DNA from: Sphingobacterium paucimobilis HER1398
GTDB taxonomy: Bacteria > Bacteroidota > Bacteroidia > Sphingobacteriales > Sphingobacteriaceae
Assembly (NCBI RefSeq): GCF_000416985.1
Contig: NZ_ATDL01000015.1
Coordinates: forward strand, 372,001-436,000
Direction of reading: 5' to 3'
Length of the DNA stretch: 64,000 nucleotides
Part shown: positions 1 through 64,000 of the stretch, piece after piece
How positions within the stretch are numbered: position 1 is the stretch's first letter
Layout of the letters: each line of letters opens with the position of its first letter
Notes under the pieces: model-generated
Told to the model about the DNA's origin: nothing
Databases searched by the model: none
What the model saw: the letters and a program-made list of their open reading frames with translations, nothing else
Position numbers and translations under genes: made by a program

Positions 1-48
1 GAGTATAAAGATAAAATTGCTCTTTATAAAAAGGGAGAACTGAAATGA
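1..48 (+). CDS. possible C-terminal end of an upstream gene (partial)
   Basis: Frame 1 is open from the window edge and ends at a TGA at 46-48, giving 15 residues ending in KKGELK. A second tiny frame starts in an ATGA overlap at 45 and ends at 92 (15 residues). The strong terminator at 116-146 implies that a + strand transcription unit ends here, but I cannot tell which frame is real, and the function is unknown. Confidence 0.3.
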   Translation, partial: EYKDKIALYKKGELK

Positions 49-115
49 TCCGTTATGTAATTGACTTGAAAAACGTAAAATGCGGAAAATAATCGTTTAC
101 TTTTTTTAGTCATTC

Positions 116-154
116 AAATGCGAAGTCTATACTGGACTTCGCATTTCTAGTTTT
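116..154 (+). terminator. Rho-independent terminator
   Basis: A perfect 12-bp inverted repeat (116-127 paired with 135-146) encloses a 7-nt loop and is followed by CTAGTTTT. It closes whatever unit enters the window from the left. Confidence 0.75.
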
Positions 155-273
155 ATATAATTTGTGAAGCACGGAGATACTTTAAAATGAAATTGAGCTA
201 TATCAACATTTTAAAAAAGAGGTAAGCAACAGCACTTTTCATTGCATTATATTTAGACCTGTAAATATAATGT

Positions 274-483
274 ATGAGAGAATACCCCGAAGACAAACTA
301 ATCAAAGCGCGCGCAGCACTCGAATCGTTACTCCATAAATGTGAAAAATCTTTACAAAAAAAAACGGATGGCACCTCACAATACACCTTGCTCGTGAACA
401 GAATAGAGGCTTTACAAATTGTATTATATCGTATCTCGAAAGAAATGAAAGGGAAATCTACAAAAAAACAGTCGCATAAGTAA
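274..483 (+). CDS. small hypothetical protein, 69 aa
   Basis: This is a 69-residue, lysine-rich and probably all-helical protein (pI clearly basic, C-terminal tail KSTKKQSHK). It has no signal peptide, membrane segment or Cys motif. The frame starts with ATG after an A/T-rich leader and lies between the terminator at 116-154 and the sigma factor of locus 1, on the same strand. I do not recognise a family; the helical N-terminal part (residues 5-60) could be a small coiled coil. The coding status rests on the uninterrupted frame and its isolated position. Confidence 0.5.
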   Translation: MREYPEDKLIKARAALESLLHKCEKSLQKKTDGTSQYTLLVNRIEALQIVLYRISKEMKGKSTKKQSHK

Positions 484-531
484 TAAACGCTTCACATCAC
501 GTATAAATTTAAAAATATAACTATCTTGGCT

Positions 532-539
532 TACCTTTG
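532..539 (+). promoter_or_regulatory. candidate -7 element of locus 1 promoter
   Basis: TACCTTTG fits the Bacteroidetes -7 consensus TAnnTTTG and lies about 50 nt before the sigma-factor start at 590. The -33 region is poor (TTAA at the expected spacing), so the assignment is tentative. Confidence 0.4.
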
Positions 540-589
540 TAATTCGGGCTGACCAGGATTGCCTATTTAGAAGTGCGATAATTATATTT

Positions 590-1180
590 ATGAATTCTTA
601 TATCGAATATTCGGACAAGGAGCTTGCTATTCTGTTAAGTCAGGATGACCAAGCTGCTTTTCGACATATCTTCGAAAAATGGCATAAAAAACTTTATCAC
701 TTTTGTATCCGTTACCTACACAATGCGGAACAATCTGAAGAAGCCGTCCATGACACGCTAATCAAGCTTTGGACTACGCGTCACAAACTAGACCCCAATC
801 AATCTCTGGAAGGTCTACTTTACACCATTTGTAAGAGACTGTGTCTCAACCGTATTCGAGAAGCTTCTCGATTCAGCGCTGCAGCGGAGGAACTCTGGAT
901 AAATTACCTGGACCAAAGTAACAGTACGGAAGAATTTCTAAATCTTGTAGAACTGCAAAAATTTACGGATCAAGCTGTCCAAAAATTGACCAAACAACAG
1001 CAACTCGTTTTTAAAATGAGTAGATATGAGGGATTAAGTCAACAAGAAATTGCCGAAAAACTTAACATATCCAAAGAAACCGTAAAAAAACACAGTGCCG
1101 AAGCCCTTAAATCGCTCCGACTTCAATTCGACAGTTACTTTCAGCTCGCGGTAATTTTTATGCTATTCAACAAATTTTAG
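590..1180 (+). CDS. ECF RNA polymerase sigma factor (FecI-like), locus 1
   Basis: A 196-aa sigma-70 family protein of the ECF type that would direct RNA polymerase to the promoter of its own SusC/SusD locus. Region 2 spans about residues 19-80 (DQAAFRHIFEKW, then HDTLIKLWTTRH). Region 4 spans about 130-180 and holds the helix-turn-helix LSQQEIAEKLNISKETVKKH. The hydrophobic C-terminal tail (QLAVIFMLF) is common in Bacteroidetes FecI proteins. It is the first gene of locus 1 and is followed after 82 nt by its presumed anti-sigma factor. By analogy with E. coli FecI, activity should depend on a signal passed from SusC through FecR. Confidence 0.95.
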   Translation: MNSYIEYSDKELAILLSQDDQAAFRHIFEKWHKKLYHFCIRYLHNAEQSEEAVHDTLIKLWTTRHKLDPNQSLEGLLYTICKRLCLNRIREASRFSAAAEELWINYLDQSNSTEEFLNLVELQKFTDQAVQKLTKQQQLVFKMSRYEGLSQQEIAEKLNISKETVKKHSAEALKSLRLQFDSYFQLAVIFMLFNKF

Positions 1181-1262
1181 TTTTTTCTTCATACCAACTA
1201 CTCCCTTGTCTGCTTTCCGGTGTATTATCAATTAGTAGCACCATATTGAAGCCATCTAAGAC

Positions 1263-2423
1263 ATGAATGAGGAAAACTATATCATCCAGCAACTACTGGA
1301 AAAGTATGCTAACGGAAAAATTAGTAAAGCGGAATATGATAAACTTTTGTCGTATCTGAACGAATATGATACGTTGGACGATGTGGAATTGTTTATGGAT
1401 AAAGATTGGAAAAGTCTTGATAACTATCCTCTCTCCCACTCCAAGAGCGCGGATATTTTCCAAGGTATCGTTAAGGATCCAGTATATGCCCAATCTATCC
1501 CCCGCCGTAGAAATAAGATTTTGTCCATCAAATTATGGAAATGGGGTGCGGCAGCTGCTGCGATAATCCTGGTTATTTGGGGGGTACAGCTGTATAATCA
1601 CAATGGATCAAGTTTAAAACCGGAACATGAATCGCTCCAAAAACACGAAATAGTAGCAGGTGGAAATAAAGCAACAATAACATTAGCGAATGGCGAGCAA
1701 ATACTATTGAGCGAAAATCAAAGCGGTATCGTGATCGATGATGAACAGTTGACCTATAATGATGGTACTTCGCTTGGTCTACCTGCGGGATCTTCGACCA
1801 CCCTGACACAAACTATTGCAACTCCGAAGGGAGGAACCTACCAGATCACCCTATCCGATGGGACTAAGGTCTGGCTAAATGCTGCCACAAGCCTAACCTA
1901 TTCTACGCATATGGGCGCATCAAAAACACGTCTTGTTAAACTGGACGGAGAAGCCTACTTTGAGGTAGCAAAGGATCCAAGAAAACCTTTTGTCGTGGAG
2001 AGTAAAAATCAAACCATAGAGGTACTGGGGACCCACTTTAACGTAAACAGCTATAGTGAGGAAACAGTGAGCCGTACTACGCTACTAGAAGGGGCTGTAA
2101 AAGTTAACAATACCCTTTTAAAACCGGACCAACAGGCTATGCTCCAAGGCAACAACATCCACATTCTGAATGTGGATGCAGAAAGAACAATCGCCTGGAA
2201 AAATGGCAAGTTTATTTTCAAAAGTGAAAGCCTGGAAAGCATTATGTTAAAACTATCTAGATGGTACGATGTAGAAGTTGTCTATAATGGCGACTTCAGT
2301 GACAAGGTTTTTACCGGTTCTATGCGCCGTAAGGATGATATCTCTAAAATTCTAGAAAAAATATCCTTTACGAAGGCCGCCAAATTTAAAATTGAAGGAA
2401 GGAGGATTATCGTCATGCCATAA
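1263..2423 (+). CDS. FecR family anti-sigma factor, locus 1
   Basis: A 386-aa inner-membrane sigma regulator. Residues 1-90 are the cytoplasmic sigma-binding part and 91-110 are a single membrane helix (WGAAAAAIILVIWGVQL). The periplasmic FecR domain lies around 185-265 (LDGEAYFEVAKDPRKPF, VLGTHFNVNSY), and a DUF4974 domain is at about 315-386. DUF4974 resembles the STN fold and is the expected contact for the SusC N-terminal domain. The gene sits between sigma factor and SusC on the same strand. The order matches the surface-signalling modules known from Fec/Sus-type regulation. Confidence 0.95.
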   Translation: MNEENYIIQQLLEKYANGKISKAEYDKLLSYLNEYDTLDDVELFMDKDWKSLDNYPLSHSKSADIFQGIVKDPVYAQSIPRRRNKILSIKLWKWGAAAAAIILVIWGVQLYNHNGSSLKPEHESLQKHEIVAGGNKATITLANGEQILLSENQSGIVIDDEQLTYNDGTSLGLPAGSSTTLTQTIATPKGGTYQITLSDGTKVWLNAATSLTYSTHMGASKTRLVKLDGEAYFEVAKDPRKPFVVESKNQTIEVLGTHFNVNSYSEETVSRTTLLEGAVKVNNTLLKPDQQAMLQGNNIHILNVDAERTIAWKNGKFIFKSESLESIMLKLSRWYDVEVVYNGDFSDKVFTGSMRRKDDISKILEKISFTKAAKFKIEGRRIIVMP

Positions 2424-2452
2424 TATATTCCATCTAAATGGCTGAAAAAAAA

Positions 2453-2476
2453 CGGGAGTACTTCGACCTACCCCCG
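2453..2476 (+). other. stem-loop between fecR and susC
   Basis: CGGGAGTA at 2453-2460 pairs with TACCCCCG at 2469-2476 (one mismatch), with an 8-nt loop between. It is preceded by eight As but lacks a following T-run. It may be a processing or mRNA-stability element that lets susC be expressed differently from fecR; the role is inferred. Confidence 0.35.
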
Positions 2477-2548
2477 CTTAACTGTTTGGCCAATCATTAC
2501 AATTCATTACGAGAACTAATACTCAACTAACCAAACAATTCAAAATTA

Positions 2549-5500
2549 ATGAAAATTAATGAAACATCTGGAGTGCACGTCCGTGTAGGAATACTCCAAA
2601 AAACACTACTGATTATGAAGTTAACCACATTCATAATGTTTTTTTCTCTGGTGCAGGTAAGTGCTGTCACTAATGCCCAGATTACCATAAAGGGGAAGAA
2701 TATATCACTCCAACAGGTATTGGATAAAATAAGTGCACAAAGTGGCTACGATTTTATTTACCTCGATAAAGATATCAATCACCTTAAACTAATTGATGTC
2801 GATTTTAAAAATGCCAGTATCACGAATGTCTTGGAGACCTGCCTTAAGAACCAACCTTTATTCTATGCCATAAATGATAAGACGGTCCTGATACGTAAAA
2901 AAGATGAGATTCCTAAAAATGCATCAGCTATTGCCGCTGTGGATATAAGGGGAATCGTAACGGATGAAAAGGGAACTCCTCTAGTAGGGGTAACCATACG
3001 TGTCAAAAATTCGAATGTCGCAGCACAGACCAGTACGACAGGAGAATTTGTACTAACTGGCATTGACGAAGGAGTCGTCTTGCAGCTTTCTTTTCTAGGG
3101 TATAAAAAGAGAGAAATAACCGTAGGTAAGGCACATACACTGTCTATAAAAATGGAACCTATTACCTCCGAACTGGAAGAAGTGTCCGTGGTCAATACCG
3201 GCTATCAAACGATATCCAAAGAAAGAGCCACGGGGTCTTTCAACACCATAAGCCAGGAACAACTGGAAAAACCCTCGACAAGCATTGCGCAACGCCTTAT
3301 CGGTACTACGGCAGGGATGCAAGCTACACTGGATGCTGATGGCAATCCTAGATTTGAAATCCGGGGACAGACGGCATTGAATATCCGCGATCCTTTTGGG
3401 ATCCGTAATCAAAATGCAGCACCTCTGGTCGTTGTGGATGGATTTCCGATACAAGGCGATTTTAGCACGATTAACCCCAATGATGTGGAGAGTGTGACCG
3501 TCCTAAAGGACGCAGCAGCAGCTTCCATATGGGGTGCTAAATCTGCGAATGGTGTAATCGTCGTGGTCACGAAAAAAGGAAAGAAAGGTATGCCATTAGC
3601 TGTGAACTTCTCCGCTTTCACCCGGGTCTCTAAAAAATTAGATCTGGATTATGTGAATCCGTTAGCCTCTTCATCCGAAACGATCGACTATGAGATGAAA
3701 TCTTTTGGTAACTGGGGAGCACTGATAAACGGTGGTATGTTCCCAAATGACGTATACAAAGCTTGGTCTCCGGGGATGATAGCCATGAGTGAACATAATT
3801 TAGGCTATATTACATTGGCGGAGCGCGATGCACTTTTATCCTCCTACAAAACACTGAGCAACAAAAAACAGATTCGTGATGAGTTACTAACAAATCCTAC
3901 AGTACAACAGTATTCTTTGGATTTATCAGGTTCGACTGAAAAAATGAGTAATCGCATCTCTCTGCTTTTTGAGGACACGAAAACTAACTTTAGACGATCC
4001 GACAATAAAAAATATACAGTCAACTATAATACCTCTGCCGATGTTTTTAAATGGCTGCAAATCAATTTTGGAGGATTGGTCAATTATAACAAGGTAAACC
4101 GGAGTGGTGTCAATTATAATGTAAATCCTTATGGATCGCCAAACCCTTTAGCAGATATAGCGAACATCGCTCCCTATGAAATGCTTCGGAATGAAGATGG
4201 TTCGTTAAATAATATCTCTAGATATTACGACCCTATTCTCGACCGCTTTGTGCCTACGGACTTATTCCCTTACAAGGACTGGTCATACAATCCCATCCAA
4301 GAAATCGAAAACAGAGAATATACAAGTGAACAACTGAATACACGTTTACAAACAGGATTGAACTTTAAAATAATCAAAGGACTTTCTTTTGACACGAAGT
4401 TTCAATATGAACTTTTTAATACAACAAATAGAAACTTTAATAATGAAAAAACATTTTATGCACGAAATAATGTCAATACCGCTACTAGTTGGGACAGAGC
4501 TACAGACCGAATCACACTAAATCTGCCCAAGGGTGGTATTTTGGATCAAAACAAAAGTAGAACTGAATCTTATGTATTCAGAAATCAACTTAATTTTGAG
4601 AGACAGCTTAACGGGGACCATGAAATCAGTTTTATTGCCGGAACTGAAATAAACCACCTCGTTTCGGAAACCAATAGTGCACCTACTTCTTATGGGTACA
4701 ATGAAGAAACCTTGAGTGTTGGTATATTTCCTAATGGGCCTGGTACCCCGACTGCACCTGTACGCGATTGGACCGGCTATAACCAATCTTTTAATTATGT
4801 AAATAATTTCTCGTATATAACGGATCGATATTTCTCCTTATTCGCGAATGCAGCATATACTTATAAATCAAAGTATACGCTATCGGGAAGCATGCGTACG
4901 GATGCTTCAAATCTGATCACAGACGACCCTTCATATCGTTATGCGCCCTTTTGGTCACTGGGAGGTAGCTGGCGTGTGAATAAAGAGGATTTTATGCAAC
5001 AGGTGGATTGGATAGATCATCTTGCTTTACGTGCCACATATGGCTATAACGGCAATGTCGATAGATCCACTTCTTTTCGCCCCTTAATCGCCATTGAATC
5101 TTCACCAAATCTGTATACCGGAGATTATAGAGCTTCTATTTCAAGTTTTGGAAACCCTACCCTACGCTGGGAGAAAACAGGAACTTGGAATATAGGTATC
5201 GATTACAGCTTATTCCAGGGTGCACTATACGGTAAAGTCGATCTTTACAACAAGTCAGGCAAAGATCTTATAGCAACCCTATCCATCCCTGCAGTGAATG
5301 GAACTATGCGTCAGAACCTAAACAATGCCGCCATGACAAACAAAGGGATCGAAGTGGAGCTTGGAACAGTACAACGGATCAATGGCAACGATATTGTGTG
5401 GAGAGGAAATGCTAACTTTTCATATAATAGAAACAAAATCACCCAATTATTCGTAGCGAATTATAATGCTGCAGCCCTTGCAGGGGGTGGATCTATTGCT

Positions 5501-6145
5501 TATGTAGAGGGTCAAGATGCAAATACCTTGTGGACATACGAATACACAGGAGTAAAAAATAATCAACCAACCATAGCTGGACCAAATGGTACATTTTACG
5601 ATTTCTCGGCGTCAACTCCTGGGGATGGAACAACATACTTGTTGAATATGGGGACTAAAGTCGCACCATATACCTTTGGGTTTACCAACTCGCTTAAAGT
5701 TTACGATTTTAATCTGTCCTTCATCGTTACCGGAAAGTTTGGACACAAGTTTAAAAGAAAGGGCTTTAATTATCCAGCAGTACTCAACGGACGTGTATTA
5801 CCAAATAAAAAAATTGGTGAGGTCGTAAACGGTGATCCTATGGATATAATACCACTTCCACTGAATCAAATCGAGCCACGATATTATTTTTGGGATCGAT
5901 TCCACCCCTACATGAATTATCTTGTTGAAGATGCTTCGCATATCCGTATGCAGGAAATCAACTTAAGTTATAACCTACCCATAAACTTAAGTTCAAAAAT
6001 TAACATGAGGCGTGTCCAAGTATTCGCACAGGGGAATGATCTATTTACCATTGTGGCTAATAACGCGGGCGAGGACCCTGAATATCCTTTAGGCACATTG
6101 AAACCGCAACCTCGTATTTCTTTTGGTATCAAGTGTGAACTCTAA
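2549..6145 (+). CDS. SusC/RagA family TonB-dependent outer membrane transporter with STN domain, locus 1
   Basis: A 1198-aa outer-membrane barrel that imports a substrate delivered by SusD, powered by TonB. Domains in order: N-terminal export signal with hydrophobic core near residues 22-44; STN (secretin/TonB short N-terminus) at about 45-115; a carboxypeptidase-regulatory-like beta-sandwich at about 131-205; plug at about 215-350 with the typical VLKDAAAASIWG; then the beta-barrel to the aromatic C-terminus. The STN domain identifies it as a signal transducer to FecR. Its VVNTGYQTISKERATGSF segment closely resembles that of the locus 5 SusC, so the two are probably paralogues. SusD follows 12 nt downstream. 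Confidence 0.96.
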   Translation: MKINETSGVHVRVGILQKTLLIMKLTTFIMFFSLVQVSAVTNAQITIKGKNISLQQVLDKISAQSGYDFIYLDKDINHLKLIDVDFKNASITNVLETCLKNQPLFYAINDKTVLIRKKDEIPKNASAIAAVDIRGIVTDEKGTPLVGVTIRVKNSNVAAQTSTTGEFVLTGIDEGVVLQLSFLGYKKREITVGKAHTLSIKMEPITSELEEVSVVNTGYQTISKERATGSFNTISQEQLEKPSTSIAQRLIGTTAGMQATLDADGNPRFEIRGQTALNIRDPFGIRNQNAAPLVVVDGFPIQGDFSTINPNDVESVTVLKDAAAASIWGAKSANGVIVVVTKKGKKGMPLAVNFSAFTRVSKKLDLDYVNPLASSSETIDYEMKSFGNWGALINGGMFPNDVYKAWSPGMIAMSEHNLGYITLAERDALLSSYKTLSNKKQIRDELLTNPTVQQYSLDLSGSTEKMSNRISLLFEDTKTNFRRSDNKKYTVNYNTSADVFKWLQINFGGLVNYNKVNRSGVNYNVNPYGSPNPLADIANIAPYEMLRNEDGSLNNISRYYDPILDRFVPTDLFPYKDWSYNPIQEIENREYTSEQLNTRLQTGLNFKIIKGLSFDTKFQYELFNTTNRNFNNEKTFYARNNVNTATSWDRATDRITLNLPKGGILDQNKSRTESYVFRNQLNFERQLNGDHEISFIAGTEINHLVSETNSAPTSYGYNEETLSVGIFPNGPGTPTAPVRDWTGYNQSFNYVNNFSYITDRYFSLFANAAYTYKSKYTLSGSMRTDASNLITDDPSYRYAPFWSLGGSWRVNKEDFMQQVDWIDHLALRATYGYNGNVDRSTSFRPLIAIESSPNLYTGDYRASISSFGNPTLRWEKTGTWNIGIDYSLFQGALYGKVDLYNKSGKDLIATLSIPAVNGTMRQNLNNAAMTNKGIEVELGTVQRINGNDIVWRGNANFSYNRNKITQLFVANYNAAALAGGGSIAYVEGQDANTLWTYEYTGVKNNQPTIAGPNGTFYDFSASTPGDGTTYLLNMGTKVAPYTFGFTNSLKVYDFNLSFIVTGKFGHKFKRKGFNYPAVLNGRVLPNKKIGEVVNGDPMDIIPLPLNQIEPRYYFWDRFHPYMNYLVEDASHIRMQEINLSYNLPINLSSKINMRRVQVFAQGNDLFTIVANNAGEDPEYPLGTLKPQPRISFGIKCEL

Positions 6146-6157
6146 AAAAATAATATC

Positions 6158-7696
6158 ATGAAAAAAAAACATATACATCGCTATAGCATATTGATTTTAG
6201 TCGTCGTATCATTTATGCTGCCATCATGTGACCGCTTCTTAGAAGAGCCACCTTCTAAGACTTCCGCACTTGTGGTAAAAACCACCGCGCAGCTGAATGC
6301 ATTGCTGGATAATCACTCTACTTTTTACCGAGAGGAAAATCGCGCCCAGACCTTTGGTACGGACGACTGGGGACTGACTATCGACCTCTATAATGGTGGC
6401 CCCGCAATTCTCTCAAATATTGCTAGCATACAATTTGCAACCTGGGATACCCAATTTCTCCTTAACGATCAACGCGATAACCTGTGGACGGAGGAATATA
6501 AAAAAATATTCACCGCAAATATGGTGCTCAACAATCTGGGCAATGTCAGTGGAACCGAACAGGATAAGGCGATTATTAAAGCCGATGCTCATTTCGCCCG
6601 TGCCTATAGCTATTGGATATTGGCCAACACCTATTGCCTACCCTACACGGAAGCAAATAAAAATGAATTAGGTCTTCCCATAAAGACCAGTACCAGTTTC
6701 GAAGAGCCCATAGAAAGACAATCCTTGGAAAAAGTGTATCAGCTCATCGAATCTGACTTATTGGAAGCGTTGAAGACGCCTGTTTCTTTAACCCAATCCG
6801 GGAGAGCTAGACACTGGCGGGCAAGTAAAGAAGGCGTGAATGCTTTCGCCGCTCGGTATTATCTGCACAAAAACGAATATGAAAAAACCATTGCGCATGC
6901 GAATGCGGTATTGCAGGACTACAGTACCCTGGTAGACTACAATACAGAAATGCGCTATGGCATAGACGGAACCGTAGGTATTAATGCAGGGACGCCGCAA
7001 GCGGAAACAGTAACCCTGAAATACCCTTACACGCACGACAATCAAAGCGACCAAACCGACATAATCGGATGGAAGGAATTTCTATATTTTCGGATGTTGA
7101 GTGTCGGTACTTGGTGGTATATACCAAGCCAAGAGCTGTTGGGGCTTTATGACAAAACAAATGACTTACGTTATCAATACCACATGGTGGAGAACTACTC
7201 TTATGATCGAGGGATGGTCAAACCCGCTTACAGTTATCCGGGCTATGTGTTTTTCTTTAAAGAATGGATTCCTTCAGGCCCAACTGTAGCCGAGGTGTTA
7301 CTCATGAAAGCCGAATCCCAGGCGCGTACCGCTGATTATATGGGAGCAATCAATACGTTGAATACCTTGAGAGCCAAACGTATGAAGCCTGGAACTTGGG
7401 TCAATCTGACAGCGACCTCTAAAGATGATGCTATAAAAAAGATACTGGAAGAAAGAAGAAGAGAAATGCCTTTTGTACAACGCTGGTTCGACATCCGGAG
7501 GTATAATAACAATGAGGATCCTAATGATGATGTTGTTTTAACACGAGATTTCTATCCCTACAGTGGTACAAATGTACTCTTTAACGAATCTGTCAAAACG
7601 TATTCCTTACCCAAAAATTCGAGGCGGTATGCGAGTCCAATACCTGTAACAGAGATTATATCGAGTAATGGTGCTATCGTACAGAACACGTATTAA
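6158..7696 (+). CDS. RagB/SusD family substrate-binding lipoprotein, locus 1
   Basis: A 512-aa surface lipoprotein that forms the lid on SusC and captures substrate. The lipobox LPSC gives Cys24. The N-terminal SusD-like part and the C-terminal SusD/RagB part (KILEERRREMPFVQRWFDIRRY) are both complete. The TPR-like helices typical of the family are seen around residues 130-160 (ADAHFARAYSYWIL). The gene lies 12 nt after SusC and 18 nt before the TlpA gene, so the three should be co-transcribed. The substrate cannot be read from the sequence. Confidence 0.95.
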   Translation: MKKKHIHRYSILILVVVSFMLPSCDRFLEEPPSKTSALVVKTTAQLNALLDNHSTFYREENRAQTFGTDDWGLTIDLYNGGPAILSNIASIQFATWDTQFLLNDQRDNLWTEEYKKIFTANMVLNNLGNVSGTEQDKAIIKADAHFARAYSYWILANTYCLPYTEANKNELGLPIKTSTSFEEPIERQSLEKVYQLIESDLLEALKTPVSLTQSGRARHWRASKEGVNAFAARYYLHKNEYEKTIAHANAVLQDYSTLVDYNTEMRYGIDGTVGINAGTPQAETVTLKYPYTHDNQSDQTDIIGWKEFLYFRMLSVGTWWYIPSQELLGLYDKTNDLRYQYHMVENYSYDRGMVKPAYSYPGYVFFFKEWIPSGPTVAEVLLMKAESQARTADYMGAINTLNTLRAKRMKPGTWVNLTATSKDDAIKKILEERRREMPFVQRWFDIRRYNNNEDPNDDVVLTRDFYPYSGTNVLFNESVKTYSLPKNSRRYASPIPVTEIISSNGAIVQNTY

Positions 7697-7714
7697 CATA
7701 CATCTAAACTTCAA

Positions 7715-8854
7715 ATGAGTAAAATAAGAAAAATGAGAACACTTTTAAATATTGGATTATGCTTGCTTCTAGCATCTACAAGTAGTAAGTCACAAGCGCA
7801 AAAACCTAAGGAATTAAATTATCTAATCAATGGAGAAATAAAAGGGCTGAATAATAGCAAGGTCATCATTATCGTCTACAAAGAGGATAGTGCAAAAATT
7901 GACACTATAACAACCACCAGTATGGGAGATAAATTTCAGTTGAAAGGCTTTATAGATAAGTCGTACTTTGTACATCTACATTTAGGCGAAATAAACCCTC
8001 GTAAAAATTCTTATTTTTATTTGGAACCTGGACAAATCAAAATCACAGGACATGTAGATCTTCCCGATCAAATCAAAATATCGGGAACAGAAACAAATGA
8101 AGCCTACACGAAAAGTCAAGAGTTTTTAGTCCCGTTGTATATGCGGAGATCTGCACTGATGCAACAGATAAGAAATCTGGAAGAAGGCACAGCTGAGTAC
8201 AACAATATTGATGCACTTATTAAAGCTAAAAGTGACTCAGTCAACAATTTTAAAATTGACTTCATGAAAAATAATCCTAATTCAGACATCACGCTAGGTT
8301 ATCTTTATGTTCTTCAGAATAATCTTCCAATAGGTCTCACGGACAGCTTATATACAAATCTTTCGGACAAGCTGAAACAATCTCGCCAAGGAAAATATAT
8401 AGCGGATAAATTAGCTGCAAGTAAAACTGTGGCTGTAGGTCAAATGGCTCCAGATTTTACTTCGTCCGATACGACGGGAGCACCAATAAAGCTGAGCGAC
8501 TTCAAGGGAAAATATGTCCTGTTAGAGTTCTGGGCGCACTGGTGTGTACCGTGTAGAGCCCAGCACCCACATATGAAAGCGACGTACGAAAAGTTCAAAG
8601 ACAAAGGATTTACGATATTGCAATATTCGATCGATGTCAAAAAAGACGAGAAAAAATGGAAAGAGGCTATTGTTAAAGATGGTCTTTCGTGGCCACAAGC
8701 TTCGGATCTCGCTAACGGCAAAGCTCCAGTAGCTGAACTATATGGCGTACAACCTATACCGGATAGTTTTCTGATCGCGCCGGACGGCACCATTCTCGGA
8801 AGGCGTTTAAGTCATAAGGCGTTGGAAGAAATGTTAGAAAAAGCTTTAAATTAA
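7715..8854 (+). CDS. TlpA-like thiol-disulfide oxidoreductase with DUF4369 domain, locus 1
   Basis: A 379-aa exported thioredoxin-fold protein. It has an N-terminal signal peptide (to about residue 28), a DUF4369 domain at about 34-130, a helical linker, and an AhpC/TSA-TlpA domain at about 240-378. The active site is WCVPC with Cys277 and Cys280, and the cis-proline is probably Pro349 in QPIPDSF. It should reduce or isomerise disulfides in the periplasm. It is the last gene of locus 1 and is followed by a terminator. The start at 7715 keeps a usable signal peptide; Met at residue 7 is an alternative. Confidence 0.93.
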   Translation: MSKIRKMRTLLNIGLCLLLASTSSKSQAQKPKELNYLINGEIKGLNNSKVIIIVYKEDSAKIDTITTTSMGDKFQLKGFIDKSYFVHLHLGEINPRKNSYFYLEPGQIKITGHVDLPDQIKISGTETNEAYTKSQEFLVPLYMRRSALMQQIRNLEEGTAEYNNIDALIKAKSDSVNNFKIDFMKNNPNSDITLGYLYVLQNNLPIGLTDSLYTNLSDKLKQSRQGKYIADKLAASKTVAVGQMAPDFTSSDTTGAPIKLSDFKGKYVLLEFWAHWCVPCRAQHPHMKATYEKFKDKGFTILQYSIDVKKDEKKWKEAIVKDGLSWPQASDLANGKAPVAELYGVQPIPDSFLIAPDGTILGRRLSHKALEEMLEKALN

Positions 8855-8863
8855 TCAAAAAAG

Positions 8864-8891
8864 AAAGAGGCTGATTGCACAGCCTCTTTTT
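8864..8891 (+). terminator. Rho-independent terminator of locus 1
   Basis: AAAGAGGCT (8864-8872) pairs with AGCCTCTTT (8881-8889) around an 8-nt loop, with a T-run at the 3' edge. It starts 10 nt after the TlpA stop codon. Confidence 0.85.
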
Positions 8892-8965
8892 GAAATTCCC
8901 CACTCATGCCAATAGATGCAAAACTCTGATTCGTAGACTCCGTACCCTTACTATTTAGACTCTAT

Positions 8966-9010
8966 GAAGCAAAACCATGGTCGCCAGTAATAAGCGGGAA
9001 TAAGAGGTAA
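8966..9010 (+). repeat. dispersed repeat, copy A (degenerate 3' end only)
   Basis: About 45 bp align with the last part of copy C (25441-25626): the stretch GCCAGTAATAAGCGG...GGTAA matches GCCAGTAACAAACGG...GAGTAA. The frame is interrupted by TAA inside the match, so it is a decayed gene end. The rest of 8892-9086 holds nothing recognisable. Confidence 0.5.
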
Positions 9011-9086
9011 TAAAAACATCTAATTTTATGGGGCAGTCGATTCTTTTAAATTTGCAAACAGGACAACCTAATTTTTAACATTAGCG

Positions 9087-9167
9087 CTTTTCGAAACCGT
9101 AGTCGTAGACATCATCCTAGCCGAAGAAGAGACCAAGGCAGCCAGTAATAAAAGAAAGAAGGGGTAA
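9087..9167 (+). repeat. dispersed repeat, copy B (coding-like gene 3' end)
   Basis: The frame reads LFETVVVDIILAEEET and then KAASNKRKKG before TAA at 9165-9167. It differs from copies C and D mostly at synonymous positions, so the ancestor was translated. The stop lies 8 nt before the ATG of the broken DUF1016 gene, which suggests that the lost gene originally stood directly upstream of a DUF1016 gene. No upstream part of this gene remains here. Confidence 0.75.
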
Positions 9168-9175
9168 TAGAAACT

Positions 9176-9602
9176 ATGGAATTCGACAAACTAGTTAATA
9201 GCATACAAGCTACACACCAGGAACTACAGCTTTCCACTGTAAAAGCAGTAAACCAATCGCTCACTCTGCATAACTGGTTGATCGGGCTATACATTGTCGA
9301 ATTCGAGCAGAATGGGGAAGACCGGGCTAAGTATGGTGAAAGTCTATTGGCTGAACTCTCCGCATCAATTAAAATAAAAGGCCTTTCCATAACAAATCTA
9401 AAGCTCTGCAGACAGTTTTATGTGACATACCCACACCTATTATCTACTGTTAAAAAAATGCTGGCAAACAGTGGGGGCAAAAGGAATCCGAATTGGTCAG
9501 TCGCTGACTGACCAATTACAAAACGCTGATAATCTACAAAATACAACTCACCAATCGTCAACTGATGAATTCACAACAGCTTTACCAAACACCAACAAAA
9601 AG
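9176..9602 (+). pseudogene. DUF1016 (YhcG N-terminal) protein, frameshifted and truncated
   Basis: Residues 1-98 (to LLSTVKKMLANSGG) look like the DUF1016 N-terminal domain of YhcG-type PDDEXK nucleases, with the typical WLIGLYIVEFEQNGEDRAKYG stretch. The frame shifts at the GTGGGGGC tract near 9471-9478. After that the family-like sequence continues in another frame (GIRIGQSLTDQLQNADNLQ) until about 9602 and then stops, next to the convergent paiA-like gene. The usual protein is roughly 340 aa with a C-terminal nuclease domain, which is absent here. It should be inactive. Such genes often accompany type I restriction loci, but none is in the window. Confidence 0.8.
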
Positions 9603-9622
9603 AATATTTTCACGATAGATCC

Positions 9623-10159
9623 TTATATTGTTATATCTGATTTTAAACTTTTTTTCATCATTATATCTATCTGTTCATCATCCCCTAGTCTGAAAATATG
9701 CCTATCAAATGCTACAAAGCCATTTTTTTGATAAAATCGTATCGCTCTAGGATTTTCTTCCCAAACCCCTAGCCAAACATAGTGTACATTTTCCCGTTGT
9801 GCAACCTGCATCACCATATCATAAAGTACCTGCCCCACTTTCTTGCCGTGATATGCTTGCAACACATAAATCCTTTCGATTTCAAGTGCTTTATTGTCCT
9901 TCAATTCTGTCTGGGATTGTCCAAAGTTCAGCTTCAGGTAGCCGATAACTTCATCATCGAGTAAAGCAAAATAAAATTCGGAATTTGCATCGCTAAGTTC
10001 TTTAATCAATTTTTCTTTAGCAAAACCTTCATCAAGATATTTGATCATATTTTCTTCTGTATTACCTGATGAAAATGTTTCATAAAAAGTCTGTCGTCCA
10101 ATTTTTTGGAGCAGTTCTATATCGCTTATCCCTACTTTTTCAATTTTTATACTTTTCAT
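9623..10159 (-). CDS. paiA: PaiA-like GNAT N-acetyltransferase
   Basis: A 178-aa GCN5-related acetyltransferase. It resembles Bacillus subtilis PaiA (a spermidine/spermine acetyltransferase) along its whole length, in order: ETFSSGNTEENMIKYLDEGF, ALEIERIYVLQAYHGKKVG, WLGVWEENPRAIRFYQKNGF and a C-terminal GDDEQIDIMMKKSL. The start overlaps the paiB stop codon at 10159, so the two are translationally coupled. It should acetylate polyamines or a related small amine in the cytoplasm. The substrate is transferred from the family and is not proven here. Confidence 0.88.
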   Translation of the reverse strand: MKSIKIEKVGISDIELLQKIGRQTFYETFSSGNTEENMIKYLDEGFAKEKLIKELSDANSEFYFALLDDEVIGYLKLNFGQSQTELKDNKALEIERIYVLQAYHGKKVGQVLYDMVMQVAQRENVHYVWLGVWEENPRAIRFYQKNGFVAFDRHIFRLGDDEQIDIMMKKSLKSDITI

Positions 10160-10770
10160 TATTTCTCTATATTTTTTATAAAACCTGCTAGTTCATTCTC
10201 AACTGTATCATCACTATTTTCAAGATGATCTACTATGCGCTGTTTTTCAATTTCGGTTTTATTCTGGCTCAATTTTTTTTGTCCCTGTAGGTCGGTGACA
10301 TCCAGCTCAAACGCTACAATACCTCGCATCATCCCTTCCTTAAACTTATCGGAAATGTCCCGCCATTGTTGCATATAACTTTTTTCATAAAACTGTATCA
10401 TCTGCTCCAATGCGATCAGCTTTGCAGTTTCATCCGTAATAATCTTTGCTGTTCCATAGGCATGTACCGAAATGTAATCCCAGGTAGGTACGCTTTCCTT
10501 TTTATCATAATGGGTAGGCGAAATATAGGCATGAGGCTCACTGAATATGATTAAAGAAAGTCTATTTTCTATATATCTGGTCTGCTCATTGGCAACAGCA
10601 AAATGAGAAACTAACTTTAGTTTATCCGAACTGTCATCTATAAAAAATGGCAGTTGGGTTGCAATGGGAACGCCTTCTTTCACTGTGATAATGGTGCCAA
10701 AGCTATAACGCTTCATAAAGGCAACTTTATCTATTTCATTCTCGAATCTAAAATGACTGGGTATATACAT
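10159..10770 (-). CDS. paiB: PaiB-like FMN-binding regulator/flavoprotein
   Basis: A 203-aa protein of the PaiB family (FMN-binding split barrel). It shows the family N-terminus MYIPSHFRFEN, the core ATQLPFFID, and SEPHAYISPTHYDKKESVPTWDY followed by VHAYGTAKII. Family members are annotated as negative transcriptional regulators in Bacillus but have a flavin-reductase-like fold. It is the first gene of the two-gene paiBA unit and is divergent from the MocR-type regulator at 10842, with only 71 bp between the starts. That arrangement suggests control by this regulator. Confidence 0.9.
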   Translation of the reverse strand: MYIPSHFRFENEIDKVAFMKRYSFGTIITVKEGVPIATQLPFFIDDSSDKLKLVSHFAVANEQTRYIENRLSLIIFSEPHAYISPTHYDKKESVPTWDYISVHAYGTAKIITDETAKLIALEQMIQFYEKSYMQQWRDISDKFKEGMMRGIVAFELDVTDLQGQKKLSQNKTEIEKQRIVDHLENSDDTVENELAGFIKNIEK

Positions 10771-10822
10771 AACAATTATTTATATATTCATTACAAATTT
10801 ATCCTCAAATTGGCGTATACTT

Positions 10823-10855
10823 ATAGTCCAATTCAAACAAAATGAATAGTCCAAT
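10823..10855 (+). promoter_or_regulatory. candidate MocR-type operator (direct repeats)
   Basis: ATAGTCCAAT occurs twice in the same orientation, at 10823-10832 and 10846-10855, 23 bp apart. An inverted ATTGG is at about 10809. The second copy overlaps the first codons of the regulator gene. MocR/PdxR regulators are known to bind direct repeats in divergent intergenic regions; the assignment here is inferred from position and spacing. Confidence 0.45.
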
Positions 10856-12320
10856 ATTAAATAATTTATTTAGCCGTATCCAACTCAATCCGCGAGATGG
10901 AAGAGCAATCTACCTTCAGCTGTCTGATGGGGTTCGGACTTTGATTAAAAACGGACAACTCTCGGCGGGTCAGAAATTACCATCAACAAGGGATATTGCT
11001 AAACTTATGGAAATTAATAGAATTACTGTGGGTAAGGCATTTGAAGATCTGCAAATGCAGGGATGGTTGGAAAGCTATGTAGGCCGTGGCACTTTTGTCA
11101 CATTACATATTCCTGACCTTGAACCAAAAAAGCTTCAAAATCAAGTTGTTGATAAAGCACAAAAAGTTGCGGGATTTGCCGTCCATGAAAATCAGTATCG
11201 ACATAACCCCTATTTTATATCTACTGCGGCGCTTCACCTGGATGACGGTTATCCCGATCCCAAATTAGCCCCACTAAAAGAGTTATACAGAGCATATCGT
11301 AACCAGCTTACCAGAAGTGGACTATACCGGAAATTCGGGAGCTACGGCTTTCCTGATGGGCCCGAAATTTACAAAGAAACAATTTCCCGTTATCTGAATG
11401 AAACAAGAGGCTTAAGAACTACGCAAAAGAATATATTATCTGTCCGGGGAACATTGATGGGGATTAATCTTGTCTGCACTGCGCTCCTAAAACCGGGGGA
11501 CATAGTCGTGTCAGGTATTCCGGGCTGGCAGCGTGCTGAACATAACTTTTTACATGCTAAAGCAAAGCATATCGGTATTCCTGTAGATGAGCATGGTTTG
11601 GTAGTCGATGAATTAAAGAAGATATGCAAACGGACAAAAGTGCGAATGGTATATGTCACACCTCATCATCACTACCCTACAACGGTTTCGCTCCGTATCG
11701 ATAGAAGATTGGAATTATTAAGATTGGCTAATGAATATGGATTTATCATTTTTGAAGATGACTACGATTTTGATTTCCATTATAACCACCGCCCTCTACA
11801 GCCTCTTGCCAGTGCAGATGAAAATGGAATGGTCATTTATTGTGGCTCTTTCAGCAAAAGTTTTTCACCTGCGGTACGTATGGGATATTTAGTAGCATCA
11901 GAAAATGTCATTGAACACCTGACTAATGTACGTGTACTACTTGACAGACAGGGCGATCACATTTTGGATAATGCAATGGCAGATATTATAAATGATGGCA
12001 CGATACAACGCTATATTAGAAAAACATTGGCTATATATGGACAAAGACGTGATTTCTTTTGTGATTTGTTAGCTAATGAATTGAATGGTGCCGTAGACTT
12101 CACTGTACCAGATGGAGGTATGACGGTATGGACTGAATTCGATAAATCTATCAATCTCGAAGAATTAGCAAGGCTAGCGTATGATAAAGGACTCTATATA
12201 TCCAATGGTAAAATACACCAATACCCATCCTTCAACAAGAATGCCATTAGGTTGGGGTTTGCTTCGTCCAGCATTGAAGATTTGACTAAGAGCATACATA
12301 TTTTAAAGGACATTATATAA
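10842..12320 (+). CDS. MocR/PdxR-type transcriptional regulator (GntR HTH + aminotransferase fold)
   Basis: A 492-aa regulator with a GntR-type winged helix (about residues 15-88, LPSTRDIAKLMEINRITVGKA). This is fused to a fold-type-I aminotransferase-like domain (about 125-490). The PLP-binding lysine is probably Lys339 in YCGSFSKSFSPAVRMGY, and the PLP-contact segment FEDDYDFDF is at about 304-312. Such proteins sense pyridoxal phosphate or an amino compound and act on the divergent gene. Here the divergent genes are paiBA; PaiB is structurally related to pyridoxamine-phosphate oxidase. The ligand is unknown. Confidence 0.92.
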   Translation: MNSPILNNLFSRIQLNPRDGRAIYLQLSDGVRTLIKNGQLSAGQKLPSTRDIAKLMEINRITVGKAFEDLQMQGWLESYVGRGTFVTLHIPDLEPKKLQNQVVDKAQKVAGFAVHENQYRHNPYFISTAALHLDDGYPDPKLAPLKELYRAYRNQLTRSGLYRKFGSYGFPDGPEIYKETISRYLNETRGLRTTQKNILSVRGTLMGINLVCTALLKPGDIVVSGIPGWQRAEHNFLHAKAKHIGIPVDEHGLVVDELKKICKRTKVRMVYVTPHHHYPTTVSLRIDRRLELLRLANEYGFIIFEDDYDFDFHYNHRPLQPLASADENGMVIYCGSFSKSFSPAVRMGYLVASENVIEHLTNVRVLLDRQGDHILDNAMADIINDGTIQRYIRKTLAIYGQRRDFFCDLLANELNGAVDFTVPDGGMTVWTEFDKSINLEELARLAYDKGLYISNGKIHQYPSFNKNAIRLGFASSSIEDLTKSIHILKDII

Positions 12321-12325
12321 CATTA

Positions 12326-12487
12326 TTAAGACGTCAGAATAGGATGAAGAGCTAGTTCTAGACCTAGAACTGCAATAAATATAAAAAAGCAAATACGGAA
12401 AGTTTTTACACTAATGCGCTTGCTTAACATGACAAGTATAAATCCCAAGACTACAGGAACTCCTTGCTTGAAAAATATTGTCCGCAT
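12326..12487 (-). CDS. small membrane-protein ORF, possibly a gene remnant (53 aa)
   Basis: An ATG-initiated 53-codon frame with two hydrophobic segments, VPVVLGFILVML (about residues 10-21) and ICFFIFIAVLGLELAL (about 32-47), separated by SKRISVKTFR. The composition looks like the C-terminal two helices of a larger transporter, and the frame is closed by a stop just upstream of the ATG. I cannot name a family. It could be a true small membrane protein or the tail of a lost permease. It overlaps nothing and is convergent with the MocR gene end; the rest of 12488-12631 shows nothing. Confidence 0.35.
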   Translation of the reverse strand: MRTIFFKQGVPVVLGFILVMLSKRISVKTFRICFFIFIAVLGLELALHPILTS

Positions 12488-12631
12488 ACATTACCTTCTT
12501 TGTTCATTGTATTATATGATCAAGAACTCCCTAATTGTCCACATCATAAAATAGAAACCAGTTATAAAGAGGGATTTCCGCTAAGAGTTTGGAAGAGCTT
12601 TCTAAAAACAATATTTGAATGACAAAACTAT

Positions 12632-12663
12632 ATTGTGTAAAATATAATTTCACGATACCTTTG
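12632..12663 (+). promoter_or_regulatory. ohrR-ohr promoter with palindromic OhrR operator
   Basis: A -33-like TTGTG (12633-12637) and a perfect -7 element TACCTTTG (12656-12663) are 18 bp apart, and the ATG follows 20 bp later. An imperfect palindrome at 12632-12656 (ATTGTG...AAA-TATA-TTT...CACGAT) occupies the spacer. That is where an OhrR/MarR dimer would block polymerase. Autoregulation by the downstream OhrR-like protein is inferred. Confidence 0.65.
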
Positions 12664-12683
12664 TATTAGATAAAGATATAATC

Positions 12684-13109
12684 ATGAAAGATGAGTTGAA
12701 ACTGGCAAATCAAGTTTGCTTTCCAATATATGTACTTGCAAAGGAAATGGTAAACCACTACCGTCCATTATTGGAAAAACTTGACCTTACCTATCCGCAA
12801 TACCTTGTAATGCTGGTGCTGTGGGAAGAACGAAAACAGACGGTAGGAGAACTCGGAGAAAAATTACAATTAGATAATGGAACGCTTACTCCCCTACTCA
12901 AAAGACTAGAACAAAAGGGCTATGTATCTCGAATAAGAAGTGATAAAGATGAAAGAATCGTAAACATCACATGTACGGATTTGGGAATATCTATACAGGA
13001 GAAGGCTTGTGGTATACGTGAACAGTTGCTTTCTTCTATGGAAATTGCAACGGCAGATATACTTGCATTAAAAGAAATTGTAAACAGAATATTAAATAAA
13101 AAATCATGA
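12684..13109 (+). CDS. ohrR: OhrR-like MarR family organic peroxide-sensing repressor
   Basis: A 141-aa winged-helix repressor. The N-terminus LANQVCFPIY carries Cys12, at the place of the peroxide-sensing Cys15 of Bacillus OhrR. The Tyr residues that hydrogen-bond this Cys are present in NHYRPLL and LTYPQYL. The DNA-recognition part is DNGTLTPLLKRLEQKGYVSR and the wing RSDKDERIV. It overlaps ohr by four bases (ATGA), so they are made together. Oxidation of Cys12 should release the operator at 12632-12656. No second conserved C-terminal Cys is evident, consistent with the one-Cys type. Confidence 0.92.
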   Translation: MKDELKLANQVCFPIYVLAKEMVNHYRPLLEKLDLTYPQYLVMLVLWEERKQTVGELGEKLQLDNGTLTPLLKRLEQKGYVSRIRSDKDERIVNITCTDLGISIQEKACGIREQLLSSMEIATADILALKEIVNRILNKKS

Positions 13110-13531
13110 GAACATTATACACAACAACTGTGACTGCCACAGGAGGAAGAAACGGGCATGTAAGAAGCGAAAATGGTATACTAGACCTTGAAGTACGTAT
13201 GCCTAAGTCGTTAGGTGGAGCTAACGATAATTACAGTAATCCTGAAATGTTATTTGCAGCTGGCTATTCGGCATGCTTTGATAGCGCACTGAGCCGCGTT
13301 ATAAAACTTGCTAATGTACAGACCGGGGAAACGACTGTAACGGCCTCCGTAAGCATTGGACAGATAGAAAATGGAGGTTTTGCTCTTGCTGTACAGCTTC
13401 ATGCTAATATACCTAATGTATCTTTAGAGGTTGCAAAATCATTGGTTGATAAAGCCCATCAGGTATGCCCTTACTCAAATGCTACCCGGGGTAATATAGC
13501 AGTCGTACTAACCGTATCGAACAATAACTAA
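13106..13531 (+). CDS. ohr: organic hydroperoxide resistance protein Ohr
   Basis: A 141-aa member of the Ohr subgroup of the Ohr/OsmC family, a thiol peroxidase that detoxifies organic hydroperoxides. The two catalytic cysteines are Cys57 (AAGYSACFDSAL) and Cys121 (VCPYSNATRGN). The Arg of the N-terminal GGRNGHVRSENG is at the place expected for the catalytic arginine. The family recycles with lipoyl proteins. It is translationally coupled to ohrR through an ATGA overlap and followed 13 nt later by the DUF1304 gene. Confidence 0.95.
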   Translation: MRTLYTTTVTATGGRNGHVRSENGILDLEVRMPKSLGGANDNYSNPEMLFAAGYSACFDSALSRVIKLANVQTGETTVTASVSIGQIENGGFALAVQLHANIPNVSLEVAKSLVDKAHQVCPYSNATRGNIAVVLTVSNNN

Positions 13532-13544
13532 ACGAGAACCTATA

Positions 13545-13919
13545 ATGGAAACAATAGTTTTGATATTGACCGGGATTGTCGCGCTGGAGCATATCTACAT
13601 CATGTGGATAGAGATGTTTGTCTGGGAGACTACAGGTAAAAAGATTTTCGGAGGTTCTCTCGCTGATGATCTTTTTATCCCAACAAAAAAGCTTGCTGCG
13701 AACCAAGGGTTATATAATGGCTTTTTGGCAGCAGGATTAATTTGGTCTCTGCTCATCCAAGATCCAATCTGGTCTTTCAACATTGGGGTGTTTTTTCTAA
13801 GTTGCGTCATTATAGCTGCACTCTACGGCACGCTGACCTCTTCTAGAAGTATCTTGTTAAAACAAGGTAGCCCAGCAATATTGGCTCTGATTTTTGTCCT
13901 GTTATCTAGATATATGTAA
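13545..13919 (+). CDS. DUF1304 family integral membrane protein
   Basis: A 124-aa protein with four predicted membrane helices: about residues 3-25, 52-72, 78-96 and 103-122. It matches the DUF1304 pattern: ALEHIYIMWIEMFVW near the N-terminus and NQGLYNGFLAAGLIW in the middle. The function of the family is not established. It follows ohr by 13 nt on the same strand and so probably belongs to the peroxide-stress unit. Confidence 0.88.
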   Translation: METIVLILTGIVALEHIYIMWIEMFVWETTGKKIFGGSLADDLFIPTKKLAANQGLYNGFLAAGLIWSLLIQDPIWSFNIGVFFLSCVIIAALYGTLTSSRSILLKQGSPAILALIFVLLSRYM

Positions 13920-13981
13920 CATCCCAGGGGCTGGTATTAGGGTATCAATTACGATTAAAAATAATTTTAAAATATAATATA

Positions 13982-14617
13982 ATGGCATTATTAGATGATT
14001 TGAGATGGAGGCATGCTGTAAAAGCGTACGATCGCTCAAAAAAAGTAAGTAGGGAAGATATAGAGAAGATTGTAGAGGCGGCCCGGCTTGCACCAACGTC
14101 ATCCGGATTACAACCCTTTAGTTTAATCTTGGTGGAAAATCAAGACCTTAAAGATAAAATGGCTTCTGGAGCTTTAAATCCGGATTGTATGCGCGATGCC
14201 TCGCACATTTTGATACTAGCGGCGTGGGATAAATATACCGCTGAACGTATCGACGAAGTATATGACTATACTACTGACGAGCGCGAACTGCCTCGTGGCC
14301 GGTTTGCATCGTATACAGATAAATTGAAATCAATATATCTGGATCAATCTCCCACAGATAACTTTGCGCATACCGCTCGTCAGACATATATCGCACTCGG
14401 ATTAGCTTTAGCACAGGCAGCTGAATTGAAAATAGACAGTACGCCTGCTGAAGGATTTGACAATAAAGTGGTTGATGAGGTATTAGGTTTATCAGAAAAA
14501 GGCCTAAAGAGCGTTTCTTTGATTTATCTAGGTTATGCGGATGAAAACAGGGATTGGATTCGTAACATGAAAAAGGTTAGAAGGCCTAAGGAAGATTTTT
14601 TAATAGAGTACAATTAA
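13982..14617 (+). CDS. NAD(P)H-dependent nitroreductase-family oxidoreductase
   Basis: A 211-aa FMN-dependent oxidoreductase of the NfsB-like nitroreductase family. Visible family features are RHAVKAYD near residues 10-17, ARLAPTSSGLQPF around 33-45, and the C-terminal LKSVSLIYLGYADENRDW. It should use NAD(P)H to reduce nitro compounds or quinones in the cytoplasm. It lies 62 nt after DUF1304, with an A/T-rich leader that could hold its own promoter. A bidirectional terminator follows. The location beside ohrR-ohr fits a role in redox stress, which is inference. Confidence 0.92.
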   Translation: MALLDDLRWRHAVKAYDRSKKVSREDIEKIVEAARLAPTSSGLQPFSLILVENQDLKDKMASGALNPDCMRDASHILILAAWDKYTAERIDEVYDYTTDERELPRGRFASYTDKLKSIYLDQSPTDNFAHTARQTYIALGLALAQAAELKIDSTPAEGFDNKVVDEVLGLSEKGLKSVSLIYLGYADENRDWIRNMKKVRRPKEDFLIEYN

Positions 14618-14702
14618 TATCCAACAATATTGTGGGTAACATAACTCATTCTAAATTCTGAGGTATTATGTTTTCATTGTAACTATACCTCTCCGCCAAA
14701 AC

Positions 14703-14737
14703 AAAGGAGGCGCAATTAAATCAACTGCGCCTCCTTT
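14703..14737. terminator. bidirectional terminator
   Basis: AAAGGAGGCGCA (14703-14714) and TGCGCCTCCTTT (14726-14737) form a perfect 12-bp stem with an 11-nt loop, and both flanks are T-rich in their own direction. It separates the nitroreductase (+) from the convergent TlpA gene of locus 2 (-). A related stem is found at 43302-43328. Confidence 0.85.
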
Positions 14738-14762
14738 ATCATAGCTACCTCTTTATTGCTAA

Positions 14763-16259
14763 TTAACTTTTCTTAGCATATTCAATCATTGCAGCCAACT
14801 CGCTGACGGCCTTTTCTTCATCGGCCGAAAACCCCGATGTATTGAACCTTATCTGTCCATGGGGATCAATAATTATCTTGGTTGGAATACCTTTTACACC
14901 ATAGGCTTTTGCTACAGCAGATTCTGTCGTAGCTGGATCACGAAGATCCATCAATACTTCAAAGCTGTAGTTATTGTCGATCACATATTTTTTTGCCCCC
15001 ACGGTAGGGTCACCTGAACCTTTTTCCCAGGTATGCAAAAACAAGAAACGAACATCTACATCATCTTTGTATTTGTTTACTGCCTTTTGCATGGCAGGAA
15101 AAGAAGCCTTGCAAGGACCGCACCATGTAGCCCAGAAGTCCAATACAACGACTTTACCTTTTAAATCTGCCAACTTTACGATATTACCGTCAACATCCCT
15201 AAGTTGGAAATCAGGAGCTTTTTGAGAAATAGCTCTTTTCATAAGTTCTTTACTCTCATAAGTCTGCTTCGCATCAGTCAATGAACCGAGATAAGTATCA
15301 ATCCCTTCTGTAGATCCGTTCTTAGCTATGTACCCTTTTCTCAAATGCTCTTCTATTCCCCTTCCTGATGTTGCTTTAATGTATGCCTCTTCAAGCAAAG
15401 GTAATGCATCCCCGTACCTTTCATTGGCTAATAGTGCATTCAGATAAGCACTCTCAAGACTTAGAAAGATACTATTCTCTTTATTCTCCTGTGTTAACAT
15501 CTCATGCCTCACAGCTGCCACAATCTGTAGAGCCTCTTCTTTTCTTCCTGTAGACAGTAATGCTTCCACATAATTGGCAAGCATTACATAATAAGTCTGC
15601 TCGCCTCTAGCCCGGCGTTGCTGGCGGATATCTTCAGTAGCACCTTCTTCAGGCTTAGAAAGCGAAATACGATAATAGTCCAATCCATCAGCAAACAGAG
15701 GAACTGCTGCTTCGGGTTTGGAATGCATTAATGAGGGCGCTAACCCCGCCATTATACTTCTTTTATCAATTTTATTCCCATACTGATCTGTAACCTTACT
15801 GCCGTAAAAATCTGCATATGCATTCATTTTTGGGAGATTTCCCTCTGCGGCATAAGCCATAGCCATGCTGTAAGCATCAAAACCGACCGGTGCATCTGGA
15901 TTATCTCTCAGCAAAGATTGAAATTTCGCGTCCTTGTCCGCAAGATCCGTTATCTGTCGAATCATCTCTATCTTCGACTGTAGAGCCAGTTGACCATTGG
16001 GAAATACTTTAACGATCTGTTCATTGAGTAGGTTGACTTTCTCTTCATTCCCTATTTTGCTGTAGTAAGCATAGGCTAGCATTTTATCCTCTTCAGTCTT
16101 ACTTTTCTCCAATTTTTTCAATGAGGATAAAACTGCCTTTTCATCTTTCGTTTCCAAGAGTACAGTGAGGCGCGAACGTCTATCAGTCTCATTTCTTTCT
16201 TGTGCTTCCGCTATTAACAGTAGGACTAATAAGCCAATTGTAAGTGTTATTCTTTTCAT
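14763..16259 (-). CDS. TlpA-like thioredoxin with long helical N-terminal region, locus 2
   Basis: A 498-aa exported protein with a signal peptide (residues 1-19), a long helical, TPR-like region (about 30-335) and a C-terminal TlpA/AhpC-TSA domain. The active site is WCGPC with Cys380 and Cys383; VKGIPTKIII holds the cis-proline. It is the last gene of locus 2, 35 nt after the PKD-like gene. Its C-terminus (AVSELAAMIEYAKKS) is matched by a gene remnant at 43359-43412, and it resembles the TlpA of locus 4 in length and plan. It probably acts as a periplasmic disulfide reductase or isomerase for what SusCD imports. Confidence 0.93.
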   Translation of the reverse strand: MKRITLTIGLLVLLLIAEAQERNETDRRSRLTVLLETKDEKAVLSSLKKLEKSKTEEDKMLAYAYYSKIGNEEKVNLLNEQIVKVFPNGQLALQSKIEMIRQITDLADKDAKFQSLLRDNPDAPVGFDAYSMAMAYAAEGNLPKMNAYADFYGSKVTDQYGNKIDKRSIMAGLAPSLMHSKPEAAVPLFADGLDYYRISLSKPEEGATEDIRQQRRARGEQTYYVMLANYVEALLSTGRKEEALQIVAAVRHEMLTQENKENSIFLSLESAYLNALLANERYGDALPLLEEAYIKATSGRGIEEHLRKGYIAKNGSTEGIDTYLGSLTDAKQTYESKELMKRAISQKAPDFQLRDVDGNIVKLADLKGKVVVLDFWATWCGPCKASFPAMQKAVNKYKDDVDVRFLFLHTWEKGSGDPTVGAKKYVIDNNYSFEVLMDLRDPATTESAVAKAYGVKGIPTKIIIDPHGQIRFNTSGFSADEEKAVSELAAMIEYAKKS

Positions 16260-16294
16260 TGATGTATATCTGATGAATTACTATCTTCTTTTTA

Positions 16295-17743
16295 TTAGGA
16301 AGGATTTCTATAACTGATATTCGTTATCTGACCAAAACCATTAAATATTTTTTCCTTCCGTGTATTGTCTGTATTTCCAAAATCATCGAGATACAGATAT
16401 ACGACCCTTCCTTGAGTCCCATTATTTACGGCAACCGCGAGCATATAATCGGCGTCATCTCCATCCCGGAGCATCTGCACATCTACAATATCTCCGGCAT
16501 CTTTGAGCGTGTAAATATGTTCCACTGCGCCATTTGCACCCGAAATTTTATAAATTTTATTTTTCGAACTGTAATATGCCCGAGCTGAATTGGTTGCACC
16601 GGCGAATGCCGTCATTTGCTCAATCTCCTCAGCATTCTTCAAACTATAAAATTCTCCCTGTCCAATATTTGTATAAAACTTGTAGAGATATACATAGTAG
16701 GCATTGCCTTCATCTCTCATCAATCCTATAAAATCATGAGCTCCCCATGGACCTCCAATAGTATAATCCGCAGCGACCATAGTCTTTCCAACGGCATCAA
16801 GTTTGTACATACCTGCCTGAGAAGTGGGGTACGTCAATTCACGTGTATTATAGGATGCAGATACAAATCGCTTATGCTTATTATCGTAGAAATAAGCAAA
16901 GGAAAAATTATCCCTAAATACATAAGGGAATAATTCGTAATCTCCTTCGAAACGATCTGAAAATTTCCCAAAATTGGTATTACCGGCAAAACCAGGACCA
17001 TTTGCTGCATATAAATTACCATTATGTACAAGATATTGATCCATGTTATAATAATTGGTTCCATAACCAGGTTTGGATAGAAATTGTTTCTGATCGTAAA
17101 AGTATTCATTGTTTTCTGAGATCTGCAACATTGTCTCAGGATCAAAAACACGGAGTCCATCTACCGTAAAATAGAGTAGTTGTTTAAAACCGGATCCAAA
17201 TATATCCAATATCACTCCCGACTTCACATAGGTTAACTTACTGTTATAGGATGTTTGATTAATTTCATCCAGAGGCTGTAAGAATACCCTATCATCCATA
17301 GTCCGTATAAACGATAGCTGCCCTTTACTCCCTATGTTATTTCCCACGAGCCAGCCTTCAGGAAATGCCCCGGTAACCCGTAAACTATATAAAGGACTGA
17401 TTGACTTCACGCCTGTAGCAACATCTTTTACCGAAAAAACAAAACCATAGTTGCTTCCAGATGGAAAATCTATACTGACATGCAGATCCTTTGCTGTGGA
17501 TAATATGGTTTCCTTTCCGTTGTCGAATAGTTTCCATTCGTATTCATACTGCTTATCCACTTCTAAACCGTTTACATCAGGTGAGATTGTTAGGGTATCT
17601 TTTTGTGCAATGGTGAATGAATTATTAGGTAATGCACCGATTCCTATTTCGGGTATAGGTTTATAGGAAATCTTCTCATCCTCTTTACACCCTGTAATGA
17701 CCATCACCCATAAGAAAAACAATATATTTAAATTCCGTTTCAT
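16295..17743 (-). CDS. PKD-like family surface lipoprotein, locus 2
   Basis: A 482-aa lipoprotein with lipobox ITGC (Cys19). Residues 35-125 form an Ig/PKD-like sandwich with YEYEWKLFDNG, and the rest looks like a repeated-strand, propeller-like domain (WLVGNN, VHNGNLYAANG, FAYFYDNKHKRFV). This is the PKD-like lipoprotein family that commonly follows SusD and DUF4843 genes in Bacteroidetes. Its function there is unknown but it is presumed to bind or display substrate on the cell surface. The gene lies 9 nt after DUF4843. Confidence 0.8.
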   Translation of the reverse strand: MKRNLNILFFLWVMVITGCKEDEKISYKPIPEIGIGALPNNSFTIAQKDTLTISPDVNGLEVDKQYEYEWKLFDNGKETILSTAKDLHVSIDFPSGSNYGFVFSVKDVATGVKSISPLYSLRVTGAFPEGWLVGNNIGSKGQLSFIRTMDDRVFLQPLDEINQTSYNSKLTYVKSGVILDIFGSGFKQLLYFTVDGLRVFDPETMLQISENNEYFYDQKQFLSKPGYGTNYYNMDQYLVHNGNLYAANGPGFAGNTNFGKFSDRFEGDYELFPYVFRDNFSFAYFYDNKHKRFVSASYNTRELTYPTSQAGMYKLDAVGKTMVAADYTIGGPWGAHDFIGLMRDEGNAYYVYLYKFYTNIGQGEFYSLKNAEEIEQMTAFAGATNSARAYYSSKNKIYKISGANGAVEHIYTLKDAGDIVDVQMLRDGDDADYMLAVAVNNGTQGRVVYLYLDDFGNTDNTRKEKIFNGFGQITNISYRNPS

Positions 17744-17752
17744 AATTTTCGA

Positions 17753-18457
17753 TTAAAAAGTCACTCTTTGATTATTTTCGTCATATAGGGGGCCATTTTT
17801 AGCTTCATAGTCGACCAGCGCCGTTCGGAGTCGCAATCTTAGATTGAGGCGTTCTGCTGTTGACAGAGCGGCAAAATCAAACTCTGCTCCATAAACAGAA
17901 AGCATAAATTGAAATTTCGCTACAGAAAAAGCTCCTACATAGTTTTCCAATGCCGACCAATATCCTGGTTTAGACAGATAATCATTGAAATGTATAGTAT
18001 AGGTCTCTATGCTATACGTTTTTCCTATTTCCTGCCCCAATGCTCCTCTCTCAAAATAAGAGTTTGGCTTAACCGATAATTTAATAGTTTTGGTAGTCGA
18101 TTTCAGGCTTTCATTTCTCAATAGCACTACCGGGTAGCGTGCGGTGTCGCTCCCTGCTTTGAAAACAAACTCAGGCAAGACAAAATCTTTTCCGAGAAGA
18201 GCAGTCGTCCCCTCTACTGCCTTCATCTCAACGATTCTATCTTCTGCACTCCGTTTTCCTTGAACCCTGATTGTCACCCAAATCGTATCTTTAGTGACCG
18301 CAGGCAAATAATAAGCAAATGAAAAACTCGTACTATCGGCTTCATATTGGCCTTTATAAATACTCATTGCATCATTGCTCTGGAAAAACATGATCTCATC
18401 TTGCTTGCATCCCAACAGTGAGATCAGACAGACAAATAGTATACAATATCTTCTCAT
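17753..18457 (-). CDS. DUF4843 domain surface lipoprotein, locus 2
   Basis: A 234-aa lipoprotein with lipobox LLGC (Cys17). The all-beta N-terminal half includes SFSFAYYLPAVTKDTIWVTIRVQGK and GKDFVLPEFVF, typical of DUF4843. The C-terminal half includes YWSALENYVGAFSVAKFQFM. It sits 4 nt after SusD and 9 nt before the PKD-like gene. SusC - SusD - DUF4843 - PKD-like is a recurrent order in this phylum. A metallopeptidase gene often found between SusD and DUF4843 is absent here. Confidence 0.88.
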   Translation of the reverse strand: MRRYCILFVCLISLLGCKQDEIMFFQSNDAMSIYKGQYEADSTSFSFAYYLPAVTKDTIWVTIRVQGKRSAEDRIVEMKAVEGTTALLGKDFVLPEFVFKAGSDTARYPVVLLRNESLKSTTKTIKLSVKPNSYFERGALGQEIGKTYSIETYTIHFNDYLSKPGYWSALENYVGAFSVAKFQFMLSVYGAEFDFAALSTAERLNLRLRLRTALVDYEAKNGPLYDENNQRVTF

Positions 18458-18461
18458 TTTC

Positions 18462-19892
18462 TTAATAATTAGGGTTAAATTCTAATTCATCCTGTGGCAC
18501 CGGTAGCACATAAAATTTGGGGTCAAACACGAGGTTGGCAGGAGTAAAAGGAACCGTGTTCCGGTTTAAACGCTTATAGTAAAAGAACAGTTGTCCTTCA
18601 GCATACATCTCTTTTTGATATTCCTTTGTTATCTCATTCTGAATAAAATTCCGGTCTAAATTATTAGCATTCGAAGGTAATGCTAATACTGTCCTTGCCA
18701 ACCTCACTGTATTCAATACATCCAGAGCCTCCTGTGCTGTAGGAGCAGTTTCTGCAATAATATACCTCATCTCACTCATGCGTACCACAGGCACGGTTTG
18801 ATCTAGACGCAGACTGTCTATAGTTGTTGTGGATGTTTGCCAGAATTTGGACGGAAATTTAAACCCTTGATTATCTTCAAACAGATTTCGATAACGAATA
18901 TCATCTTGTCCTACAGTATTATATTCATATATATTACGTAAATCGGCATCTGGCCTTGTCAACCGATAATCGATACTTGCCCGGAAAGTAAAATACTGAT
19001 CTTCGGCCCAGGTTTTTAACTCTCGATTCCGTATAGCAAATATCAGCTCCTGTCTAAACAATCGGTCTTTGGTACCTGCAGCAGCAGCTACGCTGCTCTT
19101 GCTTACAAAAGGAAACTTTCCGGAGTCTACGACTTCCTTAGCAGCTTTGTAGGCATCGGATGTATTCCCTGCATAAAGATAAATTCTTGCCTGTATACCT
19201 TTTACAGCGTAATAATTCATCTTATACCTTCGATCCAATGTATTGTTTATTATAGGGTCTGATTTGATCAATAAACTTTCGGCCTTATTAAGATCTTCTA
19301 AGGCAAAGGTCAATACCTGTTCTACTGTCGAGGGCTTGACAGAATAATGATCAACGGCAGTTTTATAGGGAATAGCAGTTGTATTTGCTCCCTGAGAATA
19401 AGAAGGTGCAAACATACGCAATAATTCAAAGTGTAAAAATGCCCTAAGCGCAAAAGCCTCACCTAAAACCTGCTGATAAACCTCTTCTGTCAGTATCCTT
19501 TTATTTAAGTCTGCAAACTTGATGATGTTATTTGCAGCCGCAATACCATTATATCCTGCACTCCAGATCTGCTTGGTATAAGCCAAAACCTGTTCTGAGC
19601 TATAATCATAATTGCGTGTAGGGACAAAAAGAGGTGTCGTACCCGTCCCCGATGTATTGTAATTCTGTGCTAATGCTGAAACAAACCCCATGGAAAGATT
19701 ATCTCCATAAAGTGCTCTGCTAGCAATTGTGGAATATACTCCGGTCAATGCCTGCCTAAATCCGGTCTCAGAAGAAAACATTTCTTCTTCAGGGATACTG
19801 GACTTTGGAGCTACGTCCAAGTACTTATTACAACCTGACAATGCCAATACCGAAATGGCAACGTATACTATTGATGTAAATTTATATTTCAT
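18462..19892 (-). CDS. RagB/SusD family substrate-binding lipoprotein, locus 2
   Basis: A 476-aa lipoprotein with lipobox LSGC (Cys21). The N-terminal SusD-like part (NKYLDVAPKSSIPEEEMFSS) and the C-terminal RagB part (ITKEYQKEMYAEGQLFFYYKRLNR) are complete, and the family ending (YVLPVPQDELEFNPNY) is present. It follows SusC by 17 nt and should cap its partner transporter at the outer face of the outer membrane. The substrate is unknown. Confidence 0.95.
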   Translation of the reverse strand: MKYKFTSIVYVAISVLALSGCNKYLDVAPKSSIPEEEMFSSETGFRQALTGVYSTIASRALYGDNLSMGFVSALAQNYNTSGTGTTPLFVPTRNYDYSSEQVLAYTKQIWSAGYNGIAAANNIIKFADLNKRILTEEVYQQVLGEAFALRAFLHFELLRMFAPSYSQGANTTAIPYKTAVDHYSVKPSTVEQVLTFALEDLNKAESLLIKSDPIINNTLDRRYKMNYYAVKGIQARIYLYAGNTSDAYKAAKEVVDSGKFPFVSKSSVAAAAGTKDRLFRQELIFAIRNRELKTWAEDQYFTFRASIDYRLTRPDADLRNIYEYNTVGQDDIRYRNLFEDNQGFKFPSKFWQTSTTTIDSLRLDQTVPVVRMSEMRYIIAETAPTAQEALDVLNTVRLARTVLALPSNANNLDRNFIQNEITKEYQKEMYAEGQLFFYYKRLNRNTVPFTPANLVFDPKFYVLPVPQDELEFNPNY

Positions 19893-19909
19893 TACTCTTC
19901 CTCCTTTTG

Positions 19910-22900
19910 TTAAATACCCACTCGGACCGACAGCGCGAAAGTCCGTGCAAATGGATTACTTGTTCCTCTTTCGATCTCAATAGAACTAAATCTTATCAGG
20001 TCATTGGTCAATGCCGTAAGCTGGAAACTCCGAAGACCAATTCGCTTTACCCAATCCTGTCGGTAAAAATTATATCCCAATGAGAGTGTGCTTAATGTCA
20101 AAGTGTTATTATTTTGGACAAACCGTGAAGTAAGCCGAGTAGGTTCAGTATCAAGTCCTATCCTTGTGAATTGACTGATATTTCCCGGGCCAGTCCATCC
20201 TAAGTCGTATGCCCTTCTATCCACGTTGACATTAGGTTTTACAGATTCAACATTATCTATGAGTGTCTGATTGTATAACTGTCCGCCAAATTGATAGTTG
20301 AACAAAATTCCTAGTTCAAATCCTTTGTGATTAAGATTTGTTCCGAAGTTGCCGTTCCATTTTGGGATGCTCACTCCGTAGGCAACTTTGTCTGCCGCAT
20401 TCCATTCATAAGTTTTCTGACCATCTTTTGTAAGGAATATCTCGGATCCAGTCGCAGGATCCACTCCAAGCGAACGTACTACATATATGGCATCCATCGA
20501 ATTTCCTTCTTGCAAAAGGATATTAGGGACAGTCTGTGCCTGGTTGTTTTCATTCAGACGATCATTGGAAGCTTTGAGGGCATTAGACAATTCTTTGAGT
20601 ACATTCTTATTCGTAAATCCATTAACATATAGCGTCCATATAGTACCTGTCCCTTTATTTTCTAATGCTTTGTAGCGTACAGAGTATTCAAATCCCTTAT
20701 TTTCTACCTTTCCTAAATTTTCTGAATATCCCGTAAAACCTGTGGACGGGGCCAATGTGATCTGAGTGATTGCATCGTCCGTGATATCTCTATATGCATC
20801 CAAACGTATATCTAATCTTTCATTGAATAGGATCGCATCTATCCCAAAATTCAGCTTATAGACATTTTGCCAACTAAGCAATGGATTTCCTAGGTTCCCT
20901 ATATTCGCTCCCAATTCATTGTAGTAGCCACTGCTTACGCCAAAATTATATCTCGTTTGAGCCGAATAGGCCGGTATGTTTAAGGATCCTGTAGTTCCAT
21001 AGCTCCCACGTAGCTTTAGCCGGTTCACAAGACCATTTTGTTTGAAAAAACGCTCGTTATGAATATTCCATCCCAAACCCGTAGACCAAAATGTACCGAA
21101 ACGCTTGTCTGTTCCATATTGAGATGATCCATCACGCTTAATAGAAAGATCGACTAAAAATCGACTATCGTAACTGTAATTACCACTGTATAACAAGCCT
21201 ATACGTCTCACGGTACTTTCATCCCCTGTAGGTCTTCCATTTTCCTGGTATTGATTTGCAAACAGAAGATTATCCAGCCTATCGTAAGGGAATCCCTCGG
21301 CCAAAATCTGCGTATAGCTATTGGTACTGCTAGATAGATTGAGTGACCCCGTAGAAAACCATTGATGCTTTCCACGCTTAAAATTATAATTTAAGTTAGT
21401 TACACTCTCATATGATGATGATTCATCATTTCTGTCTGTGTAGGAACCTTTTCTATTAATATCTGTAGTTTCTTCAAACCGGCTATCATCCGCTGAGTAA
21501 AACTGGTCTGTACCTCCACGCTGCCTCGATAAGCCCAGATTCGATTCTATATATAATGAAGGAGTAATATTATAACGGATTTGAAAATTATTGGTAAACC
21601 CAATATATTTCGTTTGATTTACAGAATTCAAAATCGCATTATACATTGGATTGGTCGTCTTATAAGGCACCCCCACTATTGAATAGTTTTCTAAATAACG
21701 TTGTACATTACCATCTGCTCCATACGGTGCCCAGTAGGGATTCATCTTTAAATAAGCGCTAAAATTACCGTAAGGAGACTCATTTGCTAAGTTCTGGTAA
21801 ACTCGTATAGAGTTTTTGAATTGCAGCTTACTCACCAAGTAGGTTAAATCAAACTGACCTGAATAGTTTTTACGATCCTGGCCTTTCATCACACCTTGCT
21901 GTAAATCGGCTGAGGCCAACATCCCGTATCGGATATGCTGATCGCCCCCCTGCAGATTTACAGAAGTTCGGTTGTTATAGCCAACTTGGGTAGGGATTTT
22001 TTTCCAATCAGTATCAATGCCGCGCTGAACATTCTTCCAGCGTTCATTGTACAAATTATCTAATCTATATTTATTTTGATCAAAGTCAGATGAATATACA
22101 CCAACACGTTGCTCAAAGTCTAGCTTTTCTACTGCATTTAAATAATTGTATACTGACAAATCTGGAGCGGATATTCGAAAATCATTGTTCAATGTCACCT
22201 GGATTTTCCCTGGCTTTGGCGCAATCGTATTGACCACCATTACCCCATTGGCACCACGCGAACCATAGATGGCTGTCGCAGAAGCATCTTTCAATATCGT
22301 AATGCTCGCAATCATATTCATATCCAGATCTACGATCCTTTGTAGATTAACCTCGAAGCCATCCAGTATAAAAAGTGGTTGATTTGGATTGGAGGACAAT
22401 TCTCCGGCGAGGTTGGGCAGTGAATTCTGCCCTCTTAACTGTATATCAGGAAGTTGGTTTATATTCCCTCCCATAACATTATTTGGCATAATACGGAAAG
22501 ACGGTTCTATCGCCGAGATTCCTGCAAAAATATTATTAGTCGATATTTTCTTGAGCTCCTCTCCAGATATAGTTCTTGCTGCACCAGTAAAATTCTCAGC
22601 TTTCCGTTCAAAGATCCCTGTCACCACAACCTCATCGATATCTTCAGATTTTCCAGTCAGATGAATAATGTAGTTCACGGCCGAAGATATCGGAAGTATT
22701 CTCTTTTGAAAGCCAAGGGAAATCAGTTCAAGCTGCCGGGCATATTCGGGGACTTGTATAGCAAACTTACCTTCTTCATCGGTACGTACACGAATACCCT
22801 TTACCGGAAAAGAAACAGTCACTCCAGGCATTGGCTTTCCGGTCTCTCCATGCAAAACTACTCCTGTAATTTTCCTTAGCTGGGCTTTTTGCTCATCCAT

Positions 22901-23212
22901 AAGGATGATGCTATTATTTTTATAGACATAGACGACTCCTGTCTGGAGATTAAAGTATTTGTTCAATACCTGATCAAGGTCGTCATTTTTGAAATTTGCA
23001 TCGATTTTTCGTGAAAAATCAAATTTAGAGGTCAGGGATACGAAATCGAATCCCGTCTGCTTACGAAGTTCTGTAAGGAGCTCATCCAAAGATATATTCT
23101 TTCGCTGGATAGTCACCTTAGACTCTTGTCCAAAGACAACGGTCGTAAGCATCAAGCTACACATTAACAATACGCAGCACTTGAAAATACTGTTCTGAAA
23201 AAACTGCTTCAT
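19910..23212 (-). CDS. SusC/RagA family TonB-dependent transporter with STN domain, locus 2
   Basis: An 1100-aa outer-membrane transporter. A signal peptide (residues 1-28) precedes an STN domain (about 30-105, ISLDELLTELRKQTGFDF), a CarboxypepD_reg-like domain (about 115-190, ITGVVLHGETGKPMPGVTV), and a plug (about 200-330, with VVVTG and ILKDASATAIYGSRGANG). The C-terminal barrel is intact. The STN domain should contact the FecR encoded just upstream. It is the shortest of the five SusC proteins and its plug start (GIFERKAENFTGAARTIS) is unlike the others. Confidence 0.96.
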   Translation of the reverse strand: MKQFFQNSIFKCCVLLMCSLMLTTVVFGQESKVTIQRKNISLDELLTELRKQTGFDFVSLTSKFDFSRKIDANFKNDDLDQVLNKYFNLQTGVVYVYKNNSIILMDEQKAQLRKITGVVLHGETGKPMPGVTVSFPVKGIRVRTDEEGKFAIQVPEYARQLELISLGFQKRILPISSAVNYIIHLTGKSEDIDEVVVTGIFERKAENFTGAARTISGEELKKISTNNIFAGISAIEPSFRIMPNNVMGGNINQLPDIQLRGQNSLPNLAGELSSNPNQPLFILDGFEVNLQRIVDLDMNMIASITILKDASATAIYGSRGANGVMVVNTIAPKPGKIQVTLNNDFRISAPDLSVYNYLNAVEKLDFEQRVGVYSSDFDQNKYRLDNLYNERWKNVQRGIDTDWKKIPTQVGYNNRTSVNLQGGDQHIRYGMLASADLQQGVMKGQDRKNYSGQFDLTYLVSKLQFKNSIRVYQNLANESPYGNFSAYLKMNPYWAPYGADGNVQRYLENYSIVGVPYKTTNPMYNAILNSVNQTKYIGFTNNFQIRYNITPSLYIESNLGLSRQRGGTDQFYSADDSRFEETTDINRKGSYTDRNDESSSYESVTNLNYNFKRGKHQWFSTGSLNLSSSTNSYTQILAEGFPYDRLDNLLFANQYQENGRPTGDESTVRRIGLLYSGNYSYDSRFLVDLSIKRDGSSQYGTDKRFGTFWSTGLGWNIHNERFFKQNGLVNRLKLRGSYGTTGSLNIPAYSAQTRYNFGVSSGYYNELGANIGNLGNPLLSWQNVYKLNFGIDAILFNERLDIRLDAYRDITDDAITQITLAPSTGFTGYSENLGKVENKGFEYSVRYKALENKGTGTIWTLYVNGFTNKNVLKELSNALKASNDRLNENNQAQTVPNILLQEGNSMDAIYVVRSLGVDPATGSEIFLTKDGQKTYEWNAADKVAYGVSIPKWNGNFGTNLNHKGFELGILFNYQFGGQLYNQTLIDNVESVKPNVNVDRRAYDLGWTGPGNISQFTRIGLDTEPTRLTSRFVQNNNTLTLSTLSLGYNFYRQDWVKRIGLRSFQLTALTNDLIRFSSIEIERGTSNPFARTFALSVRVGI

Positions 23213-23300
23213 AAATATTTAAGAAAAGACTGGTTAGTGTCCTTATATTGTGGTTTAAAAATTTCTTAGTTTTGTTGACATTTGCATATTAGCTCTGGTA

Positions 23301-24530
23301 TTAATCGCTCAAAACAACCTCCTTTCCTTGGTATTCGTATTTAATATCATAGGTCTGTGCTAGCATTTCCAACACTTGTGCTAAACTCTTTTCCCTAGAG
23401 ATCTGAGCCAGTAACCTTTTAGATTCAGTTGTTTTCCTATATTGAATTTTCACACCATACCAGCGTTCCAATTCTCTAGCTACTTCTTCTAAGGGTGTAT
23501 TTTTGAAATAGAACAAATTGTTTCTCCAGGCAGATGCGCCTTCCATATCAGCATTCGTTATAGCATACGTCTGCCCCACAGCAATCTGTTTTAATGGTTG
23601 CAGCGGTATCGGGATTCTGTCTAGACCGGACAACTGTATTGCTCCTTCGAATAGTGTAGTAACACTTTGTTTATCCTTTGGAAAAGCTCTGATATTAAAC
23701 TGTGTGCCCAATACCTGAACCATATGTGCTTTTTTCTCCCGATTTCCTCGCACATGTACATTGAATTTTCTATTCTGCAACTTGGCGACATCAAAATATG
23801 CCTCTCCCGTCAAATAAAGATCCATCTGCTGATTCTGCACATTGATTGGATACTTAAGCTCCGTTCCTGAGTTAAGTGAAACCTTTGTACCATCAATCAA
23901 TGTCACTGAAAAACGCTTACCGTACGGAACCCTGACAGTATGATATATTGCATTTTGAGGACTTATCTGGGCTAAACTGTCCTTAATCGAATATGCTATC
24001 TGATTGTCGGAATGCAGGACATTGATGTATTTTTCGGCATTTATATAGTCTGAAACATCTCCTTCTGGCAGATAGACCCTCCTATCTTCAGAAAGTACCA
24101 ATTGTATCTCTTTGGCAAATTCATCTGAATCTATGATTTTAGGTTCTGTTTTAAAGATTTCTTTCACCTCTTGTACGATGTGCAATTCAGTAACAGCAGG
24201 CGGTAAGACATCTCTAAAGAAATATAAAGGGAGCATTAAAAATAAAATGACAGCTGCTACGTATTTCAAGATAGGTAAGATACTCCTGTACACGCTGTTA
24301 GTTTTTGTCGGAGACACTACCGTTATCTGCTGCTCAATCTTTGTCCAGACAGTATTAGCCGGCTCCTGTATGATCTGCTCTCGTCGAAAAGCAGCAATTA
24401 TCTTGAGCCCAATTTCTTCATCCTCCGAATACTTCAATACATGTAATAGTACCTTCCGCTCTTCGGCGGTTGCAGTCTGATTCAGACAACGCTGTATCAA
24501 TAACTCTATATAGCTATGATTATAGTTCAT
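23301..24530 (-). CDS. FecR family anti-sigma factor, locus 2
   Basis: A 409-aa membrane regulator. It has a cytoplasmic N-terminus (about residues 1-80), one membrane helix (about 85-107, ILPILKYVAAVILFLMLPLYFF), a FecR domain around 200-290 (LTGEAYFDVAKLQNRKF, VLGTQFNIRAF) and a C-terminal DUF4974-like part (about 330-405, NTPLEEVARELERWYGVKIQY). It lies between its sigma factor and SusC, 88 nt before SusC. It should hold or assist the sigma factor depending on the state of the transporter. Confidence 0.95.
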   Translation of the reverse strand: MNYNHSYIELLIQRCLNQTATAEERKVLLHVLKYSEDEEIGLKIIAAFRREQIIQEPANTVWTKIEQQITVVSPTKTNSVYRSILPILKYVAAVILFLMLPLYFFRDVLPPAVTELHIVQEVKEIFKTEPKIIDSDEFAKEIQLVLSEDRRVYLPEGDVSDYINAEKYINVLHSDNQIAYSIKDSLAQISPQNAIYHTVRVPYGKRFSVTLIDGTKVSLNSGTELKYPINVQNQQMDLYLTGEAYFDVAKLQNRKFNVHVRGNREKKAHMVQVLGTQFNIRAFPKDKQSVTTLFEGAIQLSGLDRIPIPLQPLKQIAVGQTYAITNADMEGASAWRNNLFYFKNTPLEEVARELERWYGVKIQYRKTTESKRLLAQISREKSLAQVLEMLAQTYDIKYEYQGKEVVLSD

Positions 24531-24624
24531 ACGGATTATAAAACACAGGAGTAGATCACAGTGAAGAATCTAATCCCTTCTATTAATATGACTTCGCTTT
24601 CTTTGCCTTTGGGGGGGACAAAGA

Positions 24625-25224
24625 TTATTTTTTTTGCAAATAGAACAAAATGAGAACCAATGGTAAATTTTTGAGTACTTCCATCATGGTCGACCTCACC
24701 TTTTTCACCGATTCGTCCAAGTTCCACTTGACCGTCTCGGTAGAGACTTCGAGTATTTTGGCGACTTCCTTGCGCGATAGCCCTTCAATCTTAATCAGCT
24801 GATAAGTGAGTCGCTGCTTAGGGGACAGACTTTGTATGGCTTGCTGAAAGGTTTCTTCTAATTCTTTGTATTCAACATCACTATAAGATACCGGTTCTAC
24901 AAAGATATCGTGCAAGATAAGATCTAAGGATTCGGAAGATGGTGCTGTCTTCTTTATTTTTGTGAGGAAGACGTTTTTGGCTACCCGATAAATCCAGGCA
25001 TCGAAATTATCAACGTCACCCAATTTACTACGATAGTTCCACAGACGTATAAAGGTCTCTTGAAGAACTTCCTCTGCTATAAACTCATCATCACTAAGAT
25101 TAAAAACGGTAGAGTATATGGATGTCTTATATGATTCGAAAATGATACGATAGGCTTGCTCATCTCCATTAGAAACGCGGAGTAGTATTTCTGCAATCTC
25201 GTTTTTGGGAATATGCCTGTCCAT
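24625..25224 (-). CDS. ECF RNA polymerase sigma factor (FecI-like), locus 2
   Basis: A 199-aa ECF sigma factor. Region 2 is about residues 15-85 (EQAYRIIFESYKTSIYST, LQETFIRLWNYRSK). Region 4 is about 128-180, with LSPKQRLTYQLIKIEGLSRK and the helix-turn-helix EVAKILEVSTETVKWNLDES. The hydrophobic tail PLVLILFYLQKK is of the usual Bacteroidetes type. It opens locus 2 and has a near-consensus housekeeping promoter at 25261-25291, so basal expression is likely independent of its own activity. Confidence 0.95.
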   Translation of the reverse strand: MDRHIPKNEIAEILLRVSNGDEQAYRIIFESYKTSIYSTVFNLSDDEFIAEEVLQETFIRLWNYRSKLGDVDNFDAWIYRVAKNVFLTKIKKTAPSSESLDLILHDIFVEPVSYSDVEYKELEETFQQAIQSLSPKQRLTYQLIKIEGLSRKEVAKILEVSTETVKWNLDESVKKVRSTMMEVLKNLPLVLILFYLQKK

Positions 25225-25260
25225 TTTACTTCAGATCTTGAGCTTAGGTGTTAATGATAG

Positions 25261-25291
25261 CAAAACTATTGCTATTTGCCATAGTTGCAAA
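25261..25291 (-). promoter_or_regulatory. Bacteroidetes-type housekeeping promoter of locus 2 sigma gene
   Basis: On the minus strand, TTTG (25291-25288) and TAGTTTTG (25268-25261) are separated by exactly 19 bp. This matches the -33 TTTG and -7 TAnnTTTG consensus. The sigma start codon lies about 37 nt after the -7 element. Confidence 0.7.
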
Positions 25292-25377
25292 TATATAAAT
25301 AGATTTTATAAGAATAATACAAAAAGCCGTTTGGTAACCCAAACGATTGAAAAGGACAAAATGTAAGGAAATATCTT

Positions 25378-25437
25378 TTACTTATTAAAAATTTTAGTCA
25401 ATTTATTATCCAACTCCTCATCTTTGAGGTATTTAGA
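25378..25437 (-). pseudogene. vestigial 3' end of a DUF4369/TlpA thioredoxin gene
   Basis: Read on the minus strand, this segment encodes KYLKDEELDNKLTKIFNK followed by TAA. The TlpA at 51847-52980 ends KYLRGEELDHKLSEIFNK, so 13 of 18 residues agree, with the stop in the same place. No coding sequence precedes it: the match breaks off at about 25437, where the + strand repeat copy C begins. It is the stump of a lost thioredoxin gene. Confidence 0.75.
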
Positions 25438-25440
25438 TTA

Positions 25441-25626
25441 AAAAGCTTAGATGATCTCTTCCCTAACGGTATCCCTGCGGACGAGCAGATTATTATCCGT
25501 TATAAAAAAGTGCCCAAGAAAAAAGCTGATGGCACCGACTCCAAGCTATTCGAAACGGTAGTCGTTGACATCATCCTCGCCGAAGAGGAAACCAAAGCCG
25601 CCAGTAACAAACGGAAGAAGGAGTAA
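25441..25626 (+). repeat. dispersed repeat, copy C (longest, coding-like)
   Basis: A clean 61-codon frame begins KSLDDLFPNGIPADEQ, continues IIIRYKKVPKKKADGTDSKL and FETVVVDIILAEEET, and ends KAASNKRKKE before TAA (25624-25626). It has no start codon and begins at the breakpoint with the TlpA stump. It looks like the C-terminus of a larger protein that I do not recognise, with predicted beta strands and a basic tail. Other copies are at 8966, 9087, 26485, 41301 and 63672. Confidence 0.75.
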
Positions 25627-25629
25627 AAC

Positions 25630-25660
25630 TTGTGTTGTTTAAACTATTTCACTAATTTTG
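25630..25660 (+). promoter_or_regulatory. promoter of antitoxin/GNAT module
   Basis: TTGTG (25630-25634) and TAATTTTG (25653-25660, matching TAnnTTTG) are 18 bp apart, the same arrangement as at ohrR. The antitoxin ATG follows 28 bp later at 25689. Confidence 0.6.
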
Positions 25661-25688
25661 CGTCTAATACTGTTAATAACAATCAATT

Positions 25689-25844
25689 ATGGCAATTGCG
25701 ATAAAAAACATTCCTTTACTAAAAGAAGACGTTGCTGTCGCTTTTGACAGCAAAGCAGAGGCTGCTATTGCAAAAAGATCGACCGTCAAGTTCACCAAGC
25801 AGTTAGCCGTTTCAGCAAAAATTCTAGAAAAGGCTAAAATTTAG
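25689..25844 (+). CDS. small antitoxin-like protein paired with GNAT toxin (51 aa)
   Basis: A 51-residue basic protein from ATG to TAG. It begins MAIAIKNIPLLKEDVAVAF and ends QLAVSAKILEKAKI. Short proteins of this kind, with an N-terminal KNIP-like strand and a C-terminal helix, are found directly before GNAT-type toxin genes in Bacteroidetes. The GNAT gene follows 12 nt later in the same reading frame. The pairing and its own promoter support an antitoxin/repressor role, which is inferred by analogy with TacA-TacT type systems. Confidence 0.65.
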   Translation: MAIAIKNIPLLKEDVAVAFDSKAEAAIAKRSTVKFTKQLAVSAKILEKAKI

Positions 25845-25856
25845 TTTTCTACTATC

Positions 25857-26465
25857 TTGGCATTTCTCTATGAAAAGTGCACTCTACAGAGCTATAACGA
25901 ATCAATTCTAAAAGATTGCGTTGCATTTGATTGTGGAAATTCCGATCTAAATGAGTTCTTTTCCAAAGATGTACTTAACTACACAGCACAGCTACTAGGA
26001 AAAAGCTATTGTTTTACATATGATGAGGATCCTTCTCAGATTGTAGCTGCGTTTACAATTTCAAATGATAGCATAAAAACCTATACATTACCAAATGCGC
26101 GAAAAAAGAAAGTGATAGCCGAGATCCCTAGACCTAAGCAAATGAAAAGCTATCCCGCGGTGCTTATTGGTAGACTAGGCGTCAATAAAAACTTTAGAAA
26201 CTTAGAGACCGAAGACAAATCCATAGGCGATCAACTCATGGATTTTATAAAATCATGGTTTATCGACAAGGCCAATAAAACAGGTTGTAGATTCATTGTT
26301 GTCGATGCCTACAATACGGTAGCTCCTCTAAAGTATTATAGAAGAAATGGCTTCGCTGAATTATTCAGTTCGGAAGACCAAGAAAAAGAATATACCGGAA
26401 TACCGGAAGACACCCTACTTAATACTAGGTTACTTTATTACGATCTTATTCTGTTAACTGATTAA
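25857..26465 (+). CDS. GNAT family acetyltransferase, probable TacT-like toxin
   Basis: A 202-aa acetyltransferase. The N-terminal FDCGNSDLNEFFSKDVLNY is the hallmark of the TacT/AtaT-like toxin group (F-x-C-G-x-x-L-N-x-F). The core has VLIGRLGVNKNFRN, SIGDQLMDFIKSW, CRFIVVDAYN and PLKYYRRNGF (acetyl-CoA binding and last strands). Known members acetylate aminoacyl-tRNA and block translation. There is no ATG: the only usable start between the in-frame antitoxin stop (25842) and the conserved part is TTG at 25857. A weak start would keep toxin below antitoxin. The module lies between repeat copies C and D. Confidence 0.8.
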   Translation: MAFLYEKCTLQSYNESILKDCVAFDCGNSDLNEFFSKDVLNYTAQLLGKSYCFTYDEDPSQIVAAFTISNDSIKTYTLPNARKKKVIAEIPRPKQMKSYPAVLIGRLGVNKNFRNLETEDKSIGDQLMDFIKSWFIDKANKTGCRFIVVDAYNTVAPLKYYRRNGFAELFSSEDQEKEYTGIPEDTLLNTRLLYYDLILLTD

Positions 26466-26484
26466 TAACCAGGCTAAGTGCTCT

Positions 26485-26617
26485 TTATTACGAAAGAAGT
26501 GAAATAAGAAAAAAGTAGATGGCACCGACTCCAAGCTTTTCGAAACGGTAGTTGTCGACATCATCCTAGCCGAAGAGGAAACCAAAGCCGCTAGCAATAA
26601 ACGGAAAAAGGGGGTAA
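26485..26617 (+). repeat. dispersed repeat, copy D
   Basis: This is about 130 bp, nearly identical to the second two-thirds of copy C from GATGGCACCGACTCCAAG onward (DGTDSKLFETVVVDIILAEEET, then KAASNKRKKG). The upstream part is degenerate. The run before the stop has five Gs instead of the four in copy B, which shifts the native TAA (26615-26617) out of frame. It is in the same orientation as copy C, on the other side of the antitoxin/GNAT pair. Nothing is recognisable in 26618-26740. Confidence 0.75.
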
Positions 26618-26745
26618 CAACAACGTAATATACTACGCCTGCTTATGAAAGAATTTTCCACATGTCGTGCGGAAAATTGACGTGGAGTCACTGATATCTA
26701 CATATACAATTGTACTTATATCAGAGCTTTTGAGAAAAATATAGG

Positions 26746-26772
26746 GAGTGAGACTTAAAATAGATCTCACTC
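26746..26772 (-). terminator. Rho-independent terminator of the Lrp-AraC unit
   Basis: GAGTGAGA (26746-26753) pairs with TCTCACTC (26765-26772). On the minus strand it is followed by CCTATATTTTTC. It lies 11 bp after the AraC gene stop. Confidence 0.7.
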
Positions 26773-26783
26773 AATGTCCTTTA

Positions 26784-27206
26784 TTATCTATCAAGATTAC
26801 GTAAGTAATCAGTAGCTGTCATCCCCATAATTCGCTTGAATGTCCGATTAAAACTGGAAATACAGCCGAATCCAGAACTATAAGCAATCTCAAATATAGT
26901 CTTTGAGTTATCCGAGATCATCATCTCGCATGCTTTGGCAACCCTGACCTTGTGGAGAAAGGTAACGAAAGTGATCCCTGTATGTTGTTTAAAATATCGG
27001 CAAAATGCTTCGGGACAAAGATATATTTGATCTGCCACGGTTGAAAGTAAAATAGGCTCATCACAATGATCCACTATATACTGACAAACTTTATGAATCC
27101 GCCCTTTCTGATGTTGGTTCCAAAATGGTGCTTCAGCGATAAGAACATTCTCTCTGTCCTCCTTTAATTGCTTTAGCTTTTGCAAAAAGAGATATAACTG
27201 TTCCAT
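26784..27206 (-). CDS. AraC family DNA-binding protein lacking the sensor domain
   Basis: A 140-aa protein in which residues 38-138 are a complete AraC DNA-binding domain: two helix-turn-helix motifs (LLSTVADQIYLCPEAFCRYF and IFEIAYSSGFGCISSFNRTFKR). Full-length relatives are about 280-300 aa with an N-terminal cupin sensor; here only a short helical linker (residues 1-37) remains. Either it is a natural stand-alone DNA-binding protein, or the 5' half was lost when the Lrp gene came to lie 27 bp upstream. It should bind DNA but has no evident ligand domain. The targets are unknown. Confidence 0.82.
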   Translation of the reverse strand: MEQLYLFLQKLKQLKEDRENVLIAEAPFWNQHQKGRIHKVCQYIVDHCDEPILLSTVADQIYLCPEAFCRYFKQHTGITFVTFLHKVRVAKACEMMISDNSKTIFEIAYSSGFGCISSFNRTFKRIMGMTATDYLRNLDR

Positions 27207-27233
27207 TATTAGTTAGTTTTTAAATAAGTAAGA

Positions 27234-27704
27234 TTAATCGATAGGCAACGGATAGATCATATCATTCTTGGATTCCGACAGTACAAAAAAACTTTGTATC
27301 CTATCAATAGCAGGTACCACGGCCAACCTTTCCCGTAAAAACCGATTATAACTTGCCATATCGGAGGTCGCTATACGCAATAGAAAATCATAAGAACCTG
27401 CTATCTGGAAACACTCTATAACTTCTGAAAATTCCATTATGGTATTTTCAAACTCTTGCAACGCTAAAGGACTGTGATTGTCCAGGAATACCTGAGAGAA
27501 CGAAACTACTCCAAATCCCACCTTACCTCGATCCAAGACTGCACCAATCCGCTTTATATACCCCCTGGTCCTAAGGCTCCTAATACGTTCATGGACCACT
27601 GCCAGCGACCTATGCACCCTATCGGCCAATTCCTTCTTAGTAATAGTACCGTCTTCCTGTAGAAGTTGTAGCAGGGTTATATCTATTTGATCTAGTTTTG
27701 TCAT
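27234..27704 (-). CDS. Lrp/AsnC family transcriptional regulator
   Basis: A 156-aa regulator with an N-terminal winged HTH (about residues 5-60, GTITKKELADRVHRSLAVVHERIRSL). The C-terminal RAM ligand-binding domain (about 65-150) contains ECFQIAGSYDFLLRI, typical of feast/famine regulators. It is encoded 81 bp after asnB and on the same strand. AsnC-type proteins sense amino acids, and in E. coli AsnC controls asparagine synthesis. Control of asnB or of locus 3 is therefore a reasonable guess but is not shown by the sequence. Confidence 0.92.
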   Translation of the reverse strand: MTKLDQIDITLLQLLQEDGTITKKELADRVHRSLAVVHERIRSLRTRGYIKRIGAVLDRGKVGFGVVSFSQVFLDNHSPLALQEFENTIMEFSEVIECFQIAGSYDFLLRIATSDMASYNRFLRERLAVVPAIDRIQSFFVLSESKNDMIYPLPID

Positions 27705-27728
27705 GGTGTAGCAAAATAAAAGACAATG

Positions 27729-27750
27729 CGGAGTGTAATACTACACTCCG
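27729..27750 (-). terminator. hairpin after asnB (terminator or operator)
   Basis: CGGAGTGTA (27729-27737) pairs perfectly with TACACTCCG (27742-27750) around a 4-nt loop. On the minus strand it is followed by CATTGTCTTTTATTTT. It would end the locus 3 transcript. Its position 25 bp before the Lrp start also allows an operator role. Confidence 0.6.
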
Positions 27751-27785
27751 TCATTATCACTACATATACTGAAATTGATTTGGAT

Positions 27786-29441
27786 CTAAATGGTCGTATA
27801 CGCTTCAAGATGTATATCGGAGATCGAACGACCGGAAGGCTCGTCCATCATTTCGAAGGACGTATCCCAAACCAATGCCTCGGATGTACTGCAAGCGACC
27901 GACTTGGCAGAGGGTACAGTCAATACCGCTGCAGACGATGCATAATAGGATTCAAAAATACTCCGGTAGTAGTATTCCTCTTTGGTACGAGGGGGCTGCA
28001 CCGGGAAATTCACAGCGGCATAATTAAAATTGACATCGGAAACCTCTTTTTCGACCATGGCTTTAAGACTGTCTATCCAGCTATACCCCACGCCATCCGA
28101 AAACTGTTCTTTCTGTCTCCATAAAATAGTGTCAGGGAGGTAGCCTGCAAATGCCTGACGCAATGCCCATTTCTCCATTCGGCCGTCTTTTATCATTTTT
28201 TGCTCCGGATCGAACTCCATAGCAGTGTCGACAAATTCTTTATCAAGAAAAGGTACGCGCCCCTCTACTCCCCAGGCACAAAGGGCCTTGTTTGCCCGGA
28301 GACAGTCATACTGATACAGCTTGGACAACTTACGTACTGTCTCTTCATGAAAAGCCCGAGCATTGGGAGCTTTATGGAAATAGAGATAACCTCCGAAGAG
28401 CTCATCCGATCCCTCTCCAGAAAGCACCATCTTAAATCCGCGCGCACGGATAGCACGTGCCAGCAAAAACATCGGAGTAGCAGCACGTACAGTAGTGACA
28501 TCATAAGTCTCTAAATGATAGATCACATCCCTCAGCGCATCAAGCCCCTCTTGTATGGTAAAATGTATCTCATGGTGCCTCGTACCGATAAATTCGGCAG
28601 CCTTACGCGCCGCTTCTAAATCTGGAGACCCTTTAAGCCCTATGGCAAAAGAATCTAAGACTACGGGACTAGCTGTGGTCCCCTCTTGACGTCTATCCAA
28701 GATTCTCTTTACAATGGCAGCAATGACCGAAGAATCCAACCCTCCTGAAAGCAACACGGCATAAGGAACATCCGCTACTAATTGCCGCTCGACAGCTGCT
28801 TCAAGTGCCGATCGTATCTCGGTAATGTCTTTTGAAGTCCCTGGTACTGTCGACCAATGTCGGTGGTAGTACCGTTCGGGGTGCAGACTCATCTTACTAT
28901 ACAAATAGTGTCCCGGAGGAAACTGTGCAATCTGCTTGCAGAAACCTTCCAAGCACTTGAGCTCGGAACCTACAAAAACCTGTCCTAGATCATCACTGCC
29001 ATAATACAATGGAATAATCCCCAAATGATCACGAGCGATCAAAAATGAATCGTCACGACCATCAAAAATGGCTAGTCCAAACATCCCATTAAGTCTATCC
29101 AAAAAGCTCACCCCGTACTTCAGATAAAGGGCCATCAAAATCTCCGAATCGGATGTGCTCGTAAAGGGATAATCTTCGACTTCGGCTTTTAATTCTCTAA
29201 AATTATAGATCTCGCCATTAACAATCAAAACCACTGCACCATCAGGACTATAAATGGGCTGCTGCCCCTGCTCCAGATCCATAATAGCCAAGCGTTCGTG
29301 TACCAAATGTACTCGAGAAGAACTATGGATGCCTGAGCTATCCGGTCCCCTGTGACGGATACGACGCGACATCTCCAATACTTTGACTCTTAATACTGCT
29401 GCTGCTTCTTTTGGCATAAAAATGCCTGCTATACCACACAT
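27786..29441 (-). CDS. asnB: asparagine synthetase B (glutamine-hydrolysing), end of locus 3
   Basis: A 551-aa cytoplasmic enzyme making asparagine from aspartate, glutamine and ATP. The N-terminal class-II glutaminase begins MCGIAGIF with the nucleophile Cys2; RRIRHRGPD, NGEIYN and SDSEIL are in place. The synthetase domain carries the ATP-pyrophosphatase loop SGGLDSS at 232-238 and SGEGSDELFGGY. The length equals that of E. coli AsnB. It lies 29 bp after the tandem TlpA genes on the same strand and is the only obvious cytoplasmic enzyme attached to a SusCD locus here, which is odd. A lasso-peptide cyclase was considered and rejected because the glutaminase half is complete. Confidence 0.93.
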   Translation of the reverse strand: MCGIAGIFMPKEAAAVLRVKVLEMSRRIRHRGPDSSGIHSSSRVHLVHERLAIMDLEQGQQPIYSPDGAVVLIVNGEIYNFRELKAEVEDYPFTSTSDSEILMALYLKYGVSFLDRLNGMFGLAIFDGRDDSFLIARDHLGIIPLYYGSDDLGQVFVGSELKCLEGFCKQIAQFPPGHYLYSKMSLHPERYYHRHWSTVPGTSKDITEIRSALEAAVERQLVADVPYAVLLSGGLDSSVIAAIVKRILDRRQEGTTASPVVLDSFAIGLKGSPDLEAARKAAEFIGTRHHEIHFTIQEGLDALRDVIYHLETYDVTTVRAATPMFLLARAIRARGFKMVLSGEGSDELFGGYLYFHKAPNARAFHEETVRKLSKLYQYDCLRANKALCAWGVEGRVPFLDKEFVDTAMEFDPEQKMIKDGRMEKWALRQAFAGYLPDTILWRQKEQFSDGVGYSWIDSLKAMVEKEVSDVNFNYAAVNFPVQPPRTKEEYYYRSIFESYYASSAAVLTVPSAKSVACSTSEALVWDTSFEMMDEPSGRSISDIHLEAYTTI

Positions 29442-29470
29442 AATTTATATCTTACTGTTACTATTGTTGG

Positions 29471-30658
29471 CTAATATGTTTGCTCTTCCAATATGGACTC
29501 AATTTTATGAACATCATGTCCAGCGTAGGCAATATTTCCGTCAGGTGTAAGCAGCAATAGAAAAGGAATGCTTTTCAATTGATAGCCATCCTGTACTGCT
29601 TTCATCAGTTCTTTGGGTATCCAAAGTTGTGTCCACTCCATCTTTTCGTCGTTCATCGCCTTTCGCCAATCATTTTCTTTGGCATCCACTGAAATAGCTA
29701 TGATATGAAGTCTATCACCTTTGGAGTTATACAAACGACGGACATCCGGAATGGCCGCACGGCAAGGCCCACACCACGAAGCCCAGAAATCTATTAGACT
29801 GTATTTTTGTGGATGAAGTTGCTCCTTTAAACTCGAGGTGTCTTTATTCACGGTCAACAGTCCAAAATCTCTATATTTACTATTCCTGGTGTAGCGCTTT
29901 GCTGATACAATTTCATTCTTGATCTGTGCAATACGTACTTGGTCACGTCCCTGAGATAAACTGTGGTATAAGGAATCCAACTCATCTCCTGAATAAGTAA
30001 ATGGCTCCTTAATCCATTCTGAAGCCAAAAGGGCCGAAATAGCATACGTTGGATGAAGCTTGACAAACATACGTTGGCGGGCTTCGACATCTTCATCCGC
30101 CTGATTTTTAACCTCCTCAGCTTTACGTTGTGTATCCTGGTTCCTTTTTTCTGCAAGTGGGCTCCAATAGAGATCCCGCCATGCATTATAAGCAGTAAGC
30201 TCAGCGGCATACATATAATCACGGTATTCCTGATATTCCTGTTGTACGTCGCCACCCTTGATAATTACATTTTTCTCCTTTGAAACACGCTCCATAAACG
30301 AGGGAATACTATCTAAGTGATTAGCAAAAAAGCTCATCTTTACATTATCCAACATCAGTTTAGCATTCCGACTTGATTTGTAGTTGGTACCGTCACTATT
30401 CTGAACAGTTTGTTCGATCTGTATCTCGCAGAGCCTTGGTGAAGAGACTCTGCCTTTTAACTTAAATTTCCCTTTTTTAAATACACCACGCGCAAGACTA
30501 TCTTTTCCTCCATGCTCCACACAAAGCAGATGTACTATCGTGCCATCCTTGACCCCTTCTACCTGTCCATCAATCTGGAAAGATTGGGCATAACTAGCTC
30601 CCATAGCCAATAGCACAAGAAGAATACTAACAGTAAGATTATAGACTAAAGTCTTCAT
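29471..30658 (-). CDS. TlpA-like thioredoxin with DUF4369-type N-terminus, locus 3 (copy 2)
   Basis: A 395-aa exported thioredoxin. It has a signal peptide (residues 1-24), a DUF4369-like beta domain (about 27-135), a helical linker (about 137-260) and a thioredoxin fold (about 275-390). The active site is WCGPC (Cys296, Cys299) in DFWASWCGPCRAAIPDVR; SIPFLLLLTPDG holds the cis-proline. The gene directly upstream encodes a similar protein, also with EWTQLW after the active site, so this is a tandem duplication. The pair lies between the FISUMP lipoprotein and asnB. Confidence 0.92.
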   Translation of the reverse strand: MKTLVYNLTVSILLVLLAMGASYAQSFQIDGQVEGVKDGTIVHLLCVEHGGKDSLARGVFKKGKFKLKGRVSSPRLCEIQIEQTVQNSDGTNYKSSRNAKLMLDNVKMSFFANHLDSIPSFMERVSKEKNVIIKGGDVQQEYQEYRDYMYAAELTAYNAWRDLYWSPLAEKRNQDTQRKAEEVKNQADEDVEARQRMFVKLHPTYAISALLASEWIKEPFTYSGDELDSLYHSLSQGRDQVRIAQIKNEIVSAKRYTRNSKYRDFGLLTVNKDTSSLKEQLHPQKYSLIDFWASWCGPCRAAIPDVRRLYNSKGDRLHIIAISVDAKENDWRKAMNDEKMEWTQLWIPKELMKAVQDGYQLKSIPFLLLLTPDGNIAYAGHDVHKIESILEEQTY

Positions 30659-30660
30659 AA

Positions 30661-31869
30661 TTATATATTCCTTTTTAGATATGCACTAATTTCATCGGAA
30701 CTATTGGTCAGTAACACGACCTGTCCAGATGGATTTAAAATCATCAATGCTGGAATGGAATTGATATTAAAACGTGCTCTCAATTCGTTAAAACTCTTAT
30801 TGGGCAACCATAACTGTGTCCATTCCATTTTTTCATCCTCCATTGCCTTTTTCCAAGCGGCATTTTTCTCATCAAGGGAAACAGCTATAACATTCAGGTT
30901 GCCCTCGTATTGGTGATACAAAGAACGGACATGTGGGATAGCGGATCGGCATGGGCCGCACCAAGAAGCCCAAAAATCTATTAATGTATGTTTGCCCTGT
31001 CCTATCAATGAGGCAATGTCTAAGTTTTCACCTGTTGGTGTCTCGCCCTGAAGCTTTCCAAACAATGTACCGACCCGGTAGGCTTTGTTACGATCGACAG
31101 CTTCTAGAATATCTTGATACCTTCTTGTATCAGGATTATTCTTTAATAATGTCACCATATTCTGCAACTGTTCTGCGCTATATACGAATTCTGTTCGCGC
31201 CTGTTGTAAACCTATCCAGGCGGATATGGCATAAGAAGGATTTGTTTTCATAAAAACATTGGCGATACTATCTCGCTTCATCTCTTGCACCTTCTCCTTG
31301 AGATGTAGCTTGGACAAAGAGTCTAGTTGTACCCCACCACTCATAAAATAGTCTGTAGCTGCCCTATCAGCTTGCCAGACATGATAATCAGCATCTCTTA
31401 CAGCTAATAGATAGGTTTCATATTGTTTCTGACAGTCTCCTGCTCCACGTAGGCTAATATGCTTATTGTTAAAAATAACCGGTCCCTTGTCGCTATATGC
31501 GGCGGAAACACTATCGATGTGGGATATGTTGATAGTCACACTGCCTTTTTCAAGCATCATCGGAATACTGGCCCACCCCTCGGGCAATCCTTTCGTATTG
31601 ATACTCCCTTTCCCTATACGCAAAGAAACCAATGTCGGTCCCTCCAACTGGGCACGAAGTTCAAAGTTGCCCTTATGCAAGGTTCCTGCAACAAGCTCCT
31701 TCTGATTTTCTTTATCTTCAACATTGACCAACCGAACGGGAGCTCCATCTTGAGCCCCGGCGACCTTACCTTGTAACACCATCCCTGACGTGGACTGGCC
31801 ATACACATTAAGTTGCGCTAAACATCCAAAGAAGATTAGCATTTTTAAAACATTTTTACTTAGATTCAT
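30661..31869 (-). CDS. TlpA-like thioredoxin with DUF4369-type N-terminus, locus 3 (copy 1)
   Basis: A 402-aa exported thioredoxin paralogous to its downstream neighbour, 2 bp away. It has a signal peptide (to about residue 24), a DUF4369-like domain (about 29-140), a linker containing TNPSYAISAWIG, and a thioredoxin domain (about 280-400). The active site is WCGPC (Cys304, Cys307) and the cis-proline lies in NSIPALMIL. The two copies have diverged strongly outside the thioredoxin fold, so they may serve different partners or substrates. Confidence 0.92.
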   Translation of the reverse strand: MNLSKNVLKMLIFFGCLAQLNVYGQSTSGMVLQGKVAGAQDGAPVRLVNVEDKENQKELVAGTLHKGNFELRAQLEGPTLVSLRIGKGSINTKGLPEGWASIPMMLEKGSVTINISHIDSVSAAYSDKGPVIFNNKHISLRGAGDCQKQYETYLLAVRDADYHVWQADRAATDYFMSGGVQLDSLSKLHLKEKVQEMKRDSIANVFMKTNPSYAISAWIGLQQARTEFVYSAEQLQNMVTLLKNNPDTRRYQDILEAVDRNKAYRVGTLFGKLQGETPTGENLDIASLIGQGKHTLIDFWASWCGPCRSAIPHVRSLYHQYEGNLNVIAVSLDEKNAAWKKAMEDEKMEWTQLWLPNKSFNELRARFNINSIPALMILNPSGQVVLLTNSSDEISAYLKRNI

Positions 31870-31874
31870 CTGTT

Positions 31875-32594
31875 TTATTTTAGATTTTTAACATAGCGTA
31901 CACTCATAAATAGGTCATTGACATTGGTAGTGTACCGTCCCATCTGATCAGATCCTGCGACTAACTTACGGAAGTAGACATGTTTTCCTGCAGCCGATTC
32001 TTCCTTTACTGTGGAAGTCCAGTAATAGCCATAATCCTTGAAATAGGTATAGGTTAAAGAAAATGGTCTACCTTTTTTCAAAACCAACCCACCTAGTTTC
32101 AAACCCAACGTAGATCCTGACTCGACATTGAGGAGAAGTTCTTGTATACCCGATCCACGCCATCCTATTCTATTGGATTCAGAATCACTTAACCCTAACC
32201 TTTTTTCCAGAGTCTGCCAATCTTCATCTGTCGGTAAATGCCATCCGTCAGGCGCAGAGGTTACCGCATCTTCGAAAGAATAAAGATTACCGTACTCACC
32301 ATAAAAACGATTCACCTCCGTTGTATCCCTCACGCTTATCAACGTATACCTAAAAGAAGGTGGTTCTTTTAGGCGAAAGAATGGAACACCACCTCTTGCA
32401 TTGGCCGTTGTCCACTGCTGATCTCCTATCTGAACCCAGTTATAACTATTACCTTCTTTGTCCTTAACCACCCCGGTAGCTATAGGAGTTACATCGGGGC
32501 GACCTTCATCCTTTCCACAGGATAGTATGACTAAAGCAATTAAAACGCACCCTAGAATCTTGTGTACCATTATCCTATTCCAATCGTATCTCAT
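31875..32594 (-). CDS. FISUMP-domain lipoprotein, locus 3
   Basis: A 239-aa lipoprotein with lipobox ILSC (Cys26). It contains a Fibrobacter succinogenes major paralogous (FISUMP) domain from about residue 45 to the end: QQWTTANARG, YGEYGNLYSFEDAV, PDGWHLPTDEDWQTLE and YYWTSTVKEE. The fold is related to C-type-lectin-like/SUMF1-type domains used for surface binding. The ATG overlaps the stop of the upstream gene (ATGA), which supports this start over the Met at residue 9. The role in the locus is unknown. Confidence 0.85.
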   Translation of the reverse strand: MRYDWNRIMVHKILGCVLIALVILSCGKDEGRPDVTPIATGVVKDKEGNSYNWVQIGDQQWTTANARGGVPFFRLKEPPSFRYTLISVRDTTEVNRFYGEYGNLYSFEDAVTSAPDGWHLPTDEDWQTLEKRLGLSDSESNRIGWRGSGIQELLLNVESGSTLGLKLGGLVLKKGRPFSLTYTYFKDYGYYWTSTVKEESAAGKHVYFRKLVAGSDQMGRYTTNVNDLFMSVRYVKNLK

Positions 32595-33475
32595 AATTTA
32601 AAGCCTAAATCTGTAACTATTTCAGTTAATATGTCGTACTTGGCCAATACCAAAGGGTATGCACCATATGTGTTTAAAAAATCAGTCCGTTTTACAGATA
32701 GCACTTGTTGTAAAAACGCTTCTAAATCCTGCTTTTCTGAAGGAAGATAGTATCGACTGATATCCTTCAAAAAACCGATTTCTCTTACTTTATGATCATT
32801 AAGCTCGATAGGCCAACCTAGGTCGTATTCCTTGTCCAGTGAATAATAAGCATTACTGTAACTGTAGAAAGTGGATAGAACCGTCTCATCTTGCTTGCTC
32901 AAGGCGGCCTTCATTATCTCTAACAGCACTTCATCGACATAGATCTTTTGCTGACTCTCATCCTGCTGTAATACAGTACCAAGCGATAACACAATACACC
33001 GGAGTCCGGTTTTAATATTGTATTTTTTCCAGGTATCACGATAACTGTCATATATGTCATAGGAATCGCTCAATAGAAATGAATAAGGTCTAAGTGGCTG
33101 GCCTAAGTGGGATAGGATATGATTCTTCAAGAAATTTACCGCCTCTTGTTTTTGAACCATTTTCGGAAAAACAGTAACACGCCCCATATCTCCGGTGTTA
33201 TTAATGGAGTAGTCGATATTAACCCGCTCCACAAACCAGCTGTCATCTCCATAAGCATCCTGACCGAGATACTTCTTTTCCAACGTATCAGTAAAAAGAA
33301 GATAGGTGTTCTCTTCTTTAAAAAAGTTCCTTCTCAACACCGACTCTACATCGGTTGCATCGTCTGAAACAGCAAAAAGATTCTGTACGGTTGTATTGGG
33401 GCTCAATTGTTTTTCTTTCTGACATCCGATCAGCGAAAAACTTATAATCAGGTATATAGTTAGTTTCAATCTCAT
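32591..33475 (-). CDS. lipoprotein resembling Bacteroidetes Mx1-type metallopeptidases but without HExxH
   Basis: A 294-aa lipoprotein with lipobox LIGC (Cys18). It stands 11 bp after SusD, the usual place of the putative zinc-binding metallopeptidase (Peptidase_Mx1) lipoprotein. Length and general plan agree: a lipobox, a segment with a DxxxYDxYD-like strand around residue 140, then FYSYSNAYY and VREIGFLKDISRYY, and a C-terminal helix pair ending DLGFKL. The zinc motif HExxH expected near residues 190-205 is missing. The family assignment is therefore tentative; it may be a non-catalytic relative that binds peptide. Confidence 0.55.
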   Translation of the reverse strand: MRLKLTIYLIISFSLIGCQKEKQLSPNTTVQNLFAVSDDATDVESVLRRNFFKEENTYLLFTDTLEKKYLGQDAYGDDSWFVERVNIDYSINNTGDMGRVTVFPKMVQKQEAVNFLKNHILSHLGQPLRPYSFLLSDSYDIYDSYRDTWKKYNIKTGLRCIVLSLGTVLQQDESQQKIYVDEVLLEIMKAALSKQDETVLSTFYSYSNAYYSLDKEYDLGWPIELNDHKVREIGFLKDISRYYLPSEKQDLEAFLQQVLSVKRTDFLNTYGAYPLVLAKYDILTEIVTDLGFKL

Positions 33476-33486
33476 AAATGGCAGCT

Positions 33487-35031
33487 TTAATAATTAATAA
33501 CACTATTGATGGGTCTATGTGGTCTAAAAGATTCCCCTAAGGACGGTTGAAAATTGATTACGGCCCTAGGTATATCCAGAGTGTATGCAGGGTCGTAAGC
33601 GTTTAACTTATAAATCACAGTACGGATCGGATTTCCATAATCAAACTCTGTAAAGCTGTGTTCGATCTCTTTGGACCACTTGTAAGCATTAGAAACAGTA
33701 TAACGGCGTAGATCAAACCAACGATGACCTTCTAAACAAAACTCACGGGCTCGCTCTTCGCGTATAAAATCGATTAGATCATTGCCACTCTCACTTAAAG
33801 CTACTGTAGACTTCATACGGGTAGCTAAAAAACCTGCCAACACAGATTTTGCTCTTGTCTCATCCTGTAAAAACACGGAAGCCTCTGCTAAAGTGAGATA
33901 AGCTTCAGAAACACGCAGATGAAAACTGTCTGATATTTCAAAAGGCTTATTCCAAACGTTAGATTTTCCGCCGATCTTCGTAAAAACAGTTTGTCCCCCC
34001 GGTAGACGTTGTACATAGGTACCTAAACGGTAATCATCAGTGTGATATAACTCATCCAAATCACGAGATATGATATATCCGGGTTCTCTAGTAGCATGAG
34101 AATAAACAAATGTTGCCAGTAGATAACCTCCCATACTAAAAACAGTTTCCTTTGAGTCTTTGGTAAATACATCGGAGCCTGGAGAAACTGTAGCCAAATT
34201 CGTCAAATGACTATTCAGATCCAATACTTTTTGGGCATAGATCGCCGCAGAGTTGTACTCTTGCATATAGAGATAAACCCGGCTCTTCAACAAATAAGTA
34301 GCTTCGATATTCGCTCTATAAATAGATCCTTTCTTCTTGTTCTGCAAAAGTGATTCCGCTTGATCCAGATCTGCCAATATCTGTGTATACACCTCTTTTA
34401 ATGAAGGTCTTTCAAAGGCCTTGTCTTCAATAAAATCAGACGTTTTTAAAGGAATACCTTTTATCTCTCCAGCTGTATTGGGATCATAAGGTCTTGCATA
34501 AAGATTGGCCAACAAGAAATAATAGGCTCCACGCAGAAAATAAGCTTCGCCCTTGATGCGTTCTTTCGCCAGATGATCATCATCAGTGGCTGCAGGTTGC
34601 TTGTCAATCTGTCCAAGAACAATATTTGCGGCATTGATATGCGCATAGAGAAGATCCCAGGGCGCATCTGTCCCTCCAATATAACGGCCGTCTTTATCCA
34701 AACCGGTATCTTGCTGCCAGGTGTAATAACCAAAACCACCATACTTACGTAGATAATAGAATGTATCACCATAGTCGTCATCTCTATTCTGCTCCAACTC
34801 ATCCGTCATAAAGTGCAGGAATACCAGATTAGGATTATTAAAAGAAATAGAGGAGTTTCGATAGGTAATCATACTTGGTTTCATATACCCGTCTCCCAGT
34901 AATAGCTCATCTAAGTCTTTCCAGCCTTCGACTTTCGACAAATCCTGTGAATAGTCTTCTAGAAACTTAGAACAGGAACTCACCAAAACTATCAGTAAGA
35001 TGAGCAACATTTTAATATTTTTTTTGTTCAT
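33487..35031 (-). CDS. RagB/SusD family substrate-binding lipoprotein, locus 3
   Basis: A 514-aa lipoprotein. The frame is open further upstream to 35214, but that part overlaps susC. The Met at 35031 gives a proper lipoprotein signal (MNKKNIKMLLILLIVLVSSC, Cys20) and lies 11 bp after the SusC stop, so I use this start. SusD features include KGEAYFLRGAYYFLLANLY and the C-terminal EERAREFCLEGHRWFDLRRY. It partners the SusC encoded just upstream. The substrate is unknown. Confidence 0.94.
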   Translation of the reverse strand: MNKKNIKMLLILLIVLVSSCSKFLEDYSQDLSKVEGWKDLDELLLGDGYMKPSMITYRNSSISFNNPNLVFLHFMTDELEQNRDDDYGDTFYYLRKYGGFGYYTWQQDTGLDKDGRYIGGTDAPWDLLYAHINAANIVLGQIDKQPAATDDDHLAKERIKGEAYFLRGAYYFLLANLYARPYDPNTAGEIKGIPLKTSDFIEDKAFERPSLKEVYTQILADLDQAESLLQNKKKGSIYRANIEATYLLKSRVYLYMQEYNSAAIYAQKVLDLNSHLTNLATVSPGSDVFTKDSKETVFSMGGYLLATFVYSHATREPGYIISRDLDELYHTDDYRLGTYVQRLPGGQTVFTKIGGKSNVWNKPFEISDSFHLRVSEAYLTLAEASVFLQDETRAKSVLAGFLATRMKSTVALSESGNDLIDFIREERAREFCLEGHRWFDLRRYTVSNAYKWSKEIEHSFTEFDYGNPIRTVIYKLNAYDPAYTLDIPRAVINFQPSLGESFRPHRPINSVINY

Positions 35032-35042
35032 AAAAATTAGGA

Positions 35043-38000
35043 TTAGAATGAAACATTGATACCGAAAGAAAAGCTCGGCCGATCCGAAAGCTGTATAGTC
35101 GTAAATCCACCTTGTGTAGGAGTCTGTCCTCTCAGTTCCTTGGCGGACCAGGTATACAGATTGTTTCCGGTAAGGGATAATGCCAATCGTGACAATGCAT
35201 ATTTTTTGAGCCACAACGTAGGCAACTCATAAGTAAAACTCAGCGAAGAAAGTTTAAGATAATTTGCACTGACCACTCTGAGATCGCTGTAATCATACAT
35301 ATCCCAATAATTAGTAGCTATAGTCTGTACATTGTCCCTCATTTCAGAAAAATGGTCTTTATACTTATAAAAGGTTGCACTAGAAGGGTTGATAATAGCA
35401 GGAATATTTGTGTACCGCTCATCGCCAGGCTTTTGCCATCTATCCAAAAAATATCGGCTGACGTTGTTTTCTGGTCTGATTTCATCCGCTGACATAGTCG
35501 GACTTGCTGCGTTGGCATAAATTCCAAAAAGACGCGTATGAGCCCCTAGGCTATAAGCCATAATCGCACTGACTCGAAACTGCTTATAGCGCAGTGAGGT
35601 ATTCAGTCCTCCTGCCATGAGAGGCTCTCTATTGCCTGAAGCATCTAGCACAGTTGTGTAGGTATCGTACTTACTAAGACCGACAAGTTGATCTGCACGA
35701 TCCTCATAATCATCGAAAAGTGGGCCTCCGTCTGTAGCACTCAACCCTAGAAACCGATAGGAGTAAAATGTTCCGACCGCTTTATCCTTAATCAAGGCCG
35801 TACCATTCAAAAAGTTAGTTAACTCATACTGCTCCGCATCCGGCCTGCTCTTTAGTGTATTGATTGTTCTTGAAAAAGATGTCGTAAAGGTCCAACGCCA
35901 ATCCTCCTTTTTAACAGGCGACAAAGTCAATGCGACACTATACCCATTATTACTGACATCTCCACTATTAATAACATAAGAGTTGCGTCCATTAATCGTA
36001 GATATAGTTTTCTGCATAAAAGCTTCCTTGGTACGTTTAAAATATAAGGAACCTTCGATCTGAACCTTATTATTAAAGAGTGAAAGCTCTGTTCCAAAAT
36101 TGGTGGAATTGGTCTTTTCCCATTTGAGATTTGGATTTGGATTATTATTAGCGGTCGCTGTATATTCACCATAGTAGCTGTCCAACGGATTTTTCTTTAT
36201 GATGAGAATAGGTGATTCGCTATCCAACATATTACCCTGATAACCATAAGAGGCCTTAAATGTCAGAAAGTCCAACCAGTCGACTCTATCGAAAAGACCT
36301 AACTCTGAGGCATTAAAGGACCCTGACACCGACCAGATAGGTAAAAATTTACGATTACTGGAACTACCAAATCTGTTAGATCCATCAACCCTACCATTAG
36401 CGTTGACATAAAACAGGCGTTTATAACCGTAAGTCGCAGTCCCATAAAATGACATCAGGTTGTTTAAATCATCTTTTAACTGTGGCACATTATTGGATAG
36501 CCAGTTTCCGTAAGCAGCATAATCCACAATATTAACATTGGACACAAAAGATTTACCACGATCCTTATAATATCCCCTACTAATTGAACTATTGCCCACA
36601 TAGCGAGTGGATGCCATTTCGTATCCCAGACCTCCACTGACATTATGCTTATTCTCCTCTCCAAAGTATTTGTTGGCGTCTAACTGCAGACGTACAGTAT
36701 AGCTATTGTTCCTGTAATTTTCTTGTCCCCATTCGCCCCCCTGCGGCATGAGGCTGTTACTAGGAGCCTTAGTTCCAAAATTCGAACTACGTAGGGAAGC
36801 CGCATAAAAAGTCTTCTCTCCCCAATAGTTTTCTATACCTGTCGAGGTTGTCGTATAGGCCGCAATAGCATTCCCAGTCAACCAATCCGAAATTTTAAAT
36901 CTTAAATTGGTATTTACCGTTAGCGCTGAGACATTCTGTTCATATGAGCTATTCTCAAGTTCATTCAATATATTAAAATCATAACCGTATAAAGCAGCGA
37001 CATTACGTTCGTAAAAGGCATACTCTCCATCGCTGGCATATGCTGGTATTGCACGACTGGTATTGTAGGCATAATCCATTGGAGCAATACGCTGTTGATA
37101 ATAATCACGACTATTGACATTACCATTGAGTCCAAATGAAGCAGAAAGCCATTTATTGAATTCGGTATCTAAATTTAAAATAGCAGAGTATCTATCATTT
37201 TTATTTGACTTGACCACATCATTATTCATCGAGTATCCAATAGATGCATAGTACCTACTCTGATCGGAGCCTCCACTCATACTCAATGTGTGTTGATGGG
37301 AAAAGCTATCTTCTGTCAAAAGGCTAAACCAATCTGTATTCATAGTCTCGAGCGACTGTACCTCTCGGTCGAATGTTGCATCATCAATCTCGCGGTTGTA
37401 CAATCGGCGCAAAAGCCCCTCATATCCAACCCAAGAAATCACAGAGGGATAACGGTACTGTACAGATAGCAGGTCTTTGGAAAACTGAATCCGTTCCTTA
37501 GAGTTCATTAGATTGACAGAACGATCCGTATACCGTGGCCGTATTTTGTAAGTCATGGCATTACCGTACTGTACCACAGGTCTGCCTTTACGTCCTCTCT
37601 TCGTGGTAATAACAATGACCCCATTGGCTGCTTTAGTACCGTACAAAGCTGTTGCGGAAGCATCTTTCAATACATCCAAGCGCTCAATATCCTGTGGATT
37701 CAATCCCGCAATGGCATTACCTATACGGTTTATGTAATCTGGGTCATTCAATTCTTCAGGACTGATCTTGACAGGATCCTGCACAACGATACCATCCACT
37801 ACCCAAAGCGGCTCACGATTACCTATCAGAGATGAAGTGCCACGAATGCGCAGTCTAGGTACAACCCCTACCTCTCCAGAATTGGACATAAACATCATAT
37901 CCGGCACCTGTCCTTCCAACATCTGGTCTATGGAACTAACATCCGGTCTCCAGATATCTTCAACCTTAACTGTGTTAATCGCACTCGTCAATTCCCTTTT

Positions 38001-38666
38001 ATTGATGCGTTGAAAACCTGTGACCACGACTTCGCTGATCTCAGACTCACCATCTTTGAGCTGTACAACCCAGTTTTTGTCCCCATAGAAAAAACGTTCT
38101 ATAGCTGGCTTGCCAATAATAGAAAAAACAAATGCAGGCGCATAATTATCATCTTTGGGGATGGTCAGTTTAAAATTACCGCCATAATCGGAAGAAGTCG
38201 CGATCTTTGTACCCTTCAAGGTGACGGTGACTCCCGGTGTCGCCTGCCCGCTACCATCAACGACTTTACCAATGACTATTTCGGTTTCTTTTCTTGGTTG
38301 AGCACTTTCCTGAATCTTTTCAGGTAGGATAGGTTTGATGATAACATACTTCTTGGTGATTTCAAAACGTAGTTTTTCACCCTTGAGCAGGAAGGTGTAC
38401 AGATCTTCTAAATCATAATTACGCTTTGCGAATTGCTTACGTTTCTTCGCATCAAGTTCATCATTACTGTACATTGTAATCAGGCCTGTTTGCTTCTCAA
38501 CAACACTAAAAACGCTCTCTAAACTCATTTCTTTGGCACTTATCTTAACTTCTTGCCCATAAGAACGGTTAGCAGAAAGAATCATTAAGAATAGTAGCAA
38601 CTGAAAGAAAACAGGCATAAGTTTCCTTGCCTTGACAATTGTCATCGCTTCATGTTTAATATTCAT
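35043..38666 (-). CDS. SusC/RagA family TonB-dependent transporter with STN domain, locus 3
   Basis: A 1207-aa outer-membrane transporter, the longest of the five. A signal peptide (about residues 1-38) precedes an STN domain (about 40-112, MSLESVFSVVEKQTGLITMY), a CarboxypepD_reg-like domain (about 130-205), and a plug (about 215-360, with VVVTGFQRINKRELTSAI and LDVLKDASATALYGTKAANG). The barrel ends SFGINVSF. It is preceded by fecR 51 bp upstream. The STN domain marks it as the sensor that talks to that FecR. Confidence 0.96.
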   Translation of the reverse strand: MNIKHEAMTIVKARKLMPVFFQLLLFLMILSANRSYGQEVKISAKEMSLESVFSVVEKQTGLITMYSNDELDAKKRKQFAKRNYDLEDLYTFLLKGEKLRFEITKKYVIIKPILPEKIQESAQPRKETEIVIGKVVDGSGQATPGVTVTLKGTKIATSSDYGGNFKLTIPKDDNYAPAFVFSIIGKPAIERFFYGDKNWVVQLKDGESEISEVVVTGFQRINKRELTSAINTVKVEDIWRPDVSSIDQMLEGQVPDMMFMSNSGEVGVVPRLRIRGTSSLIGNREPLWVVDGIVVQDPVKISPEELNDPDYINRIGNAIAGLNPQDIERLDVLKDASATALYGTKAANGVIVITTKRGRKGRPVVQYGNAMTYKIRPRYTDRSVNLMNSKERIQFSKDLLSVQYRYPSVISWVGYEGLLRRLYNREIDDATFDREVQSLETMNTDWFSLLTEDSFSHQHTLSMSGGSDQSRYYASIGYSMNNDVVKSNKNDRYSAILNLDTEFNKWLSASFGLNGNVNSRDYYQQRIAPMDYAYNTSRAIPAYASDGEYAFYERNVAALYGYDFNILNELENSSYEQNVSALTVNTNLRFKISDWLTGNAIAAYTTTSTGIENYWGEKTFYAASLRSSNFGTKAPSNSLMPQGGEWGQENYRNNSYTVRLQLDANKYFGEENKHNVSGGLGYEMASTRYVGNSSISRGYYKDRGKSFVSNVNIVDYAAYGNWLSNNVPQLKDDLNNLMSFYGTATYGYKRLFYVNANGRVDGSNRFGSSSNRKFLPIWSVSGSFNASELGLFDRVDWLDFLTFKASYGYQGNMLDSESPILIIKKNPLDSYYGEYTATANNNPNPNLKWEKTNSTNFGTELSLFNNKVQIEGSLYFKRTKEAFMQKTISTINGRNSYVINSGDVSNNGYSVALTLSPVKKEDWRWTFTTSFSRTINTLKSRPDAEQYELTNFLNGTALIKDKAVGTFYSYRFLGLSATDGGPLFDDYEDRADQLVGLSKYDTYTTVLDASGNREPLMAGGLNTSLRYKQFRVSAIMAYSLGAHTRLFGIYANAASPTMSADEIRPENNVSRYFLDRWQKPGDERYTNIPAIINPSSATFYKYKDHFSEMRDNVQTIATNYWDMYDYSDLRVVSANYLKLSSLSFTYELPTLWLKKYALSRLALSLTGNNLYTWSAKELRGQTPTQGGFTTIQLSDRPSFSFGINVSF

Positions 38667-38717
38667 AAATGTATTTATAGGTTAGTTTGAACCTGTGTAA
38701 GGCTCACAAATTTAGGA

Positions 38718-39875
38718 TTACTTTTTCTGTACTTTTATCACTCCTCCTTGTTCAGTGAACCTGACATTGGTCATCGATTCAATGACGGTCAACAAGTCGC
38801 CCAGCCTGGCTGTCCGGTCAAATGCGCCTGTAAACCGCAAAGACTTGGTCGAGGGATCCTGAAATGCGAAATCTACATCATACCAACGTTGTATCTTAAG
38901 AACCATATCCTCGAGTTTCATCCCTTGAAAACGCACTGTACCTCGAGTCCAGCTAGTGTACAATTCAGTATCTACATCCTGAACTCTCGACTTCGAGCCC
39001 TCTGTTAAAAATTGCTCTCCAGGGGACAAAATATATGCTTTATCCGACTTGGCTACCTCAACCTTACCTTCTACCAAGGTGATATGCTGAACTCTATCCT
39101 CTGGGTAACTGCTTACATTGAATGTTGTGCCTAGGACACGCGTCCGCATCCCGTTACTGTTTACTGAAAATGGTGCATTTGGATTTTTGGCTACTTCAAA
39201 AAGAGCTTCTCCTGACAGGTCTACATCTCTATGAGTTGAAGCAAAGCGCAACGGATAATGGAGCTTACTCTCTGCATTAAGAAATACTTTGGTACCATCA
39301 TTAAGCACTAACTGATAGCTACTTCCTTTCGGAACAATGATATCGACCCACTGTGTTCCATCGGTGGCCCTATCATCAACATCCATATGTAAGACTCCTT
39401 CGCTGTTATTTCCTAATGTCAGACCATTTTCTAAATGTAAAGTCCCCTGCTCGGTATTTAGATCCATCTTAGTCCCATCAGCAAGCTGAATATAAGCTGT
39501 GGTATGTTGATCCATTTTCCGCTCCAAAACCGAGGTTAGTTCATTAGTACTAGAATGATCCAGGTTTCTTAAAACTGCCAGTAAAGCAAAAATACCAACG
39601 AATATTGCACAGGCGGCTGCCACTACATATCGGCGAATCGCTATGATTTTAGGTTTAACCACTAATCGGCGTTCTACATTAGCCCATGCGTGATCGATAT
39701 CGATGGACTCAAAACGATCAACAAGTATATAATCATCAAGTGAACGGTTGATTTTTTCATAGTTTTCCTCATTTTCGACAGCAGCATCACGCCATGCGCG
39801 CAATCTATCGGCTTCGCTATCGCTAAGCTTTCCAGATCGCTCATTAAGAATCAAGTCGTAAATAATATCCTGCAT
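38718..39875 (-). CDS. FecR family anti-sigma factor, locus 3
   Basis: A 385-aa regulator with a cytoplasmic N-terminal part, one membrane helix at about residues 79-103 (AIRRYVVAAACAIFVGIFALLAV), a FecR domain at about 185-275 (LSGEALFEVAKNPNAPF, VLGTTFNVSSY) and DUF4974 at about 315-383 (RFQGMKLEDMVLKIQRWYDV). It stands between the sigma and SusC genes of locus 3. The gap to the sigma gene (132 bp) is A/T-rich and shows no further feature. Confidence 0.95.
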   Translation of the reverse strand: MQDIIYDLILNERSGKLSDSEADRLRAWRDAAVENEENYEKINRSLDDYILVDRFESIDIDHAWANVERRLVVKPKIIAIRRYVVAAACAIFVGIFALLAVLRNLDHSSTNELTSVLERKMDQHTTAYIQLADGTKMDLNTEQGTLHLENGLTLGNNSEGVLHMDVDDRATDGTQWVDIIVPKGSSYQLVLNDGTKVFLNAESKLHYPLRFASTHRDVDLSGEALFEVAKNPNAPFSVNSNGMRTRVLGTTFNVSSYPEDRVQHITLVEGKVEVAKSDKAYILSPGEQFLTEGSKSRVQDVDTELYTSWTRGTVRFQGMKLEDMVLKIQRWYDVDFAFQDPSTKSLRFTGAFDRTARLGDLLTVIESMTNVRFTEQGGVIKVQKK

Positions 39876-40007
39876 AGTTTATCTCTATTTATACGCTATC
39901 CTCAGCAAAGAGGAAGATGGTATTGGCTTCGTTCTGATAGTATGACAGGATTTAGATGCAAATGGGTGACAACAAAAAAATATTTTTTTTTGAAGCACCA
40001 TTCTTTG

Positions 40008-40589
40008 CTATTTTAAAATTCGGGTACAGATGCAGAAAAGCATAAATAAGGCCATATCATCGTCTTTGAATATAGTACGCAATCGGGCGAAGGCACGCGA
40101 AAGACTGGTTTTTATGGTATTTGTAGATATTTCCATCTCTTGTGCTACGTCTTTATATTTACGCTTATCGATAACTATAGCTCTGAAAATCATCTGAGTC
40201 CGTTCAGGAAGCTTGTCGATTTCATCATGTACTTTTTGAATATATGTGGCCCAGGCGCCTTCATCAAAAGGCTGTTCCTCAGCGATGTCGGTTAACTCAT
40301 CCAAGGCATATTGCTTAACAGCCTTCAGACTTTCCAGTCTATTCAGGCATGCATTCCTTACAGAGGTGTATAGATAGGAGTACAATTTGGAATCTACATT
40401 TTGCAGCGACTCTCTCTCCCATAACCTGACAAATACTTCTTGAACTAGATCTTCTGCTTCATCCAGCCTATCTAAATATTGACCAGCATACATTACCAGT
40501 GGTCTATAAAATTGTCTAAAAAGAGACTCTAAGCCTTTTTTATCTTTCATTTTTATGGACTCTAAGATTGACTTTTCAGTATGTTGCAT
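40008..40589 (-). CDS. ECF RNA polymerase sigma factor (FecI-like), locus 3
   Basis: A 193-aa ECF sigma factor. Region 2 is about residues 18-80 (KGLESLFRQFYRPLVMYAG, DEAEDLVQEVFVRLWER). Region 4 is about 125-180 (LPERTQMIFRAIVIDKRKYKDVA, then the HTH QEMEISTNTIKTSLSRAF). It starts locus 3 and is divergent from the unknown gene at 40741. The intergenic region has a perfect 15-bp palindrome (TTTGAAC-A-GTTCAAA at 40652-40666), which also offers a -33-like TTTG on each strand. Confidence 0.95.
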   Translation of the reverse strand: MQHTEKSILESIKMKDKKGLESLFRQFYRPLVMYAGQYLDRLDEAEDLVQEVFVRLWERESLQNVDSKLYSYLYTSVRNACLNRLESLKAVKQYALDELTDIAEEQPFDEGAWATYIQKVHDEIDKLPERTQMIFRAIVIDKRKYKDVAQEMEISTNTIKTSLSRAFARLRTIFKDDDMALFMLFCICTRILK

Positions 40590-40740
40590 GGTGATTTAAT
40601 TCCAGATGTATCGTCTCGGAAAATTGATTATCGGACAATTTTAAAGAAAACTTTGAACAGTTCAAAAAGTAAAGTTTAGGAAACAATCATTTTGAATAGA
40701 TTTTTGTCTAACTTGGATACAGAACCTAAAATGGAAGCTT

Positions 40741-41283
40741 ATGTATACTTTATCACAGAATTTTGCAGACTATATCCAAAAGGTAGAGCTTGCAGGGCAA
40801 ACATCCTACCCCATGCAAGAGGTCTTGAATACGTTGTCAAAGAAAGGTACTTTGCTGACAGATATCGAAGCTATCTTAGTAAAACATGGTATTATGGATA
40901 TCAGCTACATGAAAATAGAAGCTATTGATTTCTTAATCAGTTATGCTCACTATATCTTGGAAGATGATGTTATCAGTAATGCTGAAAATTATGACTTTAC
41001 GGCTTTAAAAAGAATTTTTAGAATAAAGGAAGGCGATTTCTATATCAATCGCAATGAAGAAATAAAAGAGATTCTACAAAAGGAATTTCTTCGAATATTC
41101 TCGGATAAATACGTAGATAGAAGAGAAGAACTCGAGGAGGTAGACCTCCAAGGTTTGTTCAATCTAAGTTACGATCAGTTTGAGGACATCAAGAGCGAAG
41201 AGGTCATCTCGGCACTTTTGAGTGGGGCCAATCCCAAAGACCTGAATATAGCAAAGCTACCAAAGGGTTTTAAAATAAAATAA
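40741..41283 (+). CDS. hypothetical protein, 180 aa, TerB-like helical pattern
   Basis: A 180-residue cytoplasmic, acidic and mostly helical protein without signal peptide or membrane segment. The C-terminal half (EIKEILQKEFLRIFSDKYVD, then LFNLSYDQFEDIKSEEV) has the rhythm of TerB/DjlA-type helical domains, in which acidic residues bind metal, but I cannot confirm this. It stands alone, divergent from the sigma gene of locus 3. A fragment of the dispersed repeat begins 18 bp after its stop. The longer-looking overlapping frame from 40692 is a shadow. Confidence 0.7.
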   Translation: MYTLSQNFADYIQKVELAGQTSYPMQEVLNTLSKKGTLLTDIEAILVKHGIMDISYMKIEAIDFLISYAHYILEDDVISNAENYDFTALKRIFRIKEGDFYINRNEEIKEILQKEFLRIFSDKYVDRREELEEVDLQGLFNLSYDQFEDIKSEEVISALLSGANPKDLNIAKLPKGFKIK

Positions 41284-41300
41284 CGTTGCGTATATATTAC

Positions 41301-41342
41301 TGATGCCACTTACCTAACTGGCTCCCTACTGACGAGCAGACC
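41301..41342 (+). repeat. dispersed repeat, copy F (5' part only)
   Basis: About 42 bp align with the start of copy C: CCTAAC and TCCCT-x-C-x-GACGAGCAGA are shared in the same spacing. The reading frame is lost. It is the only copy holding the 5' part without the 3' part, and it ends next to the MFS gene stop. Confidence 0.5.
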
Positions 41343-41351
41343 ACACTATCT

Positions 41352-42515
41352 TTAAGACATTGCATCCATCTCCCTCAGAAATCTAGAATAAAAGCCCAAA
41401 AGACTTACCAGCCCGCCAGCTATCCCCATGGCTATAAATAACCATCTAATCCCAATAAGCTCACCCAAAGGCGAAGCTATGCCCAATCCGATTGGTGCAG
41501 CAAGTGCCATAATAGTATTTAGCAAGGAAAGCACTCTTCCTTGAAATTGATTCGGAATTGTACTTTGTAACAATGCTGTCAGAGGTGCATTGATAAAAAT
41601 AAAAGTAGTACCATTTATGAGCCACCACATGGCTGCCATCCAAAACCATGTCGGTGGTGTTAGAGCAACAAATGAAAGTGTTAAGCAACCAACAGTAGAG
41701 CCGAATAATATCCACCTTACCTTTCTCCTTGGAACGATAATAGCTACAATCGCACCACCTAAAAGCATTCCTACTCCTGCCAACCCTTCAATCAAACCGA
41801 CCTGAGGAGCCCCACCATTAAAATACACTTTCACTAATAGCGGAATAAAGGTAAAAGAGGGCATAATAATTAAGACCACAATACCCAATAATCCATACAG
41901 CCTTTTCCAACCTGGGTTATTCCAGACCAATAATACACCTTCTAAAAATTCAGCTTTAATTTTAGCCATGGAATTGGAAGCTTGGCTTTTACCAAATTGT
42001 GGTATAGTAAAGAAAAACAAAGGAACTATTGCCAAAATAGCTGTAATTACGTCTATACTCAAAGCCCATCCCAAAGGCATAACACTAATTGCAAAAGCAC
42101 CTAAAGGAGCACTGGCAACGATAGAAATTCCCTGCAACATTTGATTCAAACCAGCTGCTCTTGTAATAAAAGATTTTGGGACAAGCATAGCGGTACTGGC
42201 TGAACTCGCTGGGCTTTGAAAAGCCTGCATCCCACCTCTAATTGACATCATTACAAAGGCATGCCACAAAGCTATGCTATCCGTTAGAAACAGAATAATT
42301 AATACAACCATACAGAGTGCACTAACGGCATCAGATACAATCATTATAACACGACGATTGTATCGGTCTGCTAATACACCTCCTAAAGGACCTAAGAGTG
42401 CCTGTGGTAATAGTGCAGCCATACCTGCTATAGCAAGATAAGTTATACTACCTGTCGTATCGGTGATCCACCACATCAATACAAACTGAGTAAGTGACGA
42501 ACCTAAGAGAGACAT
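41352..42515 (-). CDS. MFS family efflux transporter, start codon lost or misplaced
   Basis: A 387-aa membrane transporter with about 11-12 helices and the MFS loop signature GVLADRYNRR after helix 2; it resembles enterobactin exporter/macrolide-efflux-type MFS proteins. The conserved N-terminal sequence continues upstream of the Met at 42515: NWKPRYWTIFIGQS is encoded in frame back to about 42599, including half of helix 1. However, there is no ATG, GTG or TTG there and a TAA follows at an A8 tract (42594-42601). Either translation starts late at 42515, or the gene has been damaged. Confidence 0.8.
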   Translation of the reverse strand: MSLLGSSLTQFVLMWWITDTTGSITYLAIAGMAALLPQALLGPLGGVLADRYNRRVIMIVSDAVSALCMVVLIILFLTDSIALWHAFVMMSIRGGMQAFQSPASSASTAMLVPKSFITRAAGLNQMLQGISIVASAPLGAFAISVMPLGWALSIDVITAILAIVPLFFFTIPQFGKSQASNSMAKIKAEFLEGVLLVWNNPGWKRLYGLLGIVVLIIMPSFTFIPLLVKVYFNGGAPQVGLIEGLAGVGMLLGGAIVAIIVPRRKVRWILFGSTVGCLTLSFVALTPPTWFWMAAMWWLINGTTFIFINAPLTALLQSTIPNQFQGRVLSLLNTIMALAAPIGLGIASPLGELIGIRWLFIAMGIAGGLVSLLGFYSRFLREMDAMS

Positions 42516-43301
42516 AGATTGTCCTATAAATATTGTCCAATATCTAGGTTTCCAGTTGTCGCTTACTTCGTGATCTTGAAGCTCTAATAGGTCTTTTTTT
42601 TACGTTTTTATGATTCTTAATGGTATTATGCTTATTTCAATTCCTGCACAGTGAGAAAACTTAAACGTTTAGCCAGCACTGAAAAGAATTTAGACAGCTT
42701 GTACAAAAGCGACCTCGTCTACAAAAACTTGATCAATATATCCGGTAATTTGAGGGCGTAACTGTATATTGTCTATGCACTATAAATTGGCTGAAAAAGT
42801 TTAACTAGGATCTACTTCAACCTTTCCTAAGGCAATTATCTCGGCTTCAATCTTGCCGGATTCTTCATATACCTAATCATTTGATTGATCACAAATTTAT
42901 ATCATGCACAGCGAAGGCGCCAACAACAAAAGTATACCACTTATGAGACTGTTTATTATAAAAATGACCGAAGTGTAGAAAATGGATGCTGAATTAAGAG
43001 ACTTAGCTTTTATATAAAACATATTATTTGTGACTAACGCACATAGCAAATCGACTCACAAAAATGAAGATTAGCTTTATTTTTCTTTTATACGAAAAAG
43101 TATCCTGACAAGAATTTCCAATAGAAATCTCAAATGTATCCATAAAGATATCGCGATTATCAAAGGATTCGATTTTGTTTTTATGAGACTTTAATATGAA
43201 ATCCGTCAACGGAATAACTTAACAAGGTTTTTTTATATTTAATTATCCAATGACAAAGTTTGAGTGATACTCCCACACATTCAGGAAATCAGAAAATAAA
43301 G
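42516..43301. other. gene-free stretch with short coding-like remnants
   Basis: Besides the N-terminal codons of the MFS gene (to about 42599), two short frames look like gene tails. One is at 42651-42761 (+), 36 codons including STEKNLDSLYKSDLVYKNL. The other is at 42801-42869 (-), reading VYEESGKIEAEIIALGKVEVD and then PS before TAA. Neither has a proper start nor a family that I recognise. The remainder is A/T-rich with no RNA gene or repeat that I can see. Confidence 0.35.
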
Positions 43302-43328
43302 AGGGCGCAATTGATTTAATTGCGCCCT
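43302..43328 (-). terminator. terminator belonging to a lost TlpA gene
   Basis: AGGGCGCAATT (43302-43312) and AATTGCGCCCT (43318-43328) form an 11-bp stem with a 5-nt loop, followed on the minus strand by TTTATTTTC. The stem core and its distance from the stop codon resemble those after the locus 2 TlpA (14703-14737). Confidence 0.75.
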
Positions 43329-43358
43329 TTCTGCATTTAATAGTGCTATTTATTGATT

Positions 43359-43412
43359 CTAGCTTTTCTTAGCATACTCGATCATCGCCGAAAGTTCAGC
43401 GACTGCTGCAAT
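43359..43412 (-). pseudogene. vestigial 3' end of a locus-2-type TlpA gene
   Basis: Read on the minus strand this encodes AVAELSAMIEYAKKS and TAG. The TlpA of locus 2 ends AVSELAAMIEYAKKS, so 13 of 15 residues agree. The sequence diverges upstream of about 43412, and an unrelated TlpA gene end lies 100 bp away at 43512. It is the stump of a gene whose body has been replaced or deleted. Confidence 0.8.
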
Positions 43413-43511
43413 CTGTCCAAGCAAATAACAATTTGCTTTATATGCTATCCATTATAATAGATTTAACATATTGATCAGATCCAATAAAAGATCGCTTATC
43501 AATAAAAATAG

Positions 43512-44981
43512 TTATCCTTTATTTGCTTTTTTTGCCGACTCGATTAATTCGTGCATCTCTAATTTAATATAGTCCACATTTGGAGACGAACCTGTCAAGA
43601 AATAGCGAATAATTCCTTCTTTATCAATGATAAATTTGGCAGGGATACCGTTTACACCGAATCTTGCAGCGAGATTCTTTCCAGTCTCCGCATCTTTCTG
43701 ATCATCGTATAATACTTCAAACGGATATTTATTCTTTTGGATGAAAGCTTTCACCTTTTCTTTGTAATCAGCATCTCTTTCCCAAGTATTTATAAAAATG
43801 AACTCAACTTCTGGATCATCCGCATAGGATTGCTGAGCAGCTTGCATACCAGGAAAGGAACGAATACAGGGTTGACACCAAGTAGCCCAAAAGTCCAAAA
43901 CAACCACTTTACCTTTTAAACTAGCTAGCGAAACTTTCTCGCCTTTCAGATTCAGCAATTCGAATTCAGGAGCAGCTTTCAAAACTGTACTTTTGGCGAT
44001 ATGCGCACGAATCGCTTTAACAACCTGCTGATCTAATCGTGTAAAATAGTTCGTCAACCCGTCGTCGGAACCATTTAAAGCAATATATAATTCAGTCATT
44101 TTGCCTTTGTACGTAAACGTACCTTGCGTATATAATATTTCTAGTTGCTGTAATGCTTCCAGTTTACGTCCGGCGGCTTCTAATCCTTGAAAATAGCTAG
44201 TACTGAATCGATCTGCTTGATCTGGAACCAAAGAAATAGCTCTCTCAATAATCTGTAACGCCTCTAACTGTCGCCCCTGATCATTGTAAATATTGACCAA
44301 TTGCGAGATATACCCTGGATAGCCGATAGCTGCAAAACCCGCCTTATTGTCCTTCTGATTTTCCGGAAGGCTAATGTAATACTCAGCATCATCTATCGCC
44401 GTTTGGAGAAGTGGTAAAGCGGCAGCAGTATCTCCTTTTTGAAGCAGTTTGGTTGCAACTGGCACATAGCCTTGTGCTCTCCAAAAACGTTCATTCATTT
44501 TTCCGATATAAAACAGGGCCTTCTGCTTATCCCCTTCATCTGCAAATGAACGTGCTAAATCTGCTATTACGTAATCATAAGCCATCTTATCCACATCTGG
44601 TTTTATTGGCCAGGTCTTCGTTAAATAATTATAGCTCTTCTCTTTGGCTTTTACATTTTCTTGTTTGTAATACACCTCTTTGATATAGGCTCCTCGAGCT
44701 ACTTCTCCCTTTGGAAATTTTTTAGCAATAACCGTACGTAGTGAGTCTGAACTCGTCTCATAGCCTAAACGAAAGAGGTAGTTGCTGGCTAGCTCGATTT
44801 CCTTTTCATTCTTAGAGGTTTTTGCTATTGAAAACAGCTCTTTTGCAAGGTCTTCTTTCTGCTCCTTGGTACCTGATTGCGCGATCTCATAATACGTATT
44901 GGATCTATCCTGAAAATTGCTTTGGGCGATACTGCTTCCTAAAAACAGCATAGTTGTTATAAATACAAATATAAATTTCAT
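43512..44981 (-). CDS. TlpA-like thioredoxin with TPR-like region, locus 4
   Basis: A 489-aa exported protein. It has a signal peptide (residues 1-19), a helical TPR-like region (about 25-325, with repeats such as DKQKALFYIGKM and GRKLEALQQLEILY), and a TlpA domain (about 335-485). The active site is WCQPC (Cys369, Cys372) in DFWATWCQPCIRSFPGM; NGIPAKFII holds the cis-proline. It ends locus 4, 40 bp after SusD, and is similar in plan to the locus 2 TlpA. Just beyond its stop lies the stump of another such gene. Confidence 0.93.
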   Translation of the reverse strand: MKFIFVFITTMLFLGSSIAQSNFQDRSNTYYEIAQSGTKEQKEDLAKELFSIAKTSKNEKEIELASNYLFRLGYETSSDSLRTVIAKKFPKGEVARGAYIKEVYYKQENVKAKEKSYNYLTKTWPIKPDVDKMAYDYVIADLARSFADEGDKQKALFYIGKMNERFWRAQGYVPVATKLLQKGDTAAALPLLQTAIDDAEYYISLPENQKDNKAGFAAIGYPGYISQLVNIYNDQGRQLEALQIIERAISLVPDQADRFSTSYFQGLEAAGRKLEALQQLEILYTQGTFTYKGKMTELYIALNGSDDGLTNYFTRLDQQVVKAIRAHIAKSTVLKAAPEFELLNLKGEKVSLASLKGKVVVLDFWATWCQPCIRSFPGMQAAQQSYADDPEVEFIFINTWERDADYKEKVKAFIQKNKYPFEVLYDDQKDAETGKNLAARFGVNGIPAKFIIDKEGIIRYFLTGSSPNVDYIKLEMHELIESAKKANKG

Positions 44982-45021
44982 GATGTGTATGTCTCTTTAT
45001 TATAAAATGTTATGAATCAGC

Positions 45022-46416
45022 CTAATTTTCATAGCCTGGGTTCTGTCCAAGTTCTTTATTTTGTAATCGCTGGCTTTCTGGAATTGGAAATAATGCGTCT
45101 GTCTCTTTCCAATCTGTTTTAATCGCAGACAGGACTGTAGTAGCACGACCTGTACGTTTAAGATCAAGCCACCTATGTCCATACTCGCCAAATAGTTCAT
45201 GTAACCGTTCAGTTTCTATCGCTTCAAGCATTTGCTCTTTTGTCAATATACTGCTCACTCCTCCTAATCCAGCACGCGTACGAACCGCATCAATATCCGC
45301 TTTTGCTCCTGAAAGATTATCCCTGTGCGCTCGGGCTTCTGCACGGATAAGATATTGCTCGGACAGTCTTAGTAAAATATGATATTCATTGCCAGTTCCT
45401 GTAAATGCTTTATACTTGGAGATCGTATAATAAGTCGTATTGGAAACTACTTTTGGTACTATCCAGTTACTACGTCTTAAGTCTATTGCAGGTGTAGTCT
45501 CAAAGCTATTGTAAACAGCTTCCAGTAAAGTGTAATTAGGAATTGAGGTCGCCCCCGCTGTTACATAATTAAAACCAAAGGTAGTTACTGCAGTTAAATT
45601 TGCGATCTGTAATATGGTCTCGGCACTGCTGTTAATGAAATTAGCGGTAGGTGCCGTAAGGCTGTAAAGCTGTGTAGCACCGATAACCTTGCCTGCGTAC
45701 AGTTCTGCATTGGGATAATCTTTACTATAAAGATATACCCTAGAGAGCAACGCGCTGGCTGCATGTTTATTGACTCGACCGCGTGGGGTTGCCTTGTAGT
45801 CTATTTCCAGCTTGTCCTCAGCATCTCGTAAATCATTAACAATTTGTCCATAGACCTCATCCGCCGATGCTCTGGGCAATTTAGCACTTTCAAAAGCTCC
45901 ATTATCTGGCAGAAGGTTTAACGGAACACCCCCATACAAATTCACTAAATAGAAATAGACATACGCCCTCATGAATTTAGCTTCTCCAATTAGCTGATTC
46001 TTAAGAGAAGCTGTTAGGGATGTCGAAGACTCTAATCCCGTAATTGCATTATTTGCATTTTTAATCAACTGATAGGACATAGACCATAAATTAGCAACGC
46101 TTGAATTTAAATTAAGCAAATTATTGGTTGCAAATTCCGTCGTAGTCACGTCAGTGCCATTATATTGCAATTCATCTGCTGCTATCCCAGTAAACATGGA
46201 AGTCATCTGCGATAGATTCTGGTTATTAAAATTCCCAGCAAAAGCAACATATAATCCGCGGACCACGGTCGAAGCAGAGGCGTCCGTAGTAAAAGCATCT
46301 TTATATTCGACCTGGGTGGGCGGTGCACCTAAGTCAACAAAGCTTTCGCAAGAAGCTAACATCATCGCTCCTGTCCAAACAGATAGTGACATTATATTTT
46401 TTAAAATCTCTTTCAT
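45022..46416 (-). CDS. RagB/SusD family substrate-binding lipoprotein, locus 4
   Basis: A 464-aa lipoprotein. The open frame extends to 46440, but the Met at 46416 begins a standard signal (MKEILKNIMSLSVWTGAMMLASC, Cys23) 11 bp after the SusC stop, so I take that start. SusD signatures include GEAKFMRAYVYFYLVNLYGG and ETERLHELFGEYGHRWLDLKR. The family ending (LGQNPGYEN) is present. It works with the SusC of locus 4; the substrate is unknown. Confidence 0.94.
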   Translation of the reverse strand: MKEILKNIMSLSVWTGAMMLASCESFVDLGAPPTQVEYKDAFTTDASASTVVRGLYVAFAGNFNNQNLSQMTSMFTGIAADELQYNGTDVTTTEFATNNLLNLNSSVANLWSMSYQLIKNANNAITGLESSTSLTASLKNQLIGEAKFMRAYVYFYLVNLYGGVPLNLLPDNGAFESAKLPRASADEVYGQIVNDLRDAEDKLEIDYKATPRGRVNKHAASALLSRVYLYSKDYPNAELYAGKVIGATQLYSLTAPTANFINSSAETILQIANLTAVTTFGFNYVTAGATSIPNYTLLEAVYNSFETTPAIDLRRSNWIVPKVVSNTTYYTISKYKAFTGTGNEYHILLRLSEQYLIRAEARAHRDNLSGAKADIDAVRTRAGLGGVSSILTKEQMLEAIETERLHELFGEYGHRWLDLKRTGRATTVLSAIKTDWKETDALFPIPESQRLQNKELGQNPGYEN

Positions 46417-46427
46417 TTTAGTAAACG

Positions 46428-49400
46428 TTAAAATTGGCAATTAATCCCGAAAACAACTGTCCGTAATGGCGGCAACACCTGTTGCAGCGTACCTGTCCCT
46501 AATCCTGGAGGGCCTCCACCTATCGTTGTTTCGGTATCTAGCACATAGGGGTTCTTTGCCCATGTAAATAAGTTCTGAGCTTGTACAAATACCGAACAAT
46601 TAGACATTTTAGCTCTAGATGCCCAGCTAGTCGGTAAGGTATAAGAAAGATTTACGGAACGTAATTTCAAGTAAGATGCATCGCCATATACAGCATCAGA
46701 TTGGGTAAACTGGTTGTAAGACGCGCTGTTTGGGGCAGGTATGGACGTCTGTTTATTGTCTACAGTCCAATAATCTGCCCAGTATTCATTTTGATTTGTA
46801 AATGCACCTGGACGTGAATTTAAGATTTTGGTGACACCAAAGCGATGGTTAAACTGGAAGAAAACCCCTAACTCTAACCCTTTGTAGCTAAAGGTATTGT
46901 TGAAACCTCCATAAAATGGCGTGCCAAGGTCTGCGATATAACGGTCATCAGAGTTAATGGTTCCATTTCCATCCCGATCCTCATAAATTGCCTGTCCATT
47001 ATCAGGATTGACACCAAGATAATGATATAAACGTATCAGGTTGATTGGTTCGCCAACGACATAACTGCTTGCATAATACGACTGTTCTAAACCCGGAAAA
47101 TCCACAAGTTTATTTTTGTAAAAGGTAAAATTAGCGGAGGTTCTCCATTGGAAGTTTTCCTGTTGGATATTGCTGGTATTTAGCTCCAGTTCTAATCCCG
47201 TATTTTGTATTAGAGCTGGCAGATTCGTTTTAAAACTATTAACCCCCGATTGTGTAGCTAGGGAGGCGTCCGTTAACTGATTGCTAGAGCGATTTCTAAA
47301 GTAATTTGCCGTAAAAAGAATTCGGTCCTTCAAAAACCCCAGATCCATAGCAAATTCTAATTTCTTTGTCGTTTCCCATTGGATATTAGCATTAGGGAGA
47401 GTCACCACATTCATTGCGGGGCTTTGCAAATATGCTGTCGTAGGCGTATAAAGGGATAGGTGGATGTAGTTTGGTATCTGGTCATTTCCTGTCGTACCGA
47501 AACTTCCCCGGATTTTACCAAAACTAAGCACTCCATTATCTTTGAAAAAATCTTCGTTGGTAAAAATCCAGCCCAAACCGACCGCTCCAAAAGTTCCGAA
47601 ACGGTTATTAGGTCCAAATCGGGAGGAACCATCGCGACGGAAGGTGGCGTTTATCAAATATTTATCTTTCCAGTCGTAATTTATTTTCCCGAATGCTGCA
47701 GCATATTTATAATAGACGATATTGTTGCTCGCAGTAAAATTTCCTGCAGCACTGAGCGACCCCAAAAGTGCATCAATCTCATAGTTTGTACCGTTTGTAG
47801 TCTGTGTGTGTGAGGAGTTTTGTTGAAAACTTCCCCCTAGCAGTGCTGTCAGACGTCCACTGCCCAAATCAGTTCCATAGTCCAAGGTAGGTTCTATAAT
47901 CCAATTCTGAGCCTTCGTATTGGAAAATGATGAAGATCCCTTGGGATTATTGCTTGGATTTTGGGAAGCAATAGGTGTTTGGTTATTCTGTCGCAGCTGT
48001 GTGATGGTATAACCAAAATTCGCTTTTGCCGTCAATCCAGGCAAAATCTTGTAGGACAAGTTTGCATTAGAAATAAGATTATTTGTATTGCTCAATGCGC
48101 GTCGTTTTAAGAGCGCCAAAGGATTATTTACCGTGCTATTATTAACGACGACCCAATACAATTCATTATTTTGATTATACAACGGGTAATTAGGTGGAAG
48201 AGTATACGAAGAAGTAACGTCTGAAGCTGGCATATTAGAATCGTCATTGGCGTAGCTAACTGAAAGTGCTGCGTTGAACTTGTTATCGGACGATCGGTGA
48301 TCTAGATTCAAACGAGAAGTAATACGGTTGTATTTATTGTCGTCGGGATAGACGGTACTTTCACTACGATAACCTGTATTAAAAAAGAACCTTGTGTAAT
48401 CGTTTCCTCCTGCTAAATTTGCCTGAACATCAGAAACATGCCCGCGATCTCCAATAAGGAATTTTTGCCAATCTGTAGATTTTTTCTGGTCCCACTCCAC
48501 CAAATCCGGTGCATTTGCTATTGTCGGAGTCGTACCATCATTCGTAAAAGCTTGTTTGCGAAGAGTAAGGTACTGGTCTAGGTCAAGCATAGGGATGAAA
48601 CGATTGACTTCGGTATAACCTGTATTAAAGTTAACACCTATTCGCGTACGGCCAGATGTTCCCTTTTTTGTAGTAATCAACACCACGCCATTCGCACCTC
48701 TACTACCATAAATCGCTGTCGCATCAGCATCCTTCAGTACGTCAATGCGCTCAATATCTGCCGGGTTAATCATATTGAAAGGACTCAGCCCACCGGCTGA
48801 TCCTGAAGATGAAAAAGCGTTCAAATTGTCATTAGCAGGCTGCGAGCCATTAAAATTTGTAAAAGGAACACCATCAATAACATAAAGTGGTATCGATCCA
48901 GAAGAGGTTGCGCTTAGTGAAGCCTGGTTTCGGACTTGTATCTGCACCGCACTACCGGGCACACCATTATTCTGCGCTATAAGTACGCCCGACATTCTCC
49001 CAGACAGGGCTGCTAGAGGATTGCTCACAGGTTGCGAAGTGATGTCTTTTGCCGTTAGCGAGGCCACAGATCCTGTGTTTTTACGGCGTGTGGTGGTACC
49101 GTATCCAATCACCACTACCTCATCTAGATTATCTTGAGACATCTCCAAAAAAACAACACCGTTCCTTTGAATTTCTTTTACAGACTTTACTACAGTCTTG
49201 TAGCCCAAATATTGAAATTTAATATTTACATCTTCGCTAGGCACTACCAATCCCCAATGCCCCTGCCGATCTGAAGCCGTACTACTATTGGTAAGATCCG
49301 TTTGCCTGTCCCAATTTTCAACTAATATAGTTACTCCTGATAAGGGATTGCCTGCCAAATCTTGTACTATTCCAGATATTCGTATGCCTTGTTCATCATC

Positions 49401-49805
49401 AGCGTCTTTAACAGAAAGAACTATATTCCCTTTATTAACACGGTATTGAAGTATTGTGCCGGAAAGGAGGACATCTAGTGTCTCTGTGATAGTACGTGTT
49501 TGCTTATCCAGTTTTACGACAGGATATTGGTTTACAACTTCAGAGGGATAAAAAACGGTTAGACCCGATACTTCCTGTAGATTTTTTAAGGCGTCTCGAA
49601 GTGTTAAGCCATTAGCCGATAAAACTATTTTTTTGGTATTAACGCCTTGTCCGACACCGGTATTGGCACCGAAAAGGCTCATAGCGAGCACCAAAAGTGG
49701 TAGACAGACTAAATTTACTCTCATAAAAAAATGAATATTTTGTCGCAAATACAGTGGGAAGCGGTCATAGATTTCCCTATTTGCAAAAACCAAGATTTTT
49801 TGCAT
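46428..49805 (-). CDS. SusC/RagA family TonB-dependent transporter with STN domain, locus 4
   Basis: A 1125-aa outer-membrane transporter. An extended N-terminus, common in Sphingobacteriaceae SusC, leads to a hydrophobic signal (about residues 28-52); the Met at residue 28 (49724) is an alternative start. Then come the STN domain (about 58-130, LTLRDALKNLQEVSGLTVFY), a CarboxypepD_reg-like domain (about 142-225), and a plug (about 230-370, with VVVIGYGTTTRRKNTGSVAS and IDVLKDADATAIYGSRGANG). The barrel ends VVFGINCQF. It is the only one of the five with the canonical SusC GYGTxxR plug start. Confidence 0.95.
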   Translation of the reverse strand: MQKILVFANREIYDRFPLYLRQNIHFFMRVNLVCLPLLVLAMSLFGANTGVGQGVNTKKIVLSANGLTLRDALKNLQEVSGLTVFYPSEVVNQYPVVKLDKQTRTITETLDVLLSGTILQYRVNKGNIVLSVKDADDEQGIRISGIVQDLAGNPLSGVTILVENWDRQTDLTNSSTASDRQGHWGLVVPSEDVNIKFQYLGYKTVVKSVKEIQRNGVVFLEMSQDNLDEVVVIGYGTTTRRKNTGSVASLTAKDITSQPVSNPLAALSGRMSGVLIAQNNGVPGSAVQIQVRNQASLSATSSGSIPLYVIDGVPFTNFNGSQPANDNLNAFSSSGSAGGLSPFNMINPADIERIDVLKDADATAIYGSRGANGVVLITTKKGTSGRTRIGVNFNTGYTEVNRFIPMLDLDQYLTLRKQAFTNDGTTPTIANAPDLVEWDQKKSTDWQKFLIGDRGHVSDVQANLAGGNDYTRFFFNTGYRSESTVYPDDNKYNRITSRLNLDHRSSDNKFNAALSVSYANDDSNMPASDVTSSYTLPPNYPLYNQNNELYWVVVNNSTVNNPLALLKRRALSNTNNLISNANLSYKILPGLTAKANFGYTITQLRQNNQTPIASQNPSNNPKGSSSFSNTKAQNWIIEPTLDYGTDLGSGRLTALLGGSFQQNSSHTQTTNGTNYEIDALLGSLSAAGNFTASNNIVYYKYAAAFGKINYDWKDKYLINATFRRDGSSRFGPNNRFGTFGAVGLGWIFTNEDFFKDNGVLSFGKIRGSFGTTGNDQIPNYIHLSLYTPTTAYLQSPAMNVVTLPNANIQWETTKKLEFAMDLGFLKDRILFTANYFRNRSSNQLTDASLATQSGVNSFKTNLPALIQNTGLELELNTSNIQQENFQWRTSANFTFYKNKLVDFPGLEQSYYASSYVVGEPINLIRLYHYLGVNPDNGQAIYEDRDGNGTINSDDRYIADLGTPFYGGFNNTFSYKGLELGVFFQFNHRFGVTKILNSRPGAFTNQNEYWADYWTVDNKQTSIPAPNSASYNQFTQSDAVYGDASYLKLRSVNLSYTLPTSWASRAKMSNCSVFVQAQNLFTWAKNPYVLDTETTIGGGPPGLGTGTLQQVLPPLRTVVFGINCQF

Positions 49806-49977
49806 TATTTGTTATGGATTTAAAATGGTTATAAATTTTTGATCTACTAACTCCCTCTTTGCTTCCTACGGCGGGGGAGTTTCTTGTATCTGTACTTCTT
49901 ATGTCCTATCTATAGCTTTAGTTTCATGATTCATTTTTTTTTAGTTTTTATAATGATTAGTTACTTCTTTGTCTTAC

Positions 49978-50973
49978 CTAATTACACCCTTTGCCATCAA
50001 TAACGAAACTTCCATCAGCTAACTTATTAAAGCGCGCATTACGCACCGCACATAGCGTGCTTAATACGTCATCTATCTTTTCTGTCCCTTTAAACATGCC
50101 TGTCACAGGACATCCTGATAAAGCATCATTTTTAAACGTTATTGCTACACCATAACGACGTGACAATCGTCCAGCCAATTCGCCAAAAGGCATCTCCTCA
50201 AAATCCAAATCTGAGGCTGTCCATACCAACTCTTCATCTGCATGCACAGCTTGCTGGGTGGTCGTTGCGGCATCGATATCTATTCCCAACTGTTGATCAG
50301 CGATCAGCTCGGATAGAATTTTCTTTTCTTGCTCTACCCGCACTTTACCACGTTGTACAGTGACTTGGACCTGCTTACCATCATTGCGGGATTTAATCGT
50401 AAATGCTGTCCCCAAAACAATTGTTTTTATATTTCCCGCATAGACTATAAATGGCTTGCTCTCATCTCTCTTAATATCAAAATACCCCTCTCCGACTAAA
50501 CGGACTTCACGTGTATTTCCTCCAAAGTCAGAAATCATCTCCAAGCTCGCACCGTAGCGCAATATAACCACGCTGCTGTCTGGCAGATTTATATATCGGT
50601 TTTCAGTCGTATCTGCTGAAGCTTGATGGGATACATACAACGACTGTCCCTGATCTACCGATTCGTTCTTCTTCAAACCTATCCAAAGAGATATTGATAC
50701 GAATATGGCGACAGCAGCAGCTATCCAAGCATTTCTTTTGATACTGCTATCTTTAGTCGAGCGGAGACTTGTCGCCCTATTTGCAACAGCAGCCTGCATC
50801 TTGGCTTTCATACGATTTTTTACCTCTTGACGCTCATTTGAACTATCGGAGAACCATACAGTATCCTCCTGCAAATTGAGACGGTACCATTCAAGCAACC
50901 TCTTACGTTCGCTCTCTGTAGCAACGCCATCGATATACTTATCTACCAATTGTTCTATTTCTTGATTCGTCAT
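49978..50973 (-). CDS. FecR family anti-sigma factor, locus 4
   Basis: A 331-aa regulator with a cytoplasmic N-terminus, one membrane helix at about residues 79-99 (NAWIAAAVAIFVSISLWIGL), a FecR domain at about 130-225 (LVGEGYFDIKRDESKPF, VLGTAFTIKSR) and a compact C-terminal STN-like domain (about 255-330, FEEMPFGELAGRLSRRYGVAI). The gap of 172 bp to SusC contains a long T-rich stretch but no clear element. Confidence 0.95.
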   Translation of the reverse strand: MTNQEIEQLVDKYIDGVATESERKRLLEWYRLNLQEDTVWFSDSSNERQEVKNRMKAKMQAAVANRATSLRSTKDSSIKRNAWIAAAVAIFVSISLWIGLKKNESVDQGQSLYVSHQASADTTENRYINLPDSSVVILRYGASLEMISDFGGNTREVRLVGEGYFDIKRDESKPFIVYAGNIKTIVLGTAFTIKSRNDGKQVQVTVQRGKVRVEQEKKILSELIADQQLGIDIDAATTTQQAVHADEELVWTASDLDFEEMPFGELAGRLSRRYGVAITFKNDALSGCPVTGMFKGTEKIDDVLSTLCAVRNARFNKLADGSFVIDGKGCN

Positions 50974-51052
50974 TGTAGTGGTTAGTTATATATAGGTCAC
51001 ATGTGGATGCACTATACCCTAGTATTTTTTTAAAAAAAAATAAAACCGCTGA

Positions 51053-51607
51053 TTAAAACAAAATAATCTTAAGGTATTTTAGGCCTTTTCGAATCGCTTT
51101 GAGTGCATTGGTAATATGCCATTCCACCGCCTTTTTGGATATAGACAGTTCTTCCGAGATTTCCCTATTGGTCATCTGTTCATCCCTACTGAGACGGAAG
51201 ACCAGTTTACATTTGGTGGGTAGCTCTTCTACTAGACCATCGACATACTCTTTTAAAAACTTGGCTTCGATTTTATCGTCTGCTTTTACAAATTCATTGA
51301 TATAGACCGCCTCTTCTATTTCTTTGCGACGTTTGGCGCTCTGTAAAAAACGAAAAGTAGAGAACTTAACGGCCGTGGCTAGATAATTGGGAAGATTATC
51401 TATTTGAAGCTGATCTTTACGTCTCCAAAGAGATATAAAGACTTCTTGTACGACCTCTTCAGCATGATCTTTATCTTTTAAAAACTTATACGATATAGCT
51501 AACAGATGCTCCCAATATTTATCGTACAAAGCATCCAACGCCTCTGCTTCACCACGCTTCAGCGCCTGTACCAATTGGGTATCTATATGGAGAGTATGTT
51601 TGGCCAT
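51053..51607 (-). CDS. ECF RNA polymerase sigma factor (FecI-like), locus 4
   Basis: A 184-aa ECF sigma factor starting at ATG 51607 (MAKHTLHIDTQLVQAL); the frame is open to a TTG at 51640, which is a less likely start. Region 2 is about residues 16-80 (EALDALYDKYWEHLLAIS, EEVVQEVFISLWRRK). Region 4 is about 118-172 (LPTKCKLVFRLSRDEQMTNR, then EISEELSISKKAVEWHITNA). It opens locus 4 and is followed by fecR after about 80 bp. Confidence 0.94.
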   Translation of the reverse strand: MAKHTLHIDTQLVQALKRGEAEALDALYDKYWEHLLAISYKFLKDKDHAEEVVQEVFISLWRRKDQLQIDNLPNYLATAVKFSTFRFLQSAKRRKEIEEAVYINEFVKADDKIEAKFLKEYVDGLVEELPTKCKLVFRLSRDEQMTNREISEELSISKKAVEWHITNALKAIRKGLKYLKIILF

Positions 51608-51772
51608 TGTCGTAAACAAACTTAGAAAAAAAATACACAAATTGATGACTTTGTTATCTTTTCATACTCTATAACAAAACAAGGCTTGACACATTCTAGA
51701 TCATAATACAGCTGATAAAAAGTCACTAGACAATTTTTAACGCTCATTATCGATACTATAAAGTAATAAAAA

Positions 51773-51803
51773 GCTCCTCCGAACATAAGTTCGAGAGGAG
51801 CCT
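51773..51803 (-). terminator. Rho-independent terminator of locus 5
   Basis: On the minus strand, GCTCCTC-T-CGAAC pairs with GTTCGGAGGAGC (one bulged T) around a TTAT loop and is followed by TTTTTATTACTTT. It lies about 45 bp after the stop of the last gene of locus 5. Confidence 0.8.
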
Positions 51804-51846
51804 ACAACCAAACAATTAAAACTATAGAACTGATATCTATTTGGTG

Positions 51847-52980
51847 TTACTTATTAAAAATCTCACTGAGCTTATGATCCAATTCTTCACCTCTCAGGTA
51901 TTTGGCAATGATCTTGCCACTCGGATCGACAAGAAAATTCATAGGGATAGCTTTTACATCGTACAATACGCCTGCTTCGTTGTCCCAACCTTTAAGATCA
52001 CCGACTTGCTTCCAGGTAAGACCATCATCCTTTATGGCTTTTAGCCATTTCTCTTTATCAGTAGCCTTGTCCATCGACACCCCCAATATCTCGAATCCCT
52101 TGTCTTTAAACTGCGCATATGATTTTACCAAGTTTGGATTTTCACGACGACAGGGTGCACACCAAGATGCCCAAAAATCAATCAGTACATACTTGCCCCG
52201 GTAGTCCGAAAGTCGGACTGGATTGCCCTCCGTGTCGGGCTGTGCAAAATCTGGTGCCTCAACCCCTTCTTGGGTCTTCTTGACCTGTGCAATGCGATCT
52301 GCAACTTTACGTCCCAATTCTGTATTTTGAGACGAGGCATCGAGCCCCAGAAAAACTTTCTCCAATCCTATGGCATCAAATCCATCCTCTAAAATAGAAC
52401 TCAAGGCCATCAAAGACATGTAGCTCTTCGGATTTTTGCTGATATACTCCAATTTAGCTTCTTCTGTTTGCTTTTTTATTGCCTCAGCGCGATCATCTAA
52501 CGATTGCAAATATTTCATATCCTGCTGATCGGCCGGAGATTTGGACGCATATTCTTTATTCAAAGCTTCATACTGTGCGTATATAGGAGCCAACATATCG
52601 TTAACGCGCTTGTTTTCGTCATTCAATGGTGATCCCGTTACAATAGCATTCTGAATAGAATCTGGAGCAGAAATCTTTATATGCTGCCCCTCCAGAAAGA
52701 ACGGGAACAGGTCCCATTTCACCGGCTTTGTGGGATCTACAGGTTTATCGTCATGAGCCACACGTATAGCAGCCTCTAATGGAGATGGAACAGATCCTTT
52801 GAAAGCAAATTTTCCTTTGTCTAAATACACGGAATCAATCACCTCCCGACCTTCTGTTTTATACCTCAAGTAGGCCTTTGCAGGTTTATCTAACTTGCCG
52901 AGTTGCCCCTCAATGGTATAATCCTGCTGAGCAAATACGGCGAATGGCAATACACTAGCCAATAACAATGTCCATTTCAT
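51847..52980 (-). CDS. TlpA-like thioredoxin with DUF4369 domain, locus 5 (last gene)
   Basis: A 377-aa exported thioredoxin with a signal peptide (residues 1-17), DUF4369 (about 20-120), a charged helical linker (about 125-235) and an AhpC/TSA-TlpA domain (about 240-375). The active site is WCAPC (Cys274, Cys277) in DFWASWCAPCRRENPN; KAIPMNFLV holds the cis-proline. Its C-terminus is echoed by the stump at 25378-25437. It is 23 bp after the S41 protease gene, with which it should be co-transcribed. Confidence 0.94.
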   Translation of the reverse strand: MKWTLLLASVLPFAVFAQQDYTIEGQLGKLDKPAKAYLRYKTEGREVIDSVYLDKGKFAFKGSVPSPLEAAIRVAHDDKPVDPTKPVKWDLFPFFLEGQHIKISAPDSIQNAIVTGSPLNDENKRVNDMLAPIYAQYEALNKEYASKSPADQQDMKYLQSLDDRAEAIKKQTEEAKLEYISKNPKSYMSLMALSSILEDGFDAIGLEKVFLGLDASSQNTELGRKVADRIAQVKKTQEGVEAPDFAQPDTEGNPVRLSDYRGKYVLIDFWASWCAPCRRENPNLVKSYAQFKDKGFEILGVSMDKATDKEKWLKAIKDDGLTWKQVGDLKGWDNEAGVLYDVKAIPMNFLVDPSGKIIAKYLRGEELDHKLSEIFNK

Positions 52981-53003
52981 ATTCTTTGTCTTTTATATTA
53001 TAT

Positions 53004-54611
53004 CTATTTTTTTGCTTTCTCTCCAACAATATCGCTATGCAATAAAGAATTATACATCTTGATGTCTCTCAATACCTCTAGCGCACTGATAAAACTTTGG
53101 TTGGCTTCGTTGCGTACTCTCGCCATATAATCTCCTCCCGTATACAACAGCGAGGCAATCTGTGCCTTCAGTTCGACATCGATTGCGCGGTGTGCATCCA
53201 CATGGGTATCATTGGGTACTACAACCGATTTTGTAGCCGCATAGGCCACCACCTGCTGGTGTACTGCTATGGGGATTTTAAATTTTTTATTAAAGCTTTC
53301 GAAATCGGGATAGGCTTTCAGAAGTGCAGCACGATTCTGCTGTACAAATTCAAAACCACCCTTCGCTACAATACCAGTATTCATCAATGTCCCCATCCAG
53401 CCACTGTAGACGTTGGTATCGATAGGTACAAATCGATCCGGCATAATGCCACCACCTCCGTAAACGATACGCTTTGTCTCTAAAGTGGTATATTTTAAAG
53501 AATCAGCAAACTCTACATGCCCCTCTTCCAACAATTCTTTAGACTCCATCCTGCGGCTAAAATCCTGAAAGTAATCTTCTTTACCTTTGGTATATGGCTT
53601 TTGTATGGAGCGGCCTGAAGGGGTATAGTACCGCGCTCCGGTCAATTGCATTTCTGATCCATCCGACAAGGGTACGGGGCGTTGCATTAATCCTTTTCCG
53701 AAACTTCGACGCCCTATGACTACAGCTCTATCCCAATCCTGTAAGGCTCCAGTAACGATCTCACTGGATGATGCTGTAGATTCATCGATCAATACGACCA
53801 GTTCTCCTTTATAAAAACGGCCAAAACCGCCTGTGTAATAATAATCCTTCCCTCCTTCATTAGGTACAGAATAGAAAACCATCTTTTCTTTCGGCAGGAA
53901 TTCATCTACAACGCCAATTGCCGATTGTACATAACCTCCACCATTACTCTGCAAATCCAAAATTAATTTCTTCATTCCCTGCTCCTGCAACTTCTGGAGA
54001 GCAGCATCGATCTCTTGACGCGTGGTCAGGTTGAAAATGGAAAGACCTATATAACCGATTTCCTTATCGACCATGTACGCTTCTCTTACCGAGCGTTCGA
54101 GAATATTGCCTCGTACGATACGGATATCTTTTTGCTCAGTGGTGCCAGGAGAAAGTAAACCAAGAACTACAGGTACGTCTTTTTCACCACGCAGCTTAAG
54201 CATAATCTCTTTATTCCCCCAAGCCTCTCCATTGATGGACTCACCGTCGATGGCCAGAATCTCATCCCCTACCCGTACACCTGCTTTCATAGCGGGTCCA
54301 TCGGGATTAACTACCGTAACGAATGTCTGCGTTCCGCTTTTCAAAAATTGGATGCCAATTCCTGCAAAGCTACCGCTCATCCCTTCACGCATAGCCTCTG
54401 CTTCTTCTCTACTGGTATAGCGCGAATGCGGATCCAAGTCTGCAATCATGGCACGTATAGCTGCATCTACCAAATGCTCATCATTGACGCGATCGACGTA
54501 ATTGTCCTGAATCAATTTCAATGCTTCTTCAAACTTATACTTTGGATTCATCTGTGCCTGTAGCGAAAAAGCTACTCCGACCATACCCAGAAGTATTCCT
54601 GTTCTTTTCAT
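53004..54611 (-). CDS. S41 family (C-terminal processing) periplasmic serine protease, locus 5
   Basis: A 535-aa exported protease. It has a signal peptide (residues 1-20), an N-terminal helical part (about 24-65), a PDZ domain (about 80-165, GIGIQFLKSG, AGVRVGDEILAIDGE) and the tail-specific-protease core (about 180-365). The Ser-Lys dyad is Ser281 (DESTASSSEIV) and Lys306 (RRSFGKGLMQ), with the usual spacing of 25. It cleaves proteins or peptides in the periplasm. It lies between two TlpA genes inside a SusCD locus, which suggests that disulfide reduction and proteolysis act on the same imported substrate. Confidence 0.94.
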   Translation of the reverse strand: MKRTGILLGMVGVAFSLQAQMNPKYKFEEALKLIQDNYVDRVNDEHLVDAAIRAMIADLDPHSRYTSREEAEAMREGMSGSFAGIGIQFLKSGTQTFVTVVNPDGPAMKAGVRVGDEILAIDGESINGEAWGNKEIMLKLRGEKDVPVVLGLLSPGTTEQKDIRIVRGNILERSVREAYMVDKEIGYIGLSIFNLTTRQEIDAALQKLQEQGMKKLILDLQSNGGGYVQSAIGVVDEFLPKEKMVFYSVPNEGGKDYYYTGGFGRFYKGELVVLIDESTASSSEIVTGALQDWDRAVVIGRRSFGKGLMQRPVPLSDGSEMQLTGARYYTPSGRSIQKPYTKGKEDYFQDFSRRMESKELLEEGHVEFADSLKYTTLETKRIVYGGGGIMPDRFVPIDTNVYSGWMGTLMNTGIVAKGGFEFVQQNRAALLKAYPDFESFNKKFKIPIAVHQQVVAYAATKSVVVPNDTHVDAHRAIDVELKAQIASLLYTGGDYMARVRNEANQSFISALEVLRDIKMYNSLLHSDIVGEKAKK

Positions 54612-54674
54612 CTATCTGTTATAATTTATAATCTCAACAATTCTTATTAGTACCATTTTCAAAATGGCTGTAAA

Positions 54675-56678
54675 CTATTCACTCTTCAGCTTTTCGATAA
54701 CCAGCGAAAGCTCATCCATTAGCTTGCTCGGACTACCGGAATATCCTCCCGAAGAATAACGGATAACGCCATTTTTAACTACGATCTTACGTGGAATAGA
54801 CGAGTCCTTGAATATTGGTGTAACCAAAGATTTGAATAGCTTATCTTGCTGCCCATTTACTTCATTTTCTGCATCGTGCAATAACGTAAATCGGTATCCC
54901 TCGCCTCGCACAAAATTAACGGACTTGGTACGGTAATCGCCTGTTTGCATCGTACCTACCATATAGATCGCCACCTGAGAATCGTTGGCGTATTTGTCTA
55001 CGAGCAATTGCATCCCTGGGAATGCCATGATACACGGACGACACCAGGTAGCCCAAAAATCCATGACCACAATCTTATCTTTGATGTTATCCTGATCCAC
55101 AAAGCTTCCATCGGCATTCTCCATAGAAAAATCTGGAATGGGATAGTTAACATTAAGATGCTCATTAACATATGCTTCTAACTCAGCTCGCTGTTCAACA
55201 GACTGTAACCCGGCCAGATATAAATCATAGCCTTCTAAACTTCCGGAATGGCTTTTCTGATACAGCGACTTGACCACATCAAACATACGCGGTGTCACGG
55301 CATTAGCTTTGATGCTCATCTCCAGTAAAGGTAGAATCTCATTCTGCGCACCAAGTTTTTCGAGTACATGCAAGTTGATATCGTTCAATTCGGCATTGCC
55401 ATACTTCCCTTTGTCCGACAACTCGAAGAAATATTTGCGCGCTTCTTCATAACGTCCCAAATCATTCAATAGGGAAATATGCGTAAACAAGCGATCATCC
55501 AATTGATTGTTCCTATTAGAATCGGCTGCTGACTCGCTCATAAAATCACTTCTATAGGATCCGTCTCCCTTTTTGGAGATAAGCCCCTGAATAAGAGGCT
55601 CCGAAATATAGTAAAGCGAGTCCTTTCCTACCGTATTGAACATATAAGCCCGCATGACATTCCAGCGCAACAACTCATTGGAAGTGCGGAAATCGATGTC
55701 CTTGAACAGCGCCTGAAATTTGTCGAACTGTTTGTTATCGAAGTAGGCTGACCCGAGACCTCTGTACACAGCGTAATAGATAAAACCTTTGCTATCTGGA
55801 TTTTCATACCATTCGGAGATAGGATACTTTTTTAAAAACTCTTCATAAGAAGGAATGACGTCCTGTAATGGACCTGCTGTACGAATACTGCTATAAGCAA
55901 CAAAACGTGCAGTAGAACTCTTTGGGAACTGTTTGGTAATACGCTTGCCTACCTGCTCTGCTAACCTATCCTGCTTAATCTGATGTTGTAAAAACAGCTG
56001 CATATCGCCCAGATCGTCAGCAGATATGGACCTGTTGGACAACAATTGATCCACGACCTTCTCTGCTACAGGTGTCAATTCCTGATCGGTCAAAAGCAGA
56101 CGCTGAGCGCCCAAGTACAATTTATATTTTGATGAAATAGTCTTTCCTGACAGCTTTTCTTCTTCCTTAACGATACTTGACAAATAAGATTTATCTAAAG
56201 TGAGCTTTTCATCGTAGTAGTTGATGATCGCACCTTTGGCTAACGTAGGCACAATAAACGAAGCCTCTGCAAGATAGCTTCCCTTCTGCGCTTTTCTTTT
56301 GTGATCGCTGATCCGTAGACCGTAACCATTATTCTTGTTATTATCTACAATGTCCGGACTGTAAAGATCCCCTTGAAAGAACTTGACTCCGACAAAAAGT
56401 GTGGAGTCCGAAACGGGATACAGGTATTCCCACTGTTTATTACCCACGGATTTCATGGAAAACTGTTCTACTTTCCATATATCCTGATGAAACCGATAAA
56501 CAGCGACGGACACTTCGTCGCTAAACTCCAAATCTCCTCCTTTGGCATCATAAAGTATACGTATGGGGTCCCCAACCTTCGCAGGCTGAACCGGAAAAAC
56601 ATTGCTATTGTAAGGCTGTTCTTGCGCTTGCAAGGCAGTCCCAAAAAGTAAGAATACGGCTAAAACTATTTTCTTCAT
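54675..56678 (-). CDS. large TlpA-like thioredoxin (667 aa) with N-terminal beta domain and helical repeats, locus 5
   Basis: A 667-aa exported protein. A signal peptide (residues 1-18) precedes a beta-rich domain (about 25-155, PAKVGDPIRILYDAKGG), an alpha-helical TPR-like section (about 160-505), and a C-terminal TlpA domain (about 512-665). The active site is WCRPC (Cys546, Cys549) in DFWATWCRPCIMAFPGM. It is far longer than a usual TlpA (about 200-500 aa). It lies between SusD (22 bp upstream) and the S41 protease (63 bp downstream). The helical part may bind the substrate or the protease. Confidence 0.92.
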   Translation of the reverse strand: MKKIVLAVFLLFGTALQAQEQPYNSNVFPVQPAKVGDPIRILYDAKGGDLEFSDEVSVAVYRFHQDIWKVEQFSMKSVGNKQWEYLYPVSDSTLFVGVKFFQGDLYSPDIVDNNKNNGYGLRISDHKRKAQKGSYLAEASFIVPTLAKGAIINYYDEKLTLDKSYLSSIVKEEEKLSGKTISSKYKLYLGAQRLLLTDQELTPVAEKVVDQLLSNRSISADDLGDMQLFLQHQIKQDRLAEQVGKRITKQFPKSSTARFVAYSSIRTAGPLQDVIPSYEEFLKKYPISEWYENPDSKGFIYYAVYRGLGSAYFDNKQFDKFQALFKDIDFRTSNELLRWNVMRAYMFNTVGKDSLYYISEPLIQGLISKKGDGSYRSDFMSESAADSNRNNQLDDRLFTHISLLNDLGRYEEARKYFFELSDKGKYGNAELNDINLHVLEKLGAQNEILPLLEMSIKANAVTPRMFDVVKSLYQKSHSGSLEGYDLYLAGLQSVEQRAELEAYVNEHLNVNYPIPDFSMENADGSFVDQDNIKDKIVVMDFWATWCRPCIMAFPGMQLLVDKYANDSQVAIYMVGTMQTGDYRTKSVNFVRGEGYRFTLLHDAENEVNGQQDKLFKSLVTPIFKDSSIPRKIVVKNGVIRYSSGGYSGSPSKLMDELSLVIEKLKSE

Positions 56679-56700
56679 TGTATGATATATTTAGGCTTTA

Positions 56701-58074
56701 TTATCTTGGGCTCTGCCCTATTTCGGGATTCAATCCGAGATAATAACTGGCAACAGGATAAATAAACCTATTGCTATTTATCTCTAGCGTGAATGTCTCC
56801 CCTTTGAATGTTCTTGTGTAAGCTCTTGCCAATTTAGGGTCTAAATTCAACCTCCTTTGATCAAACCAGCGTTTGCCTGTGGCAAATAGTTCTCTACGGC
56901 GCTCTTCAATAACTTTTATAAGCGCTTCGTCAGCATCTCCTGCGATAAGCGGTTCAAAGTCTCCTGCATGGAACCTGGACTTCCTTAACAGATTGACCAT
57001 CTCCATAGATTGATCAAATTGTCCATTTCTAGCTAACACCTCCGCTTTTATCAACATAATCTCTGGAAGAGAAGATCCCACCTCGACCGTATTGGGTCTT
57101 TCGCCAGTGATCTCATTCTTTCGAGAAAGCAGAGCTCCAGCAGGCATCAAGCTATTTTGAGATACTTTAGTATATGTCGACAAACGAAGGTCATTGGTAT
57201 TGAAAAGGCCCAACAGTTCAGGATTGAGCTGTTCATTGTATTGTTGGACAGTCCGTTTAGACAGAAATATTTCTTTGCTTTCTATCCTTTTAGGGTATAC
57301 TTGATTTTCTTTACCTACATAATCAGATAAGTCAAAAAGTATACGATTCCCTTTCATTGCTTCATCGGCATGGACACCGGCCTGATCAAAGCTACGCATA
57401 TACAAATGTACGGTTGCCAATACGGCATGAACGGCTGCCTTATCCGGATGTCTATTATTTTCTGCCCGTTCGGGCAGGTCAGCGATTGATTCATTGAGAT
57501 CGGTCAAAATCTGATTGTAGATTACCTCCAAGGTTGCTCTCTGCAAACTGGAAAACAACTCCGGTTTCAACAAAAATGGTACTCCAATGGTAGACGATGC
57601 TGTTTCAGGATTATAGATCCCGCCATACTGATTGACCAGAAGAAAATAGCTATAAGCTCGCTGTACTTTTGCTTCTGCCAAAATTTGTCTCTTTTGGCGG
57701 TCTCCTCCTTTCTGGCTTTGCATGACCGTTGCTATAATTTCATTGGCTGTGTTAATCTGCTCATACAATTTATTCCAGTTCGCATCTTGCAGATCATCCG
57801 GAAAGTATTCCTGAGCCCAAGTATAGGGCCAATAAACAGACTCTGTAATATTGTTTTGATAGGCTCCTTCGGAAATAACCAAATCGTCACTCGATAATAC
57901 TGGCAGACTATAAGCCGGTCCGAAAATGCTTTCATTATTGAGTAGATATTGAAAATCATCCGTATATTTTAACTCACGTCTATTGTACTGGTCTACCTCT
58001 ACATAATCTCTACATGAACTGAAACTACCAAGAAGCAAAAGAGGGAAAACCACTGTTATATAATTTATTTTCAT
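56701..58074 (-). CDS. RagB/SusD family substrate-binding lipoprotein, locus 5
   Basis: A 457-aa lipoprotein. The frame extends to 58113, overlapping susC by 14 bp, but the Met at 58074 starts a typical signal (MKINYITVVFPLLLLGSFSSC, Cys21), so I choose it. SusD features include EAKVQRAYSYFLLVNQYGG and EERRRELFATGKRWFDQRR, and the end is LGLNPEIGQSPR. It partners the locus 5 SusC. It resembles the SusD of locus 1 in its N-terminal part, in line with the similarity of the two SusC proteins. Confidence 0.94.
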   Translation of the reverse strand: MKINYITVVFPLLLLGSFSSCRDYVEVDQYNRRELKYTDDFQYLLNNESIFGPAYSLPVLSSDDLVISEGAYQNNITESVYWPYTWAQEYFPDDLQDANWNKLYEQINTANEIIATVMQSQKGGDRQKRQILAEAKVQRAYSYFLLVNQYGGIYNPETASSTIGVPFLLKPELFSSLQRATLEVIYNQILTDLNESIADLPERAENNRHPDKAAVHAVLATVHLYMRSFDQAGVHADEAMKGNRILFDLSDYVGKENQVYPKRIESKEIFLSKRTVQQYNEQLNPELLGLFNTNDLRLSTYTKVSQNSLMPAGALLSRKNEITGERPNTVEVGSSLPEIMLIKAEVLARNGQFDQSMEMVNLLRKSRFHAGDFEPLIAGDADEALIKVIEERRRELFATGKRWFDQRRLNLDPKLARAYTRTFKGETFTLEINSNRFIYPVASYYLGLNPEIGQSPR

Positions 58075-58099
58075 TTTCTTTCGTATTATATGTGAAGAA

Positions 58100-61000
58100 C
58101 TAAAAAGAGGCATTCAGACTAAAGAAATAATTCTTTGTCGGCGGAAGACTATTATAAGTACGTGTGCGATAATACATTGGATCTATACCTTGGTCATTAG
58201 CTCGCCAAATAATACCCAGGTTGCGCACTGTAGCATTAACACTCAGACTCTTTATGGGGAGATTTTTCAACAGCTCGTTTGGGAAAATGTATTTCAGCGA
58301 AATCTGTTGTAAACGGATATGACTTCCATTGATAACCATGCGATCGCTCTCCCGAAATCTATTGAAACTATTCTGATTAATATTCGCGATACCTGGGACA
58401 ATCGTAGTCGCTTCATCGCCACTGGCTTGCCATCTATCCAATAAATCGGTGTGCGTGTCCAAGAATCCGCTGTAACCTTGCCAAGTTGGGTAATTGACAA
58501 TAGTTTCTTTTTTGACCACATGTCCCATGTTATAGCTCAACCTTACATCAAACTGGAAAGATTTATACCTCAGAGTATTCATCAAACCACCGAAATAAGG
58601 GGCAGACATGCGCCCTGCATACACTAGATCTTCTATCTTAAATGGCAAGCGGCCTAAGTTTTCTCCTGTTTCAGCATTCGTGTTGGTACTGCTCACTATT
58701 ACTCCATCGTTCCTGCCAATCAATGTCTGTCCCTTCTCATCCAACCCCTCGGAACGATAGGTGTATAGATAATCTAAAGGCATACCTGTCCTGGGACTAC
58801 GCCCTATAACTCGGTTAATGTCGGTATAGTCAAACCTGGAATCAGTAACCTTGTTTGTATTATAGGCGAAATTAAATGTACTCTGCCAAGAAAAATCTTT
58901 CTTGCGAACCAACTGTCCGGATATCCCCAAGTCTATACCACTTCCCTCCATCTCGCCTCCGTTGAAGGTCAAATTTGACCAACCGATCGTAGGATTCACA
59001 GGGAAGCTATATAAGATGTCTTTGGTATGTTTTCTGTAGTAATCAAAAGTAACGTTCAACCGGCTACTCAGGACACTAAAATCAAGCCCGTAGTTCTGTG
59101 TATATACTTTCTCCCATCCTACTCTAGGATTACCAGGAGACGCAATTTTGGCAGTAATCTCTCCTGTCTCACTGTCACGGGGCTGAATATCCATTATTGT
59201 TACATTGGATGAACCCGTAGGAATCGTACCACCAACACCATATGTAAAGCGAAGGCTTAAGGCATTTAACCAGTTTTGATGCTGCATAAAGTGCTCTGAT
59301 TTTATATTCCATTTGACTCCAGAAGACCAAAGTGGCTTAGCACGCACCGAGCGATCGATACCGACTAATGTGTGGTCATCAAAACGGGCACTTCCGGAGA
59401 TAACATAACGCCCCTTGAATAGTGTCAAAGCACCATTGGTATAATAAGAAAGTTTACGTACGTTAGGTCGGTCAACAGAACCATCTGAATAGCCTAAAGT
59501 CATTGTGTAATCGTAAATCGTATTATAGGGCGTGGTGGGGTTGAATGCGGAAGAGGAATAGGTATCTATATTGAACCCATAGCGCGTCTGTCCATAGCCA
59601 AACCCAGTCTGTGAACCTATCTCTCCACCAATAATCATATTAAGGTCGATCCACTCATTCAATGACTTATCAATATTACCCTGTAGACGAAGATTGTAGG
59701 AACTTGTACGATGGTCTCTAGTAACCAATCTACCTCCTTGCGGAAGTGAGCGTGTAAATATCCCTGTATTAAAATCTACAGCCGTGGCAGTATTCAAAAA
59801 ACTGCGCATAGTATAACTTTCTAATTCATCTAAGTTGTTGCTGGCTTCAAAAGACCGCTGTAGCATTCCTGACAAATTCAGTTTGAACCAAGAGGTCAGC
59901 TTAGCATCCAAAGCAGCGTTGAAGCGAAGTCTATTGTCCTCGTTGGTATAATTAGAATATTGTAATTCTTCTATCGGATTATACCGCCAATCATACAGCC
60001 CGAGCGCCAACAATTCATCTGCGGTCTTGTCTGTAAAAAGAACAGAACGTTTGATCAGTTCGCCTTGATCATCCAATAATCTTTCATAAGGGCGATAACC
60101 AAATTCTCCTGATCCGATTGTATTGGCGGCAGCTTGATTGCTTTTGCTTTTAGAATACACGTAGTTAATACCGGTAGTAAGATTTAGACGCTGATCAAAA
60201 AAATTGGTCGTAAAATTGGAATTGATAAAATACCCCTGTCCTTTATTACTTTTGAACACTGGCGTGTCATCCGAATAATTCATCGATATCAAATAGGTGG
60301 ATCTACTGTTTCCTCCCGATAGGGACAAATTATATTGCTGACTTACCGCATGCTGAAACAGGTTATCCTGTATCTGATTTATATTATTTATGGTTCCCAA
60401 TCGGTTGAGCTGCTGTTCTAACATAGCGTTATCAATCACACCGTTTTTTTGTTTGAACAACCATTGCATGGCCTCACTGACGGGCTTGTTTTGATTGAAT
60501 TTGCTCCACTCACTAGGTTGCCAAGCACTCGGATCAGGCACACCGCCTAAATCGAAAAGCTCGCGTTCCAGATCAACGTAATCTTTACTGGACATACGGC
60601 TCAGTTTGCTCAGGTCAGCTGGCGCAGATGTGCTCAGACTTGAGCTGAATGATATGCTTGGTGGTTGATTTTTACCTTTTTTTGTCTCGATTACAATGAC
60701 TCCGTTGGCTGCTTGGCTACCCCAAATAGAAGCTGCCGCCGCATCTTTCAAGACAGTTATACTTTCAATATCTTCAGGGTTGAACCTGTTCAGAATTGAA
60801 TTGTTGGCATAAGTTGTATTAGTCTCGACCAAATCTTGATCCATGGCCGGAAATCCATCTATCACGATCAGGGGCTTTTTAGAATTCCCTAACGGATCCG
60901 AATCGGTGCCAAAACTATTGGCTCCTCGAATCTGAATAGTATTATTCCGTAAATCGATCTGCATGCCGGGTACCATACCTTCGATACGTTCCATAATATT

Positions 61001-61672
61001 TATCGACGGGACTTCTTTTAATTCTTTGGCGGTAATCTGACTAAATGAGCCTGTCGCTCTTTCTTTTGATATCTTCTGATAACCTGTAGAGACCACTTCA
61101 ACTTCTTCGAGTTGATTTACCGCGTCTCCCATAGAAACATTAATATGCTTATTATCTCCAATGAGGCGACGCTGTGGCTCCATCCCTATATAGGTGAATA
61201 CCAAAGCATCTACCGGCTTACGCAATCTTAAGGTATAACGGCCGTCGCTACTGGTGGTGACTCCGGTACGGATGGCGTACCCTTCAGGAAGAACGGTAGC
61301 TCCTACCAAAGGCTGGCCCTTGCTGTCTTTGACCTCACCTGTTATTGTTCGCCAATAGTCATCTTGTTGAACTTGAGAATTAGATTTATTATCCTTAACT
61401 ATCGTGTAATAATTATCCTGAACGTATAAGAACAAAAGACCGCTGGGGTATAGAAGGGATTTCAATACAGACTCTATAGGCGCCTTTTTGTCCTTAGGCA
61501 CGGTCGATTTCGGCACCTGTACACCTCTCAGCAACCCCTCTTCATAGGCAAACTGGGTTCCGTAAAGGCGGGTGACTTCATTCAATGCCTGTACGATACT
61601 TGCTTTTTGCTGAGTATATCCCCCTACATGATAGAGTAAGAAGACTAAAAGCGTAAATAATCTTGGTTTCAT
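58100..61672 (-). CDS. SusC/RagA family TonB-dependent transporter with STN domain, locus 5
   Basis: A 1190-aa outer-membrane transporter. It has a signal peptide (residues 1-20), an STN domain (about 22-95, VQALNEVTRLYGTQFAYEEG), a CarboxypepD_reg-like domain (about 108-185, ITGEVKDSKGQPLVGATV) and a plug (about 195-345, with VVSTGYQKISKERATGSF and VLKDAAAASIWGSQAANG). The barrel ends YFFSLNASF. The plug start is nearly the same as in the locus 1 SusC, which marks the two as a distinct subgroup within this window. It is 16 bp after fecR. Confidence 0.96.
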   Translation of the reverse strand: MKPRLFTLLVFLLYHVGGYTQQKASIVQALNEVTRLYGTQFAYEEGLLRGVQVPKSTVPKDKKAPIESVLKSLLYPSGLLFLYVQDNYYTIVKDNKSNSQVQQDDYWRTITGEVKDSKGQPLVGATVLPEGYAIRTGVTTSSDGRYTLRLRKPVDALVFTYIGMEPQRRLIGDNKHINVSMGDAVNQLEEVEVVSTGYQKISKERATGSFSQITAKELKEVPSINIMERIEGMVPGMQIDLRNNTIQIRGANSFGTDSDPLGNSKKPLIVIDGFPAMDQDLVETNTTYANNSILNRFNPEDIESITVLKDAAAASIWGSQAANGVIVIETKKGKNQPPSISFSSSLSTSAPADLSKLSRMSSKDYVDLERELFDLGGVPDPSAWQPSEWSKFNQNKPVSEAMQWLFKQKNGVIDNAMLEQQLNRLGTINNINQIQDNLFQHAVSQQYNLSLSGGNSRSTYLISMNYSDDTPVFKSNKGQGYFINSNFTTNFFDQRLNLTTGINYVYSKSKSNQAAANTIGSGEFGYRPYERLLDDQGELIKRSVLFTDKTADELLALGLYDWRYNPIEELQYSNYTNEDNRLRFNAALDAKLTSWFKLNLSGMLQRSFEASNNLDELESYTMRSFLNTATAVDFNTGIFTRSLPQGGRLVTRDHRTSSYNLRLQGNIDKSLNEWIDLNMIIGGEIGSQTGFGYGQTRYGFNIDTYSSSAFNPTTPYNTIYDYTMTLGYSDGSVDRPNVRKLSYYTNGALTLFKGRYVISGSARFDDHTLVGIDRSVRAKPLWSSGVKWNIKSEHFMQHQNWLNALSLRFTYGVGGTIPTGSSNVTIMDIQPRDSETGEITAKIASPGNPRVGWEKVYTQNYGLDFSVLSSRLNVTFDYYRKHTKDILYSFPVNPTIGWSNLTFNGGEMEGSGIDLGISGQLVRKKDFSWQSTFNFAYNTNKVTDSRFDYTDINRVIGRSPRTGMPLDYLYTYRSEGLDEKGQTLIGRNDGVIVSSTNTNAETGENLGRLPFKIEDLVYAGRMSAPYFGGLMNTLRYKSFQFDVRLSYNMGHVVKKETIVNYPTWQGYSGFLDTHTDLLDRWQASGDEATTIVPGIANINQNSFNRFRESDRMVINGSHIRLQQISLKYIFPNELLKNLPIKSLSVNATVRNLGIIWRANDQGIDPMYYRTRTYNSLPPTKNYFFSLNASF

Positions 61673-61688
61673 AAAGTTAATTTGTTAG

Positions 61689-62720
61689 TTATTTAGAGTT
61701 AATCGTTATTTTCTTGCCTTCGACCTTCATGTCCAACTGCATGGCGTGTCGGATTACAAAAAGAATATCATCAGCTTGTGTAAGTGGAGCTACTCCCTGA
61801 AGTCTTTTATTTAATATGCTGGAATCTTTCAGTTCAACACTGTAGCCGTAATTATCCTCAAGCACTTCGATAATATCAGATAGGTTCTGATGCTCAACAA
61901 CCATCTCACCACGTGTCCAAGAAAGCGCCTCTTGTATATTCCTGTTGTTCAACACCTGCTCAGTATCGGCTACTTTATCATAAATAAAAGTTTCCCCTGG
62001 TTTCAATATGTGCTTTAATCCTATTTTATCCATAACCTGAAGGCTACCTTCAAATAGGGAGACTTCAATATGTCCGCGACGGTCCTTAACATTAAATTTT
62101 GTACCTAAAACAGTTAATGAAATATCTCCTACATGGACGATAAAATAGTCCTCCTGCTGCAATCGATTCTTGATCGCCGTATGCTTTACTTCGAACAAAG
62201 CTTCTCCATCCAACCACACCTCTCTAGGCTTATCTGTTTTCCAATCTCTAACATATTTCAAACGCGAATTACTATTGAGCTGTACCACAGAAGCGTCAGG
62301 TAAAAGCAATTCTCGCTGCTCTCCATATCCTGTATTGTTCATTTTTGTGCCCAGCTGCCCAACCTCATATATAGTGAAGCCTAATAGTAAAACTGCAGCA
62401 ACTTGGGCTATCCATCTCCGGATCTTACGAATCCGATATAACCGGTCTTGTGCCTGTACATACAACGGAAGCGATTCTTGTATACGGCTCCAACGTGTTT
62501 CATTGTCTATCTTACTTTGATGCAGAGGCTGATCTCGCAGCAGCTCAATCCACTGTATCGCCTTCTCAATCTCTTGTTCTAAATAGGGATAAGTGTTGAC
62601 CAAAGATTTCCAAAATGACAGATCATCCCCCATTCCTGAAAGATAATAGGACGTGAAGGCTTCATCTTCGAAAAAGTCTACTGCTTTAAAGTCTTTGTAT
62701 AACAAGAAATCGTGTTTCAT
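61689..62720 (-). CDS. FecR family anti-sigma factor, locus 5
   Basis: A 343-aa regulator. It has a cytoplasmic part (about residues 1-105), one membrane helix (about 107-125, WIAQVAAVLLLGFTIYEV), a FecR domain (about 135-230, LDGEALFEVKHTAIKNR, VLGTKFNVKDR) and a C-terminal STN-like domain (about 265-343, LSDIIEVLEDNYGYSVEL). The SusC start is only 16 bp downstream, so the two are co-expressed. It is the tightest fecR-susC spacing in the window. Confidence 0.95.
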   Translation of the reverse strand: MKHDFLLYKDFKAVDFFEDEAFTSYYLSGMGDDLSFWKSLVNTYPYLEQEIEKAIQWIELLRDQPLHQSKIDNETRWSRIQESLPLYVQAQDRLYRIRKIRRWIAQVAAVLLLGFTIYEVGQLGTKMNNTGYGEQRELLLPDASVVQLNSNSRLKYVRDWKTDKPREVWLDGEALFEVKHTAIKNRLQQEDYFIVHVGDISLTVLGTKFNVKDRRGHIEVSLFEGSLQVMDKIGLKHILKPGETFIYDKVADTEQVLNNRNIQEALSWTRGEMVVEHQNLSDIIEVLEDNYGYSVELKDSSILNKRLQGVAPLTQADDILFVIRHAMQLDMKVEGKKITINSK

Positions 62721-62894
62721 AATCTATTTATATCTATATACAGTGAGAATTGGAATTTTACCCCAGTGTTGTTAAATTATTTTTATCTTTTTGTAAAAAA
62801 ACACGGAATATAAGCAGACAGGTTCAAGAAAATTCTTCTTCAGAAGTAGAATTTGCACCGAGGGCAAAAAATAAAAAACTAAAATCGGATCCGA

Positions 62895-63482
62895 TTAAGA
62901 AGATTTTGCTTCGGCCAAAAGTGTAAAAATTGCCAATAGATTGAATGCCCCGACATGTTTTCTCAAACTATCCATTGCACGATAAAACAGTTTGTATAAG
63001 TCTTTAACAGATAACCCCATGATATCCGCGATCTCCTCGTAAGATAATTCTTCAAAAAACCGTAAGTGGATTACTTCACGTTGACGTGCTGTCATTTTCA
63101 GTAAAGCTTCTTCCAACTGGGCCTTGATCTCCTCCAACCGCTCTTTGCGCATAACTTGTGTATCATGAGGCAATTCAATATCAAATGGTAAACTTTCTAC
63201 TGGAATATTTCTTTTTCTATTGGACTGCTCAATGTGCGCTGTAAGTGTGCGCCTAAAGGCTTTGTAAAGATAGTTTTTGACGGAAGGTGTATCGTTGATG
63301 CTATCCCGGTTGTACCAAATTTTCATAAAAAACTCTTGGATGCTATCTTCAATGATGCTCTCTTCTTGTGTAAATTTATACCCATAATTGAACAATAGCG
63401 GACTGTAGCGCTCAAACAAAAGTTTGAAAGCAGCCTCGTCACCCAATCGAAATAGGTGCCACCAGTCTGACTCATTTTTCAT
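62895..63482 (-). CDS. ECF RNA polymerase sigma factor (FecI-like), locus 5
   Basis: A 195-aa ECF sigma factor. Region 2 is about residues 12-75 (EAAFKLLFERYSPLLFNYG, EDSIQEFFMKIWYNRD). Region 4 is about 130-185 (MTARQREVIHLRFFEELSYEEIA, then DIMGLSVKDLYKLFYRAM). It opens locus 5. A -7-like TACATTTG on the minus strand at 63566-63559 could be its promoter, leaving a leader of about 70 nt. Confidence 0.95.
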   Translation of the reverse strand: MKNESDWWHLFRLGDEAAFKLLFERYSPLLFNYGYKFTQEESIIEDSIQEFFMKIWYNRDSINDTPSVKNYLYKAFRRTLTAHIEQSNRKRNIPVESLPFDIELPHDTQVMRKERLEEIKAQLEEALLKMTARQREVIHLRFFEELSYEEIADIMGLSVKDLYKLFYRAMDSLRKHVGAFNLLAIFTLLAEAKSS

Positions 63483-63671
63483 TTTTCAGTACAATTATTC
63501 TTGAGCAATCATACTCCAATTGGAGATATAGTGCTACGGTTAGCTAAAACATGTGCTCCAAATGTAACAAATTCCAAACAAAAGGGTAAAAATGTGCTTT
63601 AAAGATTTTTTCTGGTGAATTGTAAATCGCCAAACCAACAGGGAAAATATATTTTCCATCGCATAACGATA

Positions 63672-63716
63672 CAAGCATATTATCATCCGTTATAAAAAGG
63701 TGCCCAAGAAGAAAAC
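63672..63716 (+). repeat. dispersed repeat, copy E (middle part)
   Basis: About 45 bp match the middle of copy C: ATTATCATCCGTTATAAAAA then GTGCCCAAGAA, encoding IIIRYKKVPKKK in the same frame. Similarity is lost after that. The 222-bp minus-strand frame covering this place (63544-63765) has no support as a gene. The rest of 63483-63821 holds only the possible promoter of the locus 5 sigma gene. Confidence 0.6.
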
Positions 63717-63821
63717 AGAAAAAAGAATAAGAACGACACCGTGCAAAAAATTGACTTGCAAACATAATAGATCTATGTAAGCAGCGGATTGTTGTTTATT
63801 TTTACGAAAAAGATATTGATA

Positions 63822-64000
63822 ATGAAAACACCTAAAGAGAATTATCTACTTGCCAGTTTCATCGTAGGATTTATGGTATGGCTGTCTGCTACTGTGATAT
63901 TCAGAGTTGCTGGGCAGCATTTTTTCATAGCAGAAAATACATGGGTCATGATCGGTCTATACCTCCTGCTCCTACCGGCATTGGGTCTCCTCGCTACCAC
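63822..64000 (+). CDS. small integral membrane protein, DUF5367-like (partial at window edge)
   Basis: An ATG-initiated frame runs off the right end after 59 codons. Residues 7-26 (NYLLASFIVGFMVWLSATVI) and about 41-57 (WVMIGLYLLLLPALGLLA) are membrane helices, separated by FRVAGQHFF. The pattern recalls the DUF5367 family of small Bacteroidetes membrane proteins, but only the N-terminus is visible, so the name is tentative. It is divergent from locus 5. Confidence 0.6.
   Translation, partial: MKTPKENYLLASFIVGFMVWLSATVIFRVAGQHFFIAENTWVMIGLYLLLLPALGLLAT

Follow-up and report, generated by a model that had tools for sequence, protein, structure and literature searches.

The window analyzed here, 64,000 nucleotides of Sphingobacterium paucimobilis HER1398, contains five SusCD loci (590–8854, 14763–25224, 27786–40589, 43512–51607, and 51847–63482), whose coordinates and gene order bear out an earlier, sequence-only reading. 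As Table 1 shows, each locus encodes an ECF sigma factor, a FecR anti-sigma factor, SusC, and SusD, together with TlpA-type thioredoxins, and this claimed arrangement is recovered in five of five cases with Pfam, the NCBIfam family TIGR04056, and BLAST. The FecR and SusD proteins score above the Pfam cut-off in all five loci, as do the sigma factors of loci 1 and 2; those of loci 3–5 were assigned through BLAST to the locus 1 protein (E 8e-17 to 2e-12). SusD (PF14322) adjoins SusC in every locus. Translation moved the starts of SusD3 and SusD4 to near 35034 and 46416, respectively, while the locus 4 sigma factor boundary at 51607 agrees with the earlier one. Several genes had been missed: a DUF4843 lipoprotein and a PKD_2 lipoprotein in locus 2, an S41 peptidase in locus 5, and, in locus 3, a family-less lipoprotein, a Fib_succ_major protein, and an ordinary asparagine synthase B (AsnB). 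The AsnB gene lies 29 bp past the last locus 3 TlpA and has a terminator-like stem of 9 pairs (27750–27729) behind it. As had been proposed, no CAZyme family is present in the scanned genes of the five loci, which, on these genes, are not polysaccharide utilization loci if that term requires a CAZyme within the operon.

Table 1. Genes of the five SusCD loci in the window and the evidence for each assignment.
Feature	Coordinates	Strand	Evidence
Locus 1 ECF sigma	590..1180	+	Pfam Sigma70_r2/r4
Locus 1 FecR anti-sigma	1263..2423	+	PF04773, PF16344
Locus 1 STN-SusC	2549..6145	+	PF07660, PF07715; TIGR04056
Locus 1 SusD lipoprotein	6158..7696	+	PF14322, PF07980
Locus 1 DUF4369-TlpA, WCVPC	7715..8854	+	PF14289, PF00578
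Locus 2 TlpA, WCGPC, long N-terminal part	14763..16259	-	PF00578
Locus 2 PKD_2 lipoprotein	16295..17743	-	PF16407
Locus 2 DUF4843 lipoprotein	17753..18457	-	PF16132
Locus 2 SusD	18462..19892	-	PF14322
Locus 2 SusC with STN	19910..23212	-	TIGR04056; STN model E 8.6e-14
Locus 2 FecR	23301..24530	-	PF16344, PF04773
Locus 2 ECF sigma	24625..25224	-	PF04542
Asparagine synthase B, locus 3 membership uncertain	27786..29441	-	NF006949 790 bits, cut-off 499
Locus 3 second DUF4369-TlpA, WCGPC	29471..30658	-	PF13905, PF14289
Locus 3 first TlpA, WCGPC	30661..31869	-	PF13905
Locus 3 Fib_succ_major (FISUMP) protein	31875..32594	-	PF09603; TIGR02145
Locus 3 lipoprotein (by eye)	32591..33475	-	no Pfam/NCBIfam match
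Locus 3 SusD	33487..35034	-	PF14322; start set by lipoprotein signal
Locus 3 SusC with STN	35043..38666	-	TIGR04056; STN model E 4.6e-16
Locus 3 FecR	38718..39875	-	PF04773, PF16344
Locus 3 ECF sigma	40008..40589	-	BLAST to ECF1 E 2e-12
Locus 4 TlpA, WCQPC	43512..44981	-	PF00578
Locus 4 SusD	45022..46416	-	PF14322, PF07980
Locus 4 SusC with STN	46428..49805	-	TIGR04056 731 bits; STN model E 3.9e-12
Locus 4 FecR	49978..50973	-	PF16344, PF04773
Locus 4 ECF sigma	51053..51607	-	BLAST to ECF1 E 8e-17
Locus 5 DUF4369-TlpA, WCAPC	51847..52980	-	PF00578, PF14289
Locus 5 S41 peptidase with PDZ	53004..54611	-	PF03572; TIGR00225 above cut-off
Locus 5 large TlpA, WCRPC	54675..56678	-	PF00578; model and fold comparison
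Locus 5 SusD	56701..58113	-	PF14322
Locus 5 SusC with divergent STN	58100..61672	-	TIGR04056; hhalign 97%
Locus 5 FecR	61689..62720	-	PF04773, PF16344
Locus 5 ECF sigma	62895..63482	-	BLAST to ECF1 E 2e-13

All five SusC proteins score above the TIGR04056 cut-off and contain Plug and CarbopepD_reg_2 domains. The STN domain ascribed to each of them is seen with Pfam above the cut-off in SusC1 and below it in SusC4, with SusC2, SusC3, and SusC5 unlisted. A custom model built from 14 SusC proteins outside the window matches SusC1–4 (E 8e-27 to 4e-12) and leaves SusC5 unmatched; for that protein the assignment comes from profile comparison alone, in which SusC5-type N-termini align with STN N-termini at 97% probability. 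Single-sequence searches with the DUF4843 and PKD_2 proteins against solved lipoproteins of SusCD complexes gave no match, nor did a PKD_2 profile of nine rows, of which the doubtful L070 row was left out in a recount. In assembling the DUF4843 set, one of the ten first picks proved to be a different protein and was dropped. Promoter scans gave 4 matches to a Bacteroidota-type pattern against 3 expected, and 37 sigma-70 type matches against 37.8 expected.

The seven exported CxxC thioredoxins that had been proposed are confirmed as TlpA/ResA-type proteins, each scoring above the Pfam cut-off and carrying an export signal and one intact WCxPC site. Three of the seven were scanned against the named NCBIfam equivalog or subfamily models (ResA, TlpA, DsbE), and all three fall below the cut-offs. 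The large TlpA of locus 5 (667 aa) is predicted to comprise a beta part, a helical part, and a ResA-like C-terminal domain; its counterpart in Sphingobacterium faecale is 96% identical. In the model, ResA and TlpA are the nearest solved folds to the C-terminal domain, ResA being the closest (Z 18.4, rmsd 1.8, 136 residues); the comparison covers this domain, and the remainder of the model is barely tested.

The window is a portion of a longer run, as TlpA is present in eight consecutive SusD loci, and across the genome 35 of 101 SusD loci carry it. SusD operons hold 42 of the 73 AhpC-TSA/Thioredoxin_8 open reading frames, where 4.3–5.2 would be expected on the assumption of 4000–4800 genes. 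This is a roughly ninefold enrichment (hypergeometric P < 1e-29, although duplications over-count independent events). TlpA-SusCD loci are also lean, with 0.94 accessory genes per locus versus 3.1 in the others (p = 2e-5). None of the 32 scanned accessory proteins (33 in total, from 35 loci) is a CAZyme, compared with at least 20 of 200 pooled proteins elsewhere. The claimed absence of CAZymes alongside TlpA is in this way seen as a trend (p = 0.085), but the exclusion is not strict, since one operon from another genus (L209) combines TlpA with three glycosidases. A special tie between TlpA and FecR/STN signaling did not reach significance, TlpA being found in 26 of the 65 SusD loci linked to FecR and in 9 of the remaining 36 (p = 0.19). 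Peptidases occur in SusCD loci without TlpA as well. No DsbD was found in the SusD regions of this genome, and a DsbD gene is present elsewhere in it.

We read 14 SusCD-TlpA operons from other genera (L096–L102, L104, L105, L197, L198, L209, L214, and L226), a nonrandom set in that 13 were retrieved by searches with the large TlpA. An S41, alpha/beta hydrolase, or M16 gene is present in 12 of the 14. DsbD lies within the operon in four and was not found in the other ten. L102 and L105, which represent one lineage, encode an asp-protease-like protein, TlpA, an alpha/beta hydrolase, and DsbD; L198 encodes TlpA, an S33/S9-like hydrolase, DsbD, and M16; and L226 encodes two TlpA, an M16-type protein, DsbD, and a SufS-like protein. 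The order SusCD-TlpA-S41-TlpA is common to S. tabacisoli, S. yanglingense, and Filimonas zeae, and is also found in Chitinophaga ginsengisegetis and in genome G393. In two further genomes (G030 and G385), an M16-type gene immediately precedes DsbD on the same strand, with SusD 10 and 4.3 kb upstream, respectively, and the intervening genes unread. Flectobacillus also has a linked dsbD. A single 1013-aa Prevotella protein (L103) is hit by the TlpA model as well as by the hydrolase model, and no SusCD is found on its 12-kb contig. Four operons read from other Sphingobacterium genomes (L092–L094 and L213) gave no DsbD. Fifteen of the 20 relatives of the large TlpA fetched from other genomes are not SusCD-linked. 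DsbD alone was rejected as a marker, as 371 of 395 genomes of the class have one (scoring was limited to two candidates in each genome).

The sequence-only reading had regarded the five loci as a family of paralogous import systems diversified for different ligands. Descent from one duplicated ancestor did not hold up: the window SusC proteins are mutually 23–30% identical (BLAST alignments, some partial), and SusC and TlpA distances are uncorrelated in a Mantel test (r = -0.02), and on these grounds tandem duplication of one SusCD-TlpA ancestor was rejected. SusD distances do follow those of SusC (r 0.69). These observations suggest that TlpA became associated with SusCD pairs of different kinds, and that functional need, not common descent, lies behind the linkage.

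Since an electron supply and peptidases are encoded within some related operons, TlpA-SusCD operons probably serve to bring in protein-like food and reduce it. We propose, with close to an even chance of being correct, that the window loci are ligand-induced operons for importing, and reducing, peptides or glycopeptides. The surface SusCD would bind the substrate, which TonB energy would pull in, and the STN domain, to judge from the families present, would signal via FecR to the ECF sigma factor to turn the operon on. One or two TlpA-type reductases, presumably periplasmic, would then reduce the imported substrate at its disulfides or mixed disulfides and be recharged by the inner-membrane carrier DsbD, so that peptidases could finish the degradation. 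Most likely the substrate would derive from protein, as peptides with disulfides, small proteins, or glycopeptides. The case for the reductive role comes mainly from the relatives of locus 5. The originally suggested import of something other than plain polysaccharide, with thiol processing, finds partial support, given the 0 of 32 CAZymes, the low number of accessory genes, and the DsbD and peptidases in some relatives.

A different possibility, which we consider unlikely, is that TlpA does not act on the substrate itself but, while the cell grows on it, repairs or protects envelope proteins that contain cysteine. Outside the window genome, 35 of 36 DUF4369 regions are not SusCD operons, so the basic role of that family would not be import, and the independence of TlpA from SusC evolution also fits. 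In addition, SusC proteins with at least two cysteines are slightly more frequent in TlpA loci (6 of 33 versus 2 of 66, p = 0.016, leaving out two SusC with 13–14 cysteines that are over-extended open frames, i.e., start-site artefacts), as would fit if SusC were the protein acted on. However, cysteines are scarce in the SusC, SusD, and accessory proteins of TlpA loci, and many SusC have none; SusC or SusD disulfides as TlpA targets are considered unlikely. Envelope maintenance also leaves unexplained the enrichment in SusD operons and the occurrence of DsbD and peptidases in the same operon.

It is improbable that the ligand is instead a glycan–peptide conjugate whose protein part TlpA loosens, the TlpA loci being variants of polysaccharide utilization loci. 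GH127 acts on arabinose attached to hydroxyproline in glycoproteins of the plant wall, and L209 joins SusCD-TlpA with GH127, GH43, and a rhamnosidase, but this is a single locus, set against the lack of CAZymes among the scanned accessory proteins of the window genome. The probability is smaller still that TlpA genes are mobile passengers that settle behind SusD without joint function. The uncorrelated SusC and TlpA distances and the several TlpA types among SusCD loci would be expected of passengers; the same gene order kept across families would not, nor would the enrichment, even with duplications over-counted. Finally, the closest folds among solved structures are those of ResA and TlpA, proteins that act in the maturation of cytochrome c and of copper sites, yet a role for TlpA in freeing thiol-bound metal, as the sequence-only reading had also suggested, or in handling haem is very improbable, since the families found in TlpA loci include peptidases and no haem, siderophore, or metal-binding family.

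Reductive import of peptide material may extend beyond the window. For many SusCD systems no substrate is known, and by default such loci are classed with those for polysaccharides. There may be a dedicated class in which swappable SusC-SusD pairs at the surface feed a conserved periplasmic TlpA-DsbD-peptidase line that opens disulfide-bonded (glyco)proteins as food, the reductive part having been acquired repeatedly, a generalization that we regard as possible but doubtful. If a third of the SusCD systems of a Sphingobacterium (35 of 101) import substrates that need reduction, they would form a concrete, testable class marked by periplasmic thiol chemistry and DsbD dependence, and orphan SusCD loci could be sorted by their accessory genes. 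None of the titles and abstracts that our searches of open-access papers returned concerns SusCD loci carrying TlpA.

RagAB, the peptide SusCD of Porphyromonas gingivalis, has SusC/RagA and SusD families in common with the window loci, which add ECF/FecR/STN signaling and TlpA; to our knowledge, ragAB is without TlpA. The likeness is one of sequence and does not give the ligand: RagA (chain 6sli_B) matches SusC2 with E 5.6e-44, while the best solved matches of SusC2 and SusC1, the two searched, are other SusC proteins (8aa4 and 8ypu, respectively). Between species, locus 5 diverges strongly in the SusC barrel and in SusD, whereas the regulators, TlpA, and peptidase are alike, a divergence valley that may be compared with the four ragAB alleles mentioned in PMC11817032. 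Polysaccharide utilization loci of Bacteroidota are alike in SusCD core and operon layout, with reductases taking the place of CAZymes in the window. Surface signaling by ECF, FecR, and a TonB transducer likewise shares STN, FecR, and the sigma factor, the transducer in the window being a SusC with a SusD partner. Lastly, ResA/TlpA/CcmG reductases, which work with DsbD or CcdA, have the same CxxC thioredoxin fold; the window proteins are set apart by their long N-terminal parts, their linkage to import operons, and, in the three scanned, scores below the equivalog cut-offs. A putative reducing activity of the window TlpA proteins would be fed by DsbD, for which this genome has a gene and which is operon-linked in the relatives L102, L105, L198, and L226.

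All five operons proposed by the sequence-only reading are present in the window (C14:372001-436000 of a 5.1-Mb genome in 22 contigs), and the observation is both real and repeated. Gaps are at most 172 bp from FecR onward and mostly below 40 bp from SusC onward, and all seven thioredoxin-fold proteins contain one WCxPC site each. Read by eye, the signal is of lipoprotein type in the SusD, DUF4843 and PKD_2 proteins; the TlpA proteins should be soluble and periplasmic, since their signal sequences are of the non-lipoprotein type.

Features of the window, with coordinates
Feature	Coordinates	Content
Locus 1	590-8854	ECF-FecR-SusC-SusD-(accessory)-TlpA
Locus 2	14763-25224	ECF-FecR-SusC-SusD-(accessory)-TlpA
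Locus 3	29471-40589 (to 27786 if AsnB is included)	ECF-FecR-SusC-SusD-(accessory)-TlpA
Locus 4	43512-51607	ECF-FecR-SusC-SusD-(accessory)-TlpA
Locus 5	51847-63482	ECF-FecR-SusC-SusD-(accessory)-TlpA
Between loci 1 and 2	12684-14617	MarR-type regulator, Ohr peroxiredoxin, DUF1304, nitroreductase
202-aa frame	25857-26465	GNAT acetyltransferase-like by eye; no Pfam match
Behind locus 3	27234-29441	AsnB, then Lrp/AsnC-like regulator (by eye)
Lipoprotein without family	32591-33475	

An ordinary asparagine synthase B gene (AsnB) begins 29 bp downstream of the final TlpA gene in locus 3 and has a terminator-like stem behind it; judged from the sequence, it is a possible member of the import operon. 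The lipoprotein without family has a weak relative at C21:351134, where the SusCD locus lacks TlpA and the next gene is again of the Fib_succ_major type.

A PF14322 scan of the window genome returned 109 SusD matches, which we count as 101 loci because eight lie in a C7 stretch that reappears in C20, shifted throughout by 74329 bases, which is probably an artefact of assembly. The surroundings covered 1.56 Mb, with genes from a simple ORF caller and operons taken as same-strand genes with gaps of ≤300 bp; window locus 3, whose SusD was missed by the ORF caller, was added by hand. A thioredoxin-fold gene lies downstream in 35 of the 101 loci, including all eight from C14:357033 to C14:440985; the window thus covers a section of a longer series. 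Of the 73 ORFs in the genome that count as thioredoxin-fold by an AhpC-TSA or Thioredoxin_8 match, SusD operons hold 42, against 4.3-5.2 expected for an assumed 4000-4800 genes, with paralogues counted though not independent events. A tie of TlpA to STN/FecR, as had been suggested, did not reach significance in this genome: TlpA occurs in 26/65 FecR-linked loci versus 9/36 others (odds ratio 2.0, p=0.19). In Pfam, two of the five window SusC proteins show an STN match, once below cut-off. A model built from 14 FecR-linked SusC proteins outside the window matches SusC1-4 and finds no match in SusC5, while aligned SusC5-type N-termini (SusC5 and nine relatives) compared with an alignment of 14 STN N-termini give a probability of 97%. 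Among SusC proteins without FecR, 1/36 has STN.

Among the SusCD loci without ECF/FecR, those at C2:6023, C2:107561, C14:357033 and C21:208800 are followed by a TlpA subtype whose N-terminal site has the W before the first Cys replaced (SCGSC, TCGTC, YCVNC). Two others with TlpA, C11:28370 and C17:215602, share a 1.1 kb leader upstream of SusC at 90% DNA identity. Its frame runs open into that of SusC, and it may be an element of recombination or regulation; some further non-ECF TlpA loci have shorter common upstream stretches (65-79%).

TlpA loci are compact, with 0.94 further genes per locus (n=35) versus 3.1 (n=66) in the others (p=2e-5); 32/33 and 200/205 of these genes, respectively, were scanned. 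The 32 accessories of TlpA loci fall into 25 families, all of which were considered, with seven DUF4843, six PKD_2 and one peptidase each of S41, aspartyl-protease-like and M43 type. Peptidases also occur in other SusD loci and are therefore no marker. In a model-based recount, TlpA loci contain the DUF4843/PKD_2 pair more often than the others do (7/35 vs 2/66, p=0.008), and likewise DUF4843 alone (7 vs 3, p=0.03). No CAZyme is among the 32 scanned accessories, compared with at least 20 CAZyme-like proteins among 200 in other loci (p=0.085), judged by family name among the families listed, the best 25 of 73, 54 and 64. The claimed absence of CAZymes thus holds as a trend and fails as a rule: L209, a region of another genome, reads ECF-FecR-SusC-SusD-TlpA-GH127-GH43-rhamnosidase, a direct counter-example.

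The five window SusC proteins are only 23-30% identical to one another (BLAST alignments, some partial). Across 27 loci with C-terminal-type TlpA, SusC distances track those of SusD (r=0.69, p=0.0005), whereas TlpA distances correlate with neither SusC (r=-0.02, p=0.59) nor SusD (r=-0.15). TlpA genes have therefore either joined different SusCD pairs repeatedly or passed from one locus to another. The idea of paralogous diversification is weaker for it, and a shared need for TlpA appears, from these comparisons, the more likely reason.

Locus 5 contains the 667-aa large TlpA, whose C-terminal domain is modelled as a ResA-like fold. Among named species, the closest versions of this protein come from Sphingobacterium faecale (96%), S. 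tabacisoli (87%) and S. yanglingense (70%), and on that ground we treat the window genome as a Sphingobacterium. Against S. tabacisoli, protein identity is 93% for ECF and FecR, 66% for SusC, 53% for SusD, 87% for the large TlpA, 98.5% for S41 and 96% for the other TlpA; DNA identity falls to 0.51-0.66 over ~60600-56701 (SusC barrel and SusD), with flanks at 0.71-1.00. The comparison with S. faecale shows a smaller dip (0.74-0.84), within SusC at 60300-59401. By these profiles, the surface pair was exchanged or became diverse, with regulators and periplasmic part retained; ligand change and escape from phage or toxin binding would both fit. In S. tabacisoli the MarR-type/Ohr/DUF1304/nitroreductase genes are flanked by the orthologues of locus 5 and locus 2, and loci 3 and 4 are thus absent there.

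The order ECF-FecR-SusC-SusD-TlpA-S41-TlpA recurs in those three species, Filimonas zeae, Chitinophaga ginsengisegetis and genome G393. The large TlpA precedes an alpha/beta hydrolase in three Pedobacter records, a Sphingobacteriales MAG and [Flexibacter] sp. ATCC 35208, and in a Prevotella MAG (L103) one 1013-aa protein matches both models, joining what are separate successive genes elsewhere. The large-TlpA profile matches in 19/395 class genomes, the window genome included. It marks 22 places in other genomes; of 20 fetched, 15 (one on a 5.6-kb contig) lie outside SusCD operons and five within (L197, L198, L209, L213, L214). DUF4369 is present in 16/61 genomes of the phylum searched, with 23 matches in the window genome and 1-4 in each other positive genome. 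All 38 outside matches were taken, as 36 regions; several proteins are ~250 aa without a visible thioredoxin part, and a single region, L226, proves to be a SusCD operon.

DsbD genes are near-universal (371/395 class genomes), so only their position is informative. L198 reads ECF-FecR-SusC-SusD-TlpA-S33/S9-like hydrolase-DsbD-M16, and L226 reads FecR-SusC-SusD-TlpA-TlpA-M16-type-DsbD-SufS-like with a divergent ECF gene. In L226 none of the DsbD, M16 and SufS matches reaches its NCBIfam cut-off; the L226 DsbD shares 64% identity with the one in L198, whose DsbD_TM domain exceeds the Pfam cut-off. These two are the TlpA-linked SusD loci of G026 (2/40, against 8/49 in G393, counted by hand as AhpC-TSA matches no more than 5 kb downstream of a SusD match). 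In both L102 (from a record titled Cellulophaga sp. BC115SP) and L105 (Flectobacillus longus), SusD is followed by an aspartyl-protease-like gene, TlpA, hydrolase and DsbD, with families scanned for L102 only. By position alone, genomes G030 and G385 have an M16-type gene directly before DsbD, with SusD 10 and 4.3 kb upstream on the same strand. Overall, DsbD occurs in 4/14 SusCD-TlpA operons read in other genera, in 0/4 read in other Sphingobacterium genomes and in no SusD region of the window genome.

That DsbD shares an operon with TlpA in three separate operon lineages argues for a reducing rather than an oxidising role. Of the 14 operons of other genera, 12 include a peptidase or peptidase-like hydrolase, which argues for a protein-derived substrate, though searches with a single TlpA subfamily yielded 13 of the 14, and an alpha/beta hydrolase is not necessarily a peptidase. 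Our tentative reading, at slightly less than an even chance, is accordingly the reductive import of peptide or glycopeptide material, a putative ligand class. The proteins encoded by TlpA loci offer few cysteines as possible targets, and their SusC proteins have slightly more than other SusC; TlpA might instead serve envelope maintenance. The loci might also be glycoprotein loci, or the TlpA genes passengers in SusCD operons. A role in handling metals is a further rival. We found no earlier description of SusCD loci with TlpA at title and abstract level. Every component belongs to a known family; the new part is the combination of SusCD and TlpA with DsbD and peptidases.
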